Shown here piece after piece: positions 1 to 64,000 of a stretch of DNA of 64,000 bases. The stretch is taken from positions 1,364,001-1,428,000 of the forward strand of contig NZ_CP042453.1 of the NCBI RefSeq assembly GCF_007993735.1, given 5' to 3'. Source of the DNA: Arenimonas daejeonensis. Lineage in GTDB: Bacteria > Pseudomonadota > Gammaproteobacteria > Xanthomonadales > Xanthomonadaceae. How positions within the stretch are numbered: position 1 is the first letter of the stretch; each line of letters starts with the position of its first letter. Made by a program: the position numbers and the translations under genes. Under the pieces are notes generated by a model. The model was not told the DNA's origin. It ran no database searches and saw only the letters and a list, made by a program, of their open reading frames with translations.

Positions 1-2886
1 TGCCTGCAACGAAGGGCTTTTGTCCTGGGGCAGGAAACATTTTGGGTCTTCCGACTTAACGAGAGGATCGGACGCCTGGGTTGGCGCGAGCGAGATCCGA
101 ATCTACGACGAACGGCATGAAGGTTCGCGGCCGGATGATGCCGAAATATCGAACCTCGCGGAAGACACGGCGAACGCGGTCCATTGGTACTCGGGAACGG
201 TGTCTGGTGAGGATCCTGATCTTGCGATCATCGCCCAATTGGAGACGTCGAACCCAAGTGCACTTCCCACCAAGCTCGCCACCCCCATGGGCTTTGGTGG
301 CTTGGTGAGGACTCGTATTCGCGAGCCATCTAGCATGGCTGGAGGACAGCTGCTGCGTGAGTCCCGAATGGCCGCGCCCCCATCCCTTCGGGGGATGGCC
401 TTGCCGACGCCACTGCCAGCGCCATCGCAGCACTCGAGAACATTTCAGACGAGAGGCTGGGTTATGTCTTTGCTCCAAGCGTGCATGTGATCACGAGTGC
501 CTTGGAGCGAGCGGAGTTCGCGGCCGTTTCGTCTTCTACGGTAGACCCCGCCTGCTTCCTTGGGAATTGGCTTGAGGGGACTTACCTCTGGGACTACGAG
601 CTGCCCGCCTATTCAGGCCGCGCCGGCGACAGCAACGGCTACTACTTGCTGTCCAGGATCAAGGAGCTGGACCTCGAGACCTTGAAGCTCGTCATCAAGC
701 GCTTTCCGGGGTGCGACGAGATGCCGGACGAAGCGCTTGCGGAGATCGTCGAAGAAGTCGCGCGGCGAGGAATACCTACGGTCAGGGGGCTGGCGGCCGG
801 CGACTCAGGTGCCACGGGAGACCTTGGGCTGCTCATAGCCACCCGCCTCCTCCAAGACAGCTTCCGCGTGTCTGGGCCAAATTCCGGCCTGTTGGCGCCA
901 TGGGCCAAGGTTGGCGAAGAGGATGAAATCGCCTTGGTGATACCGGTAGACCCATTCCAAGGTTATCTGGACGATCTTGCCAAGGCACTCAAGCGGCCAA
1001 CCCTGCATCGTCCTGACTTACTGGTCGTCACGATGAGGATTAGCGACGCCTCGGTCAGCTTCCGGCTGACGCCGATAGAGGTCAAGAATCGGGGTGCGGG
1101 CGCACAAATGTCTCCCGCGGACCGGGGTGATGCGTTGGCGCAAGCCCGGTCGCTTTCATCCCTTTTCGAAGCGCTCTCCTCAACCTATACCGACGACCAA
1201 GAGATGGTCCTTTGGCGCATTGCGCACCAGAACCTCTTGACATCCATGATCGGATACGGATTCAGGGTTTATAGCCAGCGCTTGGCCGCGGCAGGCAAGT
1301 CCGGCGAGTGGTCCAAGCTCCATGCGCGCGCGATGGAGGCGATATTGGGCTCGCAGGCGAGGATCGAGGTTGATGTAAGGGGAAGGTTGGTCGTCATCGA
1401 CGGCTCAAGTGCGAGTGGCGCCCGGGACACCGACGCCGACGGGTTCCAGGAAACCATCGAGCTCTCGCACAAGGATGCCGCACTCTTCATCCAGGGGAGG
1501 CACGAAGCCCTTTGTGGCGCCATGAAAGAGAGACTGGGTGCTTGGGACCTCTTCCCACGAACGGAAGGAAACGCGCCCGCAGCAGGCGTCACGGCCGAGG
1601 CAATCCCCGTCCCGTCCGGCGGAGGCGAAACCATGGTTGAACCAATCCCTCAGCCCGCCCCGACGCAGCCCATTGAGCCGGACGAAGCGCCCCAGCCCAC
1701 TGCCGTGCCTCTCCCGGATGTGGCGCCGATCGACGGCCTGGGTGCTTCGCAGACGGGCTTGGTGATTCGAATCGGTGAAACGATCGATGGCTTTGAAAGC
1801 CAGTTGCGCCACCTAAACCTCGGCAACACTTCACTAAATCAGATGAACATGGGCGTCGTCGGCGACCTCGGTACCGGCAAGACGCAGTTGCTCCAATCTC
1901 TGGTGTATCAGGTCGCCAAGGGTGGGGCCGGGAACAGGGGTGTAGAGCCAAGCGTCCTGATATTCGACTACAAGAAGGACTACAGCGCGGATGAGTTCGT
2001 CGGAGCCGTCGGCGCGCGTGTCATAAGGCCGCAGCACCTTCCATTGAATCTTTTCGACCTGTCGACTGCTTCTCAGTCGATCAATCCGAAGCTGGAGCGG
2101 TACAAGTTCTTCTCGGACATCCTCGACAAGATCTATCGCAGGATTGGTCCGGTGCAGCGCGATCGGCTCAAGAAAGCCGTCAAGGATGCATACGCCCAAG
2201 CACCGGACGGGACCTATCCAACGATCTACGATGTCCACAACAACTACGTGGATGCACTCAACGGCGGGGCAGATTCCTTGTCGGGAATCCTTGGTGACTT
2301 GGTGGACATGGAGCTGTTCACGCCGGACGCGAGCGCGGTGGTCTCTTCGGCCGAGTTCCTGCGGGGTGTGGTGGTCATCTCGCTCAACGAGCTTGGTTCC
2401 GATGACAGGACCAAGAACATGCTGGTCGCCATAATGCTCAATGTCTTCTACGAGCACATGCTCCGTATCCCTAAGCGGCCGTTCCTTGGGCCTGGCCGGA
2501 ACATGCGAGTGGTCGACTCAATGCTGCTCGTGGATGAGGCTGACAACATTATGAAGTACGAATTCGACGTGCTCCGCAGGATCCTGCTGCAGGGTCGCGA
2601 GTTCGGCGTTGGAGTCATACTCGCTTCCCAGTACTTAAGTCACTTCAAGGCGGGCGCGACGGACTACCGGGAGCCACTGCTAACCTGGTTCATTCACAAG
2701 GTTCCAAATATTCGGCCTCAGGAGCTATCTGCGCTTGGACTCAGTGATGCGTCCGGACTGGCTCAGCTGGCAGAGCGAATCAGGGGTCTCGGAGTGCATG
2801 AATGCCTGTACAAGACCCACGACATTCAGGCTGAGTTCCTACATGGCGCGCCTTTCTATAGGCGTGCTGAATGGTCAAGCCCCTAG
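1..2886 (+). CDS. Nuclease/HerA-FtsK-type ATPase of a restriction-like defence system (DptH-like), 5' partial, frameshifted
   Basis: The C-terminal half is a P-loop ATPase. Walker A GDLGTGKTQ is at bases 1861-1887 and Walker B MLLVDEADN at 2521-2547. Further upstream, RPDLL (about 1009) and PIEVK (about 1072-1086) have the D...ExK spacing of a PD-(D/E)XK nuclease core. A Pro-rich linker (about 1560-1740) separates the two parts. Architecture and size suggest a DNA-translocating restriction ATPase such as DptH of phosphorothioation-dependent systems; this family call is inference. The frame that opens at 361 has no convincing start, and the nearest GTG (481) lies inside plausible protein. Bases 2-360 encode matching protein in another frame, so one C is probably missing in C363-365 and the gene continues upstream of the window. 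The stop is at 2884-2886. Confidence 0.6.
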
Positions 2887-3091
2887 TGTTGCGTGCGGGA
2901 GGGAGTAACCTGCTGCACGTAGCGCTGGGAGATGCGAACGAAATGTTTCAATGAGGGCCGTTTGGTGTTCTGCGTGCGTTACCCTCTTCTGAGTAGTTGC
3001 GCAGTAGCAAGCGACGGATCTGGGCAGGGCTTGCCTGTGGCCGAGAGCGGGTTCAAAAAATGGCTGCTCCATTCTTACCCGGCAAACGCAT

Positions 3092-3370
3092 TCATCCGGG
3101 TTTTCGGAGGCGCCAGGGGCCAGATTCCGAGACGCGCTCCACCATGCCCTCTGATTCCAACTCCCGCACCAGCGCGACTACCCAATACTGTTGGTTGGAA
3201 GAGGTAGCCTTAGGGTAATCACCCCAGTCGAGTCCGCACTCTCGGCTGATACGCGCAAGCTTCATTCCTTCGGCGCCGGGTTGGCAAAGAGCAGATGACT
3301 GAAAAAAACGAAGTACAAGCGCCTTGGCGCTGTTGCGAAGAGAACGACCATTTTCTGCAAACTGCGACAC
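3092..3370 (-). CDS. Small winged-helix-like protein (92 aa)
   Basis: The GTG start at 3370 is chosen because a strong ribosome binding site, AAGGAGG, lies 6 bases before it; an in-frame ATG at 3388 lacks one. The C-terminal 60 residues look like a winged helix: a helix with ARISRECGLDWG, then YWVVALVRELESEGMVERV, then a wing ending GPWRLRK. No function is recognised. The gene converges on the ATPase gene and follows the 88-aa gene on the same strand by 83 bases, so the two may be co-transcribed. Base composition is lower in GC than the housekeeping part of the window, consistent with horizontally acquired DNA. It could also be the detached C-terminal domain of a larger restriction protein. 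Confidence 0.5.
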   Translation of the reverse strand: MSQFAENGRSLRNSAKALVLRFFQSSALCQPGAEGMKLARISRECGLDWGDYPKATSSNQQYWVVALVRELESEGMVERVSESGPWRLRKPG

Positions 3371-3453
3371 GCGAACCCTCCTTTGCAATGCTCTGCGTTT
3401 TGGCCAACTGCCTTAGCAAAACCGCGCCGAAGGCGGCGGCTTGAATGATTTGG

Positions 3454-3720
3454 TTAGGGCCGTTGGCGCGCGTGGATGTAGCCGGGGATATTTGATACGC
3501 CTGACCTGACATTGACGCGATCCCCAATCGTCAGATATCGAGAACGAGCGTACTCGCCATGTGTGGCGAAAACTATGTATCCGTCTGGGTCGCAGAGAGC
3601 GCCCGGAAACTTCTCAAGTGGCATGAACCACATGCCATCCTTGTGGTAGCGGACCTGTTTGGCTGGGATCTGCCACTCGCGTTGTAGTCGCACCCCACTA
3701 TTTGTTCTTCGCCCTGTCAT
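3454..3720 (-). CDS. Hypothetical 88-aa protein next to the defence ATPase
   Basis: The ATG at 3720 has GGAGGG four bases upstream. The protein is rich in aromatic and charged residues (YHKDGMWFMPLEKFPGA, then DPDGYIVFATHGEYARS) and ends with a beta-rich stretch GDRVNVRSG. That composition resembles a compact beta-domain rather than a shadow frame. I do not recognise the family; similar segments may occur as C-terminal domains of HNH-type restriction proteins, but this is memory and untested. It precedes the winged-helix gene on the same strand. Bases 3721-3985 upstream hold no gene that I can see. Confidence 0.45.
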   Translation of the reverse strand: MTGRRTNSGVRLQREWQIPAKQVRYHKDGMWFMPLEKFPGALCDPDGYIVFATHGEYARSRYLTIGDRVNVRSGVSNIPGYIHARQRP

Positions 3721-3985
3721 ACGCCCTCCAGATCGAATGAAATCACTTGCGTGCGCACACTAAAGTCCGGTTGCACATCCGATCCCAGAAGCTGGCAGTC
3801 CCCAACCCGATTCCTCCGGAGTTTAGGTCGAGCTTGTCCGGCAAACAATCCGACTAGTGGCCGGATCAAATATCTGTTGGGCGTGTCGCAGGAGGTGCGA
3901 CGCCTACACGGGTGCGGTTAGCTTCGCAATTTCCGCGCCATGTCGAAGAAGAACGCCTCAGGCGCGCGCATTTTGTCAATCACTA

Positions 3986-4899
3986 TCAGAAGAGGTTTAG
4001 CGATCGGGAGAATTTCCCGGGCGGCATTCCGACGTGCCGCGCAAACGAAGAACTGAACGTACCCGCGGATCTATAGCCAACCCGTTCGGCAACGTCATCG
4101 ATCACGAGGTTCCCACGACGCAGCAACCCCTTCGCCACCGCCATCCTCCACCCCAACAAATACTCCATCGGCGGCACCCCCACCGCTTTCGTAAACCGCT
4201 CAAAAACACCGACCGCGACAGCGCCGCCTCCTTCGCCAACGCCGCCATCGTCCAGTGCCGGCCAAGCTCCGCATGCATCCGCTGCAGCGCCACCGCGATC
4301 CGCGGATCCGCCAGCCCGCGCAGCAGGCCGGGCGGGGCGTTGGCGGCGTCGGCATGGCTGCGCAGGGTTTCGATCAGCAGCGCATCCACCAGCCGGGCCT
4401 GCATCAGTTCGCGGCCGGGGCGGGCGTCGGTGGCTTCTTCGCGCAGCAGGTGCACCAGGCGGGTCAGGCGGTCGACGCCGCGCACGTGCACCTGGCCGGG
4501 CAGCAGGGACACCAGCAGGGCGGCGTCGGGGGTGGCGAATTCGAACCATCCACCAATCGATACAAATTGGGCTTCGCCGCCAAGGCGACCGTGCCGAAGT
4601 GGCTTTTCGTCATCCACGTTGGCCCCGGCCTGCGGGTCCAGCCACACCGGCGGCGTCGGCGCGCCGGCGGACAGGGTGAAGCCCGGGGTGGCGGGCAGCA
4701 GCACGAAGTCGCCGGCCTGCAGGTCCAGCGGGGGCTGGCCGTCCACGGCCAGGCGGGCCTGGCCGGCCAGGATCACGGTGAAGGCGGGCTGGCCGAAGGC
4801 GCCGTAGCGCACGGCCCAGTCGCCGGCGCCCTCGATGGCGCGCGAGAAGACGGCGCGGGGCTGGAGGCGTTGGATCACTTCGGATAGGGGGTCGGTCAT
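3986..4899 (-). CDS. AraC-family transcriptional regulator with cupin sensor domain (frameshifted)
   Basis: The N-terminal 170 residues form an AraC_binding_2/cupin-type sensor (QPRAVFSRAIEG, then GDFVLLPATPGFTLS). The C-terminus has the two AraC helix-turn-helix motifs: WTMAALAKEAALSRSVF and, in another frame, LVIDDVAERVGYRSAGTF. The frame breaks at the A-run 4202-4206 (T5 on the coding strand). Restoring a sixth T gives SRSVFFERFTKAVGVPP, the expected family sequence, so a one-base deletion is inferred. The start MTDPLSEV at 4899 fits the usual N-terminus, although the upstream frame is open to 4977. Regulators of this type usually control an adjacent oxidoreductase or hydrolase gene, but no obvious target is adjacent. 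Confidence 0.8.
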
Positions 4900-5034
4900 T
4901 CCGGACGCTCGCGAAGAGGACGCGGTGGCTGAAGCGTATTCCGTCCTGGGCTCATGAGCGAACGGGTCTGGCGACACGGGCCAGGATGCTCAGCCTTGAA
5001 TATGGAGGAACGGCTTGCCCATACTCGTCGCAGC

Positions 5035-5586
5035 CTATTGCATGGGGTGCGCGCTGGCGCCAGGCATCAGGCGGGATGCCACCAATTCGAGCGGCCGCCA
5101 GCTCCTTCCAAAGACCGGCCGTTTCGGCAGCGAGGGGTGGGAGTAGAACCCGTCCCACTGCTGCAAGGCCGCTTCCGGCAGTGATCGGTTGTAGTACGCG
5201 AAGTGGTGCCACGCGTCGTCCTTCACCCTGCGCAGGCTGCCGAGCACGCTGCGGTCGCGCGTGGCGGCGAACGCGGGAGGGTCGTTCCATGCTGACAGTT
5301 CCGCGGCGACGCGGGGTTGGTCGAGGTCGAAGCCGTAGTGCACCAGCACCTTGAACATCTGCTGCCCGGCATGGATGTGCAGGTCGCGCAGGTCGGCGGC
5401 GCGCCCGGGCACGACCAGCGCGGCGCCGGTGGCGGCGTTGAGCATCACCACGAACGGCTCACGGTCGAGGAAGTCGATGTCGGCGTACCACTCGCCGAGC
5501 GGATTGTCGGCCGGCGGCGGTTCGGGTGGCTTCGCCGGTTGGCGCAGGCGCTTCAGCAGGCGGGCGGTGCAGCGCAAGATCACCAT
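5035..5586 (-). CDS. DUF6933-family protein
   Basis: The sequence starts VILRCTARLLKRL, continues LGEWYADIDFLDREPFVVMLNAATG, and has a central HAGQQMFKVLVHYGFD. This pattern matches the DUF6933 family as I know it: a small soluble protein of unknown function, often annotated near toxin-antitoxin or mobile genes. Length (183 aa) is close to the usual size. It stands alone on the minus strand downstream of hipA with a 42-base gap, in which GATCACC and GGTGATC form a short inverted repeat. No catalytic motif is visible, and no function is proposed. Confidence 0.65.
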   Translation of the reverse strand: MVILRCTARLLKRLRQPAKPPEPPPADNPLGEWYADIDFLDREPFVVMLNAATGAALVVPGRAADLRDLHIHAGQQMFKVLVHYGFDLDQPRVAAELSAWNDPPAFAATRDRSVLGSLRRVKDDAWHHFAYYNRSLPEAALQQWDGFYSHPSLPKRPVFGRSWRPLELVASRLMPGASAHPMQ

Positions 5587-5628
5587 GAATGCAAGTCCAT
5601 ATCGTCACCAGGGGTGATCATGCCGCGC

Positions 5629-6879
5629 TCATGCCGCGGCGGCGCGTTGCAAGGCCAGCGTTTGTGCCTGCACGGCGTTGCCGCCGCGCTGGAGCCGCTG
5701 CGCATCGCCGCCTGACGCGGTGAGTTCGGCGACCACGCCGGGCAAGGCGGCCAGCACCGCATCGGCCAGGCTGTCGACGCGGCGCAGCACGAAGCCGGGG
5801 CCATAACCGGCAGCCCGCGCAAAGCGGCGCCAGTCGTCGGCCGTGATGGTTTCGATGCGCGTGGCTTCGCCGATACGCAGCGCGGGTTCGCGGTCGACCA
5901 GGGTTTCCGGCAGCGCCACTGTTGGCACCAGGTCGTACAGCGGGGCCAGTCGGCGGCGGCCGGTGCGGTCGATCAGCAACGACAGATTCTTGGCATGGGC
6001 GTCGGCGTTGCCGATCAACGCGTTGAACACCACTGCGTCGAGCAGGCCTTGCAGTGCGGCGGGCCCCAGCGCGAGGCGGCGCAGCAGCTGCGAGATGGTG
6101 GCCAGCCCGGGTCCGCCCTGGCCTTCGTACTTGAGTTCGCCGGGGTAGCCGAGGGCCTGGCAGAAATCTTCCTGGTGCAGGCGCTGCACGACGCCGTCGT
6201 CGAGGCGGCGGTCGTAGCGTTCGATCAGCAGTGCGTGCCGGCCGGCTATGTCGATGGCGCGTGCGCGCGCGGCGTCCAGGCCGACCGCGGTGGCGAGCGC
6301 CAGCCCCAGCGCTTCGAGTTCGCGCAGGCCGCGGAAGCTGCGGCTGTCGGGCTTCAGCAGATGCGTGCTCGGTTCGCCCACGGCCGGCAGGCGCAGGCGG
6401 CCATGGCCGTCCACGATCACGGCCAGCTTGTCCTGGGCGCCGGCCAGCGAGAGCCGGCGCGGTGCGCCGTGCAGGGCCCAGTCGCCGTCGCCGTTTCCGG
6501 TGGTTTCGCCGAGCAGGGTTTCCAGATCAACGCTGACGCCGCCCACGGTGGTTGGTGCGCCCACGCTGACCGCGCCGGCGCATTCGCCGCCGATGGCCGT
6601 CAGCAGGGCGAAGTCGTCGCGCGGCGGCAGGCGCAGGCGCGCTTCGATCGCCAGGCGGACGCCGCCTTCCGGCAGCAGGTTGCAGAACCAGTTGCGCACG
6701 ACGGCGCCGGCGTAGGGTTCGGGCCGCAGCGGCAGGCTTACCGATAGCGGTATCGGCGCGGGCGACGCCAGGTACGACGGCGCATAAACGAACGTCCAGT
6801 CCTCGGGACTGCGCAGCGGCCCGGCGAGGGCGAGTTCGCCGGTGTGCTGTCCGAACAGGGAGACGGGCAGGGCGCTCAT
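5629..6879 (-). CDS. hipA: HipA-type serine/threonine kinase toxin
   Basis: A 416-residue HipA-family kinase; in E. coli HipA phosphorylates glutamyl-tRNA synthetase and induces persistence. The N-terminal subdomain (LFGQHTGELALAGPL, then NWFCNLLPEGGVR) is followed by the kinase core with SLAGAQDKLAVIVDG (P-loop), the catalytic FNALIGNADAHAKNLSLL (HipA N-x-D-x-H-x-K-N motif) and APLYDLVPT (metal-binding DL motif). All key residues are present, so the kinase looks intact. ATG at 6879 overlaps the hipB stop by four bases (ATGA), the usual translational coupling. The open frame extends far upstream, but that is a shadow of the SDR gene. Expression should be controlled with hipB from the operator region at 7088-7200. 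Confidence 0.9.
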   Translation of the reverse strand: MSALPVSLFGQHTGELALAGPLRSPEDWTFVYAPSYLASPAPIPLSVSLPLRPEPYAGAVVRNWFCNLLPEGGVRLAIEARLRLPPRDDFALLTAIGGECAGAVSVGAPTTVGGVSVDLETLLGETTGNGDGDWALHGAPRRLSLAGAQDKLAVIVDGHGRLRLPAVGEPSTHLLKPDSRSFRGLRELEALGLALATAVGLDAARARAIDIAGRHALLIERYDRRLDDGVVQRLHQEDFCQALGYPGELKYEGQGGPGLATISQLLRRLALGPAALQGLLDAVVFNALIGNADAHAKNLSLLIDRTGRRRLAPLYDLVPTVALPETLVDREPALRIGEATRIETITADDWRRFARAAGYGPGFVLRRVDSLADAVLAALPGVVAELTASGGDAQRLQRGGNAVQAQTLALQRAAAA

Positions 6880-7115
6880 CCGTCGGCGGCCACGATCTGG
6901 ATCTTCAGGCCCAGCACCGCCAGCACCGCCAGCAGCTTGTCCAGGGCGACGTTCGGCTTGCCGCGCTCGAGGTCGCTGATGAAGCGGGTGCCGGTGCCGG
7001 CCAGGCCGGCCAACGCGGCCTGGTTCAGGCCGGCGGCCTGGCGGTGGGCGCGGACGATGTCGCCGATCCTGGGCTCGGCTGGCGGTATTCCCGTACGGGA
7101 AGAAGTTGGAGTCAT
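6876..7115 (-). CDS. hipB: HipB-type XRE antitoxin and autorepressor
   Basis: A 79-residue XRE helix-turn-helix protein: IGDIVRAHRQAAGLNQAALAG, with recognition region TGTRFISDLERGKPN and the C-terminal strand LGLKIQIVA typical of HipB. It neutralises HipA and represses the operon by binding palindromic operators. The ATG at 7115 has only a weak ribosome binding site. One operator copy (7088-7101) lies inside the first codons, so either the transcript starts very close to the gene or repression acts partly as a roadblock. The divergent SDR gene begins 193 bases away, so the repressor might also affect it. Confidence 0.88.
   Translation of the reverse strand: MTPTSSRTGIPPAEPRIGDIVRAHRQAAGLNQAALAGLAGTGTRFISDLERGKPNVALDKLLAVLAVLGLKIQIVAADG
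7088..7101. promoter_or_regulatory. hipBA operator 1 (TTCCCGTACGGGAA)
   Basis: Perfect 14-bp palindrome within codons 5-9 of hipB. It is identical to operator 3 and centred exactly 49 bases from operator 2. Confidence 0.75.
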
Positions 7116-7136
7116 CGTGGTTTTCTCGTGGCTTTG

Positions 7137-7150
7137 TTACCGTTCGGGTA
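7137..7150. promoter_or_regulatory. hipBA operator 2 (degenerate)
   Basis: TTACCGTTCGGGTA matches 11 of 14 positions of the perfect operators and is centred midway between them, 49 bases from each. It lies just upstream of hipB, where the promoter is expected. Confidence 0.6.
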
Positions 7151-7184
7151 AATTCCGCCTGAAATACGGCCTTGTCAATAAGAT

Positions 7185-7200
7185 TTTCCCGTACGGGAAA
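7185..7200. promoter_or_regulatory. hipBA operator 3 (TTTCCCGTACGGGAAA)
   Basis: Perfect 16-bp palindrome containing the same 14-bp core as operator 1. It lies between hipB and the divergent SDR gene, about 110 bases before the SDR start. Confidence 0.75.
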
Positions 7201-7308
7201 GTGATTTGTTTTCGGTTCCGGACGTTCGCAAACAAAAACCGGATGATGGATCGTAGTCCGTCCGGGTGCCGGACGCCAAGCTGGACTCCCCAACCAAGGA
7301 GTTCCGCA

Positions 7309-8052
7309 ATGAAATCGATCCTGATCACCGGTACCTCGTCCGGCTACGGCCTGGCCACCGCCCGCCACTTCCTGGCCCAGGGCTGGCGCGTGGTCGCCAC
7401 CATGCGCACGCCGCGGGCCGAACTGTTCCCGGCCTCGCCGAACCTGCAGCTGCTGCCGCTCGACGTCACCGACCTGGGTAGCATCCACGCCGCGCTCGAC
7501 GCCGCCGGCGACCTGGACGCGATCGTCAACAACGCCGGCATCGGCGTGGTCGGCGCCTTCGAGGCCACACCGATGGCGACGGTGGACGAGGTGTTCGCCA
7601 CCAACACCTTCGGCGTCATGTCTATTTGTCAGGCGGCGATCCCGCGGCTGCGGGCGCGTGGGGGTGGCGTGTTGGTGAACGTCACCTCCAGCGTGACGCT
7701 GGCGCGCATGCCGCTGGCGGCCGCGTATTCGGCCAGCAAGGCGGCGGTGGATGCGTTCACCGCGTCGCTGGCGTTCGAGCTGGAACCGTTTGGCATTCGC
7801 ACGAAGTTGGTGCTGCCGGGGTATGGGCCGACGACGGCCTTCGCGGCCAATGGCGGCGAGCGCATGCAGGGGCTGGTGCCGCCGGCATATGCGGCGTTTG
7901 CAGAGAAGGTGTTTGCGGGGTTTGCCAATGTGGCGCTGACCACGCGGGAATCGGATGTGGCGGAGGCGGTGTGGCGGGCGGTGCAGGACAGCACCGGGCA
8001 GCTGCGGTTTCCGGCGGGGGCGGATGCGGTGGGGCTGGCGCAGGCCAGGTAG
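7309..8052 (+). CDS. Short-chain dehydrogenase/reductase (SDR)
   Basis: A 247-residue classical SDR oxidoreductase. The NAD(P)-binding motif TGTSSGYGLA is at residues 7-16, the structural NNAG motif is in AIVNNAGIGVVG, and the catalytic Ser plus YSASK (Tyr-x-x-x-Lys) is in ARMPLAAAYSASKAAVDAF. The residues after the glycine motif (RVVATMRTP) favour NADP(H). The start at 7309 has AAGGAG seven bases upstream. The substrate cannot be deduced; close relatives are annotated as oxidoreductases acting on small carbonyl compounds. It is transcribed away from hipBA with the operator region between them. Confidence 0.88.
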   Translation: MKSILITGTSSGYGLATARHFLAQGWRVVATMRTPRAELFPASPNLQLLPLDVTDLGSIHAALDAAGDLDAIVNNAGIGVVGAFEATPMATVDEVFATNTFGVMSICQAAIPRLRARGGGVLVNVTSSVTLARMPLAAAYSASKAAVDAFTASLAFELEPFGIRTKLVLPGYGPTTAFAANGGERMQGLVPPAYAAFAEKVFAGFANVALTTRESDVAEAVWRAVQDSTGQLRFPAGADAVGLAQAR

Positions 8053-8099
8053 GGCCTGGCCGGTGGGCTTCCGGGCCTCGGGCTTGGGGTTCGGAGCTC

Positions 8100-8430
8100 G
8101 GAGCGCCAGGTTCCACAACCTTACGCTCGGGCATCAGAGCCTCGGGCGCCAGGTTCGGAGCTCGGCGCGCCGAGCTCCATAGCCTCACGCGTCAGGTTCC
8201 CCTACCTCACGCGCCGAGCTCAGAGCCTCGCGCGTGAGGTTGTATAGCCTCACCGTCCAGGCTCAGAGCCTGGTGCGTGAGGTTCCCCATGCTCACCGTC
8301 CAGGCTCAGAGCCTGGTGCGTCAGGTTCCCCATGCTCACGGTTGAGGTTCAGAGCCTCGTGCGTCAGGTTCCCCATCCTCGTCGATGGAGTTCAGAACCT
8401 CGTGCACTAGGCTCAGAGCCTCACGCACGA
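8100..8430. repeat. Degenerate 43-bp tandem repeat
   Basis: Units begin at 8206, 8249, 8292, 8335 and 8378, each exactly 43 bases apart, with more diverged copies upstream from about 8100. The most conserved pieces are CTCAGAGCCT and GTGCGTCAGGTTCCCCAT. Each unit contains related half-units of about 22 bases. No convincing gene is present in 8053-8469. Confidence 0.8.
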
Positions 8431-8469
8431 CGCTCCGATCGGGTTGCGCTTGCAATATGTCGCCTTAAT

Positions 8470-8485
8470 GGCAACATTCGTTGCC
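8470..8485. promoter_or_regulatory. Inverted repeat before the nucleotidyltransferase gene
   Basis: GGCAAC-attc-GTTGCC, a perfect 6-bp inverted repeat ending three bases before the start codon at 8488; a further GCAAC half-site follows at 8492-8496. It is placed for autoregulation by the winged-helix protein encoded downstream. Confidence 0.5.
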
Positions 8486-8487
8486 TG

Positions 8488-9116
8488 ATGAGCAACACTC
8501 TGCCCCTGATGGACCTGCTGTTCCCCGGCACCCGGCAACGGGTGCTGGCGACGCTGTTGCTGCAGCCGGGGAGGGCTTCCATCTGCGCGAGCTGGCCCGA
8601 CTCGCCGGCAGCCACGCCGGCACGCTGGCCCGCGAGTTGGACAAGCTGGTGGCCACCGGTCTGGTGCAGCGCCAGGCGCGGGGCAACCAGGTCGTGTACC
8701 GCGCCGACCCGCGGCATCCCTTGTATCCCGAGCTGTCGGCCATGTTCCGCAAGACCCATGGCGTGGCCGCCCTGCTGCGCGAGGCCCTGGCGCCGGTTGC
8801 GGCGCAGGTCCGCGTCGCCGTGTTGTTCGGTTCGATGGCGCGCGGCACCCACACCGCCAGCAGCGATGTGGATGTGCTGGTGGTGGGCGACGTCGCCTTC
8901 GGCACGCTTGTGCAGGCCCTGCACTCCGCGCAGCAGGAACTGGGGCGCGAGATCAATCCGGTGCTGTACACGCCGGGCGAATTCCGTACGCTGCTGTCCG
9001 AAGGCGGCGCCTTCGCACAGGCCCTGCGCAGCGATTCCAATGTCCTCCTGATCGGGGGCGCGGATGAGCTTGCGGAACTTGCTGGCGATACAAAGGCTGC
9101 AAGCGCACACAGCTGA
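8488..9116 (+). CDS. Winged-helix/MNT-type nucleotidyltransferase, antitoxin-like (frameshifted)
   Basis: The N-terminal winged helix (MSNTLPLMDLLFPGTRQRV, then FHLRELARLAGSHAGTLAR) is followed by a minimal nucleotidyltransferase domain with GSMARGTHTASSDVDVLV (GSxxRG...DxD), so the catalytic metal ligands are present. Proteins of this type act as MNT antitoxins that nucleotidylate a HEPN toxin encoded just downstream. The start ATG at 8488 and the catalytic part lie in different frames. Adding one G to G8568-8571 joins them as LLLQPGEGFHLREL, the family pattern, so a one-base deletion is inferred. The next reading frame, at 9064, starts like a HEPN partner but is truncated. Confidence 0.75.
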
Positions 9117-9129
9117 CCCGGAAACTTGG
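9064..9129 (+). pseudogene. Truncated HEPN-domain partner of the MNT nucleotidyltransferase
   Basis: Overlapping the end of the nucleotidyltransferase gene, MSLRNLLAIQRLQAHTADPE has the look of the first residues of HEPN proteins paired with this nucleotidyltransferase type. After about 22 codons the similarity stops exactly at a 16-bp direct repeat, and the frame runs into palindromic repeat DNA. The rest of the HEPN domain, including its Rx4-6H RNase motif, is absent. Interpreted as a toxin gene cut off by insertion or deletion; the family assignment rests on the short N-terminus. Confidence 0.45.
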
Positions 9130-9130
9130 G
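9115..9130. repeat. Direct repeat, left copy
   Basis: GACCCGGAAACTTGGG. It matches 15 of 16 bases of the copy at 10011-10026. The pair brackets the toxin-antitoxin genes. Confidence 0.6.
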
Positions 9131-9138
9131 CTAGCCCG

Positions 9139-9181
9139 TTCCCCTCTCCCCGGCCCTCTCCCGCAAGGGGAGAGGGAGGAG
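9139..9181. repeat. CCCTC/GAGGG palindromic repeat
   Basis: CCCTCTCCCGCAAGGGGAGAGGG-type palindrome, related to the repeats at 11241-11283 and 15170-15430. These short GC-rich palindromes are common between genes in xanthomonads. Confidence 0.6.
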
Positions 9182-9186
9182 GAATG

Positions 9187-9654
9187 TCATCGACTTTTCT
9201 TCTTGGCCTTGTCGAGTTTTGCCTGGAGTTCGGTCAGTACGACATCGGCGGCAACATAGCGGCCGGTCCTTCGGGCTCGCTCACGCGAGGATAGGGCGCG
9301 GGCAATGTCCACACCTTGAGGATGGCTTTCGTTGGGCCGAACCTGCCTTCTCGCAGCCGACTCCTTCATCGGGACGACGGCAAGCTGCACGCCAAGTGCC
9401 GCCATCACCTTGCGCACCGTCGCGAAGCGGGGTTGCGCGTCCGACTGCAGTGCCTTGTAGAGGCTTTCGCGGCCCAAGCCGGCAATTTTTGCCACTTCGG
9501 ACATGCCGCGGGCCCGAGCGGCTGTTTTCAATGCGTCCTGGAAAACGCCGTCGTGGCCGGACTCGAAGGCATCCATGAGAAACGCCGCGATGGCTTCGTC
9601 GGTGTCCAGGTACTTCGCCGCGTCGAAGGGCGTGGTTTTGAGGGGAGTGTTCAC
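9187..9654 (-). CDS. XRE-type antitoxin with C-terminal extension
   Basis: The N-terminal 95 residues match the addiction-module antidote family (HigA-like XRE): PFDAAKYLDTDEAIAAFL, then MSEVAKIAGLGRESLYKAL and FATVRKVMAALGVQLAVVP. A 55-residue basic tail (from MKESAARRQ to LDKAKKKSR) is additional; typical members are about 100 residues. GTG at 9654 is chosen because GGAG lies nine bases upstream and the family starts here; the frame is open to 9714. It lies 19 bases after the toxin stop, in toxin-first order. It should bind the toxin and repress the promoter. Confidence 0.78.
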   Translation of the reverse strand: MNTPLKTTPFDAAKYLDTDEAIAAFLMDAFESGHDGVFQDALKTAARARGMSEVAKIAGLGRESLYKALQSDAQPRFATVRKVMAALGVQLAVVPMKESAARRQVRPNESHPQGVDIARALSSRERARRTGRYVAADVVLTELQAKLDKAKKKSR

Positions 9655-9673
9655 TGTCGCTTCTCCACTTGCA

Positions 9674-9976
9674 CTAGTGTCGGCCGGCAATGCGGGCCGC
9701 TGCTTCCTTCGCAAACTCGATGTCGGAAGCTTGCTTAGCTTTATCGCCTCCGCAGAGGAGCAAGATCACGGTCTTGCTGCGATAGGTGAGGTACACCCGG
9801 TACCCGGGGCCGTGGTTGATGCGGAGTTCGCTGACGCCGGATCCGATGTACTTCACGTCACCCAACAAACCTCTGCGGATCCGGAAGATTCGGGCGACTA
9901 CGATCGCAACAGCTCCCCGGTCACGCAGGGACGCAAGCCAGTCATCGAACCGCCGTGTTGTCTCGACCTCGATCAT
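9674..9976 (-). CDS. RelE/HigB-superfamily toxin
   Basis: A 100-residue protein with the pattern of addiction-module killer proteins (RelE/ParE superfamily): FDDWLASLRDRGAVAIVVARI, then GDVKYIGSGVSELRINHGPGYRVYL in part, and the C-terminal strand KTVILLLCGGDK. The conserved basic and aromatic residues (ELRINHGPGYRVY, then a late Lys) fit a ribosome-dependent mRNA interferase, but the activity is inferred from family only. It is the first gene of the pair and reads toward the antitoxin. Confidence 0.82.
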   Translation of the reverse strand: MIEVETTRRFDDWLASLRDRGAVAIVVARIFRIRRGLLGDVKYIGSGVSELRINHGPGYRVYLTYRSKTVILLLCGGDKAKQASDIEFAKEAAARIAGRH

Positions 9977-10010
9977 GCCCCAAACGTATCCGGAAGGATA
10001 CAGATCGGGC

Positions 10011-10026
10011 GATCCGGAAACTTGGG
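10011..10026. repeat. Direct repeat, right copy
   Basis: GATCCGGAAACTTGGG, the right-hand partner of the copy at 9115-9130, located just upstream of the toxin gene. Confidence 0.6.
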
Positions 10027-10060
10027 AGGGGGATGTAGGAAAAGAGAAGACTGGCGCCGA

Positions 10061-10094
10061 GTTATACCACCCGAGTCGTTTCCGGTGGTATAAC
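10061..10094. promoter_or_regulatory. Perfect 11-bp inverted repeat upstream of the GSU2403-type gene
   Basis: GTTATACCACC (10061-10071) and GGTGGTATAAC (10084-10094) are separated by 12 bases. The right arm ends 19 bases before the start codon. Probably an operator; the repressor is unknown. Confidence 0.55.
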
Positions 10095-10113
10095 CCGCCC
10101 AGGAGGTCCCACC

Positions 10114-11169
10114 ATGTCCCTCTACCGCGAACTACCCGTAGCCGCCCAGAGCGCCTACGCCGAGCTTTACGAACAGGTCCAGGTCGCCGAGGCCTCGCGT
10201 TCGCCGGCTTTCCTGACGGGAAAGATCGCCTGGAAGACCATCAAGGGCCGGCGCTACGGCTACTGGGCCTTCAAGGAAGTGGACGGCCGCAAGCGCGAGT
10301 ACTACCTCGGGCCGGAAGGGCCGGCGATCGCGGCGATCGAGGCCGCGCGCGAGAAGGGTGCGCCGATGCTGGAGGTGATCGCCCGGCAGGCGGCCGCCGC
10401 CTTGGCTCAAGGCTGCTCGGCAACGCTGCCGAAACACTTCCGCATCGCCAAGCGCCTGGCGGACTACCAGTTCTTCCGCGCCGGCGGCTTGCTGGTGGGC
10501 ACGCACGCATTTCTGGCGCTGGGCAATCAACTGGGCGTGGCCTGGGGCGATGGCACGCGCACGCTCGATCTCGATTTCGCGCACGCGGGGCCGGGCGACA
10601 ATGTCGCACTGGCGCTGCCGGCGGATCTGCTTGCCGATGCCGCGCAAGCGCTGGAGTCGCTGCAGATGGGATTCCTGCCCGCGCTCGGCGGTGCAAAAGG
10701 GCTGGCGAGTCAGTTCGTGAGCGAACGCGAAGGCGACCTGCGCATCGATTTCCTGACGGCACAACGGCGCAAGGAAGGCGACGTCGCCGCGCCGGAGCTG
10801 GGCGTGGCCCTGGTGCCGCTGAAGTTCATGGACTATCTGCTGGAACGGCCGGGGCAGGCGGTGCTGATCGACCGTGCCGACGCCTGCCTGGTCAATCTGC
10901 CGGATCCCGCACGCTATGGCCTGCACAAGCTGATCGTGGCGCACGAGCGTGGCGCGCGGCATGCGAAGTACCGCAAGGACATCCTGCAGGCGCTGGCCTT
11001 GATCCAGTGGCATCTGGCGCATGCGCCGACGCTGTTGGCGGATGCGTGGGCGGATCTCGTGGCGCGTGGCGCGGGGTGGGAGAAGCGGGCGCGGGATTCG
11101 CTGGCCAATTCACCCTCGGCGCACAAGGAAGTTGTGGTGGCGTTTGATCGGGAGATGCCGAAGAGTTGA
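10114..11169 (+). CDS. GSU2403-family nucleotidyltransferase-fold protein
   Basis: Begins MSLYRELPVAAQSAYAEL and carries VGTHAFLALGNQLGV followed by GTRTLDLDFA. This is the pattern of the GSU2403/NTP_transf_8 nucleotidyltransferase-fold family (351 residues, full length). The DLD pair would bind metal. The family's substrate is not established, and it is often found with toxin-antitoxin-like genes. A strong ribosome binding site (AGGAGG) lies seven bases before the ATG. A terminator follows immediately, so it is probably monocistronic, and it is preceded by a perfect inverted repeat that may control it. Confidence 0.78.
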   Translation: MSLYRELPVAAQSAYAELYEQVQVAEASRSPAFLTGKIAWKTIKGRRYGYWAFKEVDGRKREYYLGPEGPAIAAIEAAREKGAPMLEVIARQAAAALAQGCSATLPKHFRIAKRLADYQFFRAGGLLVGTHAFLALGNQLGVAWGDGTRTLDLDFAHAGPGDNVALALPADLLADAAQALESLQMGFLPALGGAKGLASQFVSEREGDLRIDFLTAQRRKEGDVAAPELGVALVPLKFMDYLLERPGQAVLIDRADACLVNLPDPARYGLHKLIVAHERGARHAKYRKDILQALALIQWHLAHAPTLLADAWADLVARGAGWEKRARDSLANSPSAHKEVVVAFDREMPKS

Positions 11170-11194
11170 TTGAAAGCTACAGGGCGCCAAATGA

Positions 11195-11220
11195 AAACGG
11201 GCCGCTTTCGCGGCCCGTTT
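11195..11220. terminator. Bidirectional terminator between the GSU2403-type gene and metK
   Basis: AAACGGGCCGC-tttc-GCGGCCCGTTT, an 11-bp perfect stem whose A and T ends serve both converging genes. Confidence 0.75.
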
Positions 11221-11240
11221 CGTGACTTCCCGGCGAGGGT

Positions 11241-11283
11241 TTACCCCTCCCGGCCCTCCCCCTGCGAGCAGGGGAGGGAGCAG
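11241..11283. repeat. CCCTCCCC palindromic repeat
   Basis: CCTCCCCCTGCGAGCAGGGG followed by AGGGAG, a palindrome of the same family as those at 15.2-15.4 kb, lying just beyond the metK stop. Confidence 0.6.
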
Positions 11284-11287
11284 AGCG

Positions 11288-12526
11288 TTACTTCTTTTTC
11301 TTGGTGGCGACCGGCTTGTCGAGGCCGGCGGCTTTGCGCAGGGCGTCGGCCTTGTCGGTCTTTTCCCACGAGAAGGCGGTGGCGGTGTGCTTCTTGCCCT
11401 TGCCGTCGGTGTAGGTCACTTCGAACGGCTTGCGGCCGAAGTGGCCGTAGCTGGCGGTCAGGCGGTAGATCGGGTGCAGCAGGTCCAGCATCCTGGTGAT
11501 GCCGTACGGGCGCAGGTCGAACTGCTGGCGGATCAGCTTCTCGATCTTGTCGTCGGCGATCTTGCCGGTGCCGAAGGTGGTGACCGAGATGGAGGTCGGC
11601 TCGGCCACGCCGATCGCGTACGACACCTGCACTTCGCACTTGTCGGCCAGGCCGGCGGCGACGATGTTCTTCGCCACGTAACGCGCGGCGTAGGCGGCCG
11701 AACGATCAACCTTGGACGGGTCCTTGCCACTGAACGCGCCGCCGCCGTGGCGGGCCATGCCGCCGTAGGTGTCCACGATGATCTTGCGGCCGGTCAGGCC
11801 GGCGTCGCCCACCGGGCCGCCGATCACGAAGTTGCCGGTCGGGTTGATGTGGATCTTCGACTTCGGCAGCGCCTTCAGCCACGCCTTCGGCAGCACGGGC
11901 TCGAGGATGTGCTTCATCACGCCGGCCACCAGGTCCTTCTGCTTCACGCCCGGGTCGTGCTGGGTCGAAAGCACCACGGCGTCCAGGCCGACGATCTTGT
12001 CGTTTTCGTAGCGCAGGGTGACCTGGCTCTTGGCGTCCGGGCGCAGCCACTTGAGCTTGCCGCTCTTGCGGACCTTGGCCTGCTGCTCGACCAGGCGGTG
12101 CGCGTAATAGATCGCGGCCGGCATGTATTCCGGCGCCTCGTTGCAGGCGTAGCCGAACATCAGGCCCTGGTCGCCCGCGCCCTGTTCTTCCGGCTTCTTG
12201 CGGTCCACGCCCTGGTTGATGTCGGGGGACTGCTTGCCGATCATGTTGACGATGGCGCAGGTGTGGCCGTCGAAGCCGACATTGCTGTTGTCGTAGCCGA
12301 TGTCGTTGATGACGCCGCGCGCCAGCGCTTCGATGTCCACCCACGCGGTGGTGGTGATCTCGCCGGCAACGATGGCGGCGCCGGTCTTCACCAGCGTTTC
12401 GCACGCAACGCGGGCCTTCGGATCCTGGGTCAGGATCGCGTCCAGTACCGCATCGGAAATCTGGTCGGCCATCTTGTCCGGGTGGCCTTCGGAGACCGAC
12501 TCGGAGGTGAAGAGGTAGCTGGACAT
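11288..12526 (-). CDS. metK: S-adenosylmethionine synthetase
   Basis: Makes SAM from methionine and ATP in the cytoplasm. Signature motifs are present: [19 protein letters not shown] at the N-terminus, [10 protein letters not shown] in the middle (about residue 120) and [20 protein letters not shown] (PPi loop). The length of 412 residues is slightly longer than usual because of a short basic tail ending ATKKKK. ATG at 12526 begins [10 protein letters not shown] as in relatives. A GC-rich hairpin lies in its leader, about 40 bases upstream. It converges on the GSU2403-type gene with a shared terminator. Confidence 0.97.
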
Positions 12527-12565
12527 CGTCGCTTATATCCCTTGATTGAGATGAAAGGATGGGTA

Positions 12566-12593
12566 GGGCCGCGCATGATACATGGCGCGGCCC
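12566..12593 (-). promoter_or_regulatory. Hairpin in the metK leader
   Basis: GGGCCGCGC and GCGCGGCCC form a perfect 9-bp stem with a 10-base loop, 40 bases upstream of metK. No recognised SAM riboswitch core is visible around it. It might be an attenuator or a terminator for transcripts entering from upstream. Confidence 0.35.
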
Positions 12594-12728
12594 CGGGGTG
12601 CATCCTCGCGCCACCGATGTTGCGCTGGTGTTAAGCGACGCTAAACGGTGCGGGGCCTGGGGTTGGCCTCGGGAAGCGATGGGGGTAGGGTCGGGCCTCC
12701 CCGCAAAACCCATGAGGAGGTAACCCGC

Positions 12729-13316
12729 ATGGCATCACTGAAATCCAGCCTGCGTCCCTTGCTTGCCGCCACCCTGGCGGTGTCCTTCACCGGCTGCGCC
12801 AGCTACGTCAAACGCGACGACTTCGACGCCACCGTGGCCGAGCTGCGCGCCACCGACCAGCGCCTGGACGGGCGCATCAACGAGCTGCAGGCCGCCATGG
12901 AAGCCCGCTTCGGCCAGTACGACGCCCGCATCGCCCAGTTCGAGGGCCGCCTGCACGTCGAAACCACCGCCCACTTCGCCACCAACGACGCCACCCTGCG
13001 CGAGGTGGACAAGCCGATGCTGAACGACTTCGCCAGCACGCTGACCGAGCACCACACGGGTGTCACCGTGACCGTGGAAGGGTTCGCCGACCCGTCGGGT
13101 TCGGCCGCTTACAACAAACGCCTTGGCCAGCGCCGGGCCGAAGCCGTGCGTGACTATCTGATCACCCAGGGCCTGTCGGCCGACCAGGTGCGCGCCGTCA
13201 GCTACGGCGAGGACAGCAACCGCCTGATCCGCCCCGGCGCCTGGGGCGACGATGGCCTGGCCAACCGCCGCGTGGCCCTGGTCATCGACTTCGTCGAGAC
13301 CGTCGCGGCCCGCTGA
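12729..13316 (+). CDS. OmpA-domain lipoprotein
   Basis: The N-terminal signal peptide ends at a lipobox-like SFTGC (Cys about residue 23). A coiled-coil-like stretch (DFDATVAELRATDQRLDGRI) follows, then an OmpA-like peptidoglycan-binding domain: TVEGFADPSGSAAYNKRLGQ and a late NRRVALVIDF. It is expected to be an outer-membrane lipoprotein tethered to peptidoglycan (Pal/YiaD-like). ATG at 12729 is preferred over the upstream in-frame ATG at 12648 because GAGGAGG lies seven to eight bases before it and the signal peptide starts there. It is divergent from metK. Confidence 0.85.
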   Translation: MASLKSSLRPLLAATLAVSFTGCASYVKRDDFDATVAELRATDQRLDGRINELQAAMEARFGQYDARIAQFEGRLHVETTAHFATNDATLREVDKPMLNDFASTLTEHHTGVTVTVEGFADPSGSAAYNKRLGQRRAEAVRDYLITQGLSADQVRAVSYGEDSNRLIRPGAWGDDGLANRRVALVIDFVETVAAR

Positions 13317-13324
13317 AGCACCGG

Positions 13325-13349
13325 CAGGCCGGGCCCCGCGCCCGGCCTG
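13325..13349 (+). terminator. Hairpin after the OmpA lipoprotein gene
   Basis: CAGGCCGGG-N7-CCCGGCCTG, a perfect 9-bp stem just after the stop. There is no clear T-run, so termination strength is uncertain. Confidence 0.45.
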
Positions 13350-13433
13350 TCACCCGCCTGACGTTTGCGGGTCACGGGCCTGAAAGCATGCCGCGCCAAG
13401 CTGCGCGGCAACGCCGATCACCGGGTCCGCCGC

Positions 13434-15155
13434 ATGTTGGATATCGAGCGTCAGCTCGCCGAGCGTTATCCCCATTGGTTCCAGGGCCACCGCGCCCGTT
13501 TCGCCCGGCCGTTGCTGCGCGGGCTGGGGCGGCTGGCCAAACTCGATGAAGCCGGGGCGTTCCTCGCCGCCAACGGCCATCTCTGCGGTCGGGCTTTCAT
13601 CGAAGCCGCACTCGACTATCTGGACGTGCGTTACACGGTGGACCAGGTCGAACGCGAGCGCATTCCGCAGACCGGCCGCCTGCTGATCGTCGCCAACCAT
13701 CCGTCCGGTGCGCTGGACGCGATGGCGCTGCTGCATTTTGTGCTGGGCGTGCGCCGCGACGTGCGCATCCTGGCCAATGACGTGCTGGCCAGCGTGGCGC
13801 CGCTGCGCGAACACCTGCTGCCGCTGCGCATTCTGGGCGGCCGGCCGACGCCGGAAAGCCTCGAAGCGGTGGAAGCGGCGCTGGCGCGCGAGGAATGCGT
13901 GATCGTGTTCCCGGCCGGCGAAGTGTCGCGGCTTGGCCTGGCCGGTATCCGCGACGGGCGCTGGCGGCAGGGTTTCGTCCGGTTCGCGAAAGCCAGCGGA
14001 GCGCCGGTGTTGCCGGTGCGCATCGGCGCGCGCAATACCGCGTTGTTCTACGGGGCGTCGGCGCTGTACAAGCCGGCCGGCACCGCGCTGCTGCCGCGCG
14101 AGATCTTCGCGCGCCGCGGCAGCCGCATCGAACTGCGCATCGGCCGGCCCGGGCCGCTGCCGGAACCGCAGGCGCCGGAAAAAGCGCTGGCGTCGATCCG
14201 GCAGGCGCTGTACGCCATCGGTTCGCGCCGCGAGGCGGCGCCGCGGGGGCCGGAGCCGTTGGTACATGCGGTGGACCGGCGCCTGTTGCTGGACGAACTC
14301 GCGCGCCTGCCGATGTTGGGCAGCACGCCGGATGGCAAGCGCATCCATGCCGGGCCCTTGGCTGCCGACTCGCCGCTGATGCGCGAGATCGGCCGTCTGC
14401 GCGAACTCACCTTCCGCACGGTGGGCGAGGGCACCGGCAAACGCCTGGACCTGGACGGCTACGACAGCTGGTACGAACACATCGTGCTGTGGGACCCGGA
14501 GGCGCTGGAGATCGCCGGCGCCTACCGCGTGGCGCCGGGCGAGAAGGTGCTGGCCGAGCGTGGGCTGGAGGGGTTCTACACGGCGTCGCTGTTCCGGTAT
14601 CCGTGCACGATGCTGGAGAAGCTGGTGCAGGGCATGGAGCTGGGCCGCAGTTTCGTGGCGCCGGGTTACCAGGGCACGCGCAGTCTCGATTACCTGTGGC
14701 TGGGCATCGGCGCGTATCTGCGGGCGCATCCGGGGGTGCGGTATCTGTTCGGGCCGGTGTCCATCAGCGCGGATCTGCCGATTGCCGCGCGGGAACAGTT
14801 GGTCGCGTACTACCAGCGTTATTTCGGTTGCCGCGAGGGCGAGGTGGCGGCGAACCGGCCGTTCCGGTTCCTGGCCACGCCGCCGGCTTTCGGCGACATC
14901 GATGCCGAGACCGGCTTCCGCATCCTCAGGGCGAATCTGGGCGCGCTGGGGGCGCGGGTGCCTACGCTGTACAAGCAGTACACCGAGCTGTGCGAGCCGG
15001 GTGGGGCGCGGTTCCTGGCCTTCGGTGTGGATCCGGAGTTCAACAATTCGGTGGACGGGTTGATCGAACTGGACCTGGCGCGTGTGCGGCCGCGCAAGCG
15101 CGAGCGTTATCTCGCCGGTACGTCGGTGCCGCTGCCGGCACCGGAAGTGGTGTAA
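13434..15155 (+). CDS. Bifunctional lysophospholipid acyltransferase/GNAT N-acyltransferase (OlsF-like)
   Basis: The N-terminal half is a PlsC-type acyltransferase with NHPSGALDAM (residue 88 on; HX5D) and VFPAGEVSRLG. The C-terminal half is an OlsB-like GNAT acyltransferase: RELTFRTVGEGTGKRLDLD, then FYTASLFRYPCTMLEKL and LGRSFVAPGYQGTRSLDYLW. This two-domain order matches OlsF, which makes ornithine lipids by N-acylation (C-terminal half) and O-acylation (N-terminal half); the substrate here is inferred. ATG at 13434 (MLDIERQLAERYP) fits the family start. A TTG at 13365 would add 23 residues; neither has a strong ribosome binding site. Palindromic repeats follow the gene. Confidence 0.8.
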   Translation: MLDIERQLAERYPHWFQGHRARFARPLLRGLGRLAKLDEAGAFLAANGHLCGRAFIEAALDYLDVRYTVDQVERERIPQTGRLLIVANHPSGALDAMALLHFVLGVRRDVRILANDVLASVAPLREHLLPLRILGGRPTPESLEAVEAALAREECVIVFPAGEVSRLGLAGIRDGRWRQGFVRFAKASGAPVLPVRIGARNTALFYGASALYKPAGTALLPREIFARRGSRIELRIGRPGPLPEPQAPEKALASIRQALYAIGSRREAAPRGPEPLVHAVDRRLLLDELARLPMLGSTPDGKRIHAGPLAADSPLMREIGRLRELTFRTVGEGTGKRLDLDGYDSWYEHIVLWDPEALEIAGAYRVAPGEKVLAERGLEGFYTASLFRYPCTMLEKLVQGMELGRSFVAPGYQGTRSLDYLWLGIGAYLRAHPGVRYLFGPVSISADLPIAAREQLVAYYQRYFGCREGEVAANRPFRFLATPPAFGDIDAETGFRILRANLGALGARVPTLYKQYTELCEPGGARFLAFGVDPEFNNSVDGLIELDLARVRPRKRERYLAGTSVPLPAPEVV

Positions 15156-15169
15156 CTGCCGCTTGTCTC

Positions 15170-15430
15170 CTCCCCCTGCTTGCAGGGGGAGGCCGGGGGG
15201 GGTGGAACTTGGAGCAAGTGCTCACCCCACCCCAACCCTCCCCTGTAAACAGGGGAGGGAGCCATGCTTGAAGCTCCCTGCTTGCAGGGGCCCGCACTCT
15301 CTCCCCCCTGCTAGCAGGGGGAGGTCGGGAGGGGGTGGAACTTCGGAGCAAGTACTCACCCCTCCCCAACCCTCCCCCTGCAAGCAGGGGAGGGGGAAGT
15401 GAGATGCCCTGTAAACAGGGGAGGGAGAAG
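15170..15430. repeat. Cluster of CCCCTGC/GCAGGGG palindromes in two long direct repeats
   Basis: Six short palindromes are present, with cores such as CCCCCTGCTTGCAGGGGG, CCCTGTAAACAGGG and CCCCCTGCTAGCAGGGGG. They sit in two similar blocks (about 15173-15262 and 15304-15393). Each block also contains GGTGGAACTT, AGCAAGT and CTCACCCC. The array fills the gap between the acyltransferase and hydrolase genes and can form long hairpins in RNA. Confidence 0.8.
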
Positions 15431-15449
15431 TGCGGTTAGCATCCCTCTC

Positions 15450-16481
15450 ATGGACTCCCTCACCCAGATCGTTCTTGGCGCCGCGGTGGCCGGCGCCGTC
15501 GCCCCGGCCCGGCATCGCCGCGCCGCGCTGTTGGCCGGTGCCGGACTCGGCACCTTGCCGGACCTCGACACGCCCATCCTCTGGATGCTGGGCCTGGACC
15601 CGGTCGGGCACATGACCTGGCACCGCGGGCCTTCGCATTCGCTGCTGGTGCTGTTTCCGCTGGCGGTGTTGATCTGGGCGTTTTTCCACCGCCGCGGCGG
15701 GCGGGTGACGGAAGCGCCGAAGCCCTGGTTCTGGGCGATCGTGCTGGCGCTGGTGACGCACCCGCTGCTCGACGCCTTCACCGTGTATGGCACGCAGCTG
15801 TGGTGGCCGCTGCCGCCCGCGCCGGCGATGTGGTCCAGCGTGTTCATCATCGATCCGCTGTACACGCTGCCGCTGCTGGTCGTGTGCATCGTGGCCTGGG
15901 TGAAACACTGGCGGCCGGCGGCGCAGACGGCGCTGGTGGCGGGGCTGGCGATCAGCACGGCCTATCTTGGCTGGTCGCTGGTGGCGAAGGCGCTGGTGGA
16001 GCGTGCCGCGGAGCAGTCGCTGGCCGCGCGCGGGCTGCAGGACGCGCCGCGGTTTTCGGTACCGATGCCATTCACCACGTTTTTGTGGCGGGTGGTGGTG
16101 ATGACGCCGGAGGGATTTCTGGAAGGGGAGCGGTCGGTGGTGGTGGATGAGGGGCCTATTCGCTTTCGCGAATATTTTTCGGACAGTCGGGCGCTCAATG
16201 GGGTTGCTGATTACGAAGCGGTGCGGCGACTCCGTTGGTTCAACCGATCTTTCATGAAAGCCGAAGTACGCGACGGCAAACTCGTGCTGTCCGACCTGCG
16301 CATGGGCGCCGAGCCCGACTACAGCTTCCGTTTCGCCGTCGCTGCGCGCGAAGGCGAAGGCTGGCGCGAAATCCCGCCCGAACAACTGCAGTGGCCCTGG
16401 GACGCGAGTCGACGGCTGCCGTCGCTGTGGCGCAGGATATGGACCACGCCGACGGATGACGCAGCAGGAGCGGCCCCATGA
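15450..16481 (+). CDS. YdjM/PF04307-family membrane metal-dependent hydrolase
   Basis: An inner-membrane protein with several hydrophobic helices in the first 190 residues. It carries the family's metal-binding pattern: PDLDTP (about residue 46), WHRGPSHSLL (about residue 67) and VTHPLLDAFTVYGT. A soluble C-terminal part of about 130 residues follows. The biochemical reaction is not established for the family; E. coli YdjM is LexA-regulated, but no LexA box was seen here. MDSLTQIVLGAA at 15450 is the standard family start. Its stop overlaps the next start (ATGA), indicating coupled translation. Confidence 0.82.
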   Translation: MDSLTQIVLGAAVAGAVAPARHRRAALLAGAGLGTLPDLDTPILWMLGLDPVGHMTWHRGPSHSLLVLFPLAVLIWAFFHRRGGRVTEAPKPWFWAIVLALVTHPLLDAFTVYGTQLWWPLPPAPAMWSSVFIIDPLYTLPLLVVCIVAWVKHWRPAAQTALVAGLAISTAYLGWSLVAKALVERAAEQSLAARGLQDAPRFSVPMPFTTFLWRVVVMTPEGFLEGERSVVVDEGPIRFREYFSDSRALNGVADYEAVRRLRWFNRSFMKAEVRDGKLVLSDLRMGAEPDYSFRFAVAAREGEGWREIPPEQLQWPWDASRRLPSLWRRIWTTPTDDAAGAAP

Positions 16482-16885
16482 GCCAGACCCCGCCCGGATT
16501 GGACCTGTCCAACCTGCCGCCGGATATCCGCCGCAAGGTCGAGGCCGGGCTGGCCAAACTGTCGCCGGAAATGCGCCAGCACTGGGAACGGCAGGGTTCG
16601 CCACTGCTGGCCAAGCTGGTGTCGGGCGTGGCCGCGAACGCACGTGGCAAGACGCCGCCGCCGCTGCCGGATATGCCCAAGCTGCCGTCGCTGCCCAAGC
16701 TGCTCAGTGGCTCGAAGCCCGGCGGCATGGACCTGCCCGAACACGCGCCGCACCACACCAACCCGCGTTCCAAGCCGCACGGCCACTACAACGACACCAT
16801 CCGCCCCGGCGACCGCCGTGGGTTGGGCTCGTGGTCGGCGTGGGTGTTCGTGGCCGCGGTCGTATTCGCGATCCTGAAGTTCTGA
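16478..16885 (+). CDS. Hypothetical protein with C-terminal membrane anchor
   Basis: A 135-residue protein translationally coupled to the preceding hydrolase gene (ATGA overlap). The N-terminal third is charged and helical (LPPDIRRKVEAGLAKLSPEM). The middle is Pro-rich, and the last 20 residues are a hydrophobic helix (SAWVFVAAVVFAILKF), so it is probably tail-anchored. HYNDTIRPGDRRGLGSW precedes the helix. I do not recognise the family. The coupling suggests a role with the PF04307 membrane protein. Confidence 0.7.
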   Translation: MSQTPPGLDLSNLPPDIRRKVEAGLAKLSPEMRQHWERQGSPLLAKLVSGVAANARGKTPPPLPDMPKLPSLPKLLSGSKPGGMDLPEHAPHHTNPRSKPHGHYNDTIRPGDRRGLGSWSAWVFVAAVVFAILKF

Positions 16886-16910
16886 AGCTCAGGCCTAAGG
16901 TAGGCAATGC

Positions 16911-17471
16911 ATGACACAACCTCGCTGCTCAATGACAGGGGTCGAAATAAAGCCTGGCGATGGCGTCTGGGACGATGGCGAATGGATCAGCTGGGAGTGG
17001 ATCAACTCTCAACTGGATATCGAGTCGGAGGAAGGTCCCGAATCTGTCGAATCTGTTGAACCCTACCAGAGCAGGGAGGGATTTCCCTTCAGTGTTCTGA
17101 AGCAAATAGAAATTTTTCAGGACCTGGTTGGATGCGCGCAGCGACACTTTGAAAACACAGGGAGATACCTGCAGATTTGGGGTGAACTTGGTGAGATCTA
17201 CGCGGAGATCAGATGCGGGCTTCGCCGCCATGGAACTAACAAGGCAGGCTCTGACGGCACCATTGCGGGGAAGTTGGTTGAGGTGAAGACAATTTCCCCC
17301 GAAAAGACGACCAATCGGGTGCTGGTAAAAAGCCAGGGTGACTTTGAACAGCTGCTAATTGTTCGAATCAATCAGGATTTCGAGTTCAGCGCCAAGCTGT
17401 TCGACAGATCTGAGCTCAAAGGCATCGGCGGAAAATTCTTGAAAGGGTGTATTGAAGACGGACCGGAGTGA
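16911..17471 (+). CDS. Orphan PD-(D/E)XK nuclease-like protein
   Basis: Residues D115 and E124-x-K126 in GSDGTIAGKLVEVKTI, followed by RVLVKSQGDFEQLLIVRI, have the spacing and strand order of a PD-(D/E)XK nuclease or Holliday-resolvase fold. The N-terminal 60 residues are acidic (DIESEEGPESVESVE). Composition is distinctly AT-richer than both neighbours, which suggests recent acquisition. No methyltransferase or other restriction partner is adjacent. Start 16911 has AAGGTAGG upstream. The function could be restriction, DNA repair or anti-phage; this is inference from the motif alone. Confidence 0.6.
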   Translation: MTQPRCSMTGVEIKPGDGVWDDGEWISWEWINSQLDIESEEGPESVESVEPYQSREGFPFSVLKQIEIFQDLVGCAQRHFENTGRYLQIWGELGEIYAEIRCGLRRHGTNKAGSDGTIAGKLVEVKTISPEKTTNRVLVKSQGDFEQLLIVRINQDFEFSAKLFDRSELKGIGGKFLKGCIEDGPE

Positions 17472-17492
17472 CGCCTGAGAAAATAGTCGATC

Positions 17493-18491
17493 TCAGGCGA
17501 CCGCCGGCAGTTCTGGCGCAAGTCCGGCAGCGAGTGCATCGAAATAGTCCCGCGTCAGCCGCAGCTGTTCGGCGGCCGTTTCGGCGCGGTTGACCACGGC
17601 GCGGAAGGCGGCGTTTTCCGGCCGGTCCTTCGCATACCAGCCCAGGTGTTTGCGGGCGATGCGCACGCCGGACAGTTCGCCGTAGAAGACGTGCAGGTGC
17701 TCGAGGTGGCCGATCAGGATGTCGCGCACTTCCTGCAGGCCCGGTTCCGGCAGTTTTTCGCCGGTGGCCAGGTAGTGCGCGATCTCGCGGAAGATCCACG
17801 GCCGGCCCTGCGCGGCGCGTCCCACCAGCACGGCGTCGGCGCCGGTGTGGCGCAGCACGAAGGCGGCCTTCTCCGGCGAGTCCACGTCGCCGTTGGCGAA
17901 CACGGGGATGCGCAGCGCGGCCTTCACCGCGGCGATGGTTTCGTATTCGGCCACGCCGGTGTACTGCTGGTCGCGCGTGCGGCCGTGCACGGCCAGTGCA
18001 GCGATGCCGCTGTCTTCGGCGATGCGGGCGATGGTGAGCGCATTGCGGTTGTCGGCGTTCCAGCCGGTGCGGATCTTCAGCGTCACCGGCACGTCCACGG
18101 CCGACACCACCGCGGACAGGATGCGCGCCACCAGCGCCTCGTCGCGCATCAGCGCCGAACCGGCCCAGGCATTGCAGACCTTCTTGGCCGGGCAGCCCAT
18201 GTTGATGTCGATGATCTGCGCGCCGTGGTCCACGTTGTAACGCGCCGCCTCGGCCAGTACCTCGGGCACGGTGCCGGCGATCTGCACGCTGATCGGCGCC
18301 GGTTCGCCGTCGTGGTCCATGCGGTGCAGCGACTTCTCGGTCTTCCACAGGCGCGGGTCGGACGTGGTCATTTCCGACACGCACAGCCCGGCGCCCAGGC
18401 GCTTGCACAGCATCCGGAAGGGCTTGTCGGTGACGCCGGCCATCGGGGCCAGCACCAGCGGCGGATCGAAAAGGTAGGGGCCGATCTGCAT
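17493..18491 (-). CDS. dusB: tRNA-dihydrouridine synthase B
   Basis: An FMN enzyme that reduces uridine in the tRNA D-loop with NADPH. Motifs: LVLAPMAGVTDKPFRMLC at the N-terminus, DINMGCPAKKVCNAWAGSAL with the catalytic Cys, then ALAVHGRTRDQQY and VFANGDV (phosphate binding). The 332-residue length and motif wording fit DusB. In enterobacteria dusB precedes fis, but no fis follows here; the neighbour downstream is the convergent orphan gene. ATG at 18491 begins MQIGPYLF, the expected start. Confidence 0.93.
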   Translation of the reverse strand: MQIGPYLFDPPLVLAPMAGVTDKPFRMLCKRLGAGLCVSEMTTSDPRLWKTEKSLHRMDHDGEPAPISVQIAGTVPEVLAEAARYNVDHGAQIIDINMGCPAKKVCNAWAGSALMRDEALVARILSAVVSAVDVPVTLKIRTGWNADNRNALTIARIAEDSGIAALAVHGRTRDQQYTGVAEYETIAAVKAALRIPVFANGDVDSPEKAAFVLRHTGADAVLVGRAAQGRPWIFREIAHYLATGEKLPEPGLQEVRDILIGHLEHLHVFYGELSGVRIARKHLGWYAKDRPENAAFRAVVNRAETAAEQLRLTRDYFDALAAGLAPELPAVA

Positions 18492-18529
18492 GCGGCGATT
18501 CTATCGCGCCGCCGTGGCGCGGGCCGGGC

Positions 18530-19485
18530 TCAGGGCGCAGTTCGGCCGCCCGCGGCATGGCCAGCGCGGCGCCGAGGCGTTCGGTCGATTGCCCGGCGTA
18601 TCGGGTGGCGTAGGCCACGGCCTCGGCGAACACGCTGCCGTCCCCGGATGCGAGCCGGGCCGCCAGGGCGCCATTGAAGGCGTCGCCGGCACCGGTGGTG
18701 TCCACGGGCGTGACGTTGGCGGCGGGCATGCGATAGCAGGACGTGCTGTCGCCGCGGCGGTCGTCGCCGTGCGAGACGAAAGCGCCGGACGCGCCGAGCG
18801 TCAGCACGATCGTGGCGCGCGGGGCGAGCTCGCGGCACATGGCATGCAGCGCCGCATCATTGAGGCCGGCGATGCTTTCCGCCGCCAGGCCGCGGCCGGT
18901 GTGCCGGGACAGCAGGGCGGAGAATTCGGTTTCGTTCGGGGTCAGCACGTCGGCGGCGGCCAGCAGTACGTCGCTGGTCGGTGCATTCACCGGCGCGGGG
19001 TTGAGCAGGGCCAGCGCGCCGGCGGCGGCCCCGGCCTGCAGCGCGCGCAGCACCGCGTCGGGCGCGACTTCCAGCTGCACCAGCACGACGGCCGCGTCGG
19101 CGAAGTCGTGCTGCTGCGCGGCGACGAAGTCTTCGCCCAGCGCGGCATTCGCGCCGGGCGCGACCACGATGACGTTGTGCCCGGCGTTGTCCACGAAGAT
19201 GCCGGCGGTGCCGGAGGCGATGTCGGGAAACACTTCCGCGCGCAGCGTGATGCCGTCGTCCGCAGCCAGCGCGCGGGCATTGGCGGCCGCGGCGTCATCG
19301 CCCAGCGCGGTGATGAACACGGTGCGGGCGCCCGCGCGCGCCGATGCCACGGCCTGGTTGAAGCCCTTGCCGCCGGGGCCCGTCAGGTAGGCGCCCAGCC
19401 GCGTCGCGCCGGGCGCGGGCAGGTGGTCGGCGGACCAGACATGGTCCTGGTTGTAGGAGCCGACGACGACGACCGTGCCGGCCAC
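18530..19485 (-). CDS. rbsK: Ribokinase (PfkB family), frameshift near the stop
   Basis: Phosphorylates ribose (ribokinase-like sugar kinase, PfkB family). Motifs: GPGGKGFNQAVASAR near residue 38, NPAPVN, LTPNETEF, and the catalytic DTTGAGDAFNGALAARLASG. The reading frame does not stop after this domain but runs through the antisense of dusB, which is implausible. Adding one G to G18533-18535 (C on the coding strand) creates a stop at 18530 directly after AELRP, giving about 318 residues. It starts three bases after the nucleoside transporter stop, so the two form an operon in which ribose from imported nucleosides could be salvaged. Confidence 0.85.
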
Positions 19486-19488
19486 CGG

Positions 19489-20781
19489 TCAGACACCCAG
19501 GCTGGTCAGCACACCGGCAATGGTGGCGGTCATGAAGGTCGCCAGGGTGCCGCCCAGCACGGCGCGCAGGCCGAACTTGGCCAGGTCCTGGCGGCGTTCG
19601 GGCGCCAGCCCGCCGATGCCGCCGATCTGGATCGCGATCGAGCTGAAGTTGGCGAAGCCGCACAGCGCGTAGGTGGCGATCAGCTTGCCTTTCTCGCTCA
19701 GCACCACGCCTTCGACGTTGCCGTTGACGATCTCGGCCAGCTGCAGGTAGGCGACGAATTCGTTGATCACCACCTTCTGGCCGATCAGCGAACCGACCGT
19801 GGTCGCGTCCTGCCAGGGCACGCCGATCACCCAGGCGATCGGCGCCAGCAGGTAACCGAAGATCGTCGCCAGGTCGGTCGGCTTGCCCAGCCACGCGGCC
19901 AGGCCGGTGATGTCGCCGATCCAGGTCAGCGGCCAGTTGATCAGGGCGATCAGGGCGATGAATGCCAGCAGCATCGCGCCGATGTTCAGCGCCAGGCGCA
20001 GGCCGTCCGCGGCACCGGCGGCGGCGGCGTCGATGACGTTGCTGGTGGTCTTCTCGACTTCCATCTTCACGGTGCCGCGGGTCAGCGGGTTGCCGGTTTC
20101 CGGGATCAGCACCTTGGCCAGCACCAGGGTGGCCGGCGCGGCCATGATCGACGCCGCCAGCAGGTGCTTGGCGTAATAGGCCTGCTCGACCGGGTCGCCG
20201 CCGCCGAGCATGCCGACGTAGGCTGCCAGCACGCCGCCGGCGATGTGCGCCATGCCGCCGATCATCATGGTGATCAGCTCGGACTCGGTCATGCGCGAGA
20301 TGTAGGGGCGCACCGTCAGCGGCGCCTCGGTCTGGCCGATGAAGACGCTGGCGCAGACGCTGGTGGTTTCGGCACCGGATACCTTCATCACCTTGGTGAT
20401 GGCCCAGGCCATGGCCCGCACGATCGCCTGCATCACGCCCAGGTGGTACATCACGCTCATCAGCGCGGCGAAGAAGATGATGGTCGGCAGCACCTGGAAC
20501 GCGAAGATGAAGCCGTACGTCGAGGTGTCCATCAGGCCGCCGAAGATGAAGCTGGAGCCGGCGTTGACGAATTCCAGGATGCGCACGAACAGGTGGCCCA
20601 GCCAGTCGAACACCTCGCGCCCGCCCGGCACCAGCAGCACCAGGGCCGCGAAACCGATCTGCAGGCCGATGCCCGTGATCACCAGCCGCCAGTCCACGGA
20701 CCGCTTGTTGTTGGAAAACAGCCAGGCGATGCCGATGAGAACGGCTAGCCCGAACAGGCCGAACAGGATGCTGCTGATCAT
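19489..20781 (-). CDS. nupC: Concentrative nucleoside transporter (NupC/CNT family)
   Basis: A 430-residue inner-membrane transporter importing nucleosides with H+ or Na+. Family motifs visible: VFIGQTEAPLTVRPYI, the GGMAHIAGGVLAAYVG helix, and LIGQKVVINEFVAYLQL, then YALCGFANFSSIAIQIGG. About nine to ten hydrophobic helices are present. ATG at 20781 begins MISSILFGLFGLAVLI. It leads directly into rbsK. Cation preference cannot be decided from sequence alone. Confidence 0.92.
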   Translation of the reverse strand: MISSILFGLFGLAVLIGIAWLFSNNKRSVDWRLVITGIGLQIGFAALVLLVPGGREVFDWLGHLFVRILEFVNAGSSFIFGGLMDTSTYGFIFAFQVLPTIIFFAALMSVMYHLGVMQAIVRAMAWAITKVMKVSGAETTSVCASVFIGQTEAPLTVRPYISRMTESELITMMIGGMAHIAGGVLAAYVGMLGGGDPVEQAYYAKHLLAASIMAAPATLVLAKVLIPETGNPLTRGTVKMEVEKTTSNVIDAAAAGAADGLRLALNIGAMLLAFIALIALINWPLTWIGDITGLAAWLGKPTDLATIFGYLLAPIAWVIGVPWQDATTVGSLIGQKVVINEFVAYLQLAEIVNGNVEGVVLSEKGKLIATYALCGFANFSSIAIQIGGIGGLAPERRQDLAKFGLRAVLGGTLATFMTATIAGVLTSLGV

Positions 20782-20848
20782 TGCGTTGGGAATCCCCCTG
20801 GGCGATGCGGCAGGGTAGTGCAGGCCCCCGGCCCGGGCAAGGCGAGCG

Positions 20849-21979
20849 CTAGTCCTCGCGGGCGACCACCCGGTTGCGGCCGTTGTCCTTGGCCAGGCGC
20901 AGGCGCTGGTCGGCGCGTTTCATCAGGCCGGGCAGGTCGTGGGCGTCCTGCGGGATGCAGGCCAGGCCGGCGCTGAGCGTGAGCTTGCGGGGTTCGACAT
21001 CGGGCTCGGGCACGAAGGGCGAGGCTTCCAGCCGGCGCCGCAGCTGTTCCATGCGTTCCCAGGCGGCACCGATCGGCAGCCGCAGCAGCAGCACGAATTC
21101 TTCGCCGCCGACCCGGATCAGCGGCTCTTCGTGCGTCAGTTCCTGCCGCATCGTCTTCACCGCATGGCGCAGGGCGCGGTCGCCGGCCAGGTGGCCGAGT
21201 TCGGCATTGATGTGCCGGAAGTGGTCGAGATCTATCAGCGCCAGGCTGAGCGTGCGGCCTTCGTCGCGCGCTTCGTTCACCTGCTGCGGCACGCGGGTGT
21301 TGAGGTAGCTGCGGTTGGGCAGGCCGGTCAGGCCGTCGGTGCCCGACAGCTGGGTCAGGCGCTGGGCGCGGAACACCACGACGGCGGTCATCAGCGTCAC
21401 GGCGATCAGCAGCACCAGGCGCTGCAGCTGGCTGGAGGTGCTGACGGTGCCGTAGGCGGCCGACACCAGCGGTTCGCTGGACAGCATCACCACGGCCAGC
21501 CACAACAGGGCCGACTGCAGCAGGGCCAACACGCCCGCGAACAGCGTGACACGCACGTCATGCCGCAGCGCGGTGGCGAAGATCGCCAGCAGGTAACAGC
21601 ACCAGACCACGACGCTGTTGAGCGCGGCCACCGGCGTCACCAGCCCCAGCAGCACCAGCACCAGGGTGACCAGGCTGACGTCGAAGCCGGTCGAGGCCAT
21701 CGGCAACCAGGCATGACGGCGCCTGTGCTTGGCCAGGTGCAGCCAGAGCCGGCTGAGCGCCAGCACCACCAACGCGCCGAACAGCCCGACCGCGGTTTCT
21801 TCCGGCTGGCCGCCGGAAAGGTGGTTGAGGGCCGGCAGCAGCAGCAACAGCATGGCCAGCACCATGCGCAGGCGCGCGACCAGCAGTTCGCCGCCGGCGC
21901 CGACCTCGAGCAGGATCTCGTCCGGCGCTTCGCGCAGGGACTGGGCCAGGTCGTCGATGGTTTCGCGAAGGGTGCTCAC
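20849..21979 (-). CDS. Membrane-anchored diguanylate cyclase
   Basis: Synthesises c-di-GMP from two GTP. The N-terminus has about six hydrophobic helices (MASE-like sensor region, residues about 30-200). The C-terminus is a GGDEF domain: GTDGLTGLPNRSYLN, then LIDLDHFRHINAELGHLAGD and the active-site loop RVGGEEF. The loop is intact (GGEEF), so the enzyme should be active. The RxxD inhibitory site five residues upstream is absent, which predicts weak product inhibition. GTG at 21979 (VSTLRETIDDLA) is taken as the start; the frame stays open upstream through the GDT1 gene. It is adjacent to nupC on the same strand. Confidence 0.88.
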   Translation of the reverse strand: MSTLRETIDDLAQSLREAPDEILLEVGAGGELLVARLRMVLAMLLLLLPALNHLSGGQPEETAVGLFGALVVLALSRLWLHLAKHRRRHAWLPMASTGFDVSLVTLVLVLLGLVTPVAALNSVVVWCCYLLAIFATALRHDVRVTLFAGVLALLQSALLWLAVVMLSSEPLVSAAYGTVSTSSQLQRLVLLIAVTLMTAVVVFRAQRLTQLSGTDGLTGLPNRSYLNTRVPQQVNEARDEGRTLSLALIDLDHFRHINAELGHLAGDRALRHAVKTMRQELTHEEPLIRVGGEEFVLLLRLPIGAAWERMEQLRRRLEASPFVPEPDVEPRKLTLSAGLACIPQDAHDLPGLMKRADQRLRLAKDNGRNRVVARED

Positions 21980-22055
21980 GCCGGGGGTCGTGGCCTTGGA
22001 AAGGATGCGCCGAGGATAGCCGGCGCGGCCCCGCGCTGTCAGGCGAACGAAGGCA

Positions 22056-22621
22056 CTAGCCGGGCAGGCCGCGCAGCGCCACCCACAGCGCCAGGCCCAC
22101 GAACAGCGCGGCGGCGGCCCAGCGTGCCGCCTTGAGCGGCAGCTTCGCGGCGAAGCGCGCGCCCAGCAGCACCACCGGCACGTTGGCCACGGCCATGCCC
22201 AGGTGGTGCCGGCGACCACCTGCCACAGCGGCGAGTACTGCGCCGCCAGCACGACGGTGGCGACCTGGGTCTTGTCGCCGATCTCGACGATGAAGAAGGC
22301 GATGAGGGTGGCGAGGAAGGGCCCGAAGCGCGGCGGCTTGACCTCGTCTTCGTCGAGTTTGTCGGGAACCAGCGCCCAGGCGGCGACCGCCAGGAAAGAC
22401 ACCACCACGCCCCAGCGCAGCCACTGCGGGTCGATCCACTGCGTGACCAGGGCGCCGAACCAGCCGGCCAGCGCATGGTTGAGAAGGGTGGCCGCAAGGA
22501 TGCCGGCGATGATCGGCCAGGGTTTGCGGTAGCGCGCGGCCAGCACCAGGGCCAGCAGCTGGGTCTTGTCGCCGATTTCGGCGACGGCCACGGCCAGGGT
22601 GGAAACGAACAATGCGTCCAA
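22056..22621 (-). CDS. GDT1/UPF0016-family cation exporter (frameshifted)
   Basis: A small inner-membrane transporter of the GDT1/TMEM165 family, linked to Mn2+ or Ca2+ export. It has the duplicated signature: AEIGDKTQLLALVLAARYRK in the first half and VEIGDKTQVATVVLAAQYS in the second. The second half breaks at the GG of 22202-22203; adding one base joins AGTT to LGMAVANVPVVLLGARFAAK. The start is the TTG at 22621 (LDALFVSTLAVAVAEIGDK), preceded by GGAG at a good spacing. I could not recognise a yybP-ykoY manganese riboswitch in the leader. Confidence 0.85.
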
Positions 22622-22687
22622 GAAAAACTCCGGGGCCGGGACGCAGGGCGGGGGAGGCCGGCGCCTCGCGGCCCGGCCCGGACCATG

Positions 22688-22719
22688 AAAAAGGGCGCGC
22701 CGCCAACGCGACGCGCCCT
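22688..22719 (-). terminator. Rho-independent terminator of the sigma/PDZ operon
   Basis: On the minus strand, AGGGCGCG and CGCGCCCT form a GC-rich stem followed by TTTTT. It lies 22 bases after the PDZ gene stop. Confidence 0.8.
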
Positions 22720-22740
22720 GCATTCTAAGCCATCACCCGC

Positions 22741-24032
22741 TTATTGCTCCGACGGCGCCTCGGTCCGGATCACGATGTGTTCGCGGCCTTCGTCGTCCAC
22801 CCAGTGCTGGCGGCTGACGATGCGGGCGACGACGCCGTCGGCCAGGGCCAGGGTTTCGCCGGGTGCCGGGGCGGGTGGCGCCGGCGGTGCGTCTGGGACA
22901 GGGGCCGCGGGCGGTGCAGGCGGAGCGGGCGGGGTCGGCGCGACCTTGGGCGTGCGCGGTGCCGGCGGGGCCGGAGGCGCGGGCGGGGCGGGGGTGCAGG
23001 CGGGGCGTACCAGCGCACGCCGGGGGCGTCGGGCACGGTGACTTCGACGGTGCGCGGCTTGCGTTCGCGCAGCAGGTCCACCTTCACCTTTTCGCCGTCG
23101 TCCTGGTCGCGCAGGGCGCGCATCGCGTCACGCGGCGAGTTCACCGCGGCGCCGTCGATCTTCTGGATCACGTCGCCCGGCTCCAGCGTCTCCAGGCCGG
23201 CGCCGCCGCTCAGCACGAGCACGCCGCTGCTGGTGCCGAAGTAGCGGCCCAGCTGCGGGTTCATCGAAGCCAGGTTCAGGCCGCTCCAGCGATAGGCCTG
23301 GGTGAGCGCGGGAAAACTGCAGTCGTCGTCGCCGGGCGGGCAGGGCGCGGCAGCCATGCGGGCGATTTCCATCTGCACGCGCGGGTCGATCACCGGCGTG
23401 GCGCGGGCGTATTCGCGCGCCGCACGTTCGGCGGCCCGTGCCCGCTCCGCGGTCAGCACCTGGACCTGCGGGGTTTCACTGCTGGAGAAAACCATCACGC
23501 GGTCGAGTTTTTCGGCCTTTACCGTGGCCTGGGCGGACTTGCCGTCGCGCGAGTAGCCCAGCCGCAGCGACTGACCTTCCTTGAGGCCGTCCAGCAGGCC
23601 GCGCGCCTGTTCGATGGCGGCGTCGCCTTTGGCGCTGATCGCCTTGCCGTCCACGCTGAGCAGCATGTCGTTGGCGCGCAGGCCGGCCTTGGCGGCCGGG
23701 CCGTTGGGCGTGACCGCGGCGATGCGCACGCCGGCCCAGTCCGGGCTGGCGCCCATCACGATGCCGATAGCGGGCCGGCCGCCGAAGGCGTCGAAGGAAT
23801 TGAAGGATTCGACATTGAAGCTGTAGGCATTGGCACCGGATTCGCCCAGTTCGCGGGTGAGTTCGGACACGCGGCGGGCGCTGCGGTTGAGTTCGGCACG
23901 CGCGCGTTCGAGTTCGGCGCGCTTGGCGGCTTCGGCGGCGGCCGTCTCGGCGCTGGCCTTCGGCGTGTCGGCGGCCTGGGCGGTGGCCGCCAGCGCGGCG
24001 GCCACCAACAGGGAAATCAGGCGGAACTTCAT
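22741..24032 (-). CDS. Periplasmic protein with two PDZ domains (frameshifted)
   Basis: The signal peptide MKFRLISLLVAAALAATAQA is followed by a coiled-coil-like segment (residues about 25-60). A first PDZ domain follows (AVTPNGPAAKAGLRANDMLL) and a second (GGAGLETLEPGDVIQKIDG). Then comes a Pro/Ala-rich linker and a conserved end LADGVVARIVSRQHWVD. No protease triad is visible, so it is probably a PDZ adaptor or sensor. The linker is broken at G22990-22994; one added base restores the C-terminus ending at the TAA at 22741. It is third in an operon after an ECF sigma factor and a membrane protein, which suggests a part in envelope-stress signalling (inferred). Confidence 0.8.
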
Positions 24033-24063
24033 GGGGTCATTCCTCGTGGGGCGAAGTGGGGTG

Positions 24064-24626
24064 TCAGAAGGTGGCGACCAGGGCGCCGTCGAGCGTGTCG
24101 CCGTCGGTGGCGAGCCATTGCGACGTGCCCTGCACGCCGGCGTATTCGCGCAGCAGGCCGACGCGCTGCTGCCAGAGCAGGGCGCGGCTCTCGGCATCAA
24201 GTGTCGGCGCGGACAGCGCGACGTCGATCCGGCGCAGGCGGTCTTCGAATTCCAGGCCGAGCAGGGCGGTGCTGGCGGAAGCCATCTCGTCGTCGGCGAC
24301 GGCGCTGATCAGGTTTTCGAGCCGGGCCGATTCGATCATCAGCGACTCCAGCGGGATCGGTGCGGTGGCCGTGGCCGGGGTGGCGGCGACCGGATCGGTC
24401 ACCGGCGCGGTGGTCGGCGACATCAGGCGCGGCATCAGCGCGGCGACGGCCAGGGTGGCGGCCGCGGCCAGGGCGAACGGCCAGCGTGGGCGTGGACGGC
24501 CGGCGGCGCGGCGATGATGCGGCGCTCCAGCAGCGGCCAGGCGCTGCGGTCCGGCGTTTCCAGCGGCAGCCGGCCGAAGGCTTCGGCGACGCTGATGTCG
24601 GTGTCGCGGGGCGTGGTGTCAGGCAT
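24064..24626 (-). CDS. Putative anti-sigma factor, membrane protein (frameshifted)
   Basis: Starts MPDTTPRDTDISVAEAFGRL with an overlap of the sigma stop (ATG at 24626). A single membrane helix (WPFALAAAATLAVAAL) is followed by a periplasmic part with ESLMIESARLENLISAV and WQQRVGLLREYA. Position and topology fit an anti-sigma factor, although no ZAS motif is visible. The frame breaks at 24498-24499; one added base (CC to CCC on the coding strand) joins the cytoplasmic and membrane parts. It lies between the sigma gene and the PDZ gene and is co-transcribed with both. Confidence 0.7.
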
Positions 24627-25200
24627 GGGAAGTTGCCTCCTGTTCGATCTTCAGCAGCTCGCGCAACCTGCGGGTGCCGCGTGCGAGCTGGGACTTGGAG
24701 AAGCTGGCGGTCTTGCCCATCAGGCCGGCGATCTCTTCGTGGGTGTAACCCTCGGCGTGGTAGAGCCAGATCACGCTGCGGGTGGTGTCGGGCATGCGGC
24801 CCAGGGCGCGGGTGAGCAGGGCGGCGTCGGCGGCGGCCGGCGGCAGCATCGTGTCGTGGTTTTCGAGCTCTATCTCGTCCGAGTCCTCGGTGAAGGGCGT
24901 GCGGTTGCGCTTGCGCAGCTTCATCAGGGCTTCGTTGACGGCGATCTGCCGCAGCCAGCCCCAGAAGGGTGACTCGGAGCGGAACTCGCCGATGCGGTCG
25001 AAGAGTTTGAGCATGGTGTCCTGCAGCACGTCCTGGGCCTCCTCGCGCTCGCCGGTGAGGCGCAGCGCCAGGGTGAAGACCGGCCGCTCGAACCGGCGGT
25101 AGATCTGCTCGAACGCGCTCGCCTCGCCCCGCTTGGCGCGGGCGAGCAGCGTGTCTGGCACATCGATCGCGAAGGACGAGGGTGGGCTCACATCGGTCAT
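24619..25200 (-). CDS. ECF RNA polymerase sigma factor
   Basis: A 193-residue ECF sigma factor. Region 2: LARAKRGEASAFEQIYRRF, EEAQDVLQDTMLKLFDRI, then FWGWLRQIAVNEALMKLR. Region 4: LGRMPDTTRSVIWLYHAEGY and THEEIAGLMGKTASFSKSQL. It probably directs its own operon under release from the downstream membrane protein. ATG at 25200 begins MTDVSPPSSFAID. Immediately upstream is a REP-like inverted repeat, so the promoter region is short. Confidence 0.9.
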   Translation of the reverse strand: MTDVSPPSSFAIDVPDTLLARAKRGEASAFEQIYRRFERPVFTLALRLTGEREEAQDVLQDTMLKLFDRIGEFRSESPFWGWLRQIAVNEALMKLRKRNRTPFTEDSDEIELENHDTMLPPAAADAALLTRALGRMPDTTRSVIWLYHAEGYTHEEIAGLMGKTASFSKSQLARGTRRLRELLKIEQEATSHA

Positions 25201-25236
25201 GGATGCGGCGGGACGGAAAAGGGTCGCAGGGGGAAT

Positions 25237-25311
25237 GGGGTCAGGTTCACTATTCCGGGCCGGATACCCGGCCTTGGACCAGATTACGCCCCCGGAAAGT
25301 GGACCTGGCCC
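25237..25311. repeat. REP-like inverted repeat (GGGGTCAGGTTCACT family)
   Basis: The left arm GGGGTCAGGTTCACTATTCC (25237-25256) and the right arm CCGGAAAGTGGACCTGGCCC (25292-25311) form an imperfect inverted repeat. The left arm shares its first 15 bases with the perfect copy at 38646-38720. Confidence 0.65.
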
Positions 25312-25331
25312 TTTTCGCTTGCCGCCCGGAA

Positions 25332-25364
25332 AAGAAAAAGGGCCAGGGAAATCCCCGGCCCTTT
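25332..25364 (-). terminator. Terminator of the first TonB receptor gene
   Basis: On the minus strand, AAAGGGCCGGGGATTTCCCT continues GGCCCTTTTT: a long stem followed by a T-rich tail, 25 bases after the receptor stop. Confidence 0.8.
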
Positions 25365-25388
25365 CTTCGACAAGCCTGGCCGCCGGGC

Positions 25389-27578
<2,190 letters not shown>

Positions 27579-27636
27579 GCGGGGACATTCCATAGGGCCG
27601 GCCGGGCCGGCGAACCGTTAAGATTTTATTACGATC

Positions 27637-27655
27637 AAGAACGATTCGCAATAGC
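27637..27655 (-). promoter_or_regulatory. Fur-box-like site upstream of the TonB receptor
   Basis: On the minus strand, GCTATTGCGAATCGTTCTT matches 12 of 19 positions of the Fur consensus. It lies between the receptor and the divergent qmcA-like gene. Confidence 0.6.
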
Positions 27656-27717
27656 ATTGGCGCCCGGCCAGCGGCGCCACCCTATAGACTGTGGCCAGGC
27701 AAACGGGGAGCTCAGCC

Positions 27718-28671
27718 ATGGAAATTCTGACCGTCATCATCCTGCTCGCAGGCGTCATCGTGCTGATCAAGACGGTGCGCATGGTGCCGCAGGGTTACGA
27801 ATGGACCGTCGAGCGGTTCGGCAAGTACACCCACACCATGTCACCGGGCCTGCATTTCCTGATGCCGATCATCCAGAGCGTCGGCCGCAAGGTGAACATG
27901 ATGGAGCAGGTGCTGGACGTGCCCTCGCAGGACGTCATCACCCGCGACAACGCCGTGGTGAAGGTGGACGGCGTGATCTTCTTCCAGGTGCTGGACGCCG
28001 CGAAGGCCGCCTACGAGGTGTCCAACCTCGAGCAGGCCACCATCGCCCTGGTGATGACCAACATCCGTACCTCGATCGGTTCGCTGGACCTGGACGAGTC
28101 GCTGTCCAAGCGCGACGAGATCAACGCCAAGTTGCTGAGCGTGGTGGACGTGGCCACGCATCCGTGGGGCATCAAGGTCAACCGCATCGAACTCAAGGAC
28201 ATCCAGCCGCCGCGCGACCTGGTGGACTCGATGGCCCGGCAGATGAAGGCCGAGCGCGAGAAGCGCGCCAACATCCTGGAAGCCGAGGGCCACCGCGCGG
28301 CGGAAGTGCTGCGCGCCGAAGGCGAGAAGCAGGCCGCCATCCTGGAAGCCGAAGGCAAGCGCGAAGCCGCCTTCCGCGACGCCGAGGCCCGCGAGCGCCT
28401 GGCCGAGGCCGAGGCGAACGCGACCCGCATGGTTTCCGACGCGATCTCCAAGGGCAACGTGCAGGCCATCAACTATTTCGTCGCCCAGAAGTACATCGAG
28501 GCGTTCAAGGCGCTGGCCGAGGCGCCGAACCAGAAGTTCGTGATGATGCCGATGGAGTCGAGTGGCATCATCGGTTCGCTGGGCGGCATCGCCGAGCTGG
28601 CGAAGGAAAGCCTGGGCCTGCAGCAGGGCGGTGGCGCCGCCAAGCCGCAGCCGCCGAAGTTCGGGGGCTGA
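27718..28671 (+). CDS. SPFH-domain membrane protein (stomatin/QmcA-like)
   Basis: An N-terminal membrane helix (ILTVIILLAGVIVLI) is followed by the SPFH domain: PQGYEWTVERFGKYTHTMSP, MMEQVLDVPSQDVITRDNA and HPWGIKVNRIELKDI. A long Glu/Ala coiled coil with repeated ILEAEG segments follows. These proteins form oligomeric membrane microdomains and affect FtsH or membrane quality control. ATG at 27718 has GGGGAG upstream. One base separates its stop from the NfeD gene, the usual stomatin-NfeD partnership. Confidence 0.92.
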   Translation: MEILTVIILLAGVIVLIKTVRMVPQGYEWTVERFGKYTHTMSPGLHFLMPIIQSVGRKVNMMEQVLDVPSQDVITRDNAVVKVDGVIFFQVLDAAKAAYEVSNLEQATIALVMTNIRTSIGSLDLDESLSKRDEINAKLLSVVDVATHPWGIKVNRIELKDIQPPRDLVDSMARQMKAEREKRANILEAEGHRAAEVLRAEGEKQAAILEAEGKREAAFRDAEARERLAEAEANATRMVSDAISKGNVQAINYFVAQKYIEAFKALAEAPNQKFVMMPMESSGIIGSLGGIAELAKESLGLQQGGGAAKPQPPKFGG

Positions 28672-28672
28672 G

Positions 28673-29104
28673 ATGCGCACCGAACTGATCGTCTGGGCCG
28701 GCCTGGCCCTGCTGCTGATGGCGGCCGAGACGCTGGCGCCGGGCGTGTTCCTGCTGTGGCTGGGGTTCGCCGCGGCCGCGGTGTTCGCGATCCTGCTGGT
28801 GGTGCCACTGCCGCCGGTGTGGCAGGCGGTGGCCTTCATCGTGCTGGCCTTCCTGTCCATCGCCGTCTACATGAAGTACTTCCGCGGCCAGGAGAAGGAA
28901 AGCGACCAGCCCCTGCTCAACCGCCGCGGCGAGCAGCTGGTGGGCCAGGTGTTCGTGCTCGAGCAGGCCATCGTGGATGGCCGCGGCCGGCTGAAGATCG
29001 GCGACGCCTTCTGGGTCGCCGAAGGCGAGGACCTGCCGCAGGGCACCCGGGTGCGGGTGGTGTCGGTACAGAATATGTCCCTGCAGGTGCGCGCGGTCGA
29101 CTGA
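28673..29104 (+). CDS. NfeD-family membrane protein
   Basis: A 143-residue short NfeD: two to three hydrophobic helices (LIVWAGLALLLMAAETLAPG and AVAFIVLAFLSIAVYM), then a C-terminal OB-fold NfeD domain (LVGQVFVLEQAIVDGRGRLK, ending VRVVSVQNMSLQVRAV). No ClpP-like protease domain is present, so it is the truncated partner form typical of stomatin operons. It probably modulates the SPFH complex in the inner membrane. Confidence 0.9.
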   Translation: MRTELIVWAGLALLLMAAETLAPGVFLLWLGFAAAAVFAILLVVPLPPVWQAVAFIVLAFLSIAVYMKYFRGQEKESDQPLLNRRGEQLVGQVFVLEQAIVDGRGRLKIGDAFWVAEGEDLPQGTRVRVVSVQNMSLQVRAVD

Positions 29105-29140
29105 ACGCTGCCCGCCCGGGCGGACAGCGCTCCTTGCCTA

Positions 29141-29159
29141 ATTGTTGAGAATCATTATC
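29141..29159 (+). promoter_or_regulatory. Fur box upstream of the iron ABC operon
   Basis: TTGAGAATCATTATC core; the 19-base window matches the Fur consensus at 14 positions. It ends 31 bases before the binding-protein start, so it should overlap the promoter. Confidence 0.78.
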
Positions 29160-29189
29160 ATCTACGGCATTCGCTATCCGGAGATGTCC

Positions 29190-30182
29190 ATGCCCCGCAC
29201 CCTGATCGCCCTCGTCCTTGCCAGCCTGATCGCGCCGGCGGTGTCCGCCGCCGAACTGGTGGTCTACACCGAACGCAAGGAACCGCTGGTCAAGCCGATC
29301 TTCGAGCGCTACCAGCAGGAAACCGGCACCACCGTGCGCCTGCTGTCCGATGGTGCGCCCGTGCTGATCGAACGCCTGGCCGCGGAAGGCGCCAACACCC
29401 GCGCCGACCTGTTCATGGCGGTGGATGCGGGCAGCCTGTGGCAGGCGGCGGAACGTGGCCTGCTGGCACCGACGAAATCGGCGGCGCTCGAAGCCGCCAT
29501 CCCGGCCAACCTGCGCGACCCGCAGGGCCGCTGGTTCGCGCTGTCGCAGCGCGCGCGCACCATCGTCTATTCGACCGAGCGGGTGAAGCCGGCGGAGCTG
29601 TCGAGCTACGAAGCCCTGGCCGACGCGAAGTGGAAGGGCCGGCTGTGCCTGCGCTCGTCCAAGAAGGTCTACAACATGTCGCTGGTGGCGACGATGATCG
29701 AACGCCTGGGCGCACAGAAGACCGAGCAGGTCGCGCGCGGCTGGGTCGCCAACCTGGCCACCGCGCCCTTCGCCGACGACACGCTGCTGGCGAACGCCAT
29801 CGCCGCCGGCCAGTGCGACGTCGGCATCATCAACACCTATTACCTGGGCCGCCTGCAGCATGACAAACCCGGTTTCCCGGTGCAGGTGTTCTGGGCCAAC
29901 CAGGACGGCAGCGGCGCGCACGTGAATGTTTCCGGCGCCGGCATCGTCGCCGCGTCGAAGCACAAGGCCGAGGCACAGAAGTTCCTGGAGTGGCTGGCCT
30001 CGGACGCGGTGCAGGGCGACTTCGCCAGCGTCAACTTCGAATTCCCGGCCAAGCCCGGCGTGAAGCTCGACCCGGTGGTCGCGGCCTGGGGCCCGTTCAA
30101 GCACGACGAGGTGAACGTTTCGGTCGCCGGCCATCGCCAGGCCGAAGCCGTGCGCCTTATGGACCGCGCCGGCTGGCGCTGA
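29190..30182 (+). CDS. Ferric iron ABC transporter periplasmic binding protein
   Basis: A FutA/FbpA-type extracytoplasmic Fe3+-binding protein. It has signal peptide MPRTLIALVLASLIAPAVSA, then LVVYTERKEPLVKPIFERYQ, DLFMAVDAGSLWQAAERG, and the iron-ligand Tyr pair in CDVGIINTYYLGRL. It has 330 residues, close to family size. ATG at 29190 has GGAG at a correct distance; an in-frame ATG six bases earlier is the alternative. It leads by four bases into the permease gene and sits behind a good Fur box, so expression should rise in iron limitation. Confidence 0.92.
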   Translation: MPRTLIALVLASLIAPAVSAAELVVYTERKEPLVKPIFERYQQETGTTVRLLSDGAPVLIERLAAEGANTRADLFMAVDAGSLWQAAERGLLAPTKSAALEAAIPANLRDPQGRWFALSQRARTIVYSTERVKPAELSSYEALADAKWKGRLCLRSSKKVYNMSLVATMIERLGAQKTEQVARGWVANLATAPFADDTLLANAIAAGQCDVGIINTYYLGRLQHDKPGFPVQVFWANQDGSGAHVNVSGAGIVAASKHKAEAQKFLEWLASDAVQGDFASVNFEFPAKPGVKLDPVVAAWGPFKHDEVNVSVAGHRQAEAVRLMDRAGWR

Positions 30183-30186
30183 CCGC

Positions 30187-31770
30187 ATGAGCGACGGCGC
30201 GGCACGCACCGCCTGGCCCCGGGCGCTGGCCTGGGGCCTGGCGTTGCCGCTGCTGTTGCCGGCGCTGTGGCTGGCGAGCGCTTTCGCCACGCCGCAACCC
30301 GAAGTCTGGCCACACCTGATCGAACAGGTGTTGCCGCTGGCGGTGCGCAACACCTTGGCGCTGCTGGGCCTGCTGGCGGTGTTCGCGATGTTGCCCGGCG
30401 TCGGTTTCGCCTGGGCCAGCGCGCGTTACGAATGGCCGGGCCGGCGTTTGTTCGACTGGGCGCTGGTGCTGCCGATGGCGCTGCCCGGTTACGTGGTCGC
30501 CTTCGTCTATGTCGGCCTGACCGACTACGCCGGCCCGCTGCAGAGCGCCTGGCGCGCGCTGGGCGGTGCACCGGCCGGGTTCCCGGAACTGCGCAGCGTG
30601 CCCGGTGCCGCCGCGGTGCTGGCGCTGGTGCTGTATCCCTATGTCTTCCTGATCGTGCGCGCCGCCTTCCTGCGCCAGGGCAGTGCGGCGATGGACGCCG
30701 CGCGTTCGCTCGGCCACGGTCCGGTCGCCGCCTTCTTCCGCGCCGCATTGCCGATGGCGCGCCCGGCCTGGGTGGCCGGCCTGACCCTGGTGTTGCTGGA
30801 AGCGCTGGCCGATTTTGGCGCGGTCAGCATCCTGGGCGTGGATACGCTGACCACGGCGATCTACAAGACCTGGTTCGGCCTGTATTCGCTGCCGGCCGCG
30901 GCGCAGCTGGCCTTCGGCATGGTCGGCCTGGTCGCGCTGGTGCTGGTGCTGGAACGCCTGGGCCGTGGTCGAGCACGTCATGCCGGCCGCCAGCTGATGC
31001 CACCGCCGCGTCGCCCGCTGCACGGCTGGCGCGGCTGGACGCTGACGGTGTTGGCGGGACTCACGGTGCTGCTGGGCTTCGTCGCGCCGGTGCTGCAACT
31101 GGTGGCGTGGTCGTGGCAGGCCCGCGCCGCGCTGCCCGATGTCGGCGAGGCGGCCTGGAACACCCTGCTGCTGGCGTTGATGGCGGCGGCGGGCGTGCTG
31201 GTGCTGTCACTGCTGTTCGCCCTGCTGGGGCGGCGCAGCGGCAACGATCGCGGCGTGCATGCCGCCGGTTTCGCCGCCGGCCTGGGTTATGCGGTGCCCG
31301 GCACCGTGCTGGCGGTCGGTGCGATGTGGTTGCTGGTCGCGGCCGAGCAGGCCATGCCTTCGCTGGCCGGCCTGGCCCTGAGTTCATCCCTGGCCGGTGT
31401 GCTGCTGGCCCTGTGCGTGCGCTTCTTCCGGGTAGGCCACGAGTCGACCGAGTCGGCCTTCCAGGCGCTGCGGCCCTCGCTGCTGGAATCGGCGCGCCTG
31501 CTCGGCGTGCCCGCCCGCGAGCGCCTGCGCCGGATCGTGCTGCCGCTGCTGCGCCCGGGTCTGGTGGCGGCCGTGCTGCTGGTGCTGGTGGAGACGGTGA
31601 AGGAGCTGCCGGCCACGCTGATGCTGCGACCCTTCGGCTGGGACACCCTGGCGGTCAAGATCTACAGCCACACCACCGAAGGCCTGTGGATGCAGGCCGC
31701 CTGGCCGGCGCTGTGGCTGTGTGCGGTCGGGCTGGTGCCGGTCTGGTGGCTGGTGAGGCAACAGCGCTGA
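30187..31770 (+). CDS. Ferric iron ABC transporter permease (FbpB-type)
   Basis: A 527-residue fused double-length permease with about twelve helices. Both halves carry ABC permease EAA-type loops (MDAARSLGHGPVAAFFRAAL and ESARLLGVPARERLRRIVLP). It transports Fe3+ delivered by the preceding binding protein. No ATP-binding subunit gene (fbpC) follows: the next gene is gcvT, 69 bases on. The ATPase must be encoded elsewhere or shared. Confidence 0.9.
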   Translation: MSDGAARTAWPRALAWGLALPLLLPALWLASAFATPQPEVWPHLIEQVLPLAVRNTLALLGLLAVFAMLPGVGFAWASARYEWPGRRLFDWALVLPMALPGYVVAFVYVGLTDYAGPLQSAWRALGGAPAGFPELRSVPGAAAVLALVLYPYVFLIVRAAFLRQGSAAMDAARSLGHGPVAAFFRAALPMARPAWVAGLTLVLLEALADFGAVSILGVDTLTTAIYKTWFGLYSLPAAAQLAFGMVGLVALVLVLERLGRGRARHAGRQLMPPPRRPLHGWRGWTLTVLAGLTVLLGFVAPVLQLVAWSWQARAALPDVGEAAWNTLLLALMAAAGVLVLSLLFALLGRRSGNDRGVHAAGFAAGLGYAVPGTVLAVGAMWLLVAAEQAMPSLAGLALSSSLAGVLLALCVRFFRVGHESTESAFQALRPSLLESARLLGVPARERLRRIVLPLLRPGLVAAVLLVLVETVKELPATLMLRPFGWDTLAVKIYSHTTEGLWMQAAWPALWLCAVGLVPVWWLVRQQR

Positions 31771-31839
31771 CGCGGCGCCGCCCGGCCCGGCCGGGTCTGC
31801 GATAATGCCGGCCTTTCCCCGCACACCCCAGGGCAGGTT

Positions 31840-32934
31840 ATGAGCAGCAAGACGGTCCTCAACGACACCCACCGCGCGCTTGGCGCCAAGATGGTGGACT
31901 TCGGCGGCTGGGACATGCCGATCAACTACGGCTCGCAGATCGAGGAGCACCACCAGGTGCGCCGTGACGCCGGCATGTTCGACGTCTCGCACATGACCAT
32001 CCTGGACCTGCGCGGCGACCAGGTGCGGCCCTTCCTGCGCCAGCTGGTGGCCAACTCGGTGGACAAGCTCAAGACGCCGGGCAAGGCGCTGTACGCCTGC
32101 ATGCTCGATGCCAACGGCGGCGTCATCGACGACCTGATCATCTATTTCATGGCCGAGGATTTCTTCCGGCTGGTGGTCAATGCCGCCACGCGCGACAAGG
32201 ACCTGGCCTGGATCACCGGCCAGGCCCAGCCCTTCGGCATCGACATCAAGGAGCGCCGCGACCTGGCCATCGTCGCCGTGCAGGGCCCGAACGCGCGCGC
32301 CAAGGTGCTGGAGCTGCTGAGCCCGGCGGCGGCGCAGGCGGCCGGCAAGCTCGGCAAGTTCGTCGCCTGCGAGGCCGACGGTCTGTTCGTCGCCCGCACC
32401 GGTTACACCGGTGAGGACGGATTCGAGGTCATGGTGCCGGAAGCGCAGGCCGTGGATTTCTGGAACCGCCTGCTGGCGGTCGGCGTCAAACCCGCCGGCC
32501 TGGGTGCGCGCGACACGCTGCGCCTGGAAGCGGGCATGGCGCTGTACGGCCAGGACATGGACGAGAACGCGACGCCCTACGAAGCCGGACTGGCCTGGAC
32601 GGTGGCGCTGGACGAAGGCCGCAGCTTCACCGGCCGCGCCGCGCTCGAGGCGCAGAAGGCGGCCGGCGCCGCCCGCCAGATGATCGGCCTGGTGCTCGAC
32701 GAGAAGGGCGTGCTGCGCCATGGCCAGGCGGTGTTCACCGCCGCCGGCGAAGGCGAGATCCTGTCCGGCACCTTCTCGCCGACCCTGGGCAAGGCGATCG
32801 CCCTGGCGCGCGTGCCGGCCGGCGACGTCGGCGGCGCCGCCGAGGTCGACATCCGCGGCAAGCGCCTGCCGGTGCGCGTCGTGAAGTATCCGTTCGTGCG
32901 CGACGGCGCCGCCCAACCCGGCGTGCTCGGCTGA
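31840..32934 (+). CDS. gcvT: Aminomethyltransferase, T-protein of glycine cleavage
   Basis: Transfers the methylene group of the lipoyl-bound aminomethyl intermediate to tetrahydrofolate and releases ammonia. Signatures: [54 protein letters not shown] (folate domain) and [20 protein letters not shown]. It has 364 residues, full length. It is followed 85 bases on by gcvH. No glycine riboswitch was recognised in the 69-base gap upstream, which is too short for a tandem one. Confidence 0.95.
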
Positions 32935-33019
32935 CGCCGGCGTTTGCCGGTGATGCCATCGCGCGCGCACCCCGCTAGACTATCGCCACCCCCGCTGCAC
33001 CCGACCATCGAGGCCTGTC

Positions 33020-33416
33020 ATGAGTGAGATTCCCGGCGACCTGAAGTTCCTCAAGTCCCACGAATGGGCCCGCGTCGAAGACAGCGGCCGCATCACCGTC
33101 GGCATTTCCGACCACGCCCAGGGGGCTGCTCGGCGACCTGGTCTACGTCGAGCTGCCGAACGTCGGCGACACCCTGGAGCAGGGTGGCGCCAGCGCGGTG
33201 GTCGAATCGGTGAAGGCGGCGTCCGACGTGTATTCGCCGGTGTCCGGCACCGTGGTCGAGGTCAACGCGGCCCTGGCCGACAAGCCCGAAACCATCAACG
33301 AGGACGCCTACGGCGAAGGCTGGATCTATGTCATCCAGCCGTCCGAGCCGGACCAGGTCAACGAGCTGCTTTCGCCCGACGACTACTCCCAGCTGCTCGA
33401 GGACGAAGGCCACTGA
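33020..33416 (+). CDS. gcvH: Glycine cleavage system H protein (frameshifted)
   Basis: The lipoylated carrier of glycine cleavage. [20 protein letters not shown] and ISDHAQG are in one frame. [20 protein letters not shown], the lipoyl-lysine motif [17 protein letters not shown] and the end LLEDEGH are in another. The break is at G33121-33125; removing one G restores [15 protein letters not shown], the expected sequence. An extra base in a homopolymer is therefore inferred, since gcvT beside it is intact. A strong hairpin follows the stop. Confidence 0.92.
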
Positions 33417-33441
33417 GTCCGGTCGCCAGCGCCGTTTCCGC

Positions 33442-33465
33442 ACCGGCCGCCTTCGGGCGGCCGGT
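33442..33465 (+). terminator. Hairpin terminator after gcvH
   Basis: ACCGGCCGCC-ttcg-GGCGGCCGGT, a perfect 10-bp stem with a UUCG tetraloop. The tail GTCGTTTC is only weakly T-rich. Confidence 0.6.
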
Positions 33466-34203
33466 GTCGTTTCGGGCGCCGGAAAGTTCGCGGCGCCGGT
33501 TTTGCGTCGGTGGTTTCCAGGCCGCGCGCGACGCGTCCGGGGATCGCCGCCGGCGTCGGCGAGCTTCGCGAATCCGCGCATTTCCGGATTTTGCGACGCG
33601 GAAAATCCCTCCCGGGCGACTTGCCGACGGCTGCCTCGCGGAGACGATTCCGACCCCGGTCGACACCCTCGCGACAAGGTGCGCGAACCGTGCCGGTGTC
33701 GATGCGTGTTTCGCGCGGATGCGTTTTTCCCGATGTTTTTTCGATGCGAAGTTTTCCGACACGCGGTCGCGGACGATGCCGAGGCGATTCGCCGGCGATG
33801 TCGGCGGCATCCGGGCGCTCCGGCCCTTGAAGTTTTTTTTGCAAAGTTGTTGACATCAGTATTTCCCGTGATTAGCTTTCGCCCAGCAGATGTCAACTGC
33901 GGAAGCGAGTGATCAGGAACGATTCGACAACGCGAGCCACAACACCGAACTCCGCCCGGGAACTCGACACGGTGGATCAGGGCCAACATCCCTCCGCGAA
34001 ATCGAAATCGACCTTCCGCAACAGCCGCCAATCCCACGCCCGGACCGGTCTCGGCCCGGGCGTTTTCATTTCCGGCGCCGCCCCGCGCCGGACCCCATCC
34101 GCCCGCCGCGCCTTGTGCGCGACGGCGGTGCGCCGCGGGAATCGTCCCGTGGCGGTGCCTTTGTGACTGGGCAGTCCAAAAGCCAACTGACGAGGAGTTG
34201 ACC
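33466..34203 (+). other. Long non-coding gap upstream of the histone-like gene
   Basis: No reading frame here has a recognisable product; the frames that do run through are CG-patterned and lack ribosome binding sites. The first part (to about 33840) is rich in CGCG and TTTCCG patterns with several T-runs (33723-33754, 33832-33840). A promoter-like TTGACA at 33850 and its flanking inverted repeat follow. The remaining 300 bases would be an unusually long 5' leader for the histone-like gene, with a hairpin-forming GGTCTCGGCCCGGGCG near 34050. Confidence 0.5.
33849..33897 (+). promoter_or_regulatory. Promoter of the histone-like gene flanked by a 9-bp inverted repeat
   Basis: Consensus -35 TTGACA (33850-33855), a 17-base spacer and a weak -10 TAGCTT (33873-33878). 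GTTGACATC (33849-33857) and GATGTCAAC (33889-33897) form a perfect inverted repeat enclosing the -10, so a dimeric regulator or structured RNA start is possible. Confidence 0.5.
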
Positions 34204-34644
34204 ATGGCTATCAAAAAGAAAGCTGTTGCGAAGAAGGCGGCCAAACGGGCCGTTGCCAAGAAGATCGTGCGTAAAGCCGCGGCCAGGAAGGCCGTGAAGA
34301 AGGCCATCGTGCGCAAGGCCGTCAAGAAGAAGGTCGCCAAGAAGGCGATCAAGAAGGCCGTCGTCCGCAAGGCCGTGAAGAAGAAGGCCGTCAAGAAGGC
34401 CGTCAAGAAGGCCGCCGTCCGCAAGGCCGTGAAGAAGAAGGCCGTCAAGAAGGCCGTGAAGCGGAAGGTCGCCAAGAAGGCCGTGAAGCGGAAGGTCGCC
34501 AAGAAGGCCGTGAAGAAGGCCGCCGTCAAGAAGGCTGTCAAGAAGAAGGCCGTGAAAAAGGCTGTGAAGAAGAAGGCCGTGCGCAAGGCCGCTGCCAGGA
34601 AGCCGGCTGCGATGCCGGTGGCTCCGGTGCTGTCCTCGCTGTAA
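34204..34644 (+). CDS. Histone H1-like Lys/Ala-repeat DNA-binding protein
   Basis: A 146-residue protein made almost only of Lys, Ala, Val and Arg in repeated units such as KKAVKKAV and RKAVKKK, ending MPVAPVLSSL. This is the bacterial histone H1-like (HctB/AlgP-type) pattern: an unstructured polycation that compacts DNA. Such genes are usual in xanthomonads. ATG at 34204 has GAGGAG at about seven bases. The repeat number is likely to vary between strains, and the repeats could suffer assembly collapse. A shared terminator follows. Confidence 0.9.
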   Translation: MAIKKKAVAKKAAKRAVAKKIVRKAAARKAVKKAIVRKAVKKKVAKKAIKKAVVRKAVKKKAVKKAVKKAAVRKAVKKKAVKKAVKRKVAKKAVKRKVAKKAVKKAAVKKAVKKKAVKKAVKKKAVRKAAARKPAAMPVAPVLSSL

Positions 34645-34726
34645 GGCGAACCCCGGAAAGCGGTACTCTGGGCTCTCTCCCCGTGTTGCCCAGGCGGGGA
34701 GGGAGACTTTCCAAAGGCACCAAGAA

Positions 34727-34751
34727 AAACGCCGGCCCCTGGCCGGCGTTT
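34727..34751. terminator. Bidirectional terminator between the histone-like and beta-lactamase-like genes
   Basis: AAACGCCGGCC-cct-GGCCGGCGTTT, an 11-bp stem with A/T ends serving both converging genes. Confidence 0.8.
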
Positions 34752-34789
34752 GTATTTGTGGTTTCCGCGCCAGCGGTTGGTGGGCCGGC

Positions 34790-36021
34790 CTAGCGCCGCT
34801 TGCGTCGGGGCGCCGGCCGCGCCGGCTCGGGCGCCAGCCATTCCCGGGTGGGCAGGCCCAGCGCACGGTCGATGGTGGTCGGCAGCAGGCCCGAGGGCAT
34901 GGCGCTTTCGCTGTTCCAGAGGATGACCACGCCCAGGTCGCGGTCGGGCAGGAAGGCGGCCATGGCGCGGTATCCTGCACGGCGCCGCCGTGGAAAACCA
35001 AGGTGTGCCCGGCGTAGTCGTAGATGCGCCAGCCCAGACCGTAATAAGCGCTGTTGAGGCGTTCGCGGCGCCAGGGCGAACTGCGGGTTTCACCCGGTGT
35101 GGCCACCTGCGGCGTCTGGATTTCATTGAGCACGTCGGATGGCAGCACGTCCGGGCGATGGCCCATCTGGGCGATCAGCCACTGCGCCATGTCGTGGATG
35201 CTGGCGTTGACGCCGGCGGCGGGCGGGATGCGGTAGTAGGTTTCCTTCGGCCGCACCGGCACCCAGGTGCCGCCGCTGCGCACGTGCGGGCGCGCCCAGC
35301 TGGCGCTTGCCTCCAGCCCGTCGCGGCCGAAGGTGGCGCCGTACATGCCGAGCGGGTGGAACAGGCGCTTCTCGACCTGGTGCGCGTAGAAGTCGCCGGT
35401 GACCGCGAACACCAGGTCGCCGACCAGGCTGAAGGCGATGTTCTGGTAGGCGTAACACTCGCCGGGGCTGCAGGTCAGCGGCGCCTGCGAAAGTCTTTCC
35501 GCCAGCAGCGGGTAGGGCTGGTCGGCCTCGAGGTCGCGGTCGAAGGTGTTGTAGGCCAGGCCGACGCGGTGGCTGAGGATCTCGCGCACGGTGATCTTCT
35601 GCGCGCCCTGCAGGTCGCGCAGGGTGAAGGCGGGCAACTGGTTGGCGATCGGGCTGTCCCAGGACATCGCGCCCTCGTTCACCAACAGCGCGCTCAGCGT
35701 GCCGGCGAAGGCCTTGGACAGCGAGGCGACACGGAAGACGGTGTCGGTTCCGACCGGGTCGCTGCCCTTGCTGTCGACCACGCCGTAGCCGCGGATGGAG
35801 ACGACCTTGCCGTCCTCGACGATCGCCATCGCCATGCCGGGGATGCGCGATTGCTTGACGACACGTTCGGCCAGGATTTCGATCTCGCGCGCCTGGGTGC
35901 TGAAATCGCCAGCGGCAGGCGGACTGGCGGCCGCGGCCAGGGCCGGGGCGAACAGGAGCAGGCACGAGAGCAGCGGGTGCAGCAGGTGTACGGTGGAGCT
36001 GGTTTTCTTGCTTCTTGGCAT
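34790..36021 (-). CDS. Serine beta-lactamase/penicillin-binding-like hydrolase (frameshifted)
   Basis: A secreted class C beta-lactamase-fold protein: signal region MPRSKKTSSTVHLLHPLLSC, SLSK (SxxK nucleophile) in VASLSKAFAGTL, the YxN motif in CYAYQNIAFSLV, and HGG (HxG, third motif) in LVFHGG. Family members include AmpC-like enzymes, DD-peptidases and esterases; the substrate is unknown. The frame breaks at 34974-34975. Adding one base yields FHGGAVQGYRAMAAFLPDRD and a C-terminus ending PRRKRR at the stop at 34790. It is divergent from lemA. Confidence 0.85.
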
Positions 36022-36101
36022 GACCGACGTATGCTTGCGGAACGGGCCCATTCTAGCGCGCCATCTGCGCACCTGGTCCGACCTTCAGGGGAGATCGAAA
36101 C

Positions 36102-36689
36102 ATGATGACGCTTGTTGTCCTGGTCGTGGTTGCTGCCGTCCTGCTGTTCTGGGGCGTGGGCATCTACAACGGCCTGATCACCGCCCGGAACGCCTTCAAG
36201 AACGCCTTCGCCCAGATCGACGTGCAGCTGACGCGGCGCTACGACCTGATCCCGAACCTGGTCGAGGTGGCCAAGGGCTACCTCAAGCACGAGCGCGAGA
36301 CGCTGGAGGCCGTGATCCAGGCCCGTGCCGCCGCGGTAAGCGGCCAGGCGGCCGCCAAGGCCTCCCCGGGCGACGCCGCCGCCATGGCCCAGCTGGGCAG
36401 CGCCGAAACCGGCCTCGCCGGTGCGCTCTCCCGCCTGATGGTGGTCGCCGAGGCCTATCCGGACCTCAAGGCCAACCAGAACATGATGCAGCTCACCGAG
36501 GAGCTCACCTCGACCGAGAACCGCATCGCCTTCGCCCGGCAGGCCTACAACGACAGCGTGATGGCCTACAACAACAAGCGCGAGGTGTTCCCTTCGAACA
36601 TCCTCGCCGGCATGTTCGGTTTCGTCGCCGCCGCATTGCTCGAGATCACCGAGCCGGCCAAGCGCGAAGCGCCCAAGGTCTCGTTCTGA
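36102..36689 (+). CDS. lemA: LemA-family protein
   Basis: An N-terminal membrane helix (VVLVVVAAVLLFWGVGIYNG) is followed by the conserved LemA helical domain: RNAFKNAFAQIDVQLTRRYD, LIPNLVEVAKGYLKHE, then ARQAYNDSVMAYNNKREVFP. It has 195 residues, typical. The biochemical role is not settled. It is followed after 52 bases by an M48 metalloprotease, a recurrent pairing in proteobacteria that suggests work in membrane protein quality control. Confidence 0.93.
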   Translation: MMTLVVLVVVAAVLLFWGVGIYNGLITARNAFKNAFAQIDVQLTRRYDLIPNLVEVAKGYLKHERETLEAVIQARAAAVSGQAAAKASPGDAAAMAQLGSAETGLAGALSRLMVVAEAYPDLKANQNMMQLTEELTSTENRIAFARQAYNDSVMAYNNKREVFPSNILAGMFGFVAAALLEITEPAKREAPKVSF

Positions 36690-36741
36690 CCCCGCGGCCC
36701 GCCCCTTGCCGGGGCGGGCCCCTTCCGGAGCCCGGACGCGC

Positions 36742-38641
36742 ATGAACTTCTTCGAGCGCCAGGATCAGGCCCGGCGCCAGTCCAGGCGGCTGATCCTGCT
36801 GTTCGTACTGGCGGTGGCCGCGATCGTGATCGCGGTGGACGCCGTGTTCCTGCTGGCCTTCGGTGCCTGGGCGAAGACACCACCCCCGAGGGCCTGGTCG
36901 CCGGTGTGGTCCTGGCCAGCCTGGTCAGCCTGGGCATCATCGGCGTGGCTTCGCTCTACCGAATCTCCAGCCTGCGCGCCGGCGGCGCCGCGGTGGCCCG
37001 GCAGATGGGTGGTACGCCGGTGCCCGAGGACACGCACGACTTCCACTACCGCCGCCTGCGCAACGTGGTCGAGGAGATCGCGATCGCCTCGGGCGTGCCG
37101 GTGCCGCAGATCTTCGTGCTGGAGGAGGAGGCGGGCATCAATGCGTTCGCCGCCGGTTACGCCACCAGCGACGCCGCCGTGGCGGTGACCCGCGGCGCCC
37201 TGGACAGGCTCAACCGCGACGAGCTGCAGGGCGTGATCGCGCACGAGTTCAGCCACGTGCTCAACGGCGACATGCGCCTGAACATCCGGCTGATGGGCAT
37301 GCTGTTCGGCATCCTGGCCCTGGCCATCATCGGCAGGAAGGTGCTGCAGCACGGCCGTGGCAACTCCAAGGACGCGGCGCCGGTGATGCTGGCGGCGCTG
37401 GGCCTGCTGGTCATCGGCTATGTCGGCATGTTCTTCGGCCGGCTGATCAAGGCCGGGGTCAGCCGCCAGCGCGAGTTCCTGGCCGACTCCTCGGCGGTGC
37501 AGTTCACCCGCCAGACCGCCGGGCTGGCCGGCGCGCTGAAGAAGATCGGCGGCCTGCAGGAAGGCTCGAAACTGGCCAGCCGCGATACCGAGGAGGTGGC
37601 GCACATGCTGTTCGGCGACGGTGTCGGTTATTCGTCCCTGTTCGCCACGCACCCGCCGCTGCTCGCGCGCATCCAGGCGCTGGAGCCGGCGTTCAAACCG
37701 CAGGCGTTCGAAGACCTGGCCGCCCGCTGGCAGATGCATCCGCCTTCCGGGCTGGACGAAGACGCGGCCTGGGCCTGACCGGACGCGCGCCGCCGCCGTT
37801 GCCGGCCGACCTGACCGAACTGACGGTGAGCCCGCCGGGCGTGGTGGCCCAGGTGGGCGCGCCCCAGCCCGACGACTACGTGCGCGCCGGGGCCCTCGTG
37901 CATGCGATCCCCGACGTCCTGCAGCGCGCCGCCCGCGAGCGCGACGAGGCCATGCCGCTGCTGTTCGGTCTGCTGCTGGCGCCACCGGGCAAGGTGCGTG
38001 AACGCCAGCAGTTCGAGCTGACGGCGCGCCACGACGAGCGCATGGTGCGACAGGGCCTGGATTACGCCGACCGTCTGGCCGACCTGCCGCGCATGCTCTA
38101 CCTGCCGCTGGCCTCGATGGCGATGCCGGCCCTGCGCCGGCGGCCCAGGCCCGAACTCGAGAAGTTCATGGACGGCTGTTTCGCACTGACCCACGCCGAT
38201 GGCCGCGTGGACCTGTTCGAATACTGCCTGGGACGGTTGCTGCGCATCCAGGTGCGCGACGCCCTGGACCCGGCCGGCCACTGGAGCGCGAGCAACCGAC
38301 GCCTAGCCGACGTCACGCCGCAGGCGGTGACCCTGATGGCGGTGCTGGCGCAGGCCGGGCACGAGGATCCGGCGGCGGCGATGCGCGCCTACCTGGCCAG
38401 CCTGTCCCTGGTGTTCCCGCGCCTGAACTCGCCCTACCGGCCGCCATCGGATCCACTGGCGGCGCTGGACGAAGTCTGGCCGGTGCTCGACGCGGTGGAA
38501 CCGCGTGGCAAGGAATTGCTGCTCGAAGGCCTGGTGGCCGCGGTCAGCCATGACGGCCGCATCACCGTGGCCGAGGCGGAACTGCTGCGGGCGGTCTGCG
38601 CCTCGCTGCATTGCCCGCTGCCGCCGATGCTCGAGCGCTAA
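36742..38641 (+). CDS. M48-family membrane metalloprotease with C-terminal helical domain (two frameshifts)
   Basis: Starts MNFFERQDQARRQ with GGAG upstream. Two N-terminal helices precede the HtpX-like protease domain, with zinc motif HEFSHVLNGDM (from 37242) and a third ligand region SRQREFLADSSAVQF. The first break (G36869-36871, one base missing) joins AFGAW to GEDTTPEGLVAGVVL. The second (37774-37775) joins DEDAAWA to LTGRAPPPLPADL. The fused C-terminal domain of about 290 residues ends with HDGRITVAEAELLRAVCASL, which looks TerB-like. The roughly 630-residue total is much longer than HtpX (about 290). It follows lemA. Confidence 0.8.
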
Positions 38642-38645
38642 AAGC

Positions 38646-38720
38646 GGGGTCAGGTTCACTTTCCTGACCACCGGTGCGGCGCGTCCGCAAGTTGTGGATC
38701 AGGAAAGTGAACCTGACCCC
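38646..38720. repeat. Perfect 22-bp inverted repeat (REP-like)
   Basis: Left arm 38646-38667 begins GGGGTCAGGTTCACTTTCC; right arm 38699-38720 is its exact reverse complement. The spacer is 31 bases. It lies between the converging M48 and GMC genes and is related to the copy at 25237. As RNA it would form a strong hairpin and may double as a terminator. Confidence 0.8.
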
Positions 38721-38722
38721 AT

Positions 38723-40315
38723 TCAGGCAGCGAGGCCGCGGATCAGGTCGGCGGCGCGTTCGGCGATCATCATGGTCGGGGCATTGGTGTTGCCGCCGAT
38801 CAGCCGCGGCATCACCGAGGCGTCCACCACGCGCAGGCCGCTGACGCCACGCACCCGCAGCTGCGGATCCACGACGGCATCGGCATCGTCGGCGCGGCCG
38901 ATGCGGCAGGTGCCGACCGGGTGGTAGATGGATTCGGACTTCCTGCGGATGAAGGCGGTCAGCCCCGCTTCGTCCTGCACCTTCGCGCCGGGGAATACTT
39001 CCTCGCCGCGGAATGGCGCGAACGCCGGCTGCGCCAGGATCTCGCGCGACAGGCGTACGGCTTCCAGCATCACCTTCAGGTCGTAACCTTCCGGGTCGTT
39101 GAGGTAACCGGCTTCGATGCGCGGCTTGTCGGCGGCGCTGGCGCTGGCCAGGTACAGGCGGCCGCGGCTGCGCGGACGCAGGCCGCAGGCATGCAGGGTG
39201 TAGCCGCTGCCGGGCAGGCGGTTGCGGCCGTGGTCGTCGAGCTGGGCCGGCACGAAGTGGAACTGCAGGTCGGGACGGTCGTCCTCGGCCAGCGAGCTGC
39301 GCATGAAACCGCCGGCTTCGGCGATGTTGCTGGTGCCGGGGCCGGACTTGAACAGGTAATACTGCAGGCCGACCGCGACGTCGCTGATCTGGTCGTAGCT
39401 CAGGCCCTGCACGCAGCGCTGCAGCACGCAGATGTCGAGGTGGTCCTGCAGGTTGCCGCCGACGCCGGGCAGGTCGGACACGACTTCGATGCCGTGCTGG
39501 CGCAGGTGCGGTGCCGGGCCGATGCCCGAAAGCATCAGCAGCTGCGGCGAGTTGATCGCGCCGCCGCAGAGGATGACTTCGCGCGCTGCACCTTCGCAGT
39601 AGGCGCCCTTGCCCGAGACCGAATACACCACGCCGGTGGCGCGGCCGTCCTCGAAGGTGATGCGGTTGGCGCTGGCCTTGGTGATCACCGTCAGGTTCGG
39701 GCGCTTGCGCACCGGCTTGAGATAGGCGACGGCGCTGGAGCTGCGGGCGCCGTCTTTGGTCGTGGTCTGGTACCAGCCGAAACCGTCCTGACGGGCACCG
39801 TTGAAGTCGTCGCTGGTCGAATGGCCGGCCTGCTGCGCGGCTTCGACGAAGGCTTCCGAGAGCGGGTTCCGGTGGCGCGGATCGGAGACGCCGAGCGGAC
39901 CGTCGCCACCGTGGAATTCGCTTTCGCCGCGCTGGTTGCCTTCGCTGCGCTTGAAGTAGGGCAGTACGTTGTCCCAGTTCCAGCCCTCGGCGCCCATCCG
40001 GGCCCATTCGTCGTAGTCGTGGGCGTGGCCGCGGATGTAGCACATGGCGTTGATCGAGCTGGAGCCGCCCAGCACCTTGCCGCGCGGCCACCACAGCAGG
40101 CGGCCGTCGAGCTGGGGCTCGGGCGCGGTGGTGTAGTCCCAGTTCACGCCCTTCTTGCCGACCAGCTTGGACAGGCCGGCGGGCATGTGGATGAAGGGAT
40201 GCCAGTCGCTGGGGCCGGCCTCGAGCAGGAGGACGCGGCAGTCCGGGTCTTCGCTCAGACGGTTGGCCAGGACGCAACCGGCGGAGCCCGCACCCACGAT
40301 GATGTAGTCGTACAC
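38723..40315 (-). CDS. GMC-family oxidoreductase (choline dehydrogenase-like)
   Basis: An FAD-dependent alcohol dehydrogenase of the GMC family. It has the N-terminal dinucleotide motif DYIIVGAGSAGCVLANRL, PRGKVLGGSSSINAMCYIRG (GMC signature 1), GGAINSPQLLMLSGIGP (signature 2), and the C-terminal catalytic IYHPVGTCRIG with GGNTNAPTMMIAERAADLI. GTG at 40315 directly before YDYIIVG is chosen, with AAGAAG upstream; the frame is open further but lacks conserved residues. The sequence resembles BetA and AlkJ-type long-chain alcohol dehydrogenases. No betaine pathway partner is nearby, so the substrate is unresolved. Confidence 0.9.
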   Translation of the reverse strand: MYDYIIVGAGSAGCVLANRLSEDPDCRVLLLEAGPSDWHPFIHMPAGLSKLVGKKGVNWDYTTAPEPQLDGRLLWWPRGKVLGGSSSINAMCYIRGHAHDYDEWARMGAEGWNWDNVLPYFKRSEGNQRGESEFHGGDGPLGVSDPRHRNPLSEAFVEAAQQAGHSTSDDFNGARQDGFGWYQTTTKDGARSSSAVAYLKPVRKRPNLTVITKASANRITFEDGRATGVVYSVSGKGAYCEGAAREVILCGGAINSPQLLMLSGIGPAPHLRQHGIEVVSDLPGVGGNLQDHLDICVLQRCVQGLSYDQISDVAVGLQYYLFKSGPGTSNIAEAGGFMRSSLAEDDRPDLQFHFVPAQLDDHGRNRLPGSGYTLHACGLRPRSRGRLYLASASAADKPRIEAGYLNDPEGYDLKVMLEAVRLSREILAQPAFAPFRGEEVFPGAKVQDEAGLTAFIRRKSESIYHPVGTCRIGRADDADAVVDPQLRVRGVSGLRVVDASVMPRLIGGNTNAPTMMIAERAADLIRGLAA

Positions 40316-40494
40316 GCGTTCTTCTTCTTTCAGGGTCGGGCCGAGGCTAGGCCCCCGTTCTAGAGCAAACACTCGGGGCAGCGGTACAGTAATGCCAACT
40401 GGGACCGGGTTCACTAACTGGCCCGGTTTCCTTGGCCGGGCTGGCAGGGTGGGGCGGGGTTGGCTATCGTGCCGGCACTCCACAGGGATCCCGG

Positions 40495-41827
40495 ATGACC
40501 CAGGGCAAGGACACCGCCGGCCGCTTCGACCACCTGCGCGGCGCGTTGCGGGAGTTCCCGCCGCTGATCTGGTCCTTCCTCTATTTCTTCTTCCTGCTGA
40601 CCGGGTATTACGTGTTGCGGCCGGTGCGGGATGCGATGGGTGCGTCCGGCGACGTCGAAGCGGTGTTCCCGTCGGCGTTGGTGGAGTGGGCGAACAGCCG
40701 CGGCTGGGCGCTGGGTGACCTGACCCTGCAGTTGCTGTTCACCGGCACCTTCATCGCCATGGTGCTGCTGCAGCCCGCCTACGGCGCCCTGGTCAGCCGG
40801 TTTCCGCGCCGGGTGTTCCTGCCGGTGCTGTACGCGATCTTCATTGCCTGCCTGTTCGGGTTCTACTTCATCTTCGACCAGGAGATTCCGGGCCGGGGTG
40901 CGGCATTTTTCATCTGGGTCGCGGTCTTCAACCTCTTCGCCGTGTCGGTGTTCTGGTCGTTCATGGCCGACATCTACACCGACATCGAGGCGCGCCGGCT
41001 TTACGGTTTCATCGCCGCGGGCGGCACCGCCGGCGGCTTCCTGGGGCCGCTGATCACGCGGGCCCTGGTGCACCAGATCGGCGTGCCGAACCTGCTGCTG
41101 GTGTCGGCCAGCCTGTTGGCCCTGTGTGTTCTGCATCCTCCGGCTGGGGCGCTGGGCGCGTCTGCGCGAACAGTCGCGCGGCGTCACCGGGGCTGAACAG
41201 GCGATGGGAGGCAGCGTGCTGGCTGGCTTGCGCCTGCTGCGCGACGAGCCGCTGCTGCGGGCGATGGCGGTGCTGATGTTCTTCGGCGTCGGCGTCGGCA
41301 CCCTGCTGTACAACGAGCAGGCGGCCATCGCGCGGCTGTATTACCCGGGCGACGAAGCGCGCACCGCCTACTACGCCAACATCGACCTGGCCATCAACCT
41401 GATCACGATCCTGGTGCAGGTGTTCCTGACGCGTCCGCTGCTGGTGCGGTATGGGGTGGGTCCGGTGTTGCTGATTCCCGCGGGCGCGATCCTGCTGGGC
41501 TTTGCCGCGCTGACCGCCTCGCCGCTGCCGATGCTGGTCGCGGTCGTGCAGATCGTGACCCGGGCGGGTGAATTTTCGCTGGCCAAGCCGGCCCGCGAGA
41601 CCATCTACACGCGGGTCGACCGGGAAATCCGCTACAAGGCCAAGGCCGTCATCGACACGGCGGTCTATCGCGGTGGTGATCTCTTCTTCGTCTGGTCGCA
41701 CAAGTTCCTGGCGGCGTTCGGGTCGGCGACGGTGTTCGCCGCCGGGCTGGCAGTCGCCGGCGGCATGACCTTCGGCGCCTGGCGCCTGATCCGCGAGCAG
41801 GAAAAGCTGCCAGCCGATCCGCGCTGA
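40495..41827 (+). CDS. MFS-type transporter related to nucleotide carriers (frameshifted)
   Basis: An inner-membrane carrier with about twelve helices. It starts MTQGKDTAGRFDHLRGALRE, then LLTGYYVLRPVRDAMG, a pattern seen in MFS proteins related to ATP/ADP translocases. The second half (LAGLRLLRDEPLLRAMAVLM, then EFSLAKPARETIYTRVDREI) lies in another frame. The crossing is between about 41126 and 41160; removing one G from GGGG near 41146 is the simplest repair. The substrate is unknown. It is preceded by a 179-base divergent gap and stands alone. Confidence 0.8.
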
Positions 41828-41908
41828 GCCCCGGCCTTCGCGCCAGCCGAACAAAACCGGTGGCCTGCGGCGTTACCCTGAGCACCTGTCCTCCGGGGAA
41901 TCCGCCAC

Positions 41909-43018
41909 ATGAAAGTCAAAGCCGCCGTCGCGCTGGAAGCGGGCAAGCCGCTCAGCATTGAAACCGTCGACCTGGAAGGCCCGCGCTTCGGCGAGGTGCT
42001 GGTCGAGATCAAGGCCACCGGCGTCTGCCACACGGACGAGTTCACGCTGTCGGGCGCCGATCCCGAGGGGATGTTCCCGGCGATCCTGGGCCATGAGGGC
42101 GCCGGCATCGTGGTGGATGTCGGGCCGGGCGTGACCACGCTCAAGAAGGGCGACCACGTCATCCCGCTTTACACGCCCGAATGCCGGCAGTGCGAGTACT
42201 GCCTCAACCCCAAGACCAACCTCTGCCAGGCGATCCGCTCGACCCAGGGCCAGGGCCTGATGCCCGACGGCAGCAGCCGCTTCTCGCTCGATGGCCGGCC
42301 GGTGCTGCACTACATGGGCACGTCCACTTTCGCGAACTACACCGTGGTGCCGGAGATCGCACTGGCGAAGATCCGCGAGGATGCACCCTTCGACAAGGTC
42401 TGCTACATCGGCTGCGGCGTCACCACCGGCATCGGCGCGGTGATCTATACCGCCAAGGTGGAAGTGGGGTCGAAGGCCGTGGTGTTCGGCCTGGGTGGCA
42501 TCGGCCTGAACGTGATCCAGGGTCTGCGCCTGGCCGGTGCCGACATGATCGTCGGCGTCGATCTCAACCCGGGTCGCGAGGCGATGGCGCGCAAGTTCGG
42601 CATGACGCATTTCGTCAACCCGTCCGAGGTCGAGGGCGACCTGGTGCCGTACCTGGTCTCGCTGACCAGGGGTGGCGCCGACTACACCTTTGAATGCATC
42701 GGCAACGTCAAAGTGATGCGCCAGGCGCTTGAGTGTGCGCACAAGGGCTGGGGCACCAGCGTGATCATCGGCGTGGCGCCGGCCGGGGCGGAGATCAGCA
42801 CCCGGCCGTTCCAGCTGGTGACCGGCCGGAACTGGCGCGGCAGCGCCTTCGGCGGCGCCCGCGGCCGCACCGACGTGCCGAAGATCGTGGACTGGTACAT
42901 GGAGGGAAAGATCGACATCGATTCGCTGATCACCCACACCATGCCGCTGGAGAAGATCAACGACGCCTTCGACCTGATGCATCGCGGCGAATCGATCCGC
43001 AGCGTGGTGGTGTACTGA
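41909..43018 (+). CDS. adhC: S-(hydroxymethyl)glutathione dehydrogenase, class III alcohol dehydrogenase
   Basis: Oxidises the glutathione adduct of formaldehyde with NAD+. Zinc and cofactor motifs: [43 protein letters not shown] (structural zinc cysteines), and [19 protein letters not shown] for NAD binding. It has 369 residues, full length, and starts [18 protein letters not shown]. The stop overlaps the fghA start (TGATG), so the two steps of formaldehyde detoxification are coupled. No frmR repressor gene is visible upstream. Confidence 0.96.
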
Positions 43019-43857
43019 TGTCCATCGAACTGACCAGCGAACACGGCTGCTTCGGCGGCGTACAGGGCTATTACCGGATGGACTCGGCGGCCTGCGGCGG
43101 GACGATGCGCTTCGCGGTGTACCAGCCGCCGCAGGCGCGCGAGCGGCGGGTGCCGGTGCTGTACTTCCTGGCCGGCCTGACCTGCAATGAGGAAACGGCG
43201 TCGGTGAAGGCCGGCGCGCAGCGGGTCGCCGCCGAGCTGGGCCTGATGCTGGTGATGCCCGACACCAGCCCGCGGGACACCGGGTTCGAAGGCGCGACCG
43301 GCGACTGGGAGTTCGGCGAGGCGGCGGGCTTCTATCTCGACGCGACGCAGGCGCCGTGGTCATCGCGCTTCCGGATGGAAACCCACGTGATGCATGAGCT
43401 GCCGGCCGTGATCGCCGATCATTTTCCGGCCGATCCGTCGCGCACCGGCATCACGGGACATTCCATGGGCGGACACGGCGCGCTGACGCTGGCGCTGCGC
43501 CATCCGGATCGTTACCGGAGCCTGTCGGCCTTCGCGCCGATCGTCGCACCAAGCAAAGTGCCCTGGGGCGAAAAAGCCTTCTCGCGCTACCTGGGTGACC
43601 ATCGCCGGGTCTGGGCCGAACACGACGCCTGCGAGCTGGTGCGTCGGCGTGCGTTCGCTGGTCCGATCCTGATCGACCAGGGGCTGGACGACAAATTCCT
43701 CGCGACCCAGTTGCAGCCGGAACGTTTCGAGGCCGCCTGCGCCGAAGCCGGCCAGGCGCTGACCTTGCGCCGGCATGCCGGCTACGATCACGGCTACTAT
43801 TTCATCGCCAGTTTCATCGAGGACCACCTGCGGCACCACGCTGCGCAGCTGGCCTGA
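43018..43857 (+). CDS. fghA: S-formylglutathione hydrolase
   Basis: Hydrolyses S-formylglutathione to formate and glutathione, the step after the dehydrogenase. An alpha/beta-hydrolase (esterase D) with VLYFLAGLTCNEETASVKAG, nucleophile motif GHSMGGHGALTLALRHPD, an Asp in LIDQGLDDKFL and the late His in HAGYDHGYYFIASFIEDHL. It has 279 residues, typical. The ATG overlaps the preceding stop by one base. Confidence 0.95.
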   Translation: MSIELTSEHGCFGGVQGYYRMDSAACGGTMRFAVYQPPQARERRVPVLYFLAGLTCNEETASVKAGAQRVAAELGLMLVMPDTSPRDTGFEGATGDWEFGEAAGFYLDATQAPWSSRFRMETHVMHELPAVIADHFPADPSRTGITGHSMGGHGALTLALRHPDRYRSLSAFAPIVAPSKVPWGEKAFSRYLGDHRRVWAEHDACELVRRRAFAGPILIDQGLDDKFLATQLQPERFEAACAEAGQALTLRRHAGYDHGYYFIASFIEDHLRHHAAQLA

Positions 43858-43869
43858 CCGGGGAAGACC

Positions 43870-44223
43870 ATGTCCGTGCTTGCGATCCTGCTGACCGCCT
43901 TCGTCGCCCTGCTGCACCTGGGCTTCCTTATGGTGCTGGAGATGTTCTTCTGGACCAGGCCGCTGGGCCGCAAGGTGTTCCGTCTCGACCCGCAGGTGGC
44001 ACGGGATTCGGCCAGGCTGGCGATGAACCAGGGCCTCTACAACGGCTTCCTTGCCGCCGGCCTGGCCTGGGGCCTGTGGCTGGGCGACAAGGGCATCTGC
44101 CTGTTCTTCCTGGGCTGCGTGGTGGTGGCGGGGCTGTTCGGCGCCGCGACGGTGAAGCGTTCGATCCTGTACGTGCAGGCGCTGCCGGCGATCGCCGCAG
44201 CGGCGGCGGTGCACTACTTCTGA
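43870..44223 (+). CDS. DUF1304 membrane protein
   Basis: A 117-residue protein with four hydrophobic helices: LLTAFVALLHLGFLMVLEMF, GLYNGFLAAGLAWGLWL, CLFFLGCVVVAGLFGAATV and LPAIAAAAAVHYF. The motif NQGLYNGFLAAGL is diagnostic of DUF1304 as I know it. The function is unknown. It begins 13 bases after fghA, so it is probably in the formaldehyde operon. Confidence 0.88.
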   Translation: MSVLAILLTAFVALLHLGFLMVLEMFFWTRPLGRKVFRLDPQVARDSARLAMNQGLYNGFLAAGLAWGLWLGDKGICLFFLGCVVVAGLFGAATVKRSILYVQALPAIAAAAAVHYF

Positions 44224-44227
44224 GCGC

Positions 44228-44698
44228 TCACTTCTTCGGGCTGAGCCACATCGTGATCACCGCGTTGAACACGCGCTCGCCCGCCGGATCGAACACATCC
44301 ACGTTCACCGGCAGGTCATAACCCGCGGCGGCGCTGACGATCGGCACCACCGGCGTGGCGACGCCGCGCTGGGTGCCGACCGCCTTCTTCAGGTACTGCA
44401 CCGTCATGCCCTTGGGGATCCAGCGCATGTCCCGGGGCAGCGAGGCGTCGGTCATCACGCCCGCAGCCAGTTCGGCCAGGTTGCAGAGCGCGATCGCATG
44501 CACGGTGCCGATGTGGTTGTGCACGCTGCGGCGGTCCGGGATGGTCGCTTCGCAGCGGCCGGTCTCCAGTACCTGGAACGTCGGCTTCACCGTGCCGAAG
44601 TAGGGCGCCTTGAAACACACGGCGCGGCTGAACAGCCAGCGGCCACCCGGGTAGCGCAGGAACTTGCGGTACATCCGCAGCAGGGGCGTGTCGGACAT
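44228..44698 (-). CDS. Hotdog-fold DUF4442 protein (thioesterase-like)
   Basis: A 156-residue protein with the DUF4442 pattern: PGGRWLFSRAVCFKAPYFGT, IPDRRSVHNHIGTVHAIALC (the HNHxGTxHA hotdog helix) and RWIPKGMTVQYLKKA. Related PaaI/YiiD-type proteins are acyl-CoA thioesterases; activity here is inferred. It is 43 bases after fadE on the same strand, which supports a fatty-acyl-CoA role. Confidence 0.85.
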   Translation of the reverse strand: MSDTPLLRMYRKFLRYPGGRWLFSRAVCFKAPYFGTVKPTFQVLETGRCEATIPDRRSVHNHIGTVHAIALCNLAELAAGVMTDASLPRDMRWIPKGMTVQYLKKAVGTQRGVATPVVPIVSAAAGYDLPVNVDVFDPAGERVFNAVITMWLSPKK

Positions 44699-44741
44699 GC
44701 GGGTCTCCGGGCGGGGCGCGGCGTGCGCGCCCCGCGTGGGC

Positions 44742-47213
44742 TCAGGCGGCGCGGTGCTGCGCGGCGGGCTGGCCGCGGTGCAGCGAGGCGGAGACCAGGT
44801 CGGCCGGGTCGAAGTCGTCCACCGTGATCGCGTCCCAGGTCAGCGTGCGCAGTTCCTCGAGCTGGACCTTTTCCTCGGCGGTGATCCAGCCTTCGGCGAC
44901 GCCTTCGGCCAGCTGCGACGGGAAGTCGAGCGCCTCGATGTCGCTGTTCTTGAGCGCCTTGAGGAACTTGCGCTCCACCGGCTCGGCAAGGATCACCTTC
45001 GGCAGGTAGCTGTTGATGCGGCCGGCCGGGTTGTTCTCGCAGGGCGTCAGGAAGGTGCCGGAAGCGAGGCGGTCACGCGCGTCGGAGGGCGACATCAGCA
45101 GCGCGGCGGCACGGCGGCCCAGGCGGTCGCTCGGCGCCTGCGCGCGGCGGCCGAACGGGAACACCAGCATCCACAGCAGCCAGCCCACCGGGCGGATCGG
45201 GAAGTTGCGCAGCGCGCCCGACAGCGCCAGTTCGATCTTGTGCGCCGAGTCGTGGAAGGCATAAGCCAGCAGCGGCTGTTCCGCGGCCGGACGACCCTCG
45301 TCTTCGTAGCGCTTCAGCATCGCGCTGGAGATGTAGAGCTGGCTCAGCACGTCGCCGAGGCGACCCGACAGCTTTTCCTTGAACTTGAGCTTGCCGCCGA
45401 GCAGCAGCATCGAAGTGTCGGCCACCAGCGCCAGGTTGGCGGAGTAGCGGTTGAGCTTGCGGTAGTAGCGTTTCGTGTACGCGTCGCCCGGCGCCTTGCC
45501 GATGCGCGCCGCAGTCAGGCCCAGGATCCAGCTGCGCACGGCGTTGGAGATGGCGAAGCCGATGTGGCCGAACAGGTTGGCGTCGAATTCGCGCAGGCGG
45601 GTTTCCGGATCCGGATGCTGCGCGGCCTGCATTTCCTTCAGGACCCACGGATGGCACCGGATCGCGCCCTGGCCGAAGATCATCAGGCTGCGGGTCATGA
45701 TATTGGCGCCCTCGACCGTGATCGAGATCGGCGCCGCCTGCCAGCCGCGGCCGAGGTAGTTCATCGGGCCCAGGATCACGCCCTTGCCGCCGTGGATGTC
45801 CATGGCGTCCTTCGCCACTTCGCGCGCCATCTCGGTGGCGTGGTACTTGGCGATGGCGGACGGCACGGCCGGCTTCTCGCCGCGGTCGACAGCGGCCGCA
45901 GTGGACTGCGAAAGCGCAGCCGCGGCATAGGCGTTGCCGGCAATACGCGCCAGCGCTTCCTCGACGCCTTCGAAGCGGCCGATCGACAGGCCGAACTGCT
46001 TGCGGATGCGCGCGTACGCGCCGGTGACGACGGCGGCGAGCTTGGACGCGCCGGCCGAGGTGGAGGGCAGGGTGATCGCGCGGCCGACCGACAGGCACTC
46101 GACCAGCATGCGCCAGCCCTGGCCGACGTAGTCTTCGCCGCCGATCAGCTGGCTTAGCGGCAGGAAGATTTCCTTGCCGCGCACCGGCCCGTTCTGGAAG
46201 GCGCAATTGAGCGGGAAGTGGCGGCGGCCGATTTCCAGGCCGGCGGTCTCGCGCGGGATCAGCGCCAGCGTGATGCCGCGGTCGGCTTCTTCACCCAGCA
46301 GCTTGTTCGGGTCGTACAGGCGGAAGGCCAGGCCGATCACGGTCGCCACCGGCGCCAGCGTGATGTAGCGCTTGTCGAAGGTCAGCTTGACGCCGAGTAC
46401 GCGCGCACCGTTCCAGTCACCTTCGGTGACGATGCCGTAGTCGGGGATCGAGGTGGCGTCGGAGCCGGCGGTCGGGCCGGTCAGCGCGAAGCAGGGCACC
46501 TCGCGGCCATCGGCCAGGCGCGGCAGGTAGTGCTTCTTCTGTTCGTCGGTGCCGTAGTGCAGCAGCAGTTCGGCCGGGCCCAGCGAGTTGGGCACGCCGA
46601 CGGTGGAGCTGAGCGTGGCCGAGATCGAGGCCAGCTTCTGGATCACCTTGTGGTGGGCCAGCGCGCTGAAGCCCAGGCCGCCGTATTCCTTCGGGATGAT
46701 CATGCCGAAGAACTTCTGCTTCTTCAGGTAGTCCCACAGTTCCGGCGGCAGGTCGTTGCGGACGTGGGTGATGTCCCAGTCGTTGGTCATGCGGCAGGCC
46801 TGTTCGACCGGGCCGTCGAGGAAGGCCTGTTCCTCGGCCGTCAGTTGCGGCTTCGGCTGGGCCAGCAGGTCGGCCCACTTCGGCATGCCGGAGAACAGTT
46901 CGCCCTCGAAGCCGACGGTGCCGGCTTCCAGTGCGGTTTTCTCGGTGTCCGAGAGCGGCGGCAGGATCTTCGTATAGAACTTCAGCAGCGGCGCGGTGAT
47001 CGCCGACTGGCGCAGCGGCGTGATCAGCAGCGGCAGCGTGGCCAGGGCCAGCAGCACGCCGGCGACGACGGTCGCGGTGAGGTTGGCGCCGGCCAGGCCG
47101 ACCGCCACCAGCAGCGTGGCCGACAGCGCGGTGAACACCACCAGGCTGAGTCGGTGGTAGGCCACCAGCAGGGTCGCCAGGAACAGGGCGAGGAAGGGGG
47201 CGAGGATGCTCAT
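44742..47213 (-). CDS. fadE: Acyl-CoA dehydrogenase FadE
   Basis: Catalyses the first oxidation of fatty-acid beta-oxidation, FAD-dependent. It has 823 residues, matching FadE rather than the shorter ACADs. An N-terminal hydrophobic region (residues about 1-70) anchors it to the inner membrane. Motifs: FFGMIIPKEYGGLGFSALAH, CFALTGPTAGSDATSIPDYG, then EGANIMTRSLMIFGQGAIRC in the C-terminal half. ATG at 47213 overlaps the hydrolase stop by four bases, so it is translationally coupled to it and under the nearby TetR-type regulator. Confidence 0.94.
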   Translation of the reverse strand: MSILAPFLALFLATLLVAYHRLSLVVFTALSATLLVAVGLAGANLTATVVAGVLLALATLPLLITPLRQSAITAPLLKFYTKILPPLSDTEKTALEAGTVGFEGELFSGMPKWADLLAQPKPQLTAEEQAFLDGPVEQACRMTNDWDITHVRNDLPPELWDYLKKQKFFGMIIPKEYGGLGFSALAHHKVIQKLASISATLSSTVGVPNSLGPAELLLHYGTDEQKKHYLPRLADGREVPCFALTGPTAGSDATSIPDYGIVTEGDWNGARVLGVKLTFDKRYITLAPVATVIGLAFRLYDPNKLLGEEADRGITLALIPRETAGLEIGRRHFPLNCAFQNGPVRGKEIFLPLSQLIGGEDYVGQGWRMLVECLSVGRAITLPSTSAGASKLAAVVTGAYARIRKQFGLSIGRFEGVEEALARIAGNAYAAAALSQSTAAAVDRGEKPAVPSAIAKYHATEMAREVAKDAMDIHGGKGVILGPMNYLGRGWQAAPISITVEGANIMTRSLMIFGQGAIRCHPWVLKEMQAAQHPDPETRLREFDANLFGHIGFAISNAVRSWILGLTAARIGKAPGDAYTKRYYRKLNRYSANLALVADTSMLLLGGKLKFKEKLSGRLGDVLSQLYISSAMLKRYEDEGRPAAEQPLLAYAFHDSAHKIELALSGALRNFPIRPVGWLLWMLVFPFGRRAQAPSDRLGRRAAALLMSPSDARDRLASGTFLTPCENNPAGRINSYLPKVILAEPVERKFLKALKNSDIEALDFPSQLAEGVAEGWITAEEKVQLEELRTLTWDAITVDDFDPADLVSASLHRGQPAAQHRAA

Positions 47214-48106
47214 CGTGGATCTCCGTGGGCGGCCGTGGGGGCCGGCAGGTCGGACAGGAAATGCAGCAGGGTGTCGGTGAAGGCGTCGTTGTCGTCGCCT
47301 GCCACCATGTGGGTGGCGTGTGGCAGTTGTACGTGACGGGCGTGGGGCGCCAGCTCTAGAAAGTGCTCGACGGTCCGTGCGGTGACCAGGTCGCTGCGAC
47401 CGCCGCTGACCAGCAGCACCGGCACGTCCAGGTCGCGGCAGGCGTCGTCGAGCAGGTCGTGCAGGCCGTGGGTGTCGGGGATGAATTCGCTGAGCAGGCG
47501 CGGATCCCAGTGCCAGCCCAGGCGGCCGTCGGGGCGTGCCGTCAGCAGGTGCGCGAGCTGCGCCGGCGTCTTTTTCTCGCGGCGGTGCGGCAGGTAGGCG
47601 GCGATCTGTTCGGCCGCGTGCTCATAGGAGTCGAAACCTTCCGGGTGCGCGCTCATGAAACCGAGGATGCGCTCGACTCCCGAGGCTTCCCAGCGTGGCG
47701 TGATGTCCACCAGCACCAGGGCCGAGAACACGCGGTGGCGCGCCTGCGCCAACAACCCGGTCAGGCCGCCCATCGAGGCGCCGACCAGCACGGGCTGCGG
47801 GCCGAGCGCCTGCGCCGCGGTGACCACGTCCGCCACGAACTGTTCGCCGGAGTAGCGCGAGGCTTCGGGATTGCGCCCGGACTGGCCGTGACCGCGCACA
47901 TCCCACGCCAGACTGCTGCAGCCAGCCGCGGCGAGGCGTTGCTGGGTCGCGGTCCAGGCCTGGCGGGTCTGGCCGAAACCGTGGGCCAGCAGCGCGCCGG
48001 GGCCGTCGCCCGGAAAAGCATCGGCGGCCAGCGACAACCCGTCGTGGGCGGGGAGCACTTTCCGGTCGCCGGCATACGCGCGGCGTTCTGGCAGGGAATG
48101 AACCAT
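47210..48106 (-). CDS. Alpha/beta-hydrolase
   Basis: A 298-residue serine hydrolase: LLAHGFGQTRQAWTATQQRL (oxyanion region), LAWDVRGHGQSGRNPEA, nucleophile VGASMGGLTGLLAQ (GxSxG), acid in VLLVSGGRSDLVT and late His in LPHATHMVAGDDNDAF. The triad appears complete. The substrate is unknown, but coupling to fadE suggests an ester or acyl-CoA of lipid metabolism. The start codon at 48106 sits inside the first operator of the divergent TetR gene. Confidence 0.88.
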   Translation of the reverse strand: MVHSLPERRAYAGDRKVLPAHDGLSLAADAFPGDGPGALLAHGFGQTRQAWTATQQRLAAAGCSSLAWDVRGHGQSGRNPEASRYSGEQFVADVVTAAQALGPQPVLVGASMGGLTGLLAQARHRVFSALVLVDITPRWEASGVERILGFMSAHPEGFDSYEHAAEQIAAYLPHRREKKTPAQLAHLLTARPDGRLGWHWDPRLLSEFIPDTHGLHDLLDDACRDLDVPVLLVSGGRSDLVTARTVEHFLELAPHARHVQLPHATHMVAGDDNDAFTDTLLHFLSDLPAPTAAHGDPR

Positions 48107-48120
48107 ACGGCCGAGTATGG
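48103..48120. promoter_or_regulatory. TetR operator, site 1
   Basis: CCATAC-N6-GTATGG, a perfect inverted repeat overlapping the start codon of the hydrolase gene. Confidence 0.6.
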
Positions 48121-48142
48121 GTTGCCGTGGAGAGGTCTGTCA

Positions 48143-48156
48143 ATACCAATCCGTAT
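48143..48156. promoter_or_regulatory. TetR operator, site 2
   Basis: ATAC-N6-GTAT with the same geometry as site 1, centred 38 bases away. A further GTATGG half-site overlaps the tetR start at 48229-48234. Confidence 0.5.
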
Positions 48157-48231
48157 GGGGCATGATGGCCTGCCGCAGCGGCGTTTGCCGCTTAACTGTA
48201 CTCATCCGCAGCCAGTAGAATCGCCGACCGT

Positions 48232-48816
48232 ATGGTAGCTCCCGCCCCGAAAGTCGAACGCCCGACCCGCCTGAGTGCGGAAGACTGGGCCCTTGCCGCC
48301 CTCGACGTGATTGCCGAGCAGGGCCTGGCGGCCGTGGCCGTCGAGCCCCTGGCCCGTCGCCTGGGCGTCACCAAGGGCAGTTTCTACTGGCATTTCCCGT
48401 CCCGCGAAGCCCTGCTGGTGGCGGCGCTCGAACGCTGGGAAGTGATGGAGCAGGAAACCGTCTTCGGCCAGCTCGAGGCCATCTCGGACCCGCGGGCGCG
48501 CCTCAAGGCGCTGTTCCAGCTGGTCGCGCACGAACTCAAGCCGCACATCATCTATTCGGAGCTGCTCAAGGCGCTCGACCACCCGGTCGTGCAGCCCGTG
48601 CTGAACCGCGTGTCGCAGCGGCGCCTGGACTACCTCACCGCCAGTTTCCGCCAGGCCGGCCTGCCGCGCCTGGACGCGCAGAACCGCGCGCGCCTGACTT
48701 ACGCGGCCTACGTCGGCTTCCTGCAACTCTCGCTGCAGCTGGGCCAGCCGCGACTTCATCATGATGAATTCGAGGCCTACGTCGGTCACGTGATGACCAC
48801 GCTGATTCCGGTCTGA
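48232..48816 (+). CDS. TetR-family transcriptional regulator
   Basis: A 194-residue protein. The N-terminal helix-turn-helix includes LAAVAVEPLARRLGVTKGSF followed by YWHFPSREALLVAALERW, the TetR signature. The ligand domain is helical with no recognisable specificity. It is divergent from the hydrolase-fadE-DUF4442 operon, and paired inverted repeats lie in the shared 125-base region. It is therefore the likely repressor of that lipid-metabolism operon, perhaps sensing an acyl-CoA as FadR/PsrA-type TetR proteins do (inferred). Confidence 0.9.
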   Translation: MVAPAPKVERPTRLSAEDWALAALDVIAEQGLAAVAVEPLARRLGVTKGSFYWHFPSREALLVAALERWEVMEQETVFGQLEAISDPRARLKALFQLVAHELKPHIIYSELLKALDHPVVQPVLNRVSQRRLDYLTASFRQAGLPRLDAQNRARLTYAAYVGFLQLSLQLGQPRLHHDEFEAYVGHVMTTLIPV

Positions 48817-48825
48817 TGTCCTGCG

Positions 48826-48854
48826 GGCTGTCCTGTCCCGAGGACAGGACAGCC
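48826..48854 (+). terminator. Terminator of the TetR gene
   Basis: GGCTGTCCTGTCC-cga-GGACAGGACAGCC, a perfect 13-bp stem ten bases after the stop; the following TTCACC is weakly T-rich. Confidence 0.65.
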
Positions 48855-48950
48855 TTCACCCGTTAGAATGGACCCCGTCCCGGCCGGCGCTGAATTCGCG
48901 CGCCGCCCCCTGGTTTCCCCTTAGACGGCCCCGCCCGGAGCCCTGCTGCC

Positions 48951-50699
48951 ATGTCCAGCCAATTGTCCGCCCTCAACGACTGGGTCGCCTCGGTCGCCAA
49001 ACTCACCCAGCCCGACGCCATCCACTGGTGCGACGGCTCCGATGCCGAAAACGCGAAGCTCACCGAGCTGATGCTGTCCACCGGCGACCTGGTGAAGCTC
49101 AACGAGCAGACCCACCCGAACTGCTACCTGCACCGTTCAAGCCCTAGCGACGTGGCGCGCGTCGAGCACCTGACTTTCGTCTGCACCACGAAGCAGGAAG
49201 ACGCCGGCCCGAACAACCACTGGATGGCGCCGGCCGACGCCCACGCGAAAATCGACGCGCTCTACGCCGGCTGCATGCGCGGCCGCACGATGTACGTGGT
49301 GCCGTACTGCATGGGTCCGATCGATTCGCCGCTGGCGCGCTGCGGCGTCGAGATCACCGACAGCCCCTATGTCGTCGCCAACATGCGCATCATGACCCGC
49401 ATGGGTGCGCAGGCGCAGGCGCGCATCGAGCGCGAAGGTTCGTTCGTGAAGGGCCTGCACTCGATCGGCCAGCTCGATCCCGAGCGCCGTTTCATCATGC
49501 ATTTCCCGGAAGAGCTCACCATCAAGTCCTTCGGCTCGGGCTACGGCGGCAATGCGCTGCTGGGCAAGAAGTGCCACGCGCTGCGCATCGCCAGCTACCA
49601 GGCGCGCAGCGAGGGCTGGCTGGCCGAGCACATGCTGATCGTCGGCATCGAGAATCCGCAGGGCGAGACGCACTACGTCGCCGCTGCGTTCCCGAGCGCC
49701 TGCGGCAAGACCAACCTGGCGATGCTGATCCCGCCGGAAGGCTATCGCCGCGACGGCTGGAAGGTCTGGACGGTCGGCGACGACATCTGCTGGATGCGCC
49801 CCGGCGCCGACGGCCGCATGTACGCCATCAACCCGGAAGCCGGCTATTTCGGCGTGGCGCCGGGTACCAGCGCCAAGACCAACCCGAACGCGCTGAAGAT
49901 GCTGTTCAAGGACGCCATCTTCACCAACGTCGGCGTCACTGCCGACAACCAGCCGTGGTGGGAAGGCCTGCCCGAGGGCACGCCGGTGAAGGACTGGCAG
50001 GGCCGTCCGTACGACAAGGCCGTGAGCCCGGCCGCGCACCCGAACTCGCGTTTCACCGTCAGCGCGAAGAACTGCCCGAGCTACACCGCCAAGGCCGAAG
50101 ATCCGCAGGGCGTGCCGCTGAGCGCGATCGTGTTCGGTGGCCGCCGCGATTCGCTGGTGCCGCTGGTGTTCGAGGCCCGTGACTGGACCCACGGTGTGCT
50201 GGTCGGCGCCTCGATGGCCTCGGAAACCACCGCCGCCGCCACCGGCGCCGTTGGCGTGGTGCGCCGCGACTCGATGGCGATGAAGCCCTTCGCCGGCTAC
50301 AACTTCGCCGACTACTTCGCGCACTGGCTGTCGTTCGACAAGCCGGGCGCGCAGCTGCCGAAGATCTTCCACGTCAACTGGTTCCGCAAGAACGAGCAGG
50401 GCAAGTTCATGTGGCCCGGTTTCGGCGACAACCTGCGCGTGCTGGAGTGGATGCTCAAGCGCGTCACCGGCCAGGCCGGTGCGGTCGAGACGCCGGTGGG
50501 CAACCTGCCCAAGGCCGGCGACCTCAACACCGACGGACTGGACCTGGACGCCGCCACGCTGGAGCAGCTGATCACCATCGACCGTGCCGGCTGGAAGGCC
50601 GAGATGGAAAGCATCGGCGAATACCTCGACAGCTACGGCGAGCGCACCCCGCACGCGCTCAAGGCCGAACGCGCCAAGATCGCTGCGCAGCTGGCATAA
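48951..50699 (+). CDS. pckG: Phosphoenolpyruvate carboxykinase (GTP)
   Basis: Converts oxaloacetate to phosphoenolpyruvate with GTP, the entry to gluconeogenesis. It has 582 residues. Motifs: NNHWMAPADAHAKIDALYAG, the P-loop FPSACGKTNLAMLIPPEGYR, ICWMRPGADGRMYAINPEAG and GVVRRDSMAMKPFAGYNFAD. These define the GTP class rather than the ATP class found in enterobacteria. ATG at 48951 begins MSSQLSALNDWV. It is monocistronic, with a terminator 25 bases after the stop. Confidence 0.97.
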   Translation: MSSQLSALNDWVASVAKLTQPDAIHWCDGSDAENAKLTELMLSTGDLVKLNEQTHPNCYLHRSSPSDVARVEHLTFVCTTKQEDAGPNNHWMAPADAHAKIDALYAGCMRGRTMYVVPYCMGPIDSPLARCGVEITDSPYVVANMRIMTRMGAQAQARIEREGSFVKGLHSIGQLDPERRFIMHFPEELTIKSFGSGYGGNALLGKKCHALRIASYQARSEGWLAEHMLIVGIENPQGETHYVAAAFPSACGKTNLAMLIPPEGYRRDGWKVWTVGDDICWMRPGADGRMYAINPEAGYFGVAPGTSAKTNPNALKMLFKDAIFTNVGVTADNQPWWEGLPEGTPVKDWQGRPYDKAVSPAAHPNSRFTVSAKNCPSYTAKAEDPQGVPLSAIVFGGRRDSLVPLVFEARDWTHGVLVGASMASETTAAATGAVGVVRRDSMAMKPFAGYNFADYFAHWLSFDKPGAQLPKIFHVNWFRKNEQGKFMWPGFGDNLRVLEWMLKRVTGQAGAVETPVGNLPKAGDLNTDGLDLDAATLEQLITIDRAGWKAEMESIGEYLDSYGERTPHALKAERAKIAAQLA

Positions 50700-50723
50700 G
50701 CCGGTACCGCCGCGGATGACCCG

Positions 50724-50748
50724 AACGGGCCGGATCTTCCGGCCCGTT
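50724..50748 (+). terminator. Terminator of pckG
   Basis: AACGGGCCGGA-tct-TCCGGCCCGTT followed by TCCTTTCC, an 11-bp perfect stem. Confidence 0.78.
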
Positions 50749-50804
50749 TCCTTTCCGGCGGGCCCTGACACCGTTTTGTCGGGGGCATCGTTATGCTTGC
50801 CGCG

Positions 50805-51731
50805 ATGAAGGCCTTCTACTGCCACCACTTCGTGCTGCCGCTGCCGGACGGGCATTCCTTCCCGATGGCGAAGTACGCGCGCCTGCACGAACGAATCGCC
50901 GCGGTCGCGCCCGCGCTGGGCATCGAACTGCACGAACCGCCGGCCGCCACCGACGCCGACCTGCAGCGCGCGCACGCCGCGCACTACGTCCAGGCGATGT
51001 CCGACGGCAGCGCCGATCCCACCCTGATGCGCCGCATCGGTTTCCCGTGGTCGGCGGCGATGGTCGAACGTTCCCGGCGTTCTTCCGGCGGCACGATGAT
51101 GGCGTTGCGCACTGCGTTGGAAGGCGACAGCGTGGCGGTGAACCTGGCAGGCGGCACCCACCACGCCGGCCACGACCGCGGCGGTGGTTATTGTGTCTTC
51201 AACGACGCGGTGGTGGCGGCGCGTTACGTGCAGTCGCTGGGCCTGGCCCAACGACTGCTGATCGTTGACCTGGACGTGCACCAGGGCAATGGAACCGCCG
51301 AACTCTGCGCCGGCGACGACAGCCTGTTCGCGTTCTCGATGCATTCGGCGCGCAACTATCCGGCGGTGAAGCCGGAGTCCGACCTGGACGTCGCCCTGCC
51401 GGATGGCACGGGCGACGCCGAGTACCTGGACGCGCTGGCCCGCCACCTGCCCGAAGCCATCGCCCGCGCGCGCGCCGACGCGGTGATCTACCTCGCCGGC
51501 GCCGACCCCTACGCCGGCGACCGCCTGGGCCACCTGTCACTGAGCAAGGCGGGCCTGGCCGAACGCGACCGCCAGGTGTTCGCGGCCTGCGCCCGGCATG
51601 GCCTGCCCGTGGCCGTCTGCATGGCCGGGGGATACGCGCCGCAGGTCGAGGACATCGTGGACATCCACGAAACCACCGTGCGCCTGGCGGCGGCGCATTG
51701 GCGGGCAATCAATGGCGTGCCGGCCGGCTAA
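50805..51731 (+). CDS. Histone-deacetylase-family deacylase
   Basis: A zinc deacetylase of the HDAC/AcuC/acetylpolyamine-amidohydrolase superfamily. Motifs: NLAGGTHHAGHDRGGGYCVF (tandem His), LLIVDLDVHQGNGTAEL (zinc Asp and His), and LAGADPYAGDRLGHLSLS (second zinc Asp). It has 308 residues. The substrate may be an acetylated lysine or a polyamine; a histone-like protein is encoded elsewhere in this window, but no link can be shown. MKAFYCHHFVLPLPDGHSFP at 50805 is the preferred start; an ATG twelve bases earlier is possible. Confidence 0.9.
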   Translation: MKAFYCHHFVLPLPDGHSFPMAKYARLHERIAAVAPALGIELHEPPAATDADLQRAHAAHYVQAMSDGSADPTLMRRIGFPWSAAMVERSRRSSGGTMMALRTALEGDSVAVNLAGGTHHAGHDRGGGYCVFNDAVVAARYVQSLGLAQRLLIVDLDVHQGNGTAELCAGDDSLFAFSMHSARNYPAVKPESDLDVALPDGTGDAEYLDALARHLPEAIARARADAVIYLAGADPYAGDRLGHLSLSKAGLAERDRQVFAACARHGLPVAVCMAGGYAPQVEDIVDIHETTVRLAAAHWRAINGVPAG

Positions 51732-51763
51732 ACCTTCCGCCGGCCGGCCGCATCAGAGCCGGT

Positions 51764-52357
51764 ATGCTCAGCCTCGCCGTGACCCTCGACGCCGCCAGCC
51801 ACGCCGCCCCCGCCTCGCCGCGCGAGGAGGACCATGCCCTGGTCCGCGCCGCGGGCGCCGGCGACATGCGCGCCTTCGAGTCGCTGTACCGGAAACATTC
51901 GCGCCGCGTGTACGCCGTGCTCTGGCGCCTGTGCGGACACGAAGCGCGGGCCGAGGACCTGGTGCAGGAAGCCTTCGTGCGCGCCTGGCAGGCGTTGCCG
52001 GGCTTCCGCTTCGAAAGCGCGTTCTCGACCTGGCTGCACCGCCTTGCCGTGAACACCGCGTTGATGGAGATCCGTTCGCGCAGCGGCGGCGAGGCGCTGG
52101 AAACCGACGACGCCGCGCTGGAGTTCCACGCCACGATGGACAGCGCCGGCCAGCGCACCGCCCTGGGACTGGACCTGGAACGCGCCATCGCCACGCTGCC
52201 GCCGCGGGCGCGCGCGGTGCTGGTGCTGCATGACATCGAAGGCTGGAAACACGAAGAGATCGCCGCCGAACTCGGCATGGCGGTCGGAAGCTCGAAAGCG
52301 CAACTGCATCGCGCCCGCAATCTGCTGCGGACGCGGCTGGGAGAAGACCATGAGTGA
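51764..52357 (+). CDS. ECF RNA polymerase sigma factor
   Basis: A 197-residue ECF sigma factor. Region 2: MRAFESLYRKHSRRVYAVLW, RAEDLVQEAFVRAWQALPGF, then FSTWLHRLAVNTALMEIR. Region 4: LPPRARAVLVLHDIEGWKHE, EIAAELGMAVGSSKAQLHRA. ATG at 51764 is used; the frame is open upstream, but that part belongs to the preceding gene's tail. It overlaps the anti-sigma-like gene by eight bases. It probably transcribes its own operon including the DUF4097 gene. Confidence 0.9.
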   Translation: MLSLAVTLDAASHAAPASPREEDHALVRAAGAGDMRAFESLYRKHSRRVYAVLWRLCGHEARAEDLVQEAFVRAWQALPGFRFESAFSTWLHRLAVNTALMEIRSRSGGEALETDDAALEFHATMDSAGQRTALGLDLERAIATLPPRARAVLVLHDIEGWKHEEIAAELGMAVGSSKAQLHRARNLLRTRLGEDHE

Positions 52358-52807
52358 CCACGAACTGCGCTGGCAGCTGCGCCAGCTTCCGCGCGAGATC
52401 GAACCGTCCCGCGACCTCTGGCCCGGCATCGCCGCACGCCTGCAGCCGGCCGCGCCGCGCCGCCACCGGCCTGGTTCGCCGCCCTGGCCGTGGCCGCCTC
52501 GCTCAGCCTGGCGGTGGGCCTGGCCTGGCAGCTGCGCCATCCGGTGCCGCCGCAGGCCGATTTCCGGGCCGAGCTGGTGCAACGGGAAGCCGAGGCCCTG
52601 ACTCTCGAGTACCAGGCGGCCCTGGACCAGTTCGAAGGTGCACCGATGCCGGCGCCGCTGGAACCGACCCTGGCCACCCTCGACCGCAGCGCCGCCGACA
52701 TCCGCGCGGCCATCGCCAGCGATCCCGAGGCGGTGTTCCTGCTCGACCAGCTGCGCCGCACCTATGCCCACCGGCTGTCGCTCACCCAACGCGCCGTTAC
52801 CGGCTGA
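52350..52807 (+). CDS. Putative anti-sigma factor, single-pass membrane protein (frameshifted)
   Basis: Starts MSDHELRWQLRQLPREIEPS inside the sigma gene end. A membrane helix (WFAALAVAASLSLAVGLAW) and a periplasmic helical part (QREAEALTLEYQAALDQFEG, then VFLLDQLRRTYAHRLSL) follow in another frame. Adding one G at 52468-52469 joins them as RRHRAWFAALAV. The DRDLWPGI-like segment (EPSRDLWPGIAARL) recalls anti-sigma factors of xanthomonads without a ZAS motif. It is co-transcribed with the sigma gene. Confidence 0.75.
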
Positions 52808-52858
52808 TCCGTACCTGTCCCCAGGTCCGCACCTATATATATGTATGAGGAGTTCCCC

Positions 52859-53767
52859 ATGGTTCCCCGCCTGATCTGCCTGGCCGCCTTGCTGGCGGCT
52901 GCCCCGGCCTTCGCGGCCACCCCGATCAACCAGACCCGGCCGCTGGCGCCCGACGGCCAGGTCTCCATCGACAACCTCAAGGGCCGCATCGTCGTGCGCA
53001 CCTGGGACCGGCCTGAAGTCCGGATCACCGGCAGCCTGGGCGAGGGCGTCGAGAAGCTGCTGGTGGAAGGCGACGAACGCGACCTCAGCATCGAGGTGCG
53101 TTATCCCAGGAACAGCGGCGGCTGGTTCGGCTGGGGCGGCAACGGCAAGTCCGAGCCCAGCGTGATCGAAGTCAGCCTGCCGGCCGGCGCGTCGGTGTCC
53201 GTGGACTCGGTCAGTGCCGATGTGGACATCTCCGGCGTCGCAGGACAGCGCCTGTCGGTCGACAGCGTCAGCGGTGATGTCCTGGTGCGCAGCACCCGGG
53301 TCGCGGAGGCCAGCTTCGACAACGTCAGCGGCGACATCGATGCCGAACTCGACAGCAGCCAGAGCCTGCTGGTGGATTCGGTGAGCGGCGACATCCTGCT
53401 CAAGGGCCGGATCGGCGGCCGGGTCAGCCTGGACACCGTATCGGGCGATGCCACCCTGGAGGCCACGACCCTCGACCGCCTCAGCCTGAGCACGGTGTCC
53501 GGCGACGGCCGCCTCAGCGCCGGGCTGGCGGCGGACGGCAGCATCGTGGCCGACTCGGTCAGCGGCAACCTCGACCTGGTCCTGCCACGGGAGACCTCGG
53601 CCCGGCTGCGGATCGAGACCTTCAGCGGGGGCATCAGCAGCCCCGTGGGCCAGGTCCAGACAGAAGAATACGGTCCTGGCAAGCATCTGGAGGCCAAAAT
53701 GGGGGCCGGTTCGGGCAATATCCGGCTGGAGTCGTTCTCCGGGAACGTCCGGGTTGTCGTGAAGTAA
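52859..53767 (+). CDS. Secreted DUF4097 beta-repeat protein
   Basis: Signal peptide MVPRLICLAALLAAAPAFAA, then a right-handed parallel beta-solenoid-like domain with about eight repeats of the type D-S-V-S-G-D (DSVSADVDISG, DNVSGDIDAEL, DSVSGDILLKG, DTVSGDATLEA, STVSGDGRLSA). This is DUF4097, often called a putative adhesin; the function is unproven. The start at 52859 has AGGAG upstream. It is third in the sigma/anti-sigma operon, 51 bases after the anti-sigma gene, so it probably belongs to an envelope-stress regulon. Confidence 0.88.
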   Translation: MVPRLICLAALLAAAPAFAATPINQTRPLAPDGQVSIDNLKGRIVVRTWDRPEVRITGSLGEGVEKLLVEGDERDLSIEVRYPRNSGGWFGWGGNGKSEPSVIEVSLPAGASVSVDSVSADVDISGVAGQRLSVDSVSGDVLVRSTRVAEASFDNVSGDIDAELDSSQSLLVDSVSGDILLKGRIGGRVSLDTVSGDATLEATTLDRLSLSTVSGDGRLSAGLAADGSIVADSVSGNLDLVLPRETSARLRIETFSGGISSPVGQVQTEEYGPGKHLEAKMGAGSGNIRLESFSGNVRVVVK

Positions 53768-53792
53768 GTTACTGATAAATAAGTTGTTTTTG

Positions 53793-53820
53793 CGCCCAGG
53801 ACAGGCGACTGTCCTGGGCG
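53793..53820 (+). terminator. Hairpin after the DUF4097 gene
   Basis: CGCCCAGGACAG-gcga-CTGTCCTGGGCG, a perfect 12-bp stem ending the sigma operon. The T-run lies on its left side, so the tail is weak on this strand. Confidence 0.55.
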
Positions 53821-53846
53821 TAGTGCTTAGCGCGTCTCAAAACTGT

Positions 53847-53897
53847 CTTTACGGCGCCTTAACCCTGTTTGCGGACCGTAAAGATTGCGTTATGCTC
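53847..53897 (+). promoter_or_regulatory. Candidate promoter and operator of the second TonB receptor gene
   Basis: TTGCGG (53869-53874), 16 bases, then TATGCT (53891-53896) could be -35 and -10. CTTTACGG (53847-53854) and CCGTAAAG (53876-53883) form a perfect 8-bp inverted repeat across the -35, suitable for a dimeric regulator. No Fur box is present here. Confidence 0.4.
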
Positions 53898-53991
53898 CGG
53901 CAGGCCAGGGCGCCTTTCAGTCCGAATTTCGCCCTTAGGCTTTGTCCCGAACTCTAGAGTCACCATCACTCTGACGTTGGAGAGAGAGTAA

Positions 53992-56618
53992 ATGTCTAAT
54001 TTCAATCAGCTGTCCGGCGCGATCCGTTTCGCGCTCCTCGCCGGCGCCGCTTCCACCTTCGCGGCGGTTCCCGCCTTCGCGCAGGACACCACGGAAGACG
54101 CCGCCACCCTTGACACCATCGAGGTCACCGGTTCCCGCCTGAAGCGCGCCGACATCGAAGGCGCCGTTCCGGTCGTCGTGATCGATCGCGCCCAGATCGA
54201 CGCCTCCGGCGACGTGTCGGTGGCCGACGTCCTCCGCGACTCGACCTTCGCCTCGTTCGGTAACTTCCGTCCGCAGTCCGGTTCGTCGGCCCAGTCCCTG
54301 GCCACGATCGACCTGCGCGGTATCGGTTCGGGTCGTACCCTCGTGCTGGTTGACGGCCGTCGCGCCCCGACCAACCCGATGTCCGCCTCCTCCGGCTCCG
54401 ACCTGAACGCCATCCCGCTGGCGGCCGTCGAGCGCATCGAGATCCTGTCCGACGGCGCGTCCGCCGTGTACGGTTCCGACGCGATCGGTGGTGTGGTCAA
54501 CATCATCCTGCGCAAGGACTTCAACGGCGCCGAGCTGCGTTACGGCGTCGGCAACACCTCGATCACCGGCGGCGACACGGAAGACATGTCCGTCGTGTTC
54601 GGCTCGGCTTCGGACCGCACCCGCATCGTCGGTGGCGCCTCGGCCAGCAAGCGCGGCATGGTGTTCACCCGTGACCAGATCGGTGGCGACACCCTGGGCG
54701 TCAGCACCTACGGCAACAACTACTACGGCTGGAACGTCATCGACGCCAACGAAGACGGCGTGATCGACAACGCCGACCTGGGCGACATCGATGGTGACGG
54801 TGCTGGCTACGACGGCCTCTCCGGCGGCGTTGGCGCGGTCCCGGGCTTCAACTGCAACCAGAATGGCTTCTGGACCCTCAGCAACGGCCTGTGCTCGTTC
54901 GACTTCAACTCGGTTGCGGCCAACGAGGCCAAGGTCGGCAACAAGTCGGTGTTCTTCCGCGCTGATCACCAGATCAACGACGACTGGAGCGTCTACGCCA
55001 CCGCCACCACCACCAAGGTCGAGACCTTCGGCCGTTACGCGCCGGTCCCGGGCGTTGTGGTTGTCCAGGATGGCACTCCTCAGGACATCAACAACAACCA
55101 GTTGCTGATTGACGCCTACGACGGCGTGACCGACGGCCTGCCGACGTACTACTTCCACCGCTTCGCCGCGGCCGGCAACCGTGACAACTTCACCGACACG
55201 ACCAACTCCGACTACATGGTCGGTTTCCAGGTCAGCTGACCGACACCATCGGCGTCGACTTCGGCCTGCGCCGCACCGACTACAAGTACATCGAGCTGGG
55301 CCGTGGCTACATCGTCGGCAGCCTCGCCAACGAAGCCGCCAACGACGGCGACTACCTGCTGACCGACCCGTTCGGTGCCGATCCGGCCGTGCTGTCGTCC
55401 ATCCAGGCCACGATCAACCGTGAGTCGCGCTGGCAGACCAACGAAGTCTACGCCACCTTCAATTTCGACCTGTTCGAAATGGGCGGCGGCACCTCGAACG
55501 CCGTGTTCGGCGCCGAGTACCGCGACGACACCTTCCAGGACCTGTACGACTCCCTGTCCGAGGCCGGCGTGGTGCTGGGTTCGGCGGGCAACTCCTCGGC
55601 GGGTACGCGTGACGCCACGGCCGTGTATTTCGAGTGGCTGCTGCCGTTCACCAGCACCTTCGACATCACCCTGGCTGGCCGTTTCGACGATTACAGCGAC
55701 TACGGCAATGACTTCTCGCCGAAGGTTGCGATGCGTTGGCAGCCGCTTGACACGCTGACCTTCCGTGGTTCCTACGGTGAAGGCTTCCGCGCCCCGGGCC
55801 TGGACATCCTGACCCAGAAGACCACCTTCTCGGCCGAGCCGGTCAATGATCCGGCGTCCTGCCTTGCGCTGGCCCAGCCGTCCACCTGCCAGCTGCAGGT
55901 TGACACGTACTTCCAGGCCAACCCGAACCTGGCGTCGGAGAACTCCCAGCAGTTCAGCCTCGGCGTCGTCTGGGATCCGCTTGAGTGGCTGGATCTGTCC
56001 CTCGATTACTACAACATCGAAATCGAGAACACGATCTCGCAGATCAGCGCCCAGGACATCATCAACTCCGACCTGGATCCGTCCACCTACGGTCCGATCC
56101 CGCCGGGCCTGAGCATCACCCGTCGTGCCAACGGCGCCATCGACGAGATCGTCGCCGGTTACGCCAACCAGGGCACGCTGGAAACCGACGGTTGGGACTT
56201 CCGCGCGAACACCAACTTCGATTTCGGCAACTACGGTGAGCTGCGCAACCAGCTGTCCGTCTCGTACATCAACAGCTACGAGATCGACGACGGTATCGGC
56301 AACGTGACCGAGTACGCCGGCCTCGAAGGTTCCCCGGACCTGCGTGCGTCGCTGTACAACACCTGGACGATTTCCGACTTCACCTTCGGTTGGAACATCA
56401 ACTTCATCGACGGCCAGGAAAACGGCCAGGGTGGCTACGCGACCAACGACGTGCAGTTCTCCTGGAACGCCCCGTGGAACGGTACCTTCGCCATTGGCGC
56501 GACCAATGTCGGCGACCGTTACCCGGACCTGAACGCCTACGACGGTCGTCCGTGGAACTTCTACCTGTACGACGCCTACGGCCGCACCACCTACTTCCGT
56601 TACACCCAGACGTTCTAA
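53992..56618 (+). CDS. TonB-dependent outer-membrane receptor, non-iron type (frameshifted)
   Basis: Signal region ending AAVPAFAQD, TonB-box-like LDTIEVTGSRLKRADIEG, plug with DLRGIGSGRTLVLVDGRRAP and YGSDAIGGVVNIILRKDFNG, and a barrel ending TTYFRYTQTF. The length of about 875 residues and the start MSNFNQLSGAIRFALLAGAA fit the oar-like/carbohydrate-or-peptide receptors of xanthomonads. An insertion, DANEDGVIDNADLGDIDGDG, resembles EF-hand/dockerin calcium loops. The frame breaks at 55230-55231; one added G gives VGFQGQLTDTIGVDFGLRRT. A terminator follows. Lack of a Fur box argues against iron. Downstream genes suggest peptide or carbohydrate uptake (inferred). Confidence 0.88.
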
Positions 56619-56643
56619 TTCTGGCGTAACCAGTAGTTTTGAA

Positions 56644-56669
56644 GGGCCCCGGCAACGGGGCCCTTTTTT
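56644..56669 (+). terminator. Terminator of the second TonB receptor gene
   Basis: GGGCCCCG-gcaa-CGGGGCCC followed by TTTTTT, a textbook Rho-independent terminator. Confidence 0.9.
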
Positions 56670-56694
56670 GCGCGACCGCCGGGACAATGAACCG

Positions 56695-57676
56695 ATGGAA
56701 GCGAACGACGACACCGCCCGCAAGGCCGCCTGGACCTCCTATTGGGCGACCGGCGGATTGCATTCGTGCATCGGCAGTTTCGCCGGCAACTACACCGGCG
56801 CCATCGGCCGGTTCTGGGCCGACGTCTTCGCTACCCTGGCGCCAGGCCAACGCGTGCTCGACCTGGCGACCGGCAACGGCGCCCTGCCGCTGATGCTGAT
56901 CGAACGCAGGGCCCAGGACGGGTTGCGGATAGATGCCGTGGACCTGGCCGAACTCTCTCCGGCCTGGTATCGGCCGGAGGTCCATGCGGGGATCCACTTC
57001 CACCCGGGCGTGGCGATGGAGGCGCTTCCGTTCGAGGCGGGCCGTTTTGATCTGGTGGTCAGCCAGTTCGGATTCGAATATGCGGACCGCGAGAAGGCCC
57101 TGCAGGAATGCCTGCGCGTGCTTGACGGGAAAGGCCAGCTTGCCCTGGTCATGCACCATGCCGGCTCGGTGCTGGTCGAGGTCGGCCGCGCGGAACTGGA
57201 GAACCAGGGGTTCCTGCTCGGCGAAAGCGGCCTTTTCCCGGCGGCGCGTGCCGTGATTCCCCTGGTTCGCCCGGGCGCGCGCCGGCGTCGACCTGCGTGG
57301 CAACAGTGAGGCCACGGCCTGTCGCGAGAACTACAACCTCGCCATGCAGGCGCTGGCCCGAAAGGCGGTCGGCAGCCGCGCGCCGGATGTCCTCAACGAG
57401 ACCCGCGATGCGATCCACGCCCTGCTGGCCCAGACCGGGACCGATGCTTCCACCTCCCTGCAGGCGCTGGAAGGCCATCGCGAGCAACTGCAGCAGGCGC
57501 AGCTGAGGACGGCGGAGCTGATCGGGCACGCCCTGGGCGAGGCGGAGGCCTCGGCCATGGTGGCGAAGCTGGAACAGGCGCGCCCGGAGGCGCAGGTCCG
57601 TTGCGAGCCGATCAGCCAGGCCGAAGGTCTGCTGGGCTGGGCCTTGCGGATGCAGCCGGCTCAGTCGGCCGGCTGA
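56695..57676 (+). CDS. SAM-dependent methyltransferase-like protein (frameshifted)
   Basis: Class I methyltransferase motif I VLDLATGNGALPLMLIERRA (about residues 53-72), acidic motif II region RIDAVDLAELSPAW, then RFDLVVSQFGFEYADREKAL. A helical C-terminus (RENYNLAMQALARKAVGSRA, then HREQLQQAQLRTAELIGHAL) lies in another frame. The crossing near G57273-57275 (one extra base) would join PLVRP to ARAGVDLRGNSEATACREN. The substrate is unknown. Its end overlaps the 3' end of the TPR-sulfotransferase gene by 16 bases, tail to tail. It follows the TonB receptor after a terminator, so it has its own promoter. Confidence 0.72.
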
Positions 57677-59469
57677 GGCGGGGAATCGAGCACCGCCAAC
57701 AGCGGCGCCAGCGCGAACGTGTAGTTTCGCCAGCGGCCGACCGATCGGGTATGCACCGGCTGCCGCACCTGCCAGCGGCTGGGTGTCTGCACACCGCGTC
57801 CACTGGCATGGAACTGCAGGCAGGCCGGGTCCCAGGGCAGGCCGACGAAGTCCACCAGCCGCCGTGCCTGGGTTTCCACATCGGACACCAGGGCCTGGTA
57901 GTCGAACTCGAGGATCGGATTGGGCAGCACCTGCTGCCAGTGCCGCATCAAACGTTCCTGCAGGTTGATGCAGTGGCCGATGCCGTCGAGGCGGGTGGCG
58001 AAACGCTCGTCGAGCGAGAAGTTCTCGCCGTAGATGGAAATCGCGATGTCGCGCGGATCGCGCCGGCACCAGACGATCCGGGCGCGCGGGAACATCAGCG
58101 CCGCCTGGCCGAGCAGGTAGTAGTTCATCGGCGACTTGTCCACCAGCCGCCGCGTCGACGCAGGCGCATGCCGGGTCGCGGCTTCGAGATACCGCGCCCT
58201 GGCCGCGGGCAGCGCATCGAGGTCCACGTGTTCGGGGATGTGCGGCCAGACCTGCGACGGCCCACCGGCCGGGGCCAAGGAGCGCACGATCAGGGCCATG
58301 TCGGGCAGTTCGCCGCAGCCCATCGCCTGGCCATGCGCGCCGAGGATCTGTTCGGTCAGCGTGGTGCCGCTGCGCGGCATGCCAACCACGAAGACCGGGC
58401 GCTCGTCGCTGCCGTCCGGGTCGCCAACATGCGCGAACAACGCGGCATCGAATACGCGCAGGCTGTGTTCGACCTGCGCCTGCAGCGACTCCAGGTCGAA
58501 GCGGCCGACGACACGCTCGCGCGCCGCGTTGGCATCGTCCCAGCTGGCCATGGCGCGGCGGAAATCACCGCGGCCGTCATGCACCTTGCCGAGCTCGTAG
58601 CCGAGCAGCGCGCGGTCGGCGTCGTTGAGCGCCGACGAAGCCTGCAGTTCGATCGCCTGCTCGACCCGGGTTTCGGAAGCCTGGCCACGCCGCAGCCCGA
58701 ACAGCCCCGCCAGGGGGTAGACCCAGCCCGGCCGGCGCTCGAGCGCGTGTTCGTAGGCTGCTTCCGCGGCATCGCGGTCGCCCCGGTCCTCCTCGGACTG
58801 GGCGAGCGCCATCCACAGGTCCGCCGATTCCGGCTGCCGCGACGCTGCTTCGGCGAACAGGTCGCGGGCCTGGTCGTGTTCGCCGACACGGCCCAGCGAT
58901 TCGCCAAGCTTGAGGATAGTGTCCACATCATCCGGCTGGCGTCGCGCCAGTTCGCGCCACAACGGCAACGCATCGACCGGATGCCCCGAGCTGAACTCCG
59001 CCCGCGCAAGCGCCTGCAGGTTGCGGGTCTGTCCGGGCGCGAGCTCGAACGCGCGCCGCAGCGGCGCCAGCGCCTGCGGACCCAGGTTCAGGCGCACCAG
59101 GGTGATGCCCAGGAAATACCAGCCGTCAGGCCATGCGGGTTGCAGCGTGGTCGTGGTGCGGAGATGCCCGAGCGCCTCGCCGAACCGGCCGTAGTGGGCG
59201 AGCAGGCAGCCCAGTTCGCAGTGCAGCTGCGCCGAGCCGGGTTCGATCGCCAGCGCCGCCTGCATGTCCGCGACGGCGGCCTGCGCCTGCCCGGCCTGGG
59301 CGTTGAGCGAGGCCAGGGCCTTGTGCACGGCCACCGATCCCGGGAACTCGGTCCGGAGACGTTGCAGCTGGAGTCCGGCAGCGGCCGCATTGCCGAGCCG
59401 CTGCAGGCGTCTGGCTTCCGCCAGTCCGGCGGCCAGGCGCGCGTCCGTGGTTGGGGGCGGCGTGTTCAT
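57661..59469 (-). CDS. Tetratricopeptide-repeat sulfotransferase
   Basis: The N-terminal 320 residues are TPR helices (AAVADMQAALAIEPGSAQLH, HYGRFGEALGHL). The C-terminal 270 residues form a PAPS-dependent sulfotransferase: 5'-phosphosulfate loop VVGMPRSGTTLTEQILGAHG, 3'-phosphate region RIVWCRRDPRDIAISIY, then FDYQALVSDVETQARRLVDF. TPR-sulfotransferases of this kind are frequent in xanthomonads and caulobacters, often near TonB receptors. The TPR part probably recognises the protein or peptide acceptor. ATG at 59469 begins MNTPPPTTDARLAAGLAEAR. It is divergent from the 2OG hydroxylase. Confidence 0.88.
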   Translation of the reverse strand: MNTPPPTTDARLAAGLAEARRLQRLGNAAAAGLQLQRLRTEFPGSVAVHKALASLNAQAGQAQAAVADMQAALAIEPGSAQLHCELGCLLAHYGRFGEALGHLRTTTTLQPAWPDGWYFLGITLVRLNLGPQALAPLRRAFELAPGQTRNLQALARAEFSSGHPVDALPLWRELARRQPDDVDTILKLGESLGRVGEHDQARDLFAEAASRQPESADLWMALAQSEEDRGDRDAAEAAYEHALERRPGWVYPLAGLFGLRRGQASETRVEQAIELQASSALNDADRALLGYELGKVHDGRGDFRRAMASWDDANAARERVVGRFDLESLQAQVEHSLRVFDAALFAHVGDPDGSDERPVFVVGMPRSGTTLTEQILGAHGQAMGCGELPDMALIVRSLAPAGGPSQVWPHIPEHVDLDALPAARARYLEAATRHAPASTRRLVDKSPMNYYLLGQAALMFPRARIVWCRRDPRDIAISIYGENFSLDERFATRLDGIGHCINLQERLMRHWQQVLPNPILEFDYQALVSDVETQARRLVDFVGLPWDPACLQFHASGRGVQTPSRWQVRQPVHTRSVGRWRNYTFALAPLLAVLDSPPQPAD

Positions 59470-59573
59470 GCGGGAGCTGGCGATGGCGGCACCCGGCGAT
59501 TGTACCTTCGCGACGGCGCGCGGGTTCCGGGGCCGGGGATAGAATGTGCGGAACCACCGCCAACGCAGCGCAC

Positions 59574-60275
59574 ATGATCAGCAACGACCTCGACTTCCGG
59601 CCCTACCGGCGACAGCTCGTCCAGCAGGGACGCGTGCAGATCCCCGATTTCCTGCAGCCCGATGCGGCGGAGCGGCTTGCCGACTGCCTGCGCCGGGAAG
59701 TGCCCTGGGTCACCGCCGAACGCGGCCTGCCCGACAGCCCACCGTGGACCGGCGAGGTCGCCCGCGAGCGCATGCCGGCCGCCTACCGGCGCGCCGCGGA
59801 AGGTTTCCATTTCGTCTACGACCGCTACCTGCTGGTGGAAGCGGCGAAAACCGGGCGCGACCCGCACCTGGTGCTGCATGCGGTGCTGCAGTTCTTCAAC
59901 AGTCCGCCCTTCCTGGATTTCATCCGAGGGTTCACCGGCGATGCGGAGCTGGCGATGGTCGGTGCCCAGGCCACGCGCTACCTGCCCGGGCAGTTCCTGC
60001 GCGCGCATGACGACCACCATGTCGACGAAGCGCGTCGTTACGCCTACGTGCTCAACCTGTCTCGCGACTGGCAGGCGGACTGGGGCGGCCTGCTGCATTT
60101 CCTGGACGAAAACGACCGGCCCATCGACAGCTTCCTGCCGCGCTTCAACTCGCTGAGCCTGTTCAAGGTGCCGGCGAAACACCATGTCGGACTGGTCGCG
60201 CCCTGGGCGCTGCAGCCGCGCCTGGCGATCACCGGCTGGTGGCATGCCGCGCCGGCCGCGTCCACCAAGGACTAG
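59574..60275 (+). CDS. 2-oxoglutarate/Fe(II)-dependent hydroxylase (prolyl hydroxylase type)
   Basis: A 233-residue dioxygenase with iron ligands H145 and D147 in FLRAHDDHHVDEARRYAYVL, a distal His at 203 or 204 (KVPAKHHVGLVAPW), and a 2OG-binding Arg in RLAITGWWH. The pattern is closest to prolyl-4-hydroxylase-like or OGFOD-type enzymes, which hydroxylate protein side chains; the target is unknown. The start at 59574 (MISNDLDFRPYRRQLVQQ) is the first residue with family character. Its stop overlaps the stop of the convergent aspartyl hydroxylase gene by four bases. Confidence 0.85.
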   Translation: MISNDLDFRPYRRQLVQQGRVQIPDFLQPDAAERLADCLRREVPWVTAERGLPDSPPWTGEVARERMPAAYRRAAEGFHFVYDRYLLVEAAKTGRDPHLVLHAVLQFFNSPPFLDFIRGFTGDAELAMVGAQATRYLPGQFLRAHDDHHVDEARRYAYVLNLSRDWQADWGGLLHFLDENDRPIDSFLPRFNSLSLFKVPAKHHVGLVAPWALQPRLAITGWWHAAPAASTKD

Positions 60276-61576
60276 AGTTCGCCCAGCGGCGCGTCCTTGC
60301 CGTACCAGGCCATGATGCCTTCCAGCGTGTGCTTGACCAGCACGCGCTCGGCGTCGGTCAGCATCGGGTGCCAGACGTCGAAGATCAGCACCACGCGCAG
60401 CTGGTCGCTGTCGTTCCAGGCGGCGTGTTCGATGGTGTCGTCGAAGATCAGCAGTTCGCCTGGCGTCCACTGCCGCACATGGTTGCCGACGCGGATGGCG
60501 CAGTCCGGCGGAATCACCAGCGGCAGGTGCACGGTCAGCCGGCAGTTGGTGGCGCCGTTGTGCGGTGGAATGCGCGTGCGCGGCTTGAGTGCCGAAAAGA
60601 ACGCGGCCGGGGCGCGATTGAGCACTTCCACCTGGGGCACGCCTTCGAGCATGGCCATGGTCGCCGGGCAGCGGGCCATGTGCTCTTCCACGCGTTTGCC
60701 GTGGTGCCAGAGGAAATAGGCGCTCCAGTCGGGATTGCGGTCGAGCGCGGCGAACTGGCCGACGGGTTCGCCGGCGCGCGTCTGCACGTAGGGGATGAAG
60801 CCGGTGCTGTCCTGCGCTAGCACCTGTTCCAGCTCGCCGCGGATCACGTCCGTGCAGGCCTCCACGGCGGGCGCCCAGGCGAAGTCCTCGCGCTCGAAGA
60901 AGGCGATGGCCGGCAGGCCGGGCACATGGAACATGGCCGGCCGCTGCAGGTAGGCCGGCTTGCGACCGAGGGAAATGTCCAGGCACTCCTCGAAGCGCTG
61001 CAGCGCGCGGCTGGAAAGCCCCTGGCGCAGCCCGGTCAGCCGCGACTCGAGGAATTCGCCCAACCCGGACTTGTTGCGCATCACGCTGGCCTGCGCCTGC
61101 GCGATCAGCGGCTGCATTTCCTGCATCTGGGCGGCCTGTGCCGGCATCAGCTGCAGGGCCGATTCGTAGGCCAGGGCCTGGTCGCGTTCGCGGCCGAGCA
61201 GGCCGTAGAGCTTGGCCTTCTCGAAGTGCGCGGCGTAGGCGCCGGGTTCGATCTTCAGGGCCCGGTCGAGTTCGGCCAGTGCGGCGGTGGGATCGCCCTG
61301 CGCGTGCAGCACACGCGCCAGGTTGGCATGGGCGATGGCCAGCGCCGGCTGGCCGCGGGTGGCGCGTTCGAACAGGCTGCGCGCCTCGCCCAGGTCGCCG
61401 CGCTGGAACGCGTTCATGCCGAAGAAGTTCAGCGCCCCCGGATGCTCCGGCGACAACACGAGCACCTGCTCCCACAGCCTGGCGCTGGCGGGTCGCTGGC
61501 CCTGGTGGGCCAGGCGCTGGGCTTCCGCCGCGAGGGCGGCGATCTTGGATTCGCGGGCGGGATCGGGACCAGTCAT
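60272..61576 (-). CDS. TPR aspartyl/asparaginyl beta-hydroxylase
   Basis: N-terminal TPRs (residues about 10-150: HPGALNFFGMNAFQRGDLGE, ALAIAHANLARVLHAQGDPT) lead to an AspH-type 2OG oxygenase domain: PHNGATNCRLTVHLPLVIP (first His and Arg), then ELLIFDDTIEHAAWNDSDQL and RVVLIFDVWHP (second His and the 2OG-binding Arg). It has 434 residues. It is predicted to hydroxylate Asp or Asn side chains of a peptide or protein. It converges with the prolyl-hydroxylase-like gene and shares the TPR-plus-enzyme plan of the nearby sulfotransferase. Confidence 0.9.
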   Translation of the reverse strand: MTGPDPARESKIAALAAEAQRLAHQGQRPASARLWEQVLVLSPEHPGALNFFGMNAFQRGDLGEARSLFERATRGQPALAIAHANLARVLHAQGDPTAALAELDRALKIEPGAYAAHFEKAKLYGLLGRERDQALAYESALQLMPAQAAQMQEMQPLIAQAQASVMRNKSGLGEFLESRLTGLRQGLSSRALQRFEECLDISLGRKPAYLQRPAMFHVPGLPAIAFFEREDFAWAPAVEACTDVIRGELEQVLAQDSTGFIPYVQTRAGEPVGQFAALDRNPDWSAYFLWHHGKRVEEHMARCPATMAMLEGVPQVEVLNRAPAAFFSALKPRTRIPPHNGATNCRLTVHLPLVIPPDCAIRVGNHVRQWTPGELLIFDDTIEHAAWNDSDQLRVVLIFDVWHPMLTDAERVLVKHTLEGIMAWYGKDAPLGEL

Positions 61577-61677
61577 CGGTGCAGCTCGGCAAGGGGAGGG
61601 TCGTGCCGAGGATCGGCCAGCGCCGGGCGGGCGCTGGCGACGATTATGGGGCCGGACCGGTCTCCCGGTTCAAGGGC

Positions 61678-63156
61678 TCAGCAGCAGCCGTGGTCGCCGA
61701 AGGCGGCGTTGCCTTCGTGCACGCCGACACCGCGGGTCAGGCCCTTCTCGCTGGCTTCGTAGTGGTCGGCGATGACGCGGGCCACGGCGGCGGTCACGCG
61801 CTTGCCGGTCGGGATGTGCAGGAACTCGTTCGGGCCGTGCGCGTTGGAATGCGGGCCCAGCACGCCGGTGATCATGAACTGCGCGCCGGGGAACTTCTCG
61901 CCCAGCATGCCCATGAACGGGATGGTGCCGCCTTCGCCCATGTACATGGCCGGGGCGCCGAAGAAATCGCGGCTGGCGGTGTCGATGGCGTGTTCCAGCC
62001 ACGGCGCCAGTGCGGGCGCGTTCCAGCCGGTCGAGGCCTTCTCCAGCTCCACCTCGACCTTGCAGCCGTTGGGCGGGTTGGCTTCCAGCACGCGCTTGAG
62101 GACCTCGCCGGCCTTCTTCGGCTCCAGCGTCGGCGGCAGGCGCAGGCTCAGCTTCACCGCGGTGTGCGGGCGCAGCACGTTGCCGGCACTCGACAGCGGC
62201 GGCATGCCGTCCACGCCGGTGATCGACAGTGCGGGGCGCCAGGTGCGGTTGAGCACCAGTTCGGACAGGTCGGTGTTCATCGGCGTCATGCCCGGCAGGA
62301 ACGGGAACTTGTCCCAGATCTCGCTGCCCAGCACTTCGGCGGCGCGGCCGGCCTGGGCCAGGCGCTGTTCGGGGATGTCCACGTACAGGTCCTCGACCAG
62401 GATCTTGCCGGTCACCTCGTCCTCGAGCCGCGACAGCAGCTGGCGCAGCACGCGGAAGCTGGACGGCACGATGCCGGAGGCGTCGCCGCTGTGCACGCCC
62501 TCGCTGAGCACGCTCACCTTGAGGTTGCCGCCGGCCAGGCCGCGCAGCGAGGTTGTGCACCAGAGCTGGTCGTAGTTGGCGCAGCCCGAATCCAGGCACA
62601 CGACCAGGGACGGCTTGCCGATGCGGTCGGCCAGATGGTCGACGTAGTAGGGCAGGTCGTAGCTGCCCGATTCCTCGCAGGCCTCGATCAGGATCACGCA
62701 GCGGCTGTGCGGCTTGCCCTGTTCCTTCAGCGCGCGGATGGCGGTGAGCGAGCCGAACAGCGCGTAGCCGTCGTCGGCGCCGCCGCGGCCATACAACTTG
62801 TCGCCCTTGATCACCGGCTTCCACGGGCCGAGGTCGTCGGCCCAGCCGGTCATCTCGGGCTGCTTGTCCAGGTGGCCGTAGAGCAGCACGCAGTCGTCGC
62901 CTTCGCCCGGTACTTCGATGTAGAGCAGCGGCGTGCGGCCTTCCAGCGTCACCACCTCGACCGACATGCCGGGGATCGGCTGCGCCTTCGCCCAGGCCTC
63001 GAACTGGCGCACGGCCGCGTCCATGTAGCCGTTCTCGCGCCACTTGGCGTCGAACATCGGCGATTTGTTCGGGATGCGGATGTATTCGACCAGCTGCGGG
63101 ACGATGTCGCCGTCCCAGGCGTCGGCGATGAAGCGGTCGGTCTTGGCGGTATCCAT
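61678..63156 (-). CDS. M20-family dipeptidase/metallopeptidase
   Basis: A 492-residue co-catalytic zinc peptidase. Motifs: VLLYGHLDKQPEMTGWADDL (first zinc His and catalytic Asp), KLYGRGGADDGYALFGSLTA (bridging Asp), LIEACEESGSYDLPYYVD (Glu base and ligand), and a late His in GPHSNAHGPNEFLHIPTGK. The sequence resembles cytosolic non-specific dipeptidases (CNDP/PepV-like). It could process imported peptides if the nearby TonB receptor carries them (inference). ATG at 63156 begins MDTAKTDRFIADAWDG. Confidence 0.92.
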   Translation of the reverse strand: MDTAKTDRFIADAWDGDIVPQLVEYIRIPNKSPMFDAKWRENGYMDAAVRQFEAWAKAQPIPGMSVEVVTLEGRTPLLYIEVPGEGDDCVLLYGHLDKQPEMTGWADDLGPWKPVIKGDKLYGRGGADDGYALFGSLTAIRALKEQGKPHSRCVILIEACEESGSYDLPYYVDHLADRIGKPSLVVCLDSGCANYDQLWCTTSLRGLAGGNLKVSVLSEGVHSGDASGIVPSSFRVLRQLLSRLEDEVTGKILVEDLYVDIPEQRLAQAGRAAEVLGSEIWDKFPFLPGMTPMNTDLSELVLNRTWRPALSITGVDGMPPLSSAGNVLRPHTAVKLSLRLPPTLEPKKAGEVLKRVLEANPPNGCKVEVELEKASTGWNAPALAPWLEHAIDTASRDFFGAPAMYMGEGGTIPFMGMLGEKFPGAQFMITGVLGPHSNAHGPNEFLHIPTGKRVTAAVARVIADHYEASEKGLTRGVGVHEGNAAFGDHGCC

Positions 63157-63376
63157 GGAATGTCCTTCGAAAAGCCAGGACGGGGATTTTACCCCCTTCG
63201 GCGGGGCCGCCGCGCCTGCGGGTAGGAAAGCGCCGACAGGCCGGCCTTCACGTTTCCCAGCCCGGCGGCCGGGAAACGGCGATGGGCCGCGGGACGGCGC
63301 TTCCAGAGACTGGCCACACCGCCGCGGTGTGCGCCGCGGGGTCCGAACTTACCGCCAACCCGAGAGAGGAACTGCC

Positions 63377-63724
63377 ATGAAGAAGTCCATTCCGCTGCTG
63401 TCCCTGTTGTTCTCCGCCCTGCTGGCCGGTGGCGCCTTCGCCGCCGACGAGAAGGTGAACATCAACACCGCCGACGCCGCCACGCTCGACCGTGTGCTCG
63501 ACGGCGTCGGCCCGAGCAAGGCCGAGGCCATCGTCGCGCACCGCGAGCAGCACGGCGCCTTCCGCAGCGCCGACGAACTGTCGGAGGTCAAGGGCATCGG
63601 CCTGGCCACCATCGAGCAGAACCGCGACCGCATCTCGGTCGGCGGCGGCGCCCCGGCCGCCCGTCCGGTGGCGGCCGGGGCCGCGGCCAGGGCCAAAGCG
63701 GAGCCCGCACCGGCCTCGAACTGA
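63377..63724 (+). CDS. ComEA-like helix-hairpin-helix protein
   Basis: Signal peptide MKKSIPLLSLLFSALLAGGA then one (HhH)2 domain: VNINTADAATLDRVLDGVGP, AEAIVAHREQHGAFRSADEL and VKGIGLATIEQNRDRISVGG. An Ala/Pro tail follows. It has 115 residues. The domain binds double-stranded DNA non-specifically; ComEA homologues act in periplasmic DNA uptake, but no other competence genes are in view. The start at 63377 has GAGAGGA upstream. Confidence 0.9.
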   Translation: MKKSIPLLSLLFSALLAGGAFAADEKVNINTADAATLDRVLDGVGPSKAEAIVAHREQHGAFRSADELSEVKGIGLATIEQNRDRISVGGGAPAARPVAAGAAARAKAEPAPASN

Positions 63725-63740
63725 TTCCTGGTGGCTCTTC

Positions 63741-63768
63741 GGCCCGGCTCCGGCCGGGCCTTCTTTCC
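63741..63768 (+). terminator. Terminator after the ComEA-like gene
   Basis: GGCCCGGC-tccg-GCCGGGCC followed by TTCTTTCC. Confidence 0.75.
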
Positions 63769-63786
63769 GAATATTTCGAGGCGCGC

Positions 63787-64000
63787 ATGTCCGCGATCCT
63801 GTCCCCGCCCGATCGTCCCGCGCGTGGCCATCGCGCGAAACGCCTGGTACAGCCCGCCACGCCGGGGCAGACGCACGTGGTCACCGTGGCCACGCTCTAC
63901 CGGCGTGCCGTGTTCGTGGACGACGAGGCCGCGCGCGCGGTCTGCCGCGTGCACACGGCGGCCTGGCCCTGGCGCGATGCCAGCCTGCTGGCCTGGGTGT
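63787..64000 (+). CDS. REP-associated tyrosine transposase (RAYT), 3' truncated by the window
   Basis: Only the first 71 codons are visible: RGHRAKRLVQPATPGQTHVV, then TVATLYRRAVFVDDEAARAV and DASLLAWV, where members of the Y1/IS200-like RAYT family continue to the HUH motif (MPDHWH). The match rests on the N-terminal pattern LxxPxxxxHVVxxxxxRR. RAYTs are single-copy domesticated transposases that act on REP palindromes. REP-like inverted repeats occur at 25.2 and 38.6 kb. The catalytic part lies outside the window, so intactness cannot be judged. Confidence 0.75.
   Translation, partial: MSAILSPPDRPARGHRAKRLVQPATPGQTHVVTVATLYRRAVFVDDEAARAVCRVHTAAWPWRDASLLAWV

What the first reader, a model, noticed from the sequence alone, without database searches (positions are those of the whole stretch)
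1..64000. At least 15 single-base frameshifts, nearly all in short homopolymers
Breaks lie near 363, 4202, 8568, 18533, 22202, 22990, 24498, 33121, 34974, 36869, 37774, 41140, 52468, 55230 and 57273. In each case adding (12 cases) or removing (3 cases) one base, nearly always within a G/C or T run, restores a known family sequence. They hit housekeeping genes (gcvH, gcvT's partner) as well as accessory ones. This argues for residual long-read error, not pseudogenisation or programmed frameshifting. The window should not be used to call any of these genes dead.
Basis: partly seen in the sequence, partly recalled or inferred. Interest (0 to 1): 0.7.

Follow-up and report, generated by a model that had tools for sequence, protein, structure and literature searches.

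The report
Sequencing-error frameshifts at CCWGG sites
The broken genes in this stretch of an Arenimonas genome are almost certainly sequencing errors rather than dead genes, and many of the errors sit on one DNA motif, CCWGG, that bacteria often methylate and that nanopore sequencers are known to misread.

Summary
The window is from an Arenimonas genome (3.03 Mb, one contig, 86.4% complete). All 15 listed places show a reading-frame break: 14 by homology in two frames, one (18533) as a lost stop. At 41140 two bases are missing, not one, and "nearly all in homopolymers" is overstated.

The breaks continue outside the window. In 464 kb of this genome, 339 A. terrae orthologues show 125 breaks, about one per 2.6 kb of coding DNA. 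The same 87 A. oryziterrae query genes give 40 breaks here and 1 in A. terrae. The rate does not fall in the most conserved genes. rpsC, rplC, rpsG, ileS and valS are split over frames, so neither pseudogenes nor programmed shifts explain it.

Of 137 clean 1-2-base coding gaps, 52 lie within 5 bases of CCWGG (38%, background 6.8%), and TTCCTGG becomes TTATGG seven times. That matches the published nanopore error at Dcm-methylated sites; the rest favour C and A runs. The genome's only C5 cytosine methyltransferase match lies 6 kb upstream, beside vsr, in a cassette ending with a DndH-like ATPase inside the window. That it methylates CCWGG is inference.

The parts
363..421 (+).
   Evidence: Rhizobium 1826-aa homologue matches one frame up to 421 and another from 250 onward; ORFs 20-490 and 481-2886
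4202..4204 (-). Frame break in a cupin/AraC-type regulator (gene 4001-4899)
   Evidence: A. terrae 308-aa orthologue in two frames; also A. oryziterrae; A. terrae protein is Cupin_6 + HTH_18
8568..8571 (+). Frame break in a nucleotidyltransferase-domain protein (gene 8488-9107)
   Evidence: Comamonas homologue residues 1-28 in one frame, 28-207 in the next; Pfam NTP_transf_2
18532..18539 (-). Lost stop at the end of a sugar-kinase-like gene (18532-19485); weakest case
   Evidence: Relatives end within about 7 residues of this point, here the frame runs on to 17416; the kinase label is a recalled motif, from no call
22202..22208 (-). Frame break in a GDT1-family gene; creates a spurious GDT1-GGDEF fused ORF (20849-22723)
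   Evidence: A. terrae 180-aa GDT1 in two frames here, with a separate 376-aa neighbour; six of seven relative alignments give net -1; CCWGG at 22199
22860..23007 (-). Frame break in a PDZ-domain protein (22744-24032); exact base unresolved
   Evidence: Five relative sets; low-identity spans across the place in two
24483..24513 (-). Frame break in a 187-aa protein of no Pfam family (24067-24626); exact base unresolved
   Evidence: Five relative sets
33120..33124 (+). Frame break in gcvH (33020-33413)
   Evidence: All 16 relative sets that hit show the same net shift; some are one genome fetched twice; the only full-length GCV_H locus in the genome; CCWGG at 33118
34975..34975 (-). Frame break in a PF00144-family serine hydrolase (34823-35907)
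   Evidence: 13 relative sets show a break, 11 of 13 with net -1; one further genome (in two sets) has a 67%-identity span across it
36864..36900 (+). First frame break in an M48-family peptidase gene
   Evidence: 15 relative sets; CCWGG at 36866
37763..37774 (+). Second frame break in the same M48-family peptidase gene
   Evidence: 15 relative sets; CCWGG at 37768
41123..41140 (+). Frame break in an MFS transporter; two bases missing, not one
   Evidence: 15 relative sets, commonest net -2 (8 of 15); low-identity spans across it in some
52463..52517 (+). Frame break in a 153-aa protein of no Pfam family; exact base unresolved
   Evidence: Six relative sets; CCWGG at 52470
55224..55230 (+). 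Frame break between plug and barrel of a TonB-dependent receptor
   Evidence: Six relative sets, all net -1; Pfam Plug and TonB_dep_Rec halves; CCWGG at 55227
57246..57300 (+). Frame break in a methyltransferase-domain protein (from 56695); exact base unresolved
   Evidence: Three relative sets, low-identity spans across it in one of them
1..2886 (+). 3' part of the DndH-like ATPase that ends the vsr / C5-methyltransferase cassette (cassette begins about 8.1 kb left of the window)

Best explanation
The frameshifts are consensus errors of a long-read, most likely nanopore, assembly that was not polished with accurate reads. Two classes of error mix: miscalls at CCWGG motifs, and shortened or lengthened C/G and A/T runs. 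Shown here: the breaks occur in every sampled stretch, are private to this assembly, blind to gene importance, and enriched at CCWGG. Inferred: the platform (nanopore, about 0.85), that CCWGG is methylated in this organism (about 0.7), and that the enzyme is the C5 methyltransferase encoded next to vsr 6 kb left of the window. The genes themselves are most likely intact in the living cell. The confidence given is for consensus error as such.
For: 339 A. terrae orthologues in 464 kb of the genome: 125 breaks (one site counted twice through two A. terrae tuf copies); 104 of 124 distinct sites resolve to one gap of non-3n length. Same-query control: A. oryziterrae proteins give 40 breaks in this genome and 1 in A. 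terrae over 87 shared genes; A. terrae against A. oryziterrae 0 of 90. Rate by identity bin (55-75, 75-85, 85-90, 90-95, 95-100%): 0.31, 0.38, 0.27, 0.40, 0.44 per kb. rpsC, rplC and rpsG each have one locus split over two frames, and valS and ileS are split too; tuf, obgE, gapA, pgk, pth, coaD and relA/spoT-family orthologues are hit. Among A. terrae 5-mers CCAGG/CCTGG ranks first by p-value (28 of 2171, 5.5-fold, p = 1.4e-12) while CCCGG/CCGGG has 2 of 1240; 52 of 137 gaps lie within 5 bases of CCWGG against 6.8% background and 6 of 40 for 3n gaps. TTATGG in this genome stands opposite A. terrae TTCCTGG seven times. Wick et al. 2019, passages read: for then-current ONT basecallers about 70% of consensus errors in a Klebsiella set fell in CCAGG/CCTGG Dcm motifs, homopolymers next. 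The genome has one PF00145 C5 methyltransferase match; A. terrae has none.
Against: No reads are available, so the bases were not checked directly. 66 of 137 gaps are neither near CCWGG nor a change in a run of 3 or more, as measured against a relative about 13% diverged. When 5-mers are taken from this genome's own sequence, CCAGG ranks fourth, after AGGGG, GCCCC and CATAA, and CCSGG shows a small excess (6 of 1293; 10 of 137 gaps against 4.0%). The window's own break rate (0.245 per kb) is lower than in the other sampled stretches (0.31-0.55). Noncoding 1-2-base gaps are not CCWGG-enriched (5 of 90), which I put down to natural indels outnumbering errors there. 12 in-frame stops were also flagged; some may be real.
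Confidence: 0.95

Rival explanations
1. The genes are true pseudogenes of a genome in early decay, as in a recent symbiont.
For: 28% of compared genes are hit (94 of 339), which would look like mass decay; the genome is rated only 86% complete.
Against: Break rate is as high in genes above 95% identity as elsewhere; ribosomal protein and tRNA-synthetase genes are broken; frame breaks outnumber flagged in-frame stops 125 to 12; breaks cluster at CCWGG.
Confidence: 0.02
2. Programmed ribosomal frameshifting is widespread in this organism.
For: Both pieces of many broken genes stay well conserved.
Against: Relatives encode the same proteins without a shift; shifts go in both directions and include two-base changes; hit genes such as rpsC, rplC and tuf are in one frame in A. 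terrae.
Confidence: 0.005
3. The errors are plain long-read homopolymer miscounts (any platform) and the CCWGG signal is a by-product of GC-rich runs such as CCC and GGG.
For: 40 of 137 gaps change a run of 3 or more, 23 of those also at CCWGG; gaps away from CCWGG are enriched in C4-5 and A4-5 runs; AGGGG and GCCCC lead the ranking in this genome's own sequence.
Against: CCCGG/CCGGG, equally rich in C and G, has 2 of 1240 against 28 of 2171; the repeated change TTCCTGG to TTATGG is not a run-length change.
Confidence: 0.1
4. CCWGG is not methylated here; the basecaller was trained on Dcm-methylated DNA and misreads unmethylated CCWGG.
For: Model training affects Dcm-site errors in the paper read; no methylation data exist here.
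Against: The paper describes the opposite direction for default models; this genome has a C5 methyltransferase with vsr that A. terrae lacks.
Confidence: 0.2

Closest known systems
Nanopore consensus errors at Dcm motifs (Wick et al. 2019, PMC6591954; passages read)
   Same: Errors concentrate in CCAGG/CCTGG, with homopolymer-length errors as the next class
   Different: Arenimonas is not an enterobacterium, and its one C5 enzyme scores far below the cut-off of NCBIfam PRK10458 (53.9 against 710 bits; that this model is the E. coli Dcm family is recalled). Here CCWGG accounts for 38-48% of clean coding gaps by distance used; in that paper about 70% of errors for then-current ONT callers
Gene-fragmenting errors in long-read assemblies of small genomes and MAGs (PMC12007338, PMC8103633, PMC11017572; search listing and abstract openings only)
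   Same: Frameshifts that mimic pseudogenes
   Different: Nothing of note; this is an ordinary case apart from the motif signature
DISARM methylase (modifies CCWGG according to the review PMC11676413, passages read)
   Same: A methyltransferase of a defence cassette; PADLOC DrmMII models match this enzyme (E about 1e-47)
   Different: Generic type II and Druantia-associated models match better, and PADLOC gave no other DISARM match among the cassette proteins, four of five tested only as Rhizobium homologues

Membership tests
Long-read assembly error (artefact) | Breaks private to the assembly and absent from relatives | tested here: met
   40 against 1 over 87 shared genes; 0 of 90 in the second control
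Long-read assembly error (artefact) | Breaks hit essential and dispensable genes alike | tested here: met
   Rate flat to rising with conservation; rpsC, rplC, rpsG, ileS, valS split
Long-read assembly error (artefact) | Bases not supported by accurate reads | not testable with these tools
   No reads available
Nanopore Dcm-type error | Enrichment of consensus errors in CCWGG over matched motifs | tested here: met
   28/2171 at CCWGG, 2/1240 at CCSGG; 52/137 against 6.8%
Nanopore Dcm-type error | The organism methylates CCWGG | not testable with these tools
   One PF00145 match present with vsr; its specificity is unknown
Nanopore Dcm-type error | Platform is Oxford Nanopore | not testable with these tools
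Genuine pseudogenes | Essential single-copy genes spared | tested here: not met
Programmed frameshifting | Shift site conserved in relatives | tested here: not met
   Relatives carry one open frame
Dnd restriction module (DndFGH), for the cassette at the left edge | DndH-type HerA ATPase | tested here: met
   PADLOC DndH E = 4.9e-69 on window:481-2886, C-terminal half of the model only
Dnd restriction module (DndFGH), for the cassette at the left edge | Recognisable DndF and DndG | tested here: inconclusive
   No PADLOC match for the 702- and 503-aa partners, tested on the Rhizobium homologues; folds not compared

The most novel reading that the evidence does not exclude
The errors are an imprint of a horizontally acquired defence cassette: the C5 methyltransferase of a vsr - methyltransferase - 702 aa - 503 aa - DndH-like ATPase island methylates CCWGG across the chromosome, so frameshifts in an unpolished assembly reveal the specificity of an uncharacterised, Dnd-like, methylation-based defence system.
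Probability: 0.45. Interest if true: 0.45.

Novelty: not a real feature. Interest (0 to 1): 0.25.

Why it matters
No gene of this genome should be called dead, fused or missing from this assembly: 94 of 339 compared genes carry a break, and the apparent GDT1-GGDEF fusion is an artefact. The low completeness value (86%) may well reflect broken frames rather than missing genes (inference). If the methyltransferase link holds, the pattern of consensus errors in unpolished nanopore assemblies could be mined to predict methylation motifs, and here it gives a testable specificity for the modification enzyme of a Dnd-like cassette.

Tried and rejected
Simple gene-length statistics did not show the problem: 55 predicted genes in 64 kb here and 98 in 114 kb of A. 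terrae, both 0.86 per kb; homology did. A raw count of all alignment gaps was too noisy, because diverged noncoding DNA and paired gaps swamp it, so I used isolated coding gaps with at least 80% identity in the flanks. Gaps not meeting this were dropped: 1811 gaps in all, 183 isolated coding ones, 137 of them of length 1-2. The 5-mer test is a binomial against the mean rate and overlapping k-mers are not independent. I looked for a second error motif in the 70 gaps away from CCWGG and found mainly run-length contexts. I checked the one PF01555 N6/N4 methyltransferase match as a rival modifier of CCWGG: it weakly matches adenine methylases, far below cut-off, and a restriction-enzyme-like ORF lies one ORF further on, so I consider it less likely. 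The methyltransferase target could not be assigned by homology: the 45 solved-structure sequences matched cover mainly the catalytic part and none is named as a CCWGG enzyme. One search for a paper on this genome found none naming it (listing only). One search plus passages of two papers on Dnd and BREX neighbourhoods showed cytosine methylases with other Dnd-type cores but not this cassette; that is too little to call it undescribed. In the counts some relatives appear twice under two identifiers (for example L009 and G021), so the numbers of relative sets are upper bounds.
Full report
What the window is. The window is bases 1,364,001-1,428,000 of a 3.03 Mb single-contig genome rated 86.4% complete. 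About 45 kb of alignment columns fall in strong blocks in the same gene order; those up to 54.7 kb are 81-91% identical, and the stretch from 55 to 61.5 kb is less alike (66-76%).

The breaks are there. A. terrae proteins compared with the window fall into two or more frames at 4204, 22202, about 22,860-23,007, about 24,500, 33,122, 34,975, 36,868, 37,766, about 41,127, about 52,460 and 55,227. Further Arenimonas relatives give the same places and add 57,256-57,283 (some relatives appear twice in that set, and at a few places low-identity single-frame spans were also listed). Site 363 lies in a large ATPase whose Rhizobium homologue matches one frame up to 421 and another from 250 onward. Site 8568 is a clean change of frame against a Comamonas homologue. 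Site 18533 is a frame that reaches the expected end of the protein and then runs on. All 15 sites therefore hold up, 18533 least firmly. One is not a single-base change: 41140 lacks two bases relative to A. terrae.

They are not special to the window. I took 400 kb more of the same genome, including the rpoB-ribosomal region, and matching A. terrae stretches. Over 339 orthologues and 110,049 residues there are 125 breaks, 0.38 per kb of coding DNA. Scaled to the genome, with an assumed coding share of 88%, that is roughly a thousand. As a same-query control, A. oryziterrae proteins give 40 breaks in this genome and 1 in A. terrae over 87 shared genes, and A. terrae proteins give none in 90 A. 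oryziterrae orthologues.

They ignore gene importance. In five bins of identity, from 55-75% to above 95%, the rate is 0.31, 0.38, 0.27, 0.40 and 0.44 per kb. Ribosomal proteins S3, L3 and S7 each have a single locus, split over two frames; valS and ileS are split as well. EF-Tu, ObgE, GAPDH, PGK, Pth and CoaD orthologues are hit too. A living cell cannot have lost these (established knowledge), so decay is excluded as a general explanation. Frame breaks outnumber flagged in-frame stops 125 to 12. Programmed frameshifting fails because relatives encode the same proteins without a shift.

They have a sequence signature. Without choosing a motif in advance, I ranked all 5-mers of A. terrae coding DNA by how often this genome shows an isolated 1-2-base gap inside them. 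CCAGG/CCTGG came first by p-value (28 of 2171, 5.5-fold, p = 1.4e-12); CCCGG/CCGGG had 2 of 1240. Ranked on this genome's own sequence, where error products appear, AGGGG, GCCCC and CATAA come ahead of CCAGG (27 of 2151), and CCCGG has 6 of 1293. Of 137 such gaps, 52 lie within 5 bases of CCWGG in either genome against 6.8% of matched random positions (p = 1e-25); CCSGG gives 10 of 137 against 4.0%; gaps of 3n length, taken as natural indels, give 6 of 40 for CCWGG. The same wrong product recurs: TTATGG here opposite TTCCTGG in A. terrae, seven times. In the window 6 of 15 sites lie within 4 bases of a CCWGG centre (p = 0.0003; CCSGG 2 of 15). The 70 gaps away from CCWGG are enriched in C and A runs of four or five. 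Relative to A. terrae only 40 of 137 gaps change a run of 3 or more, so 'nearly all in homopolymers' is overstated, although divergence hides some.

What that means. Wick et al. 2019 (PMC6591954, passages read) report that default nanopore models misread the Dcm motifs CCAGG and CCTGG, that these made up about 70% of consensus errors for then-current ONT callers in a Klebsiella set, and that homopolymers came next. The pattern here fits. I infer, but could not check, that this is a nanopore assembly without accurate-read polishing.

A candidate enzyme. The genome has one C5 cytosine methyltransferase match (PF00145) at 1,356,448-1,357,677. A. terrae has none, and 3 of the 15 same-genus genomes in that search, A. 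terrae among the 15, have one. The gene is open (468 aa), next to vsr, in a stretch of 57-62% G+C against 63-72% to its left. It is followed by homologues of a 702-aa and a 503-aa protein and of an ATPase of about 1826 aa, DndH-like in its C-terminal part and ending at window position 2886. A Rhizobium plasmid has all five genes together; a Pseudoalteromonas plasmid has four of them, with no vsr listed beside them. A strong match to the enzyme was found in 1 of the 148 other family genomes sampled. Its target is unknown. DISARM can modify CCWGG according to a review passage, and PADLOC DrmMII models match this enzyme, but generic type II models match better. The other candidate, an N6/N4-type methyltransferase at 544.6 kb, looks like part of a restriction-modification locus of the adenine kind, on weak matches. 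So 'this enzyme methylates CCWGG and thereby caused the errors' is a reasonable guess and no more; basecaller training bias remains possible.

Verdict. The correction is the mechanism: systematic miscalls at CCWGG plus run-length errors, in every stretch of the assembly that I sampled.

Noticed in passing
window 1-2886 and about 8.1 kb to its left (genome 1355924-1366886; L128, L179): Low-GC cassette vsr - C5 methyltransferase - 702 aa - 503 aa - DndH-like HerA ATPase. A Rhizobium plasmid carries all five genes and a Pseudoalteromonas plasmid four of them (no vsr listed beside them); it may be a Dnd-like defence system that uses cytosine methylation. The three large genes are also split over frames here.
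   Followed up: partly
window 20849-22723: The GDT1-GGDEF fused ORF is an artefact of the break at 22202: A. terrae has two separate genes.
   Followed up: yes
window 5629-9116: HipA-family gene near a nucleotidyltransferase-domain gene; a HipA gene and a nucleotidyltransferase gene also lie near the related cassette on the Pseudoalteromonas plasmid (L201).
   Followed up: no
window 57661-59469: TPR-sulfotransferase gene lies in the opposite orientation in A. terrae (local inversion) and is only about 52% identical, in a less conserved stretch at 55-61 kb.
   Followed up: no
L202 (genome 544244-548338): Methyltransferase with weak matches to adenine methylases and, one ORF further on, a restriction-enzyme-like ORF (BPTD_3080 family, below cut-off); A. 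terrae has no PF01555 match.
   Followed up: partly
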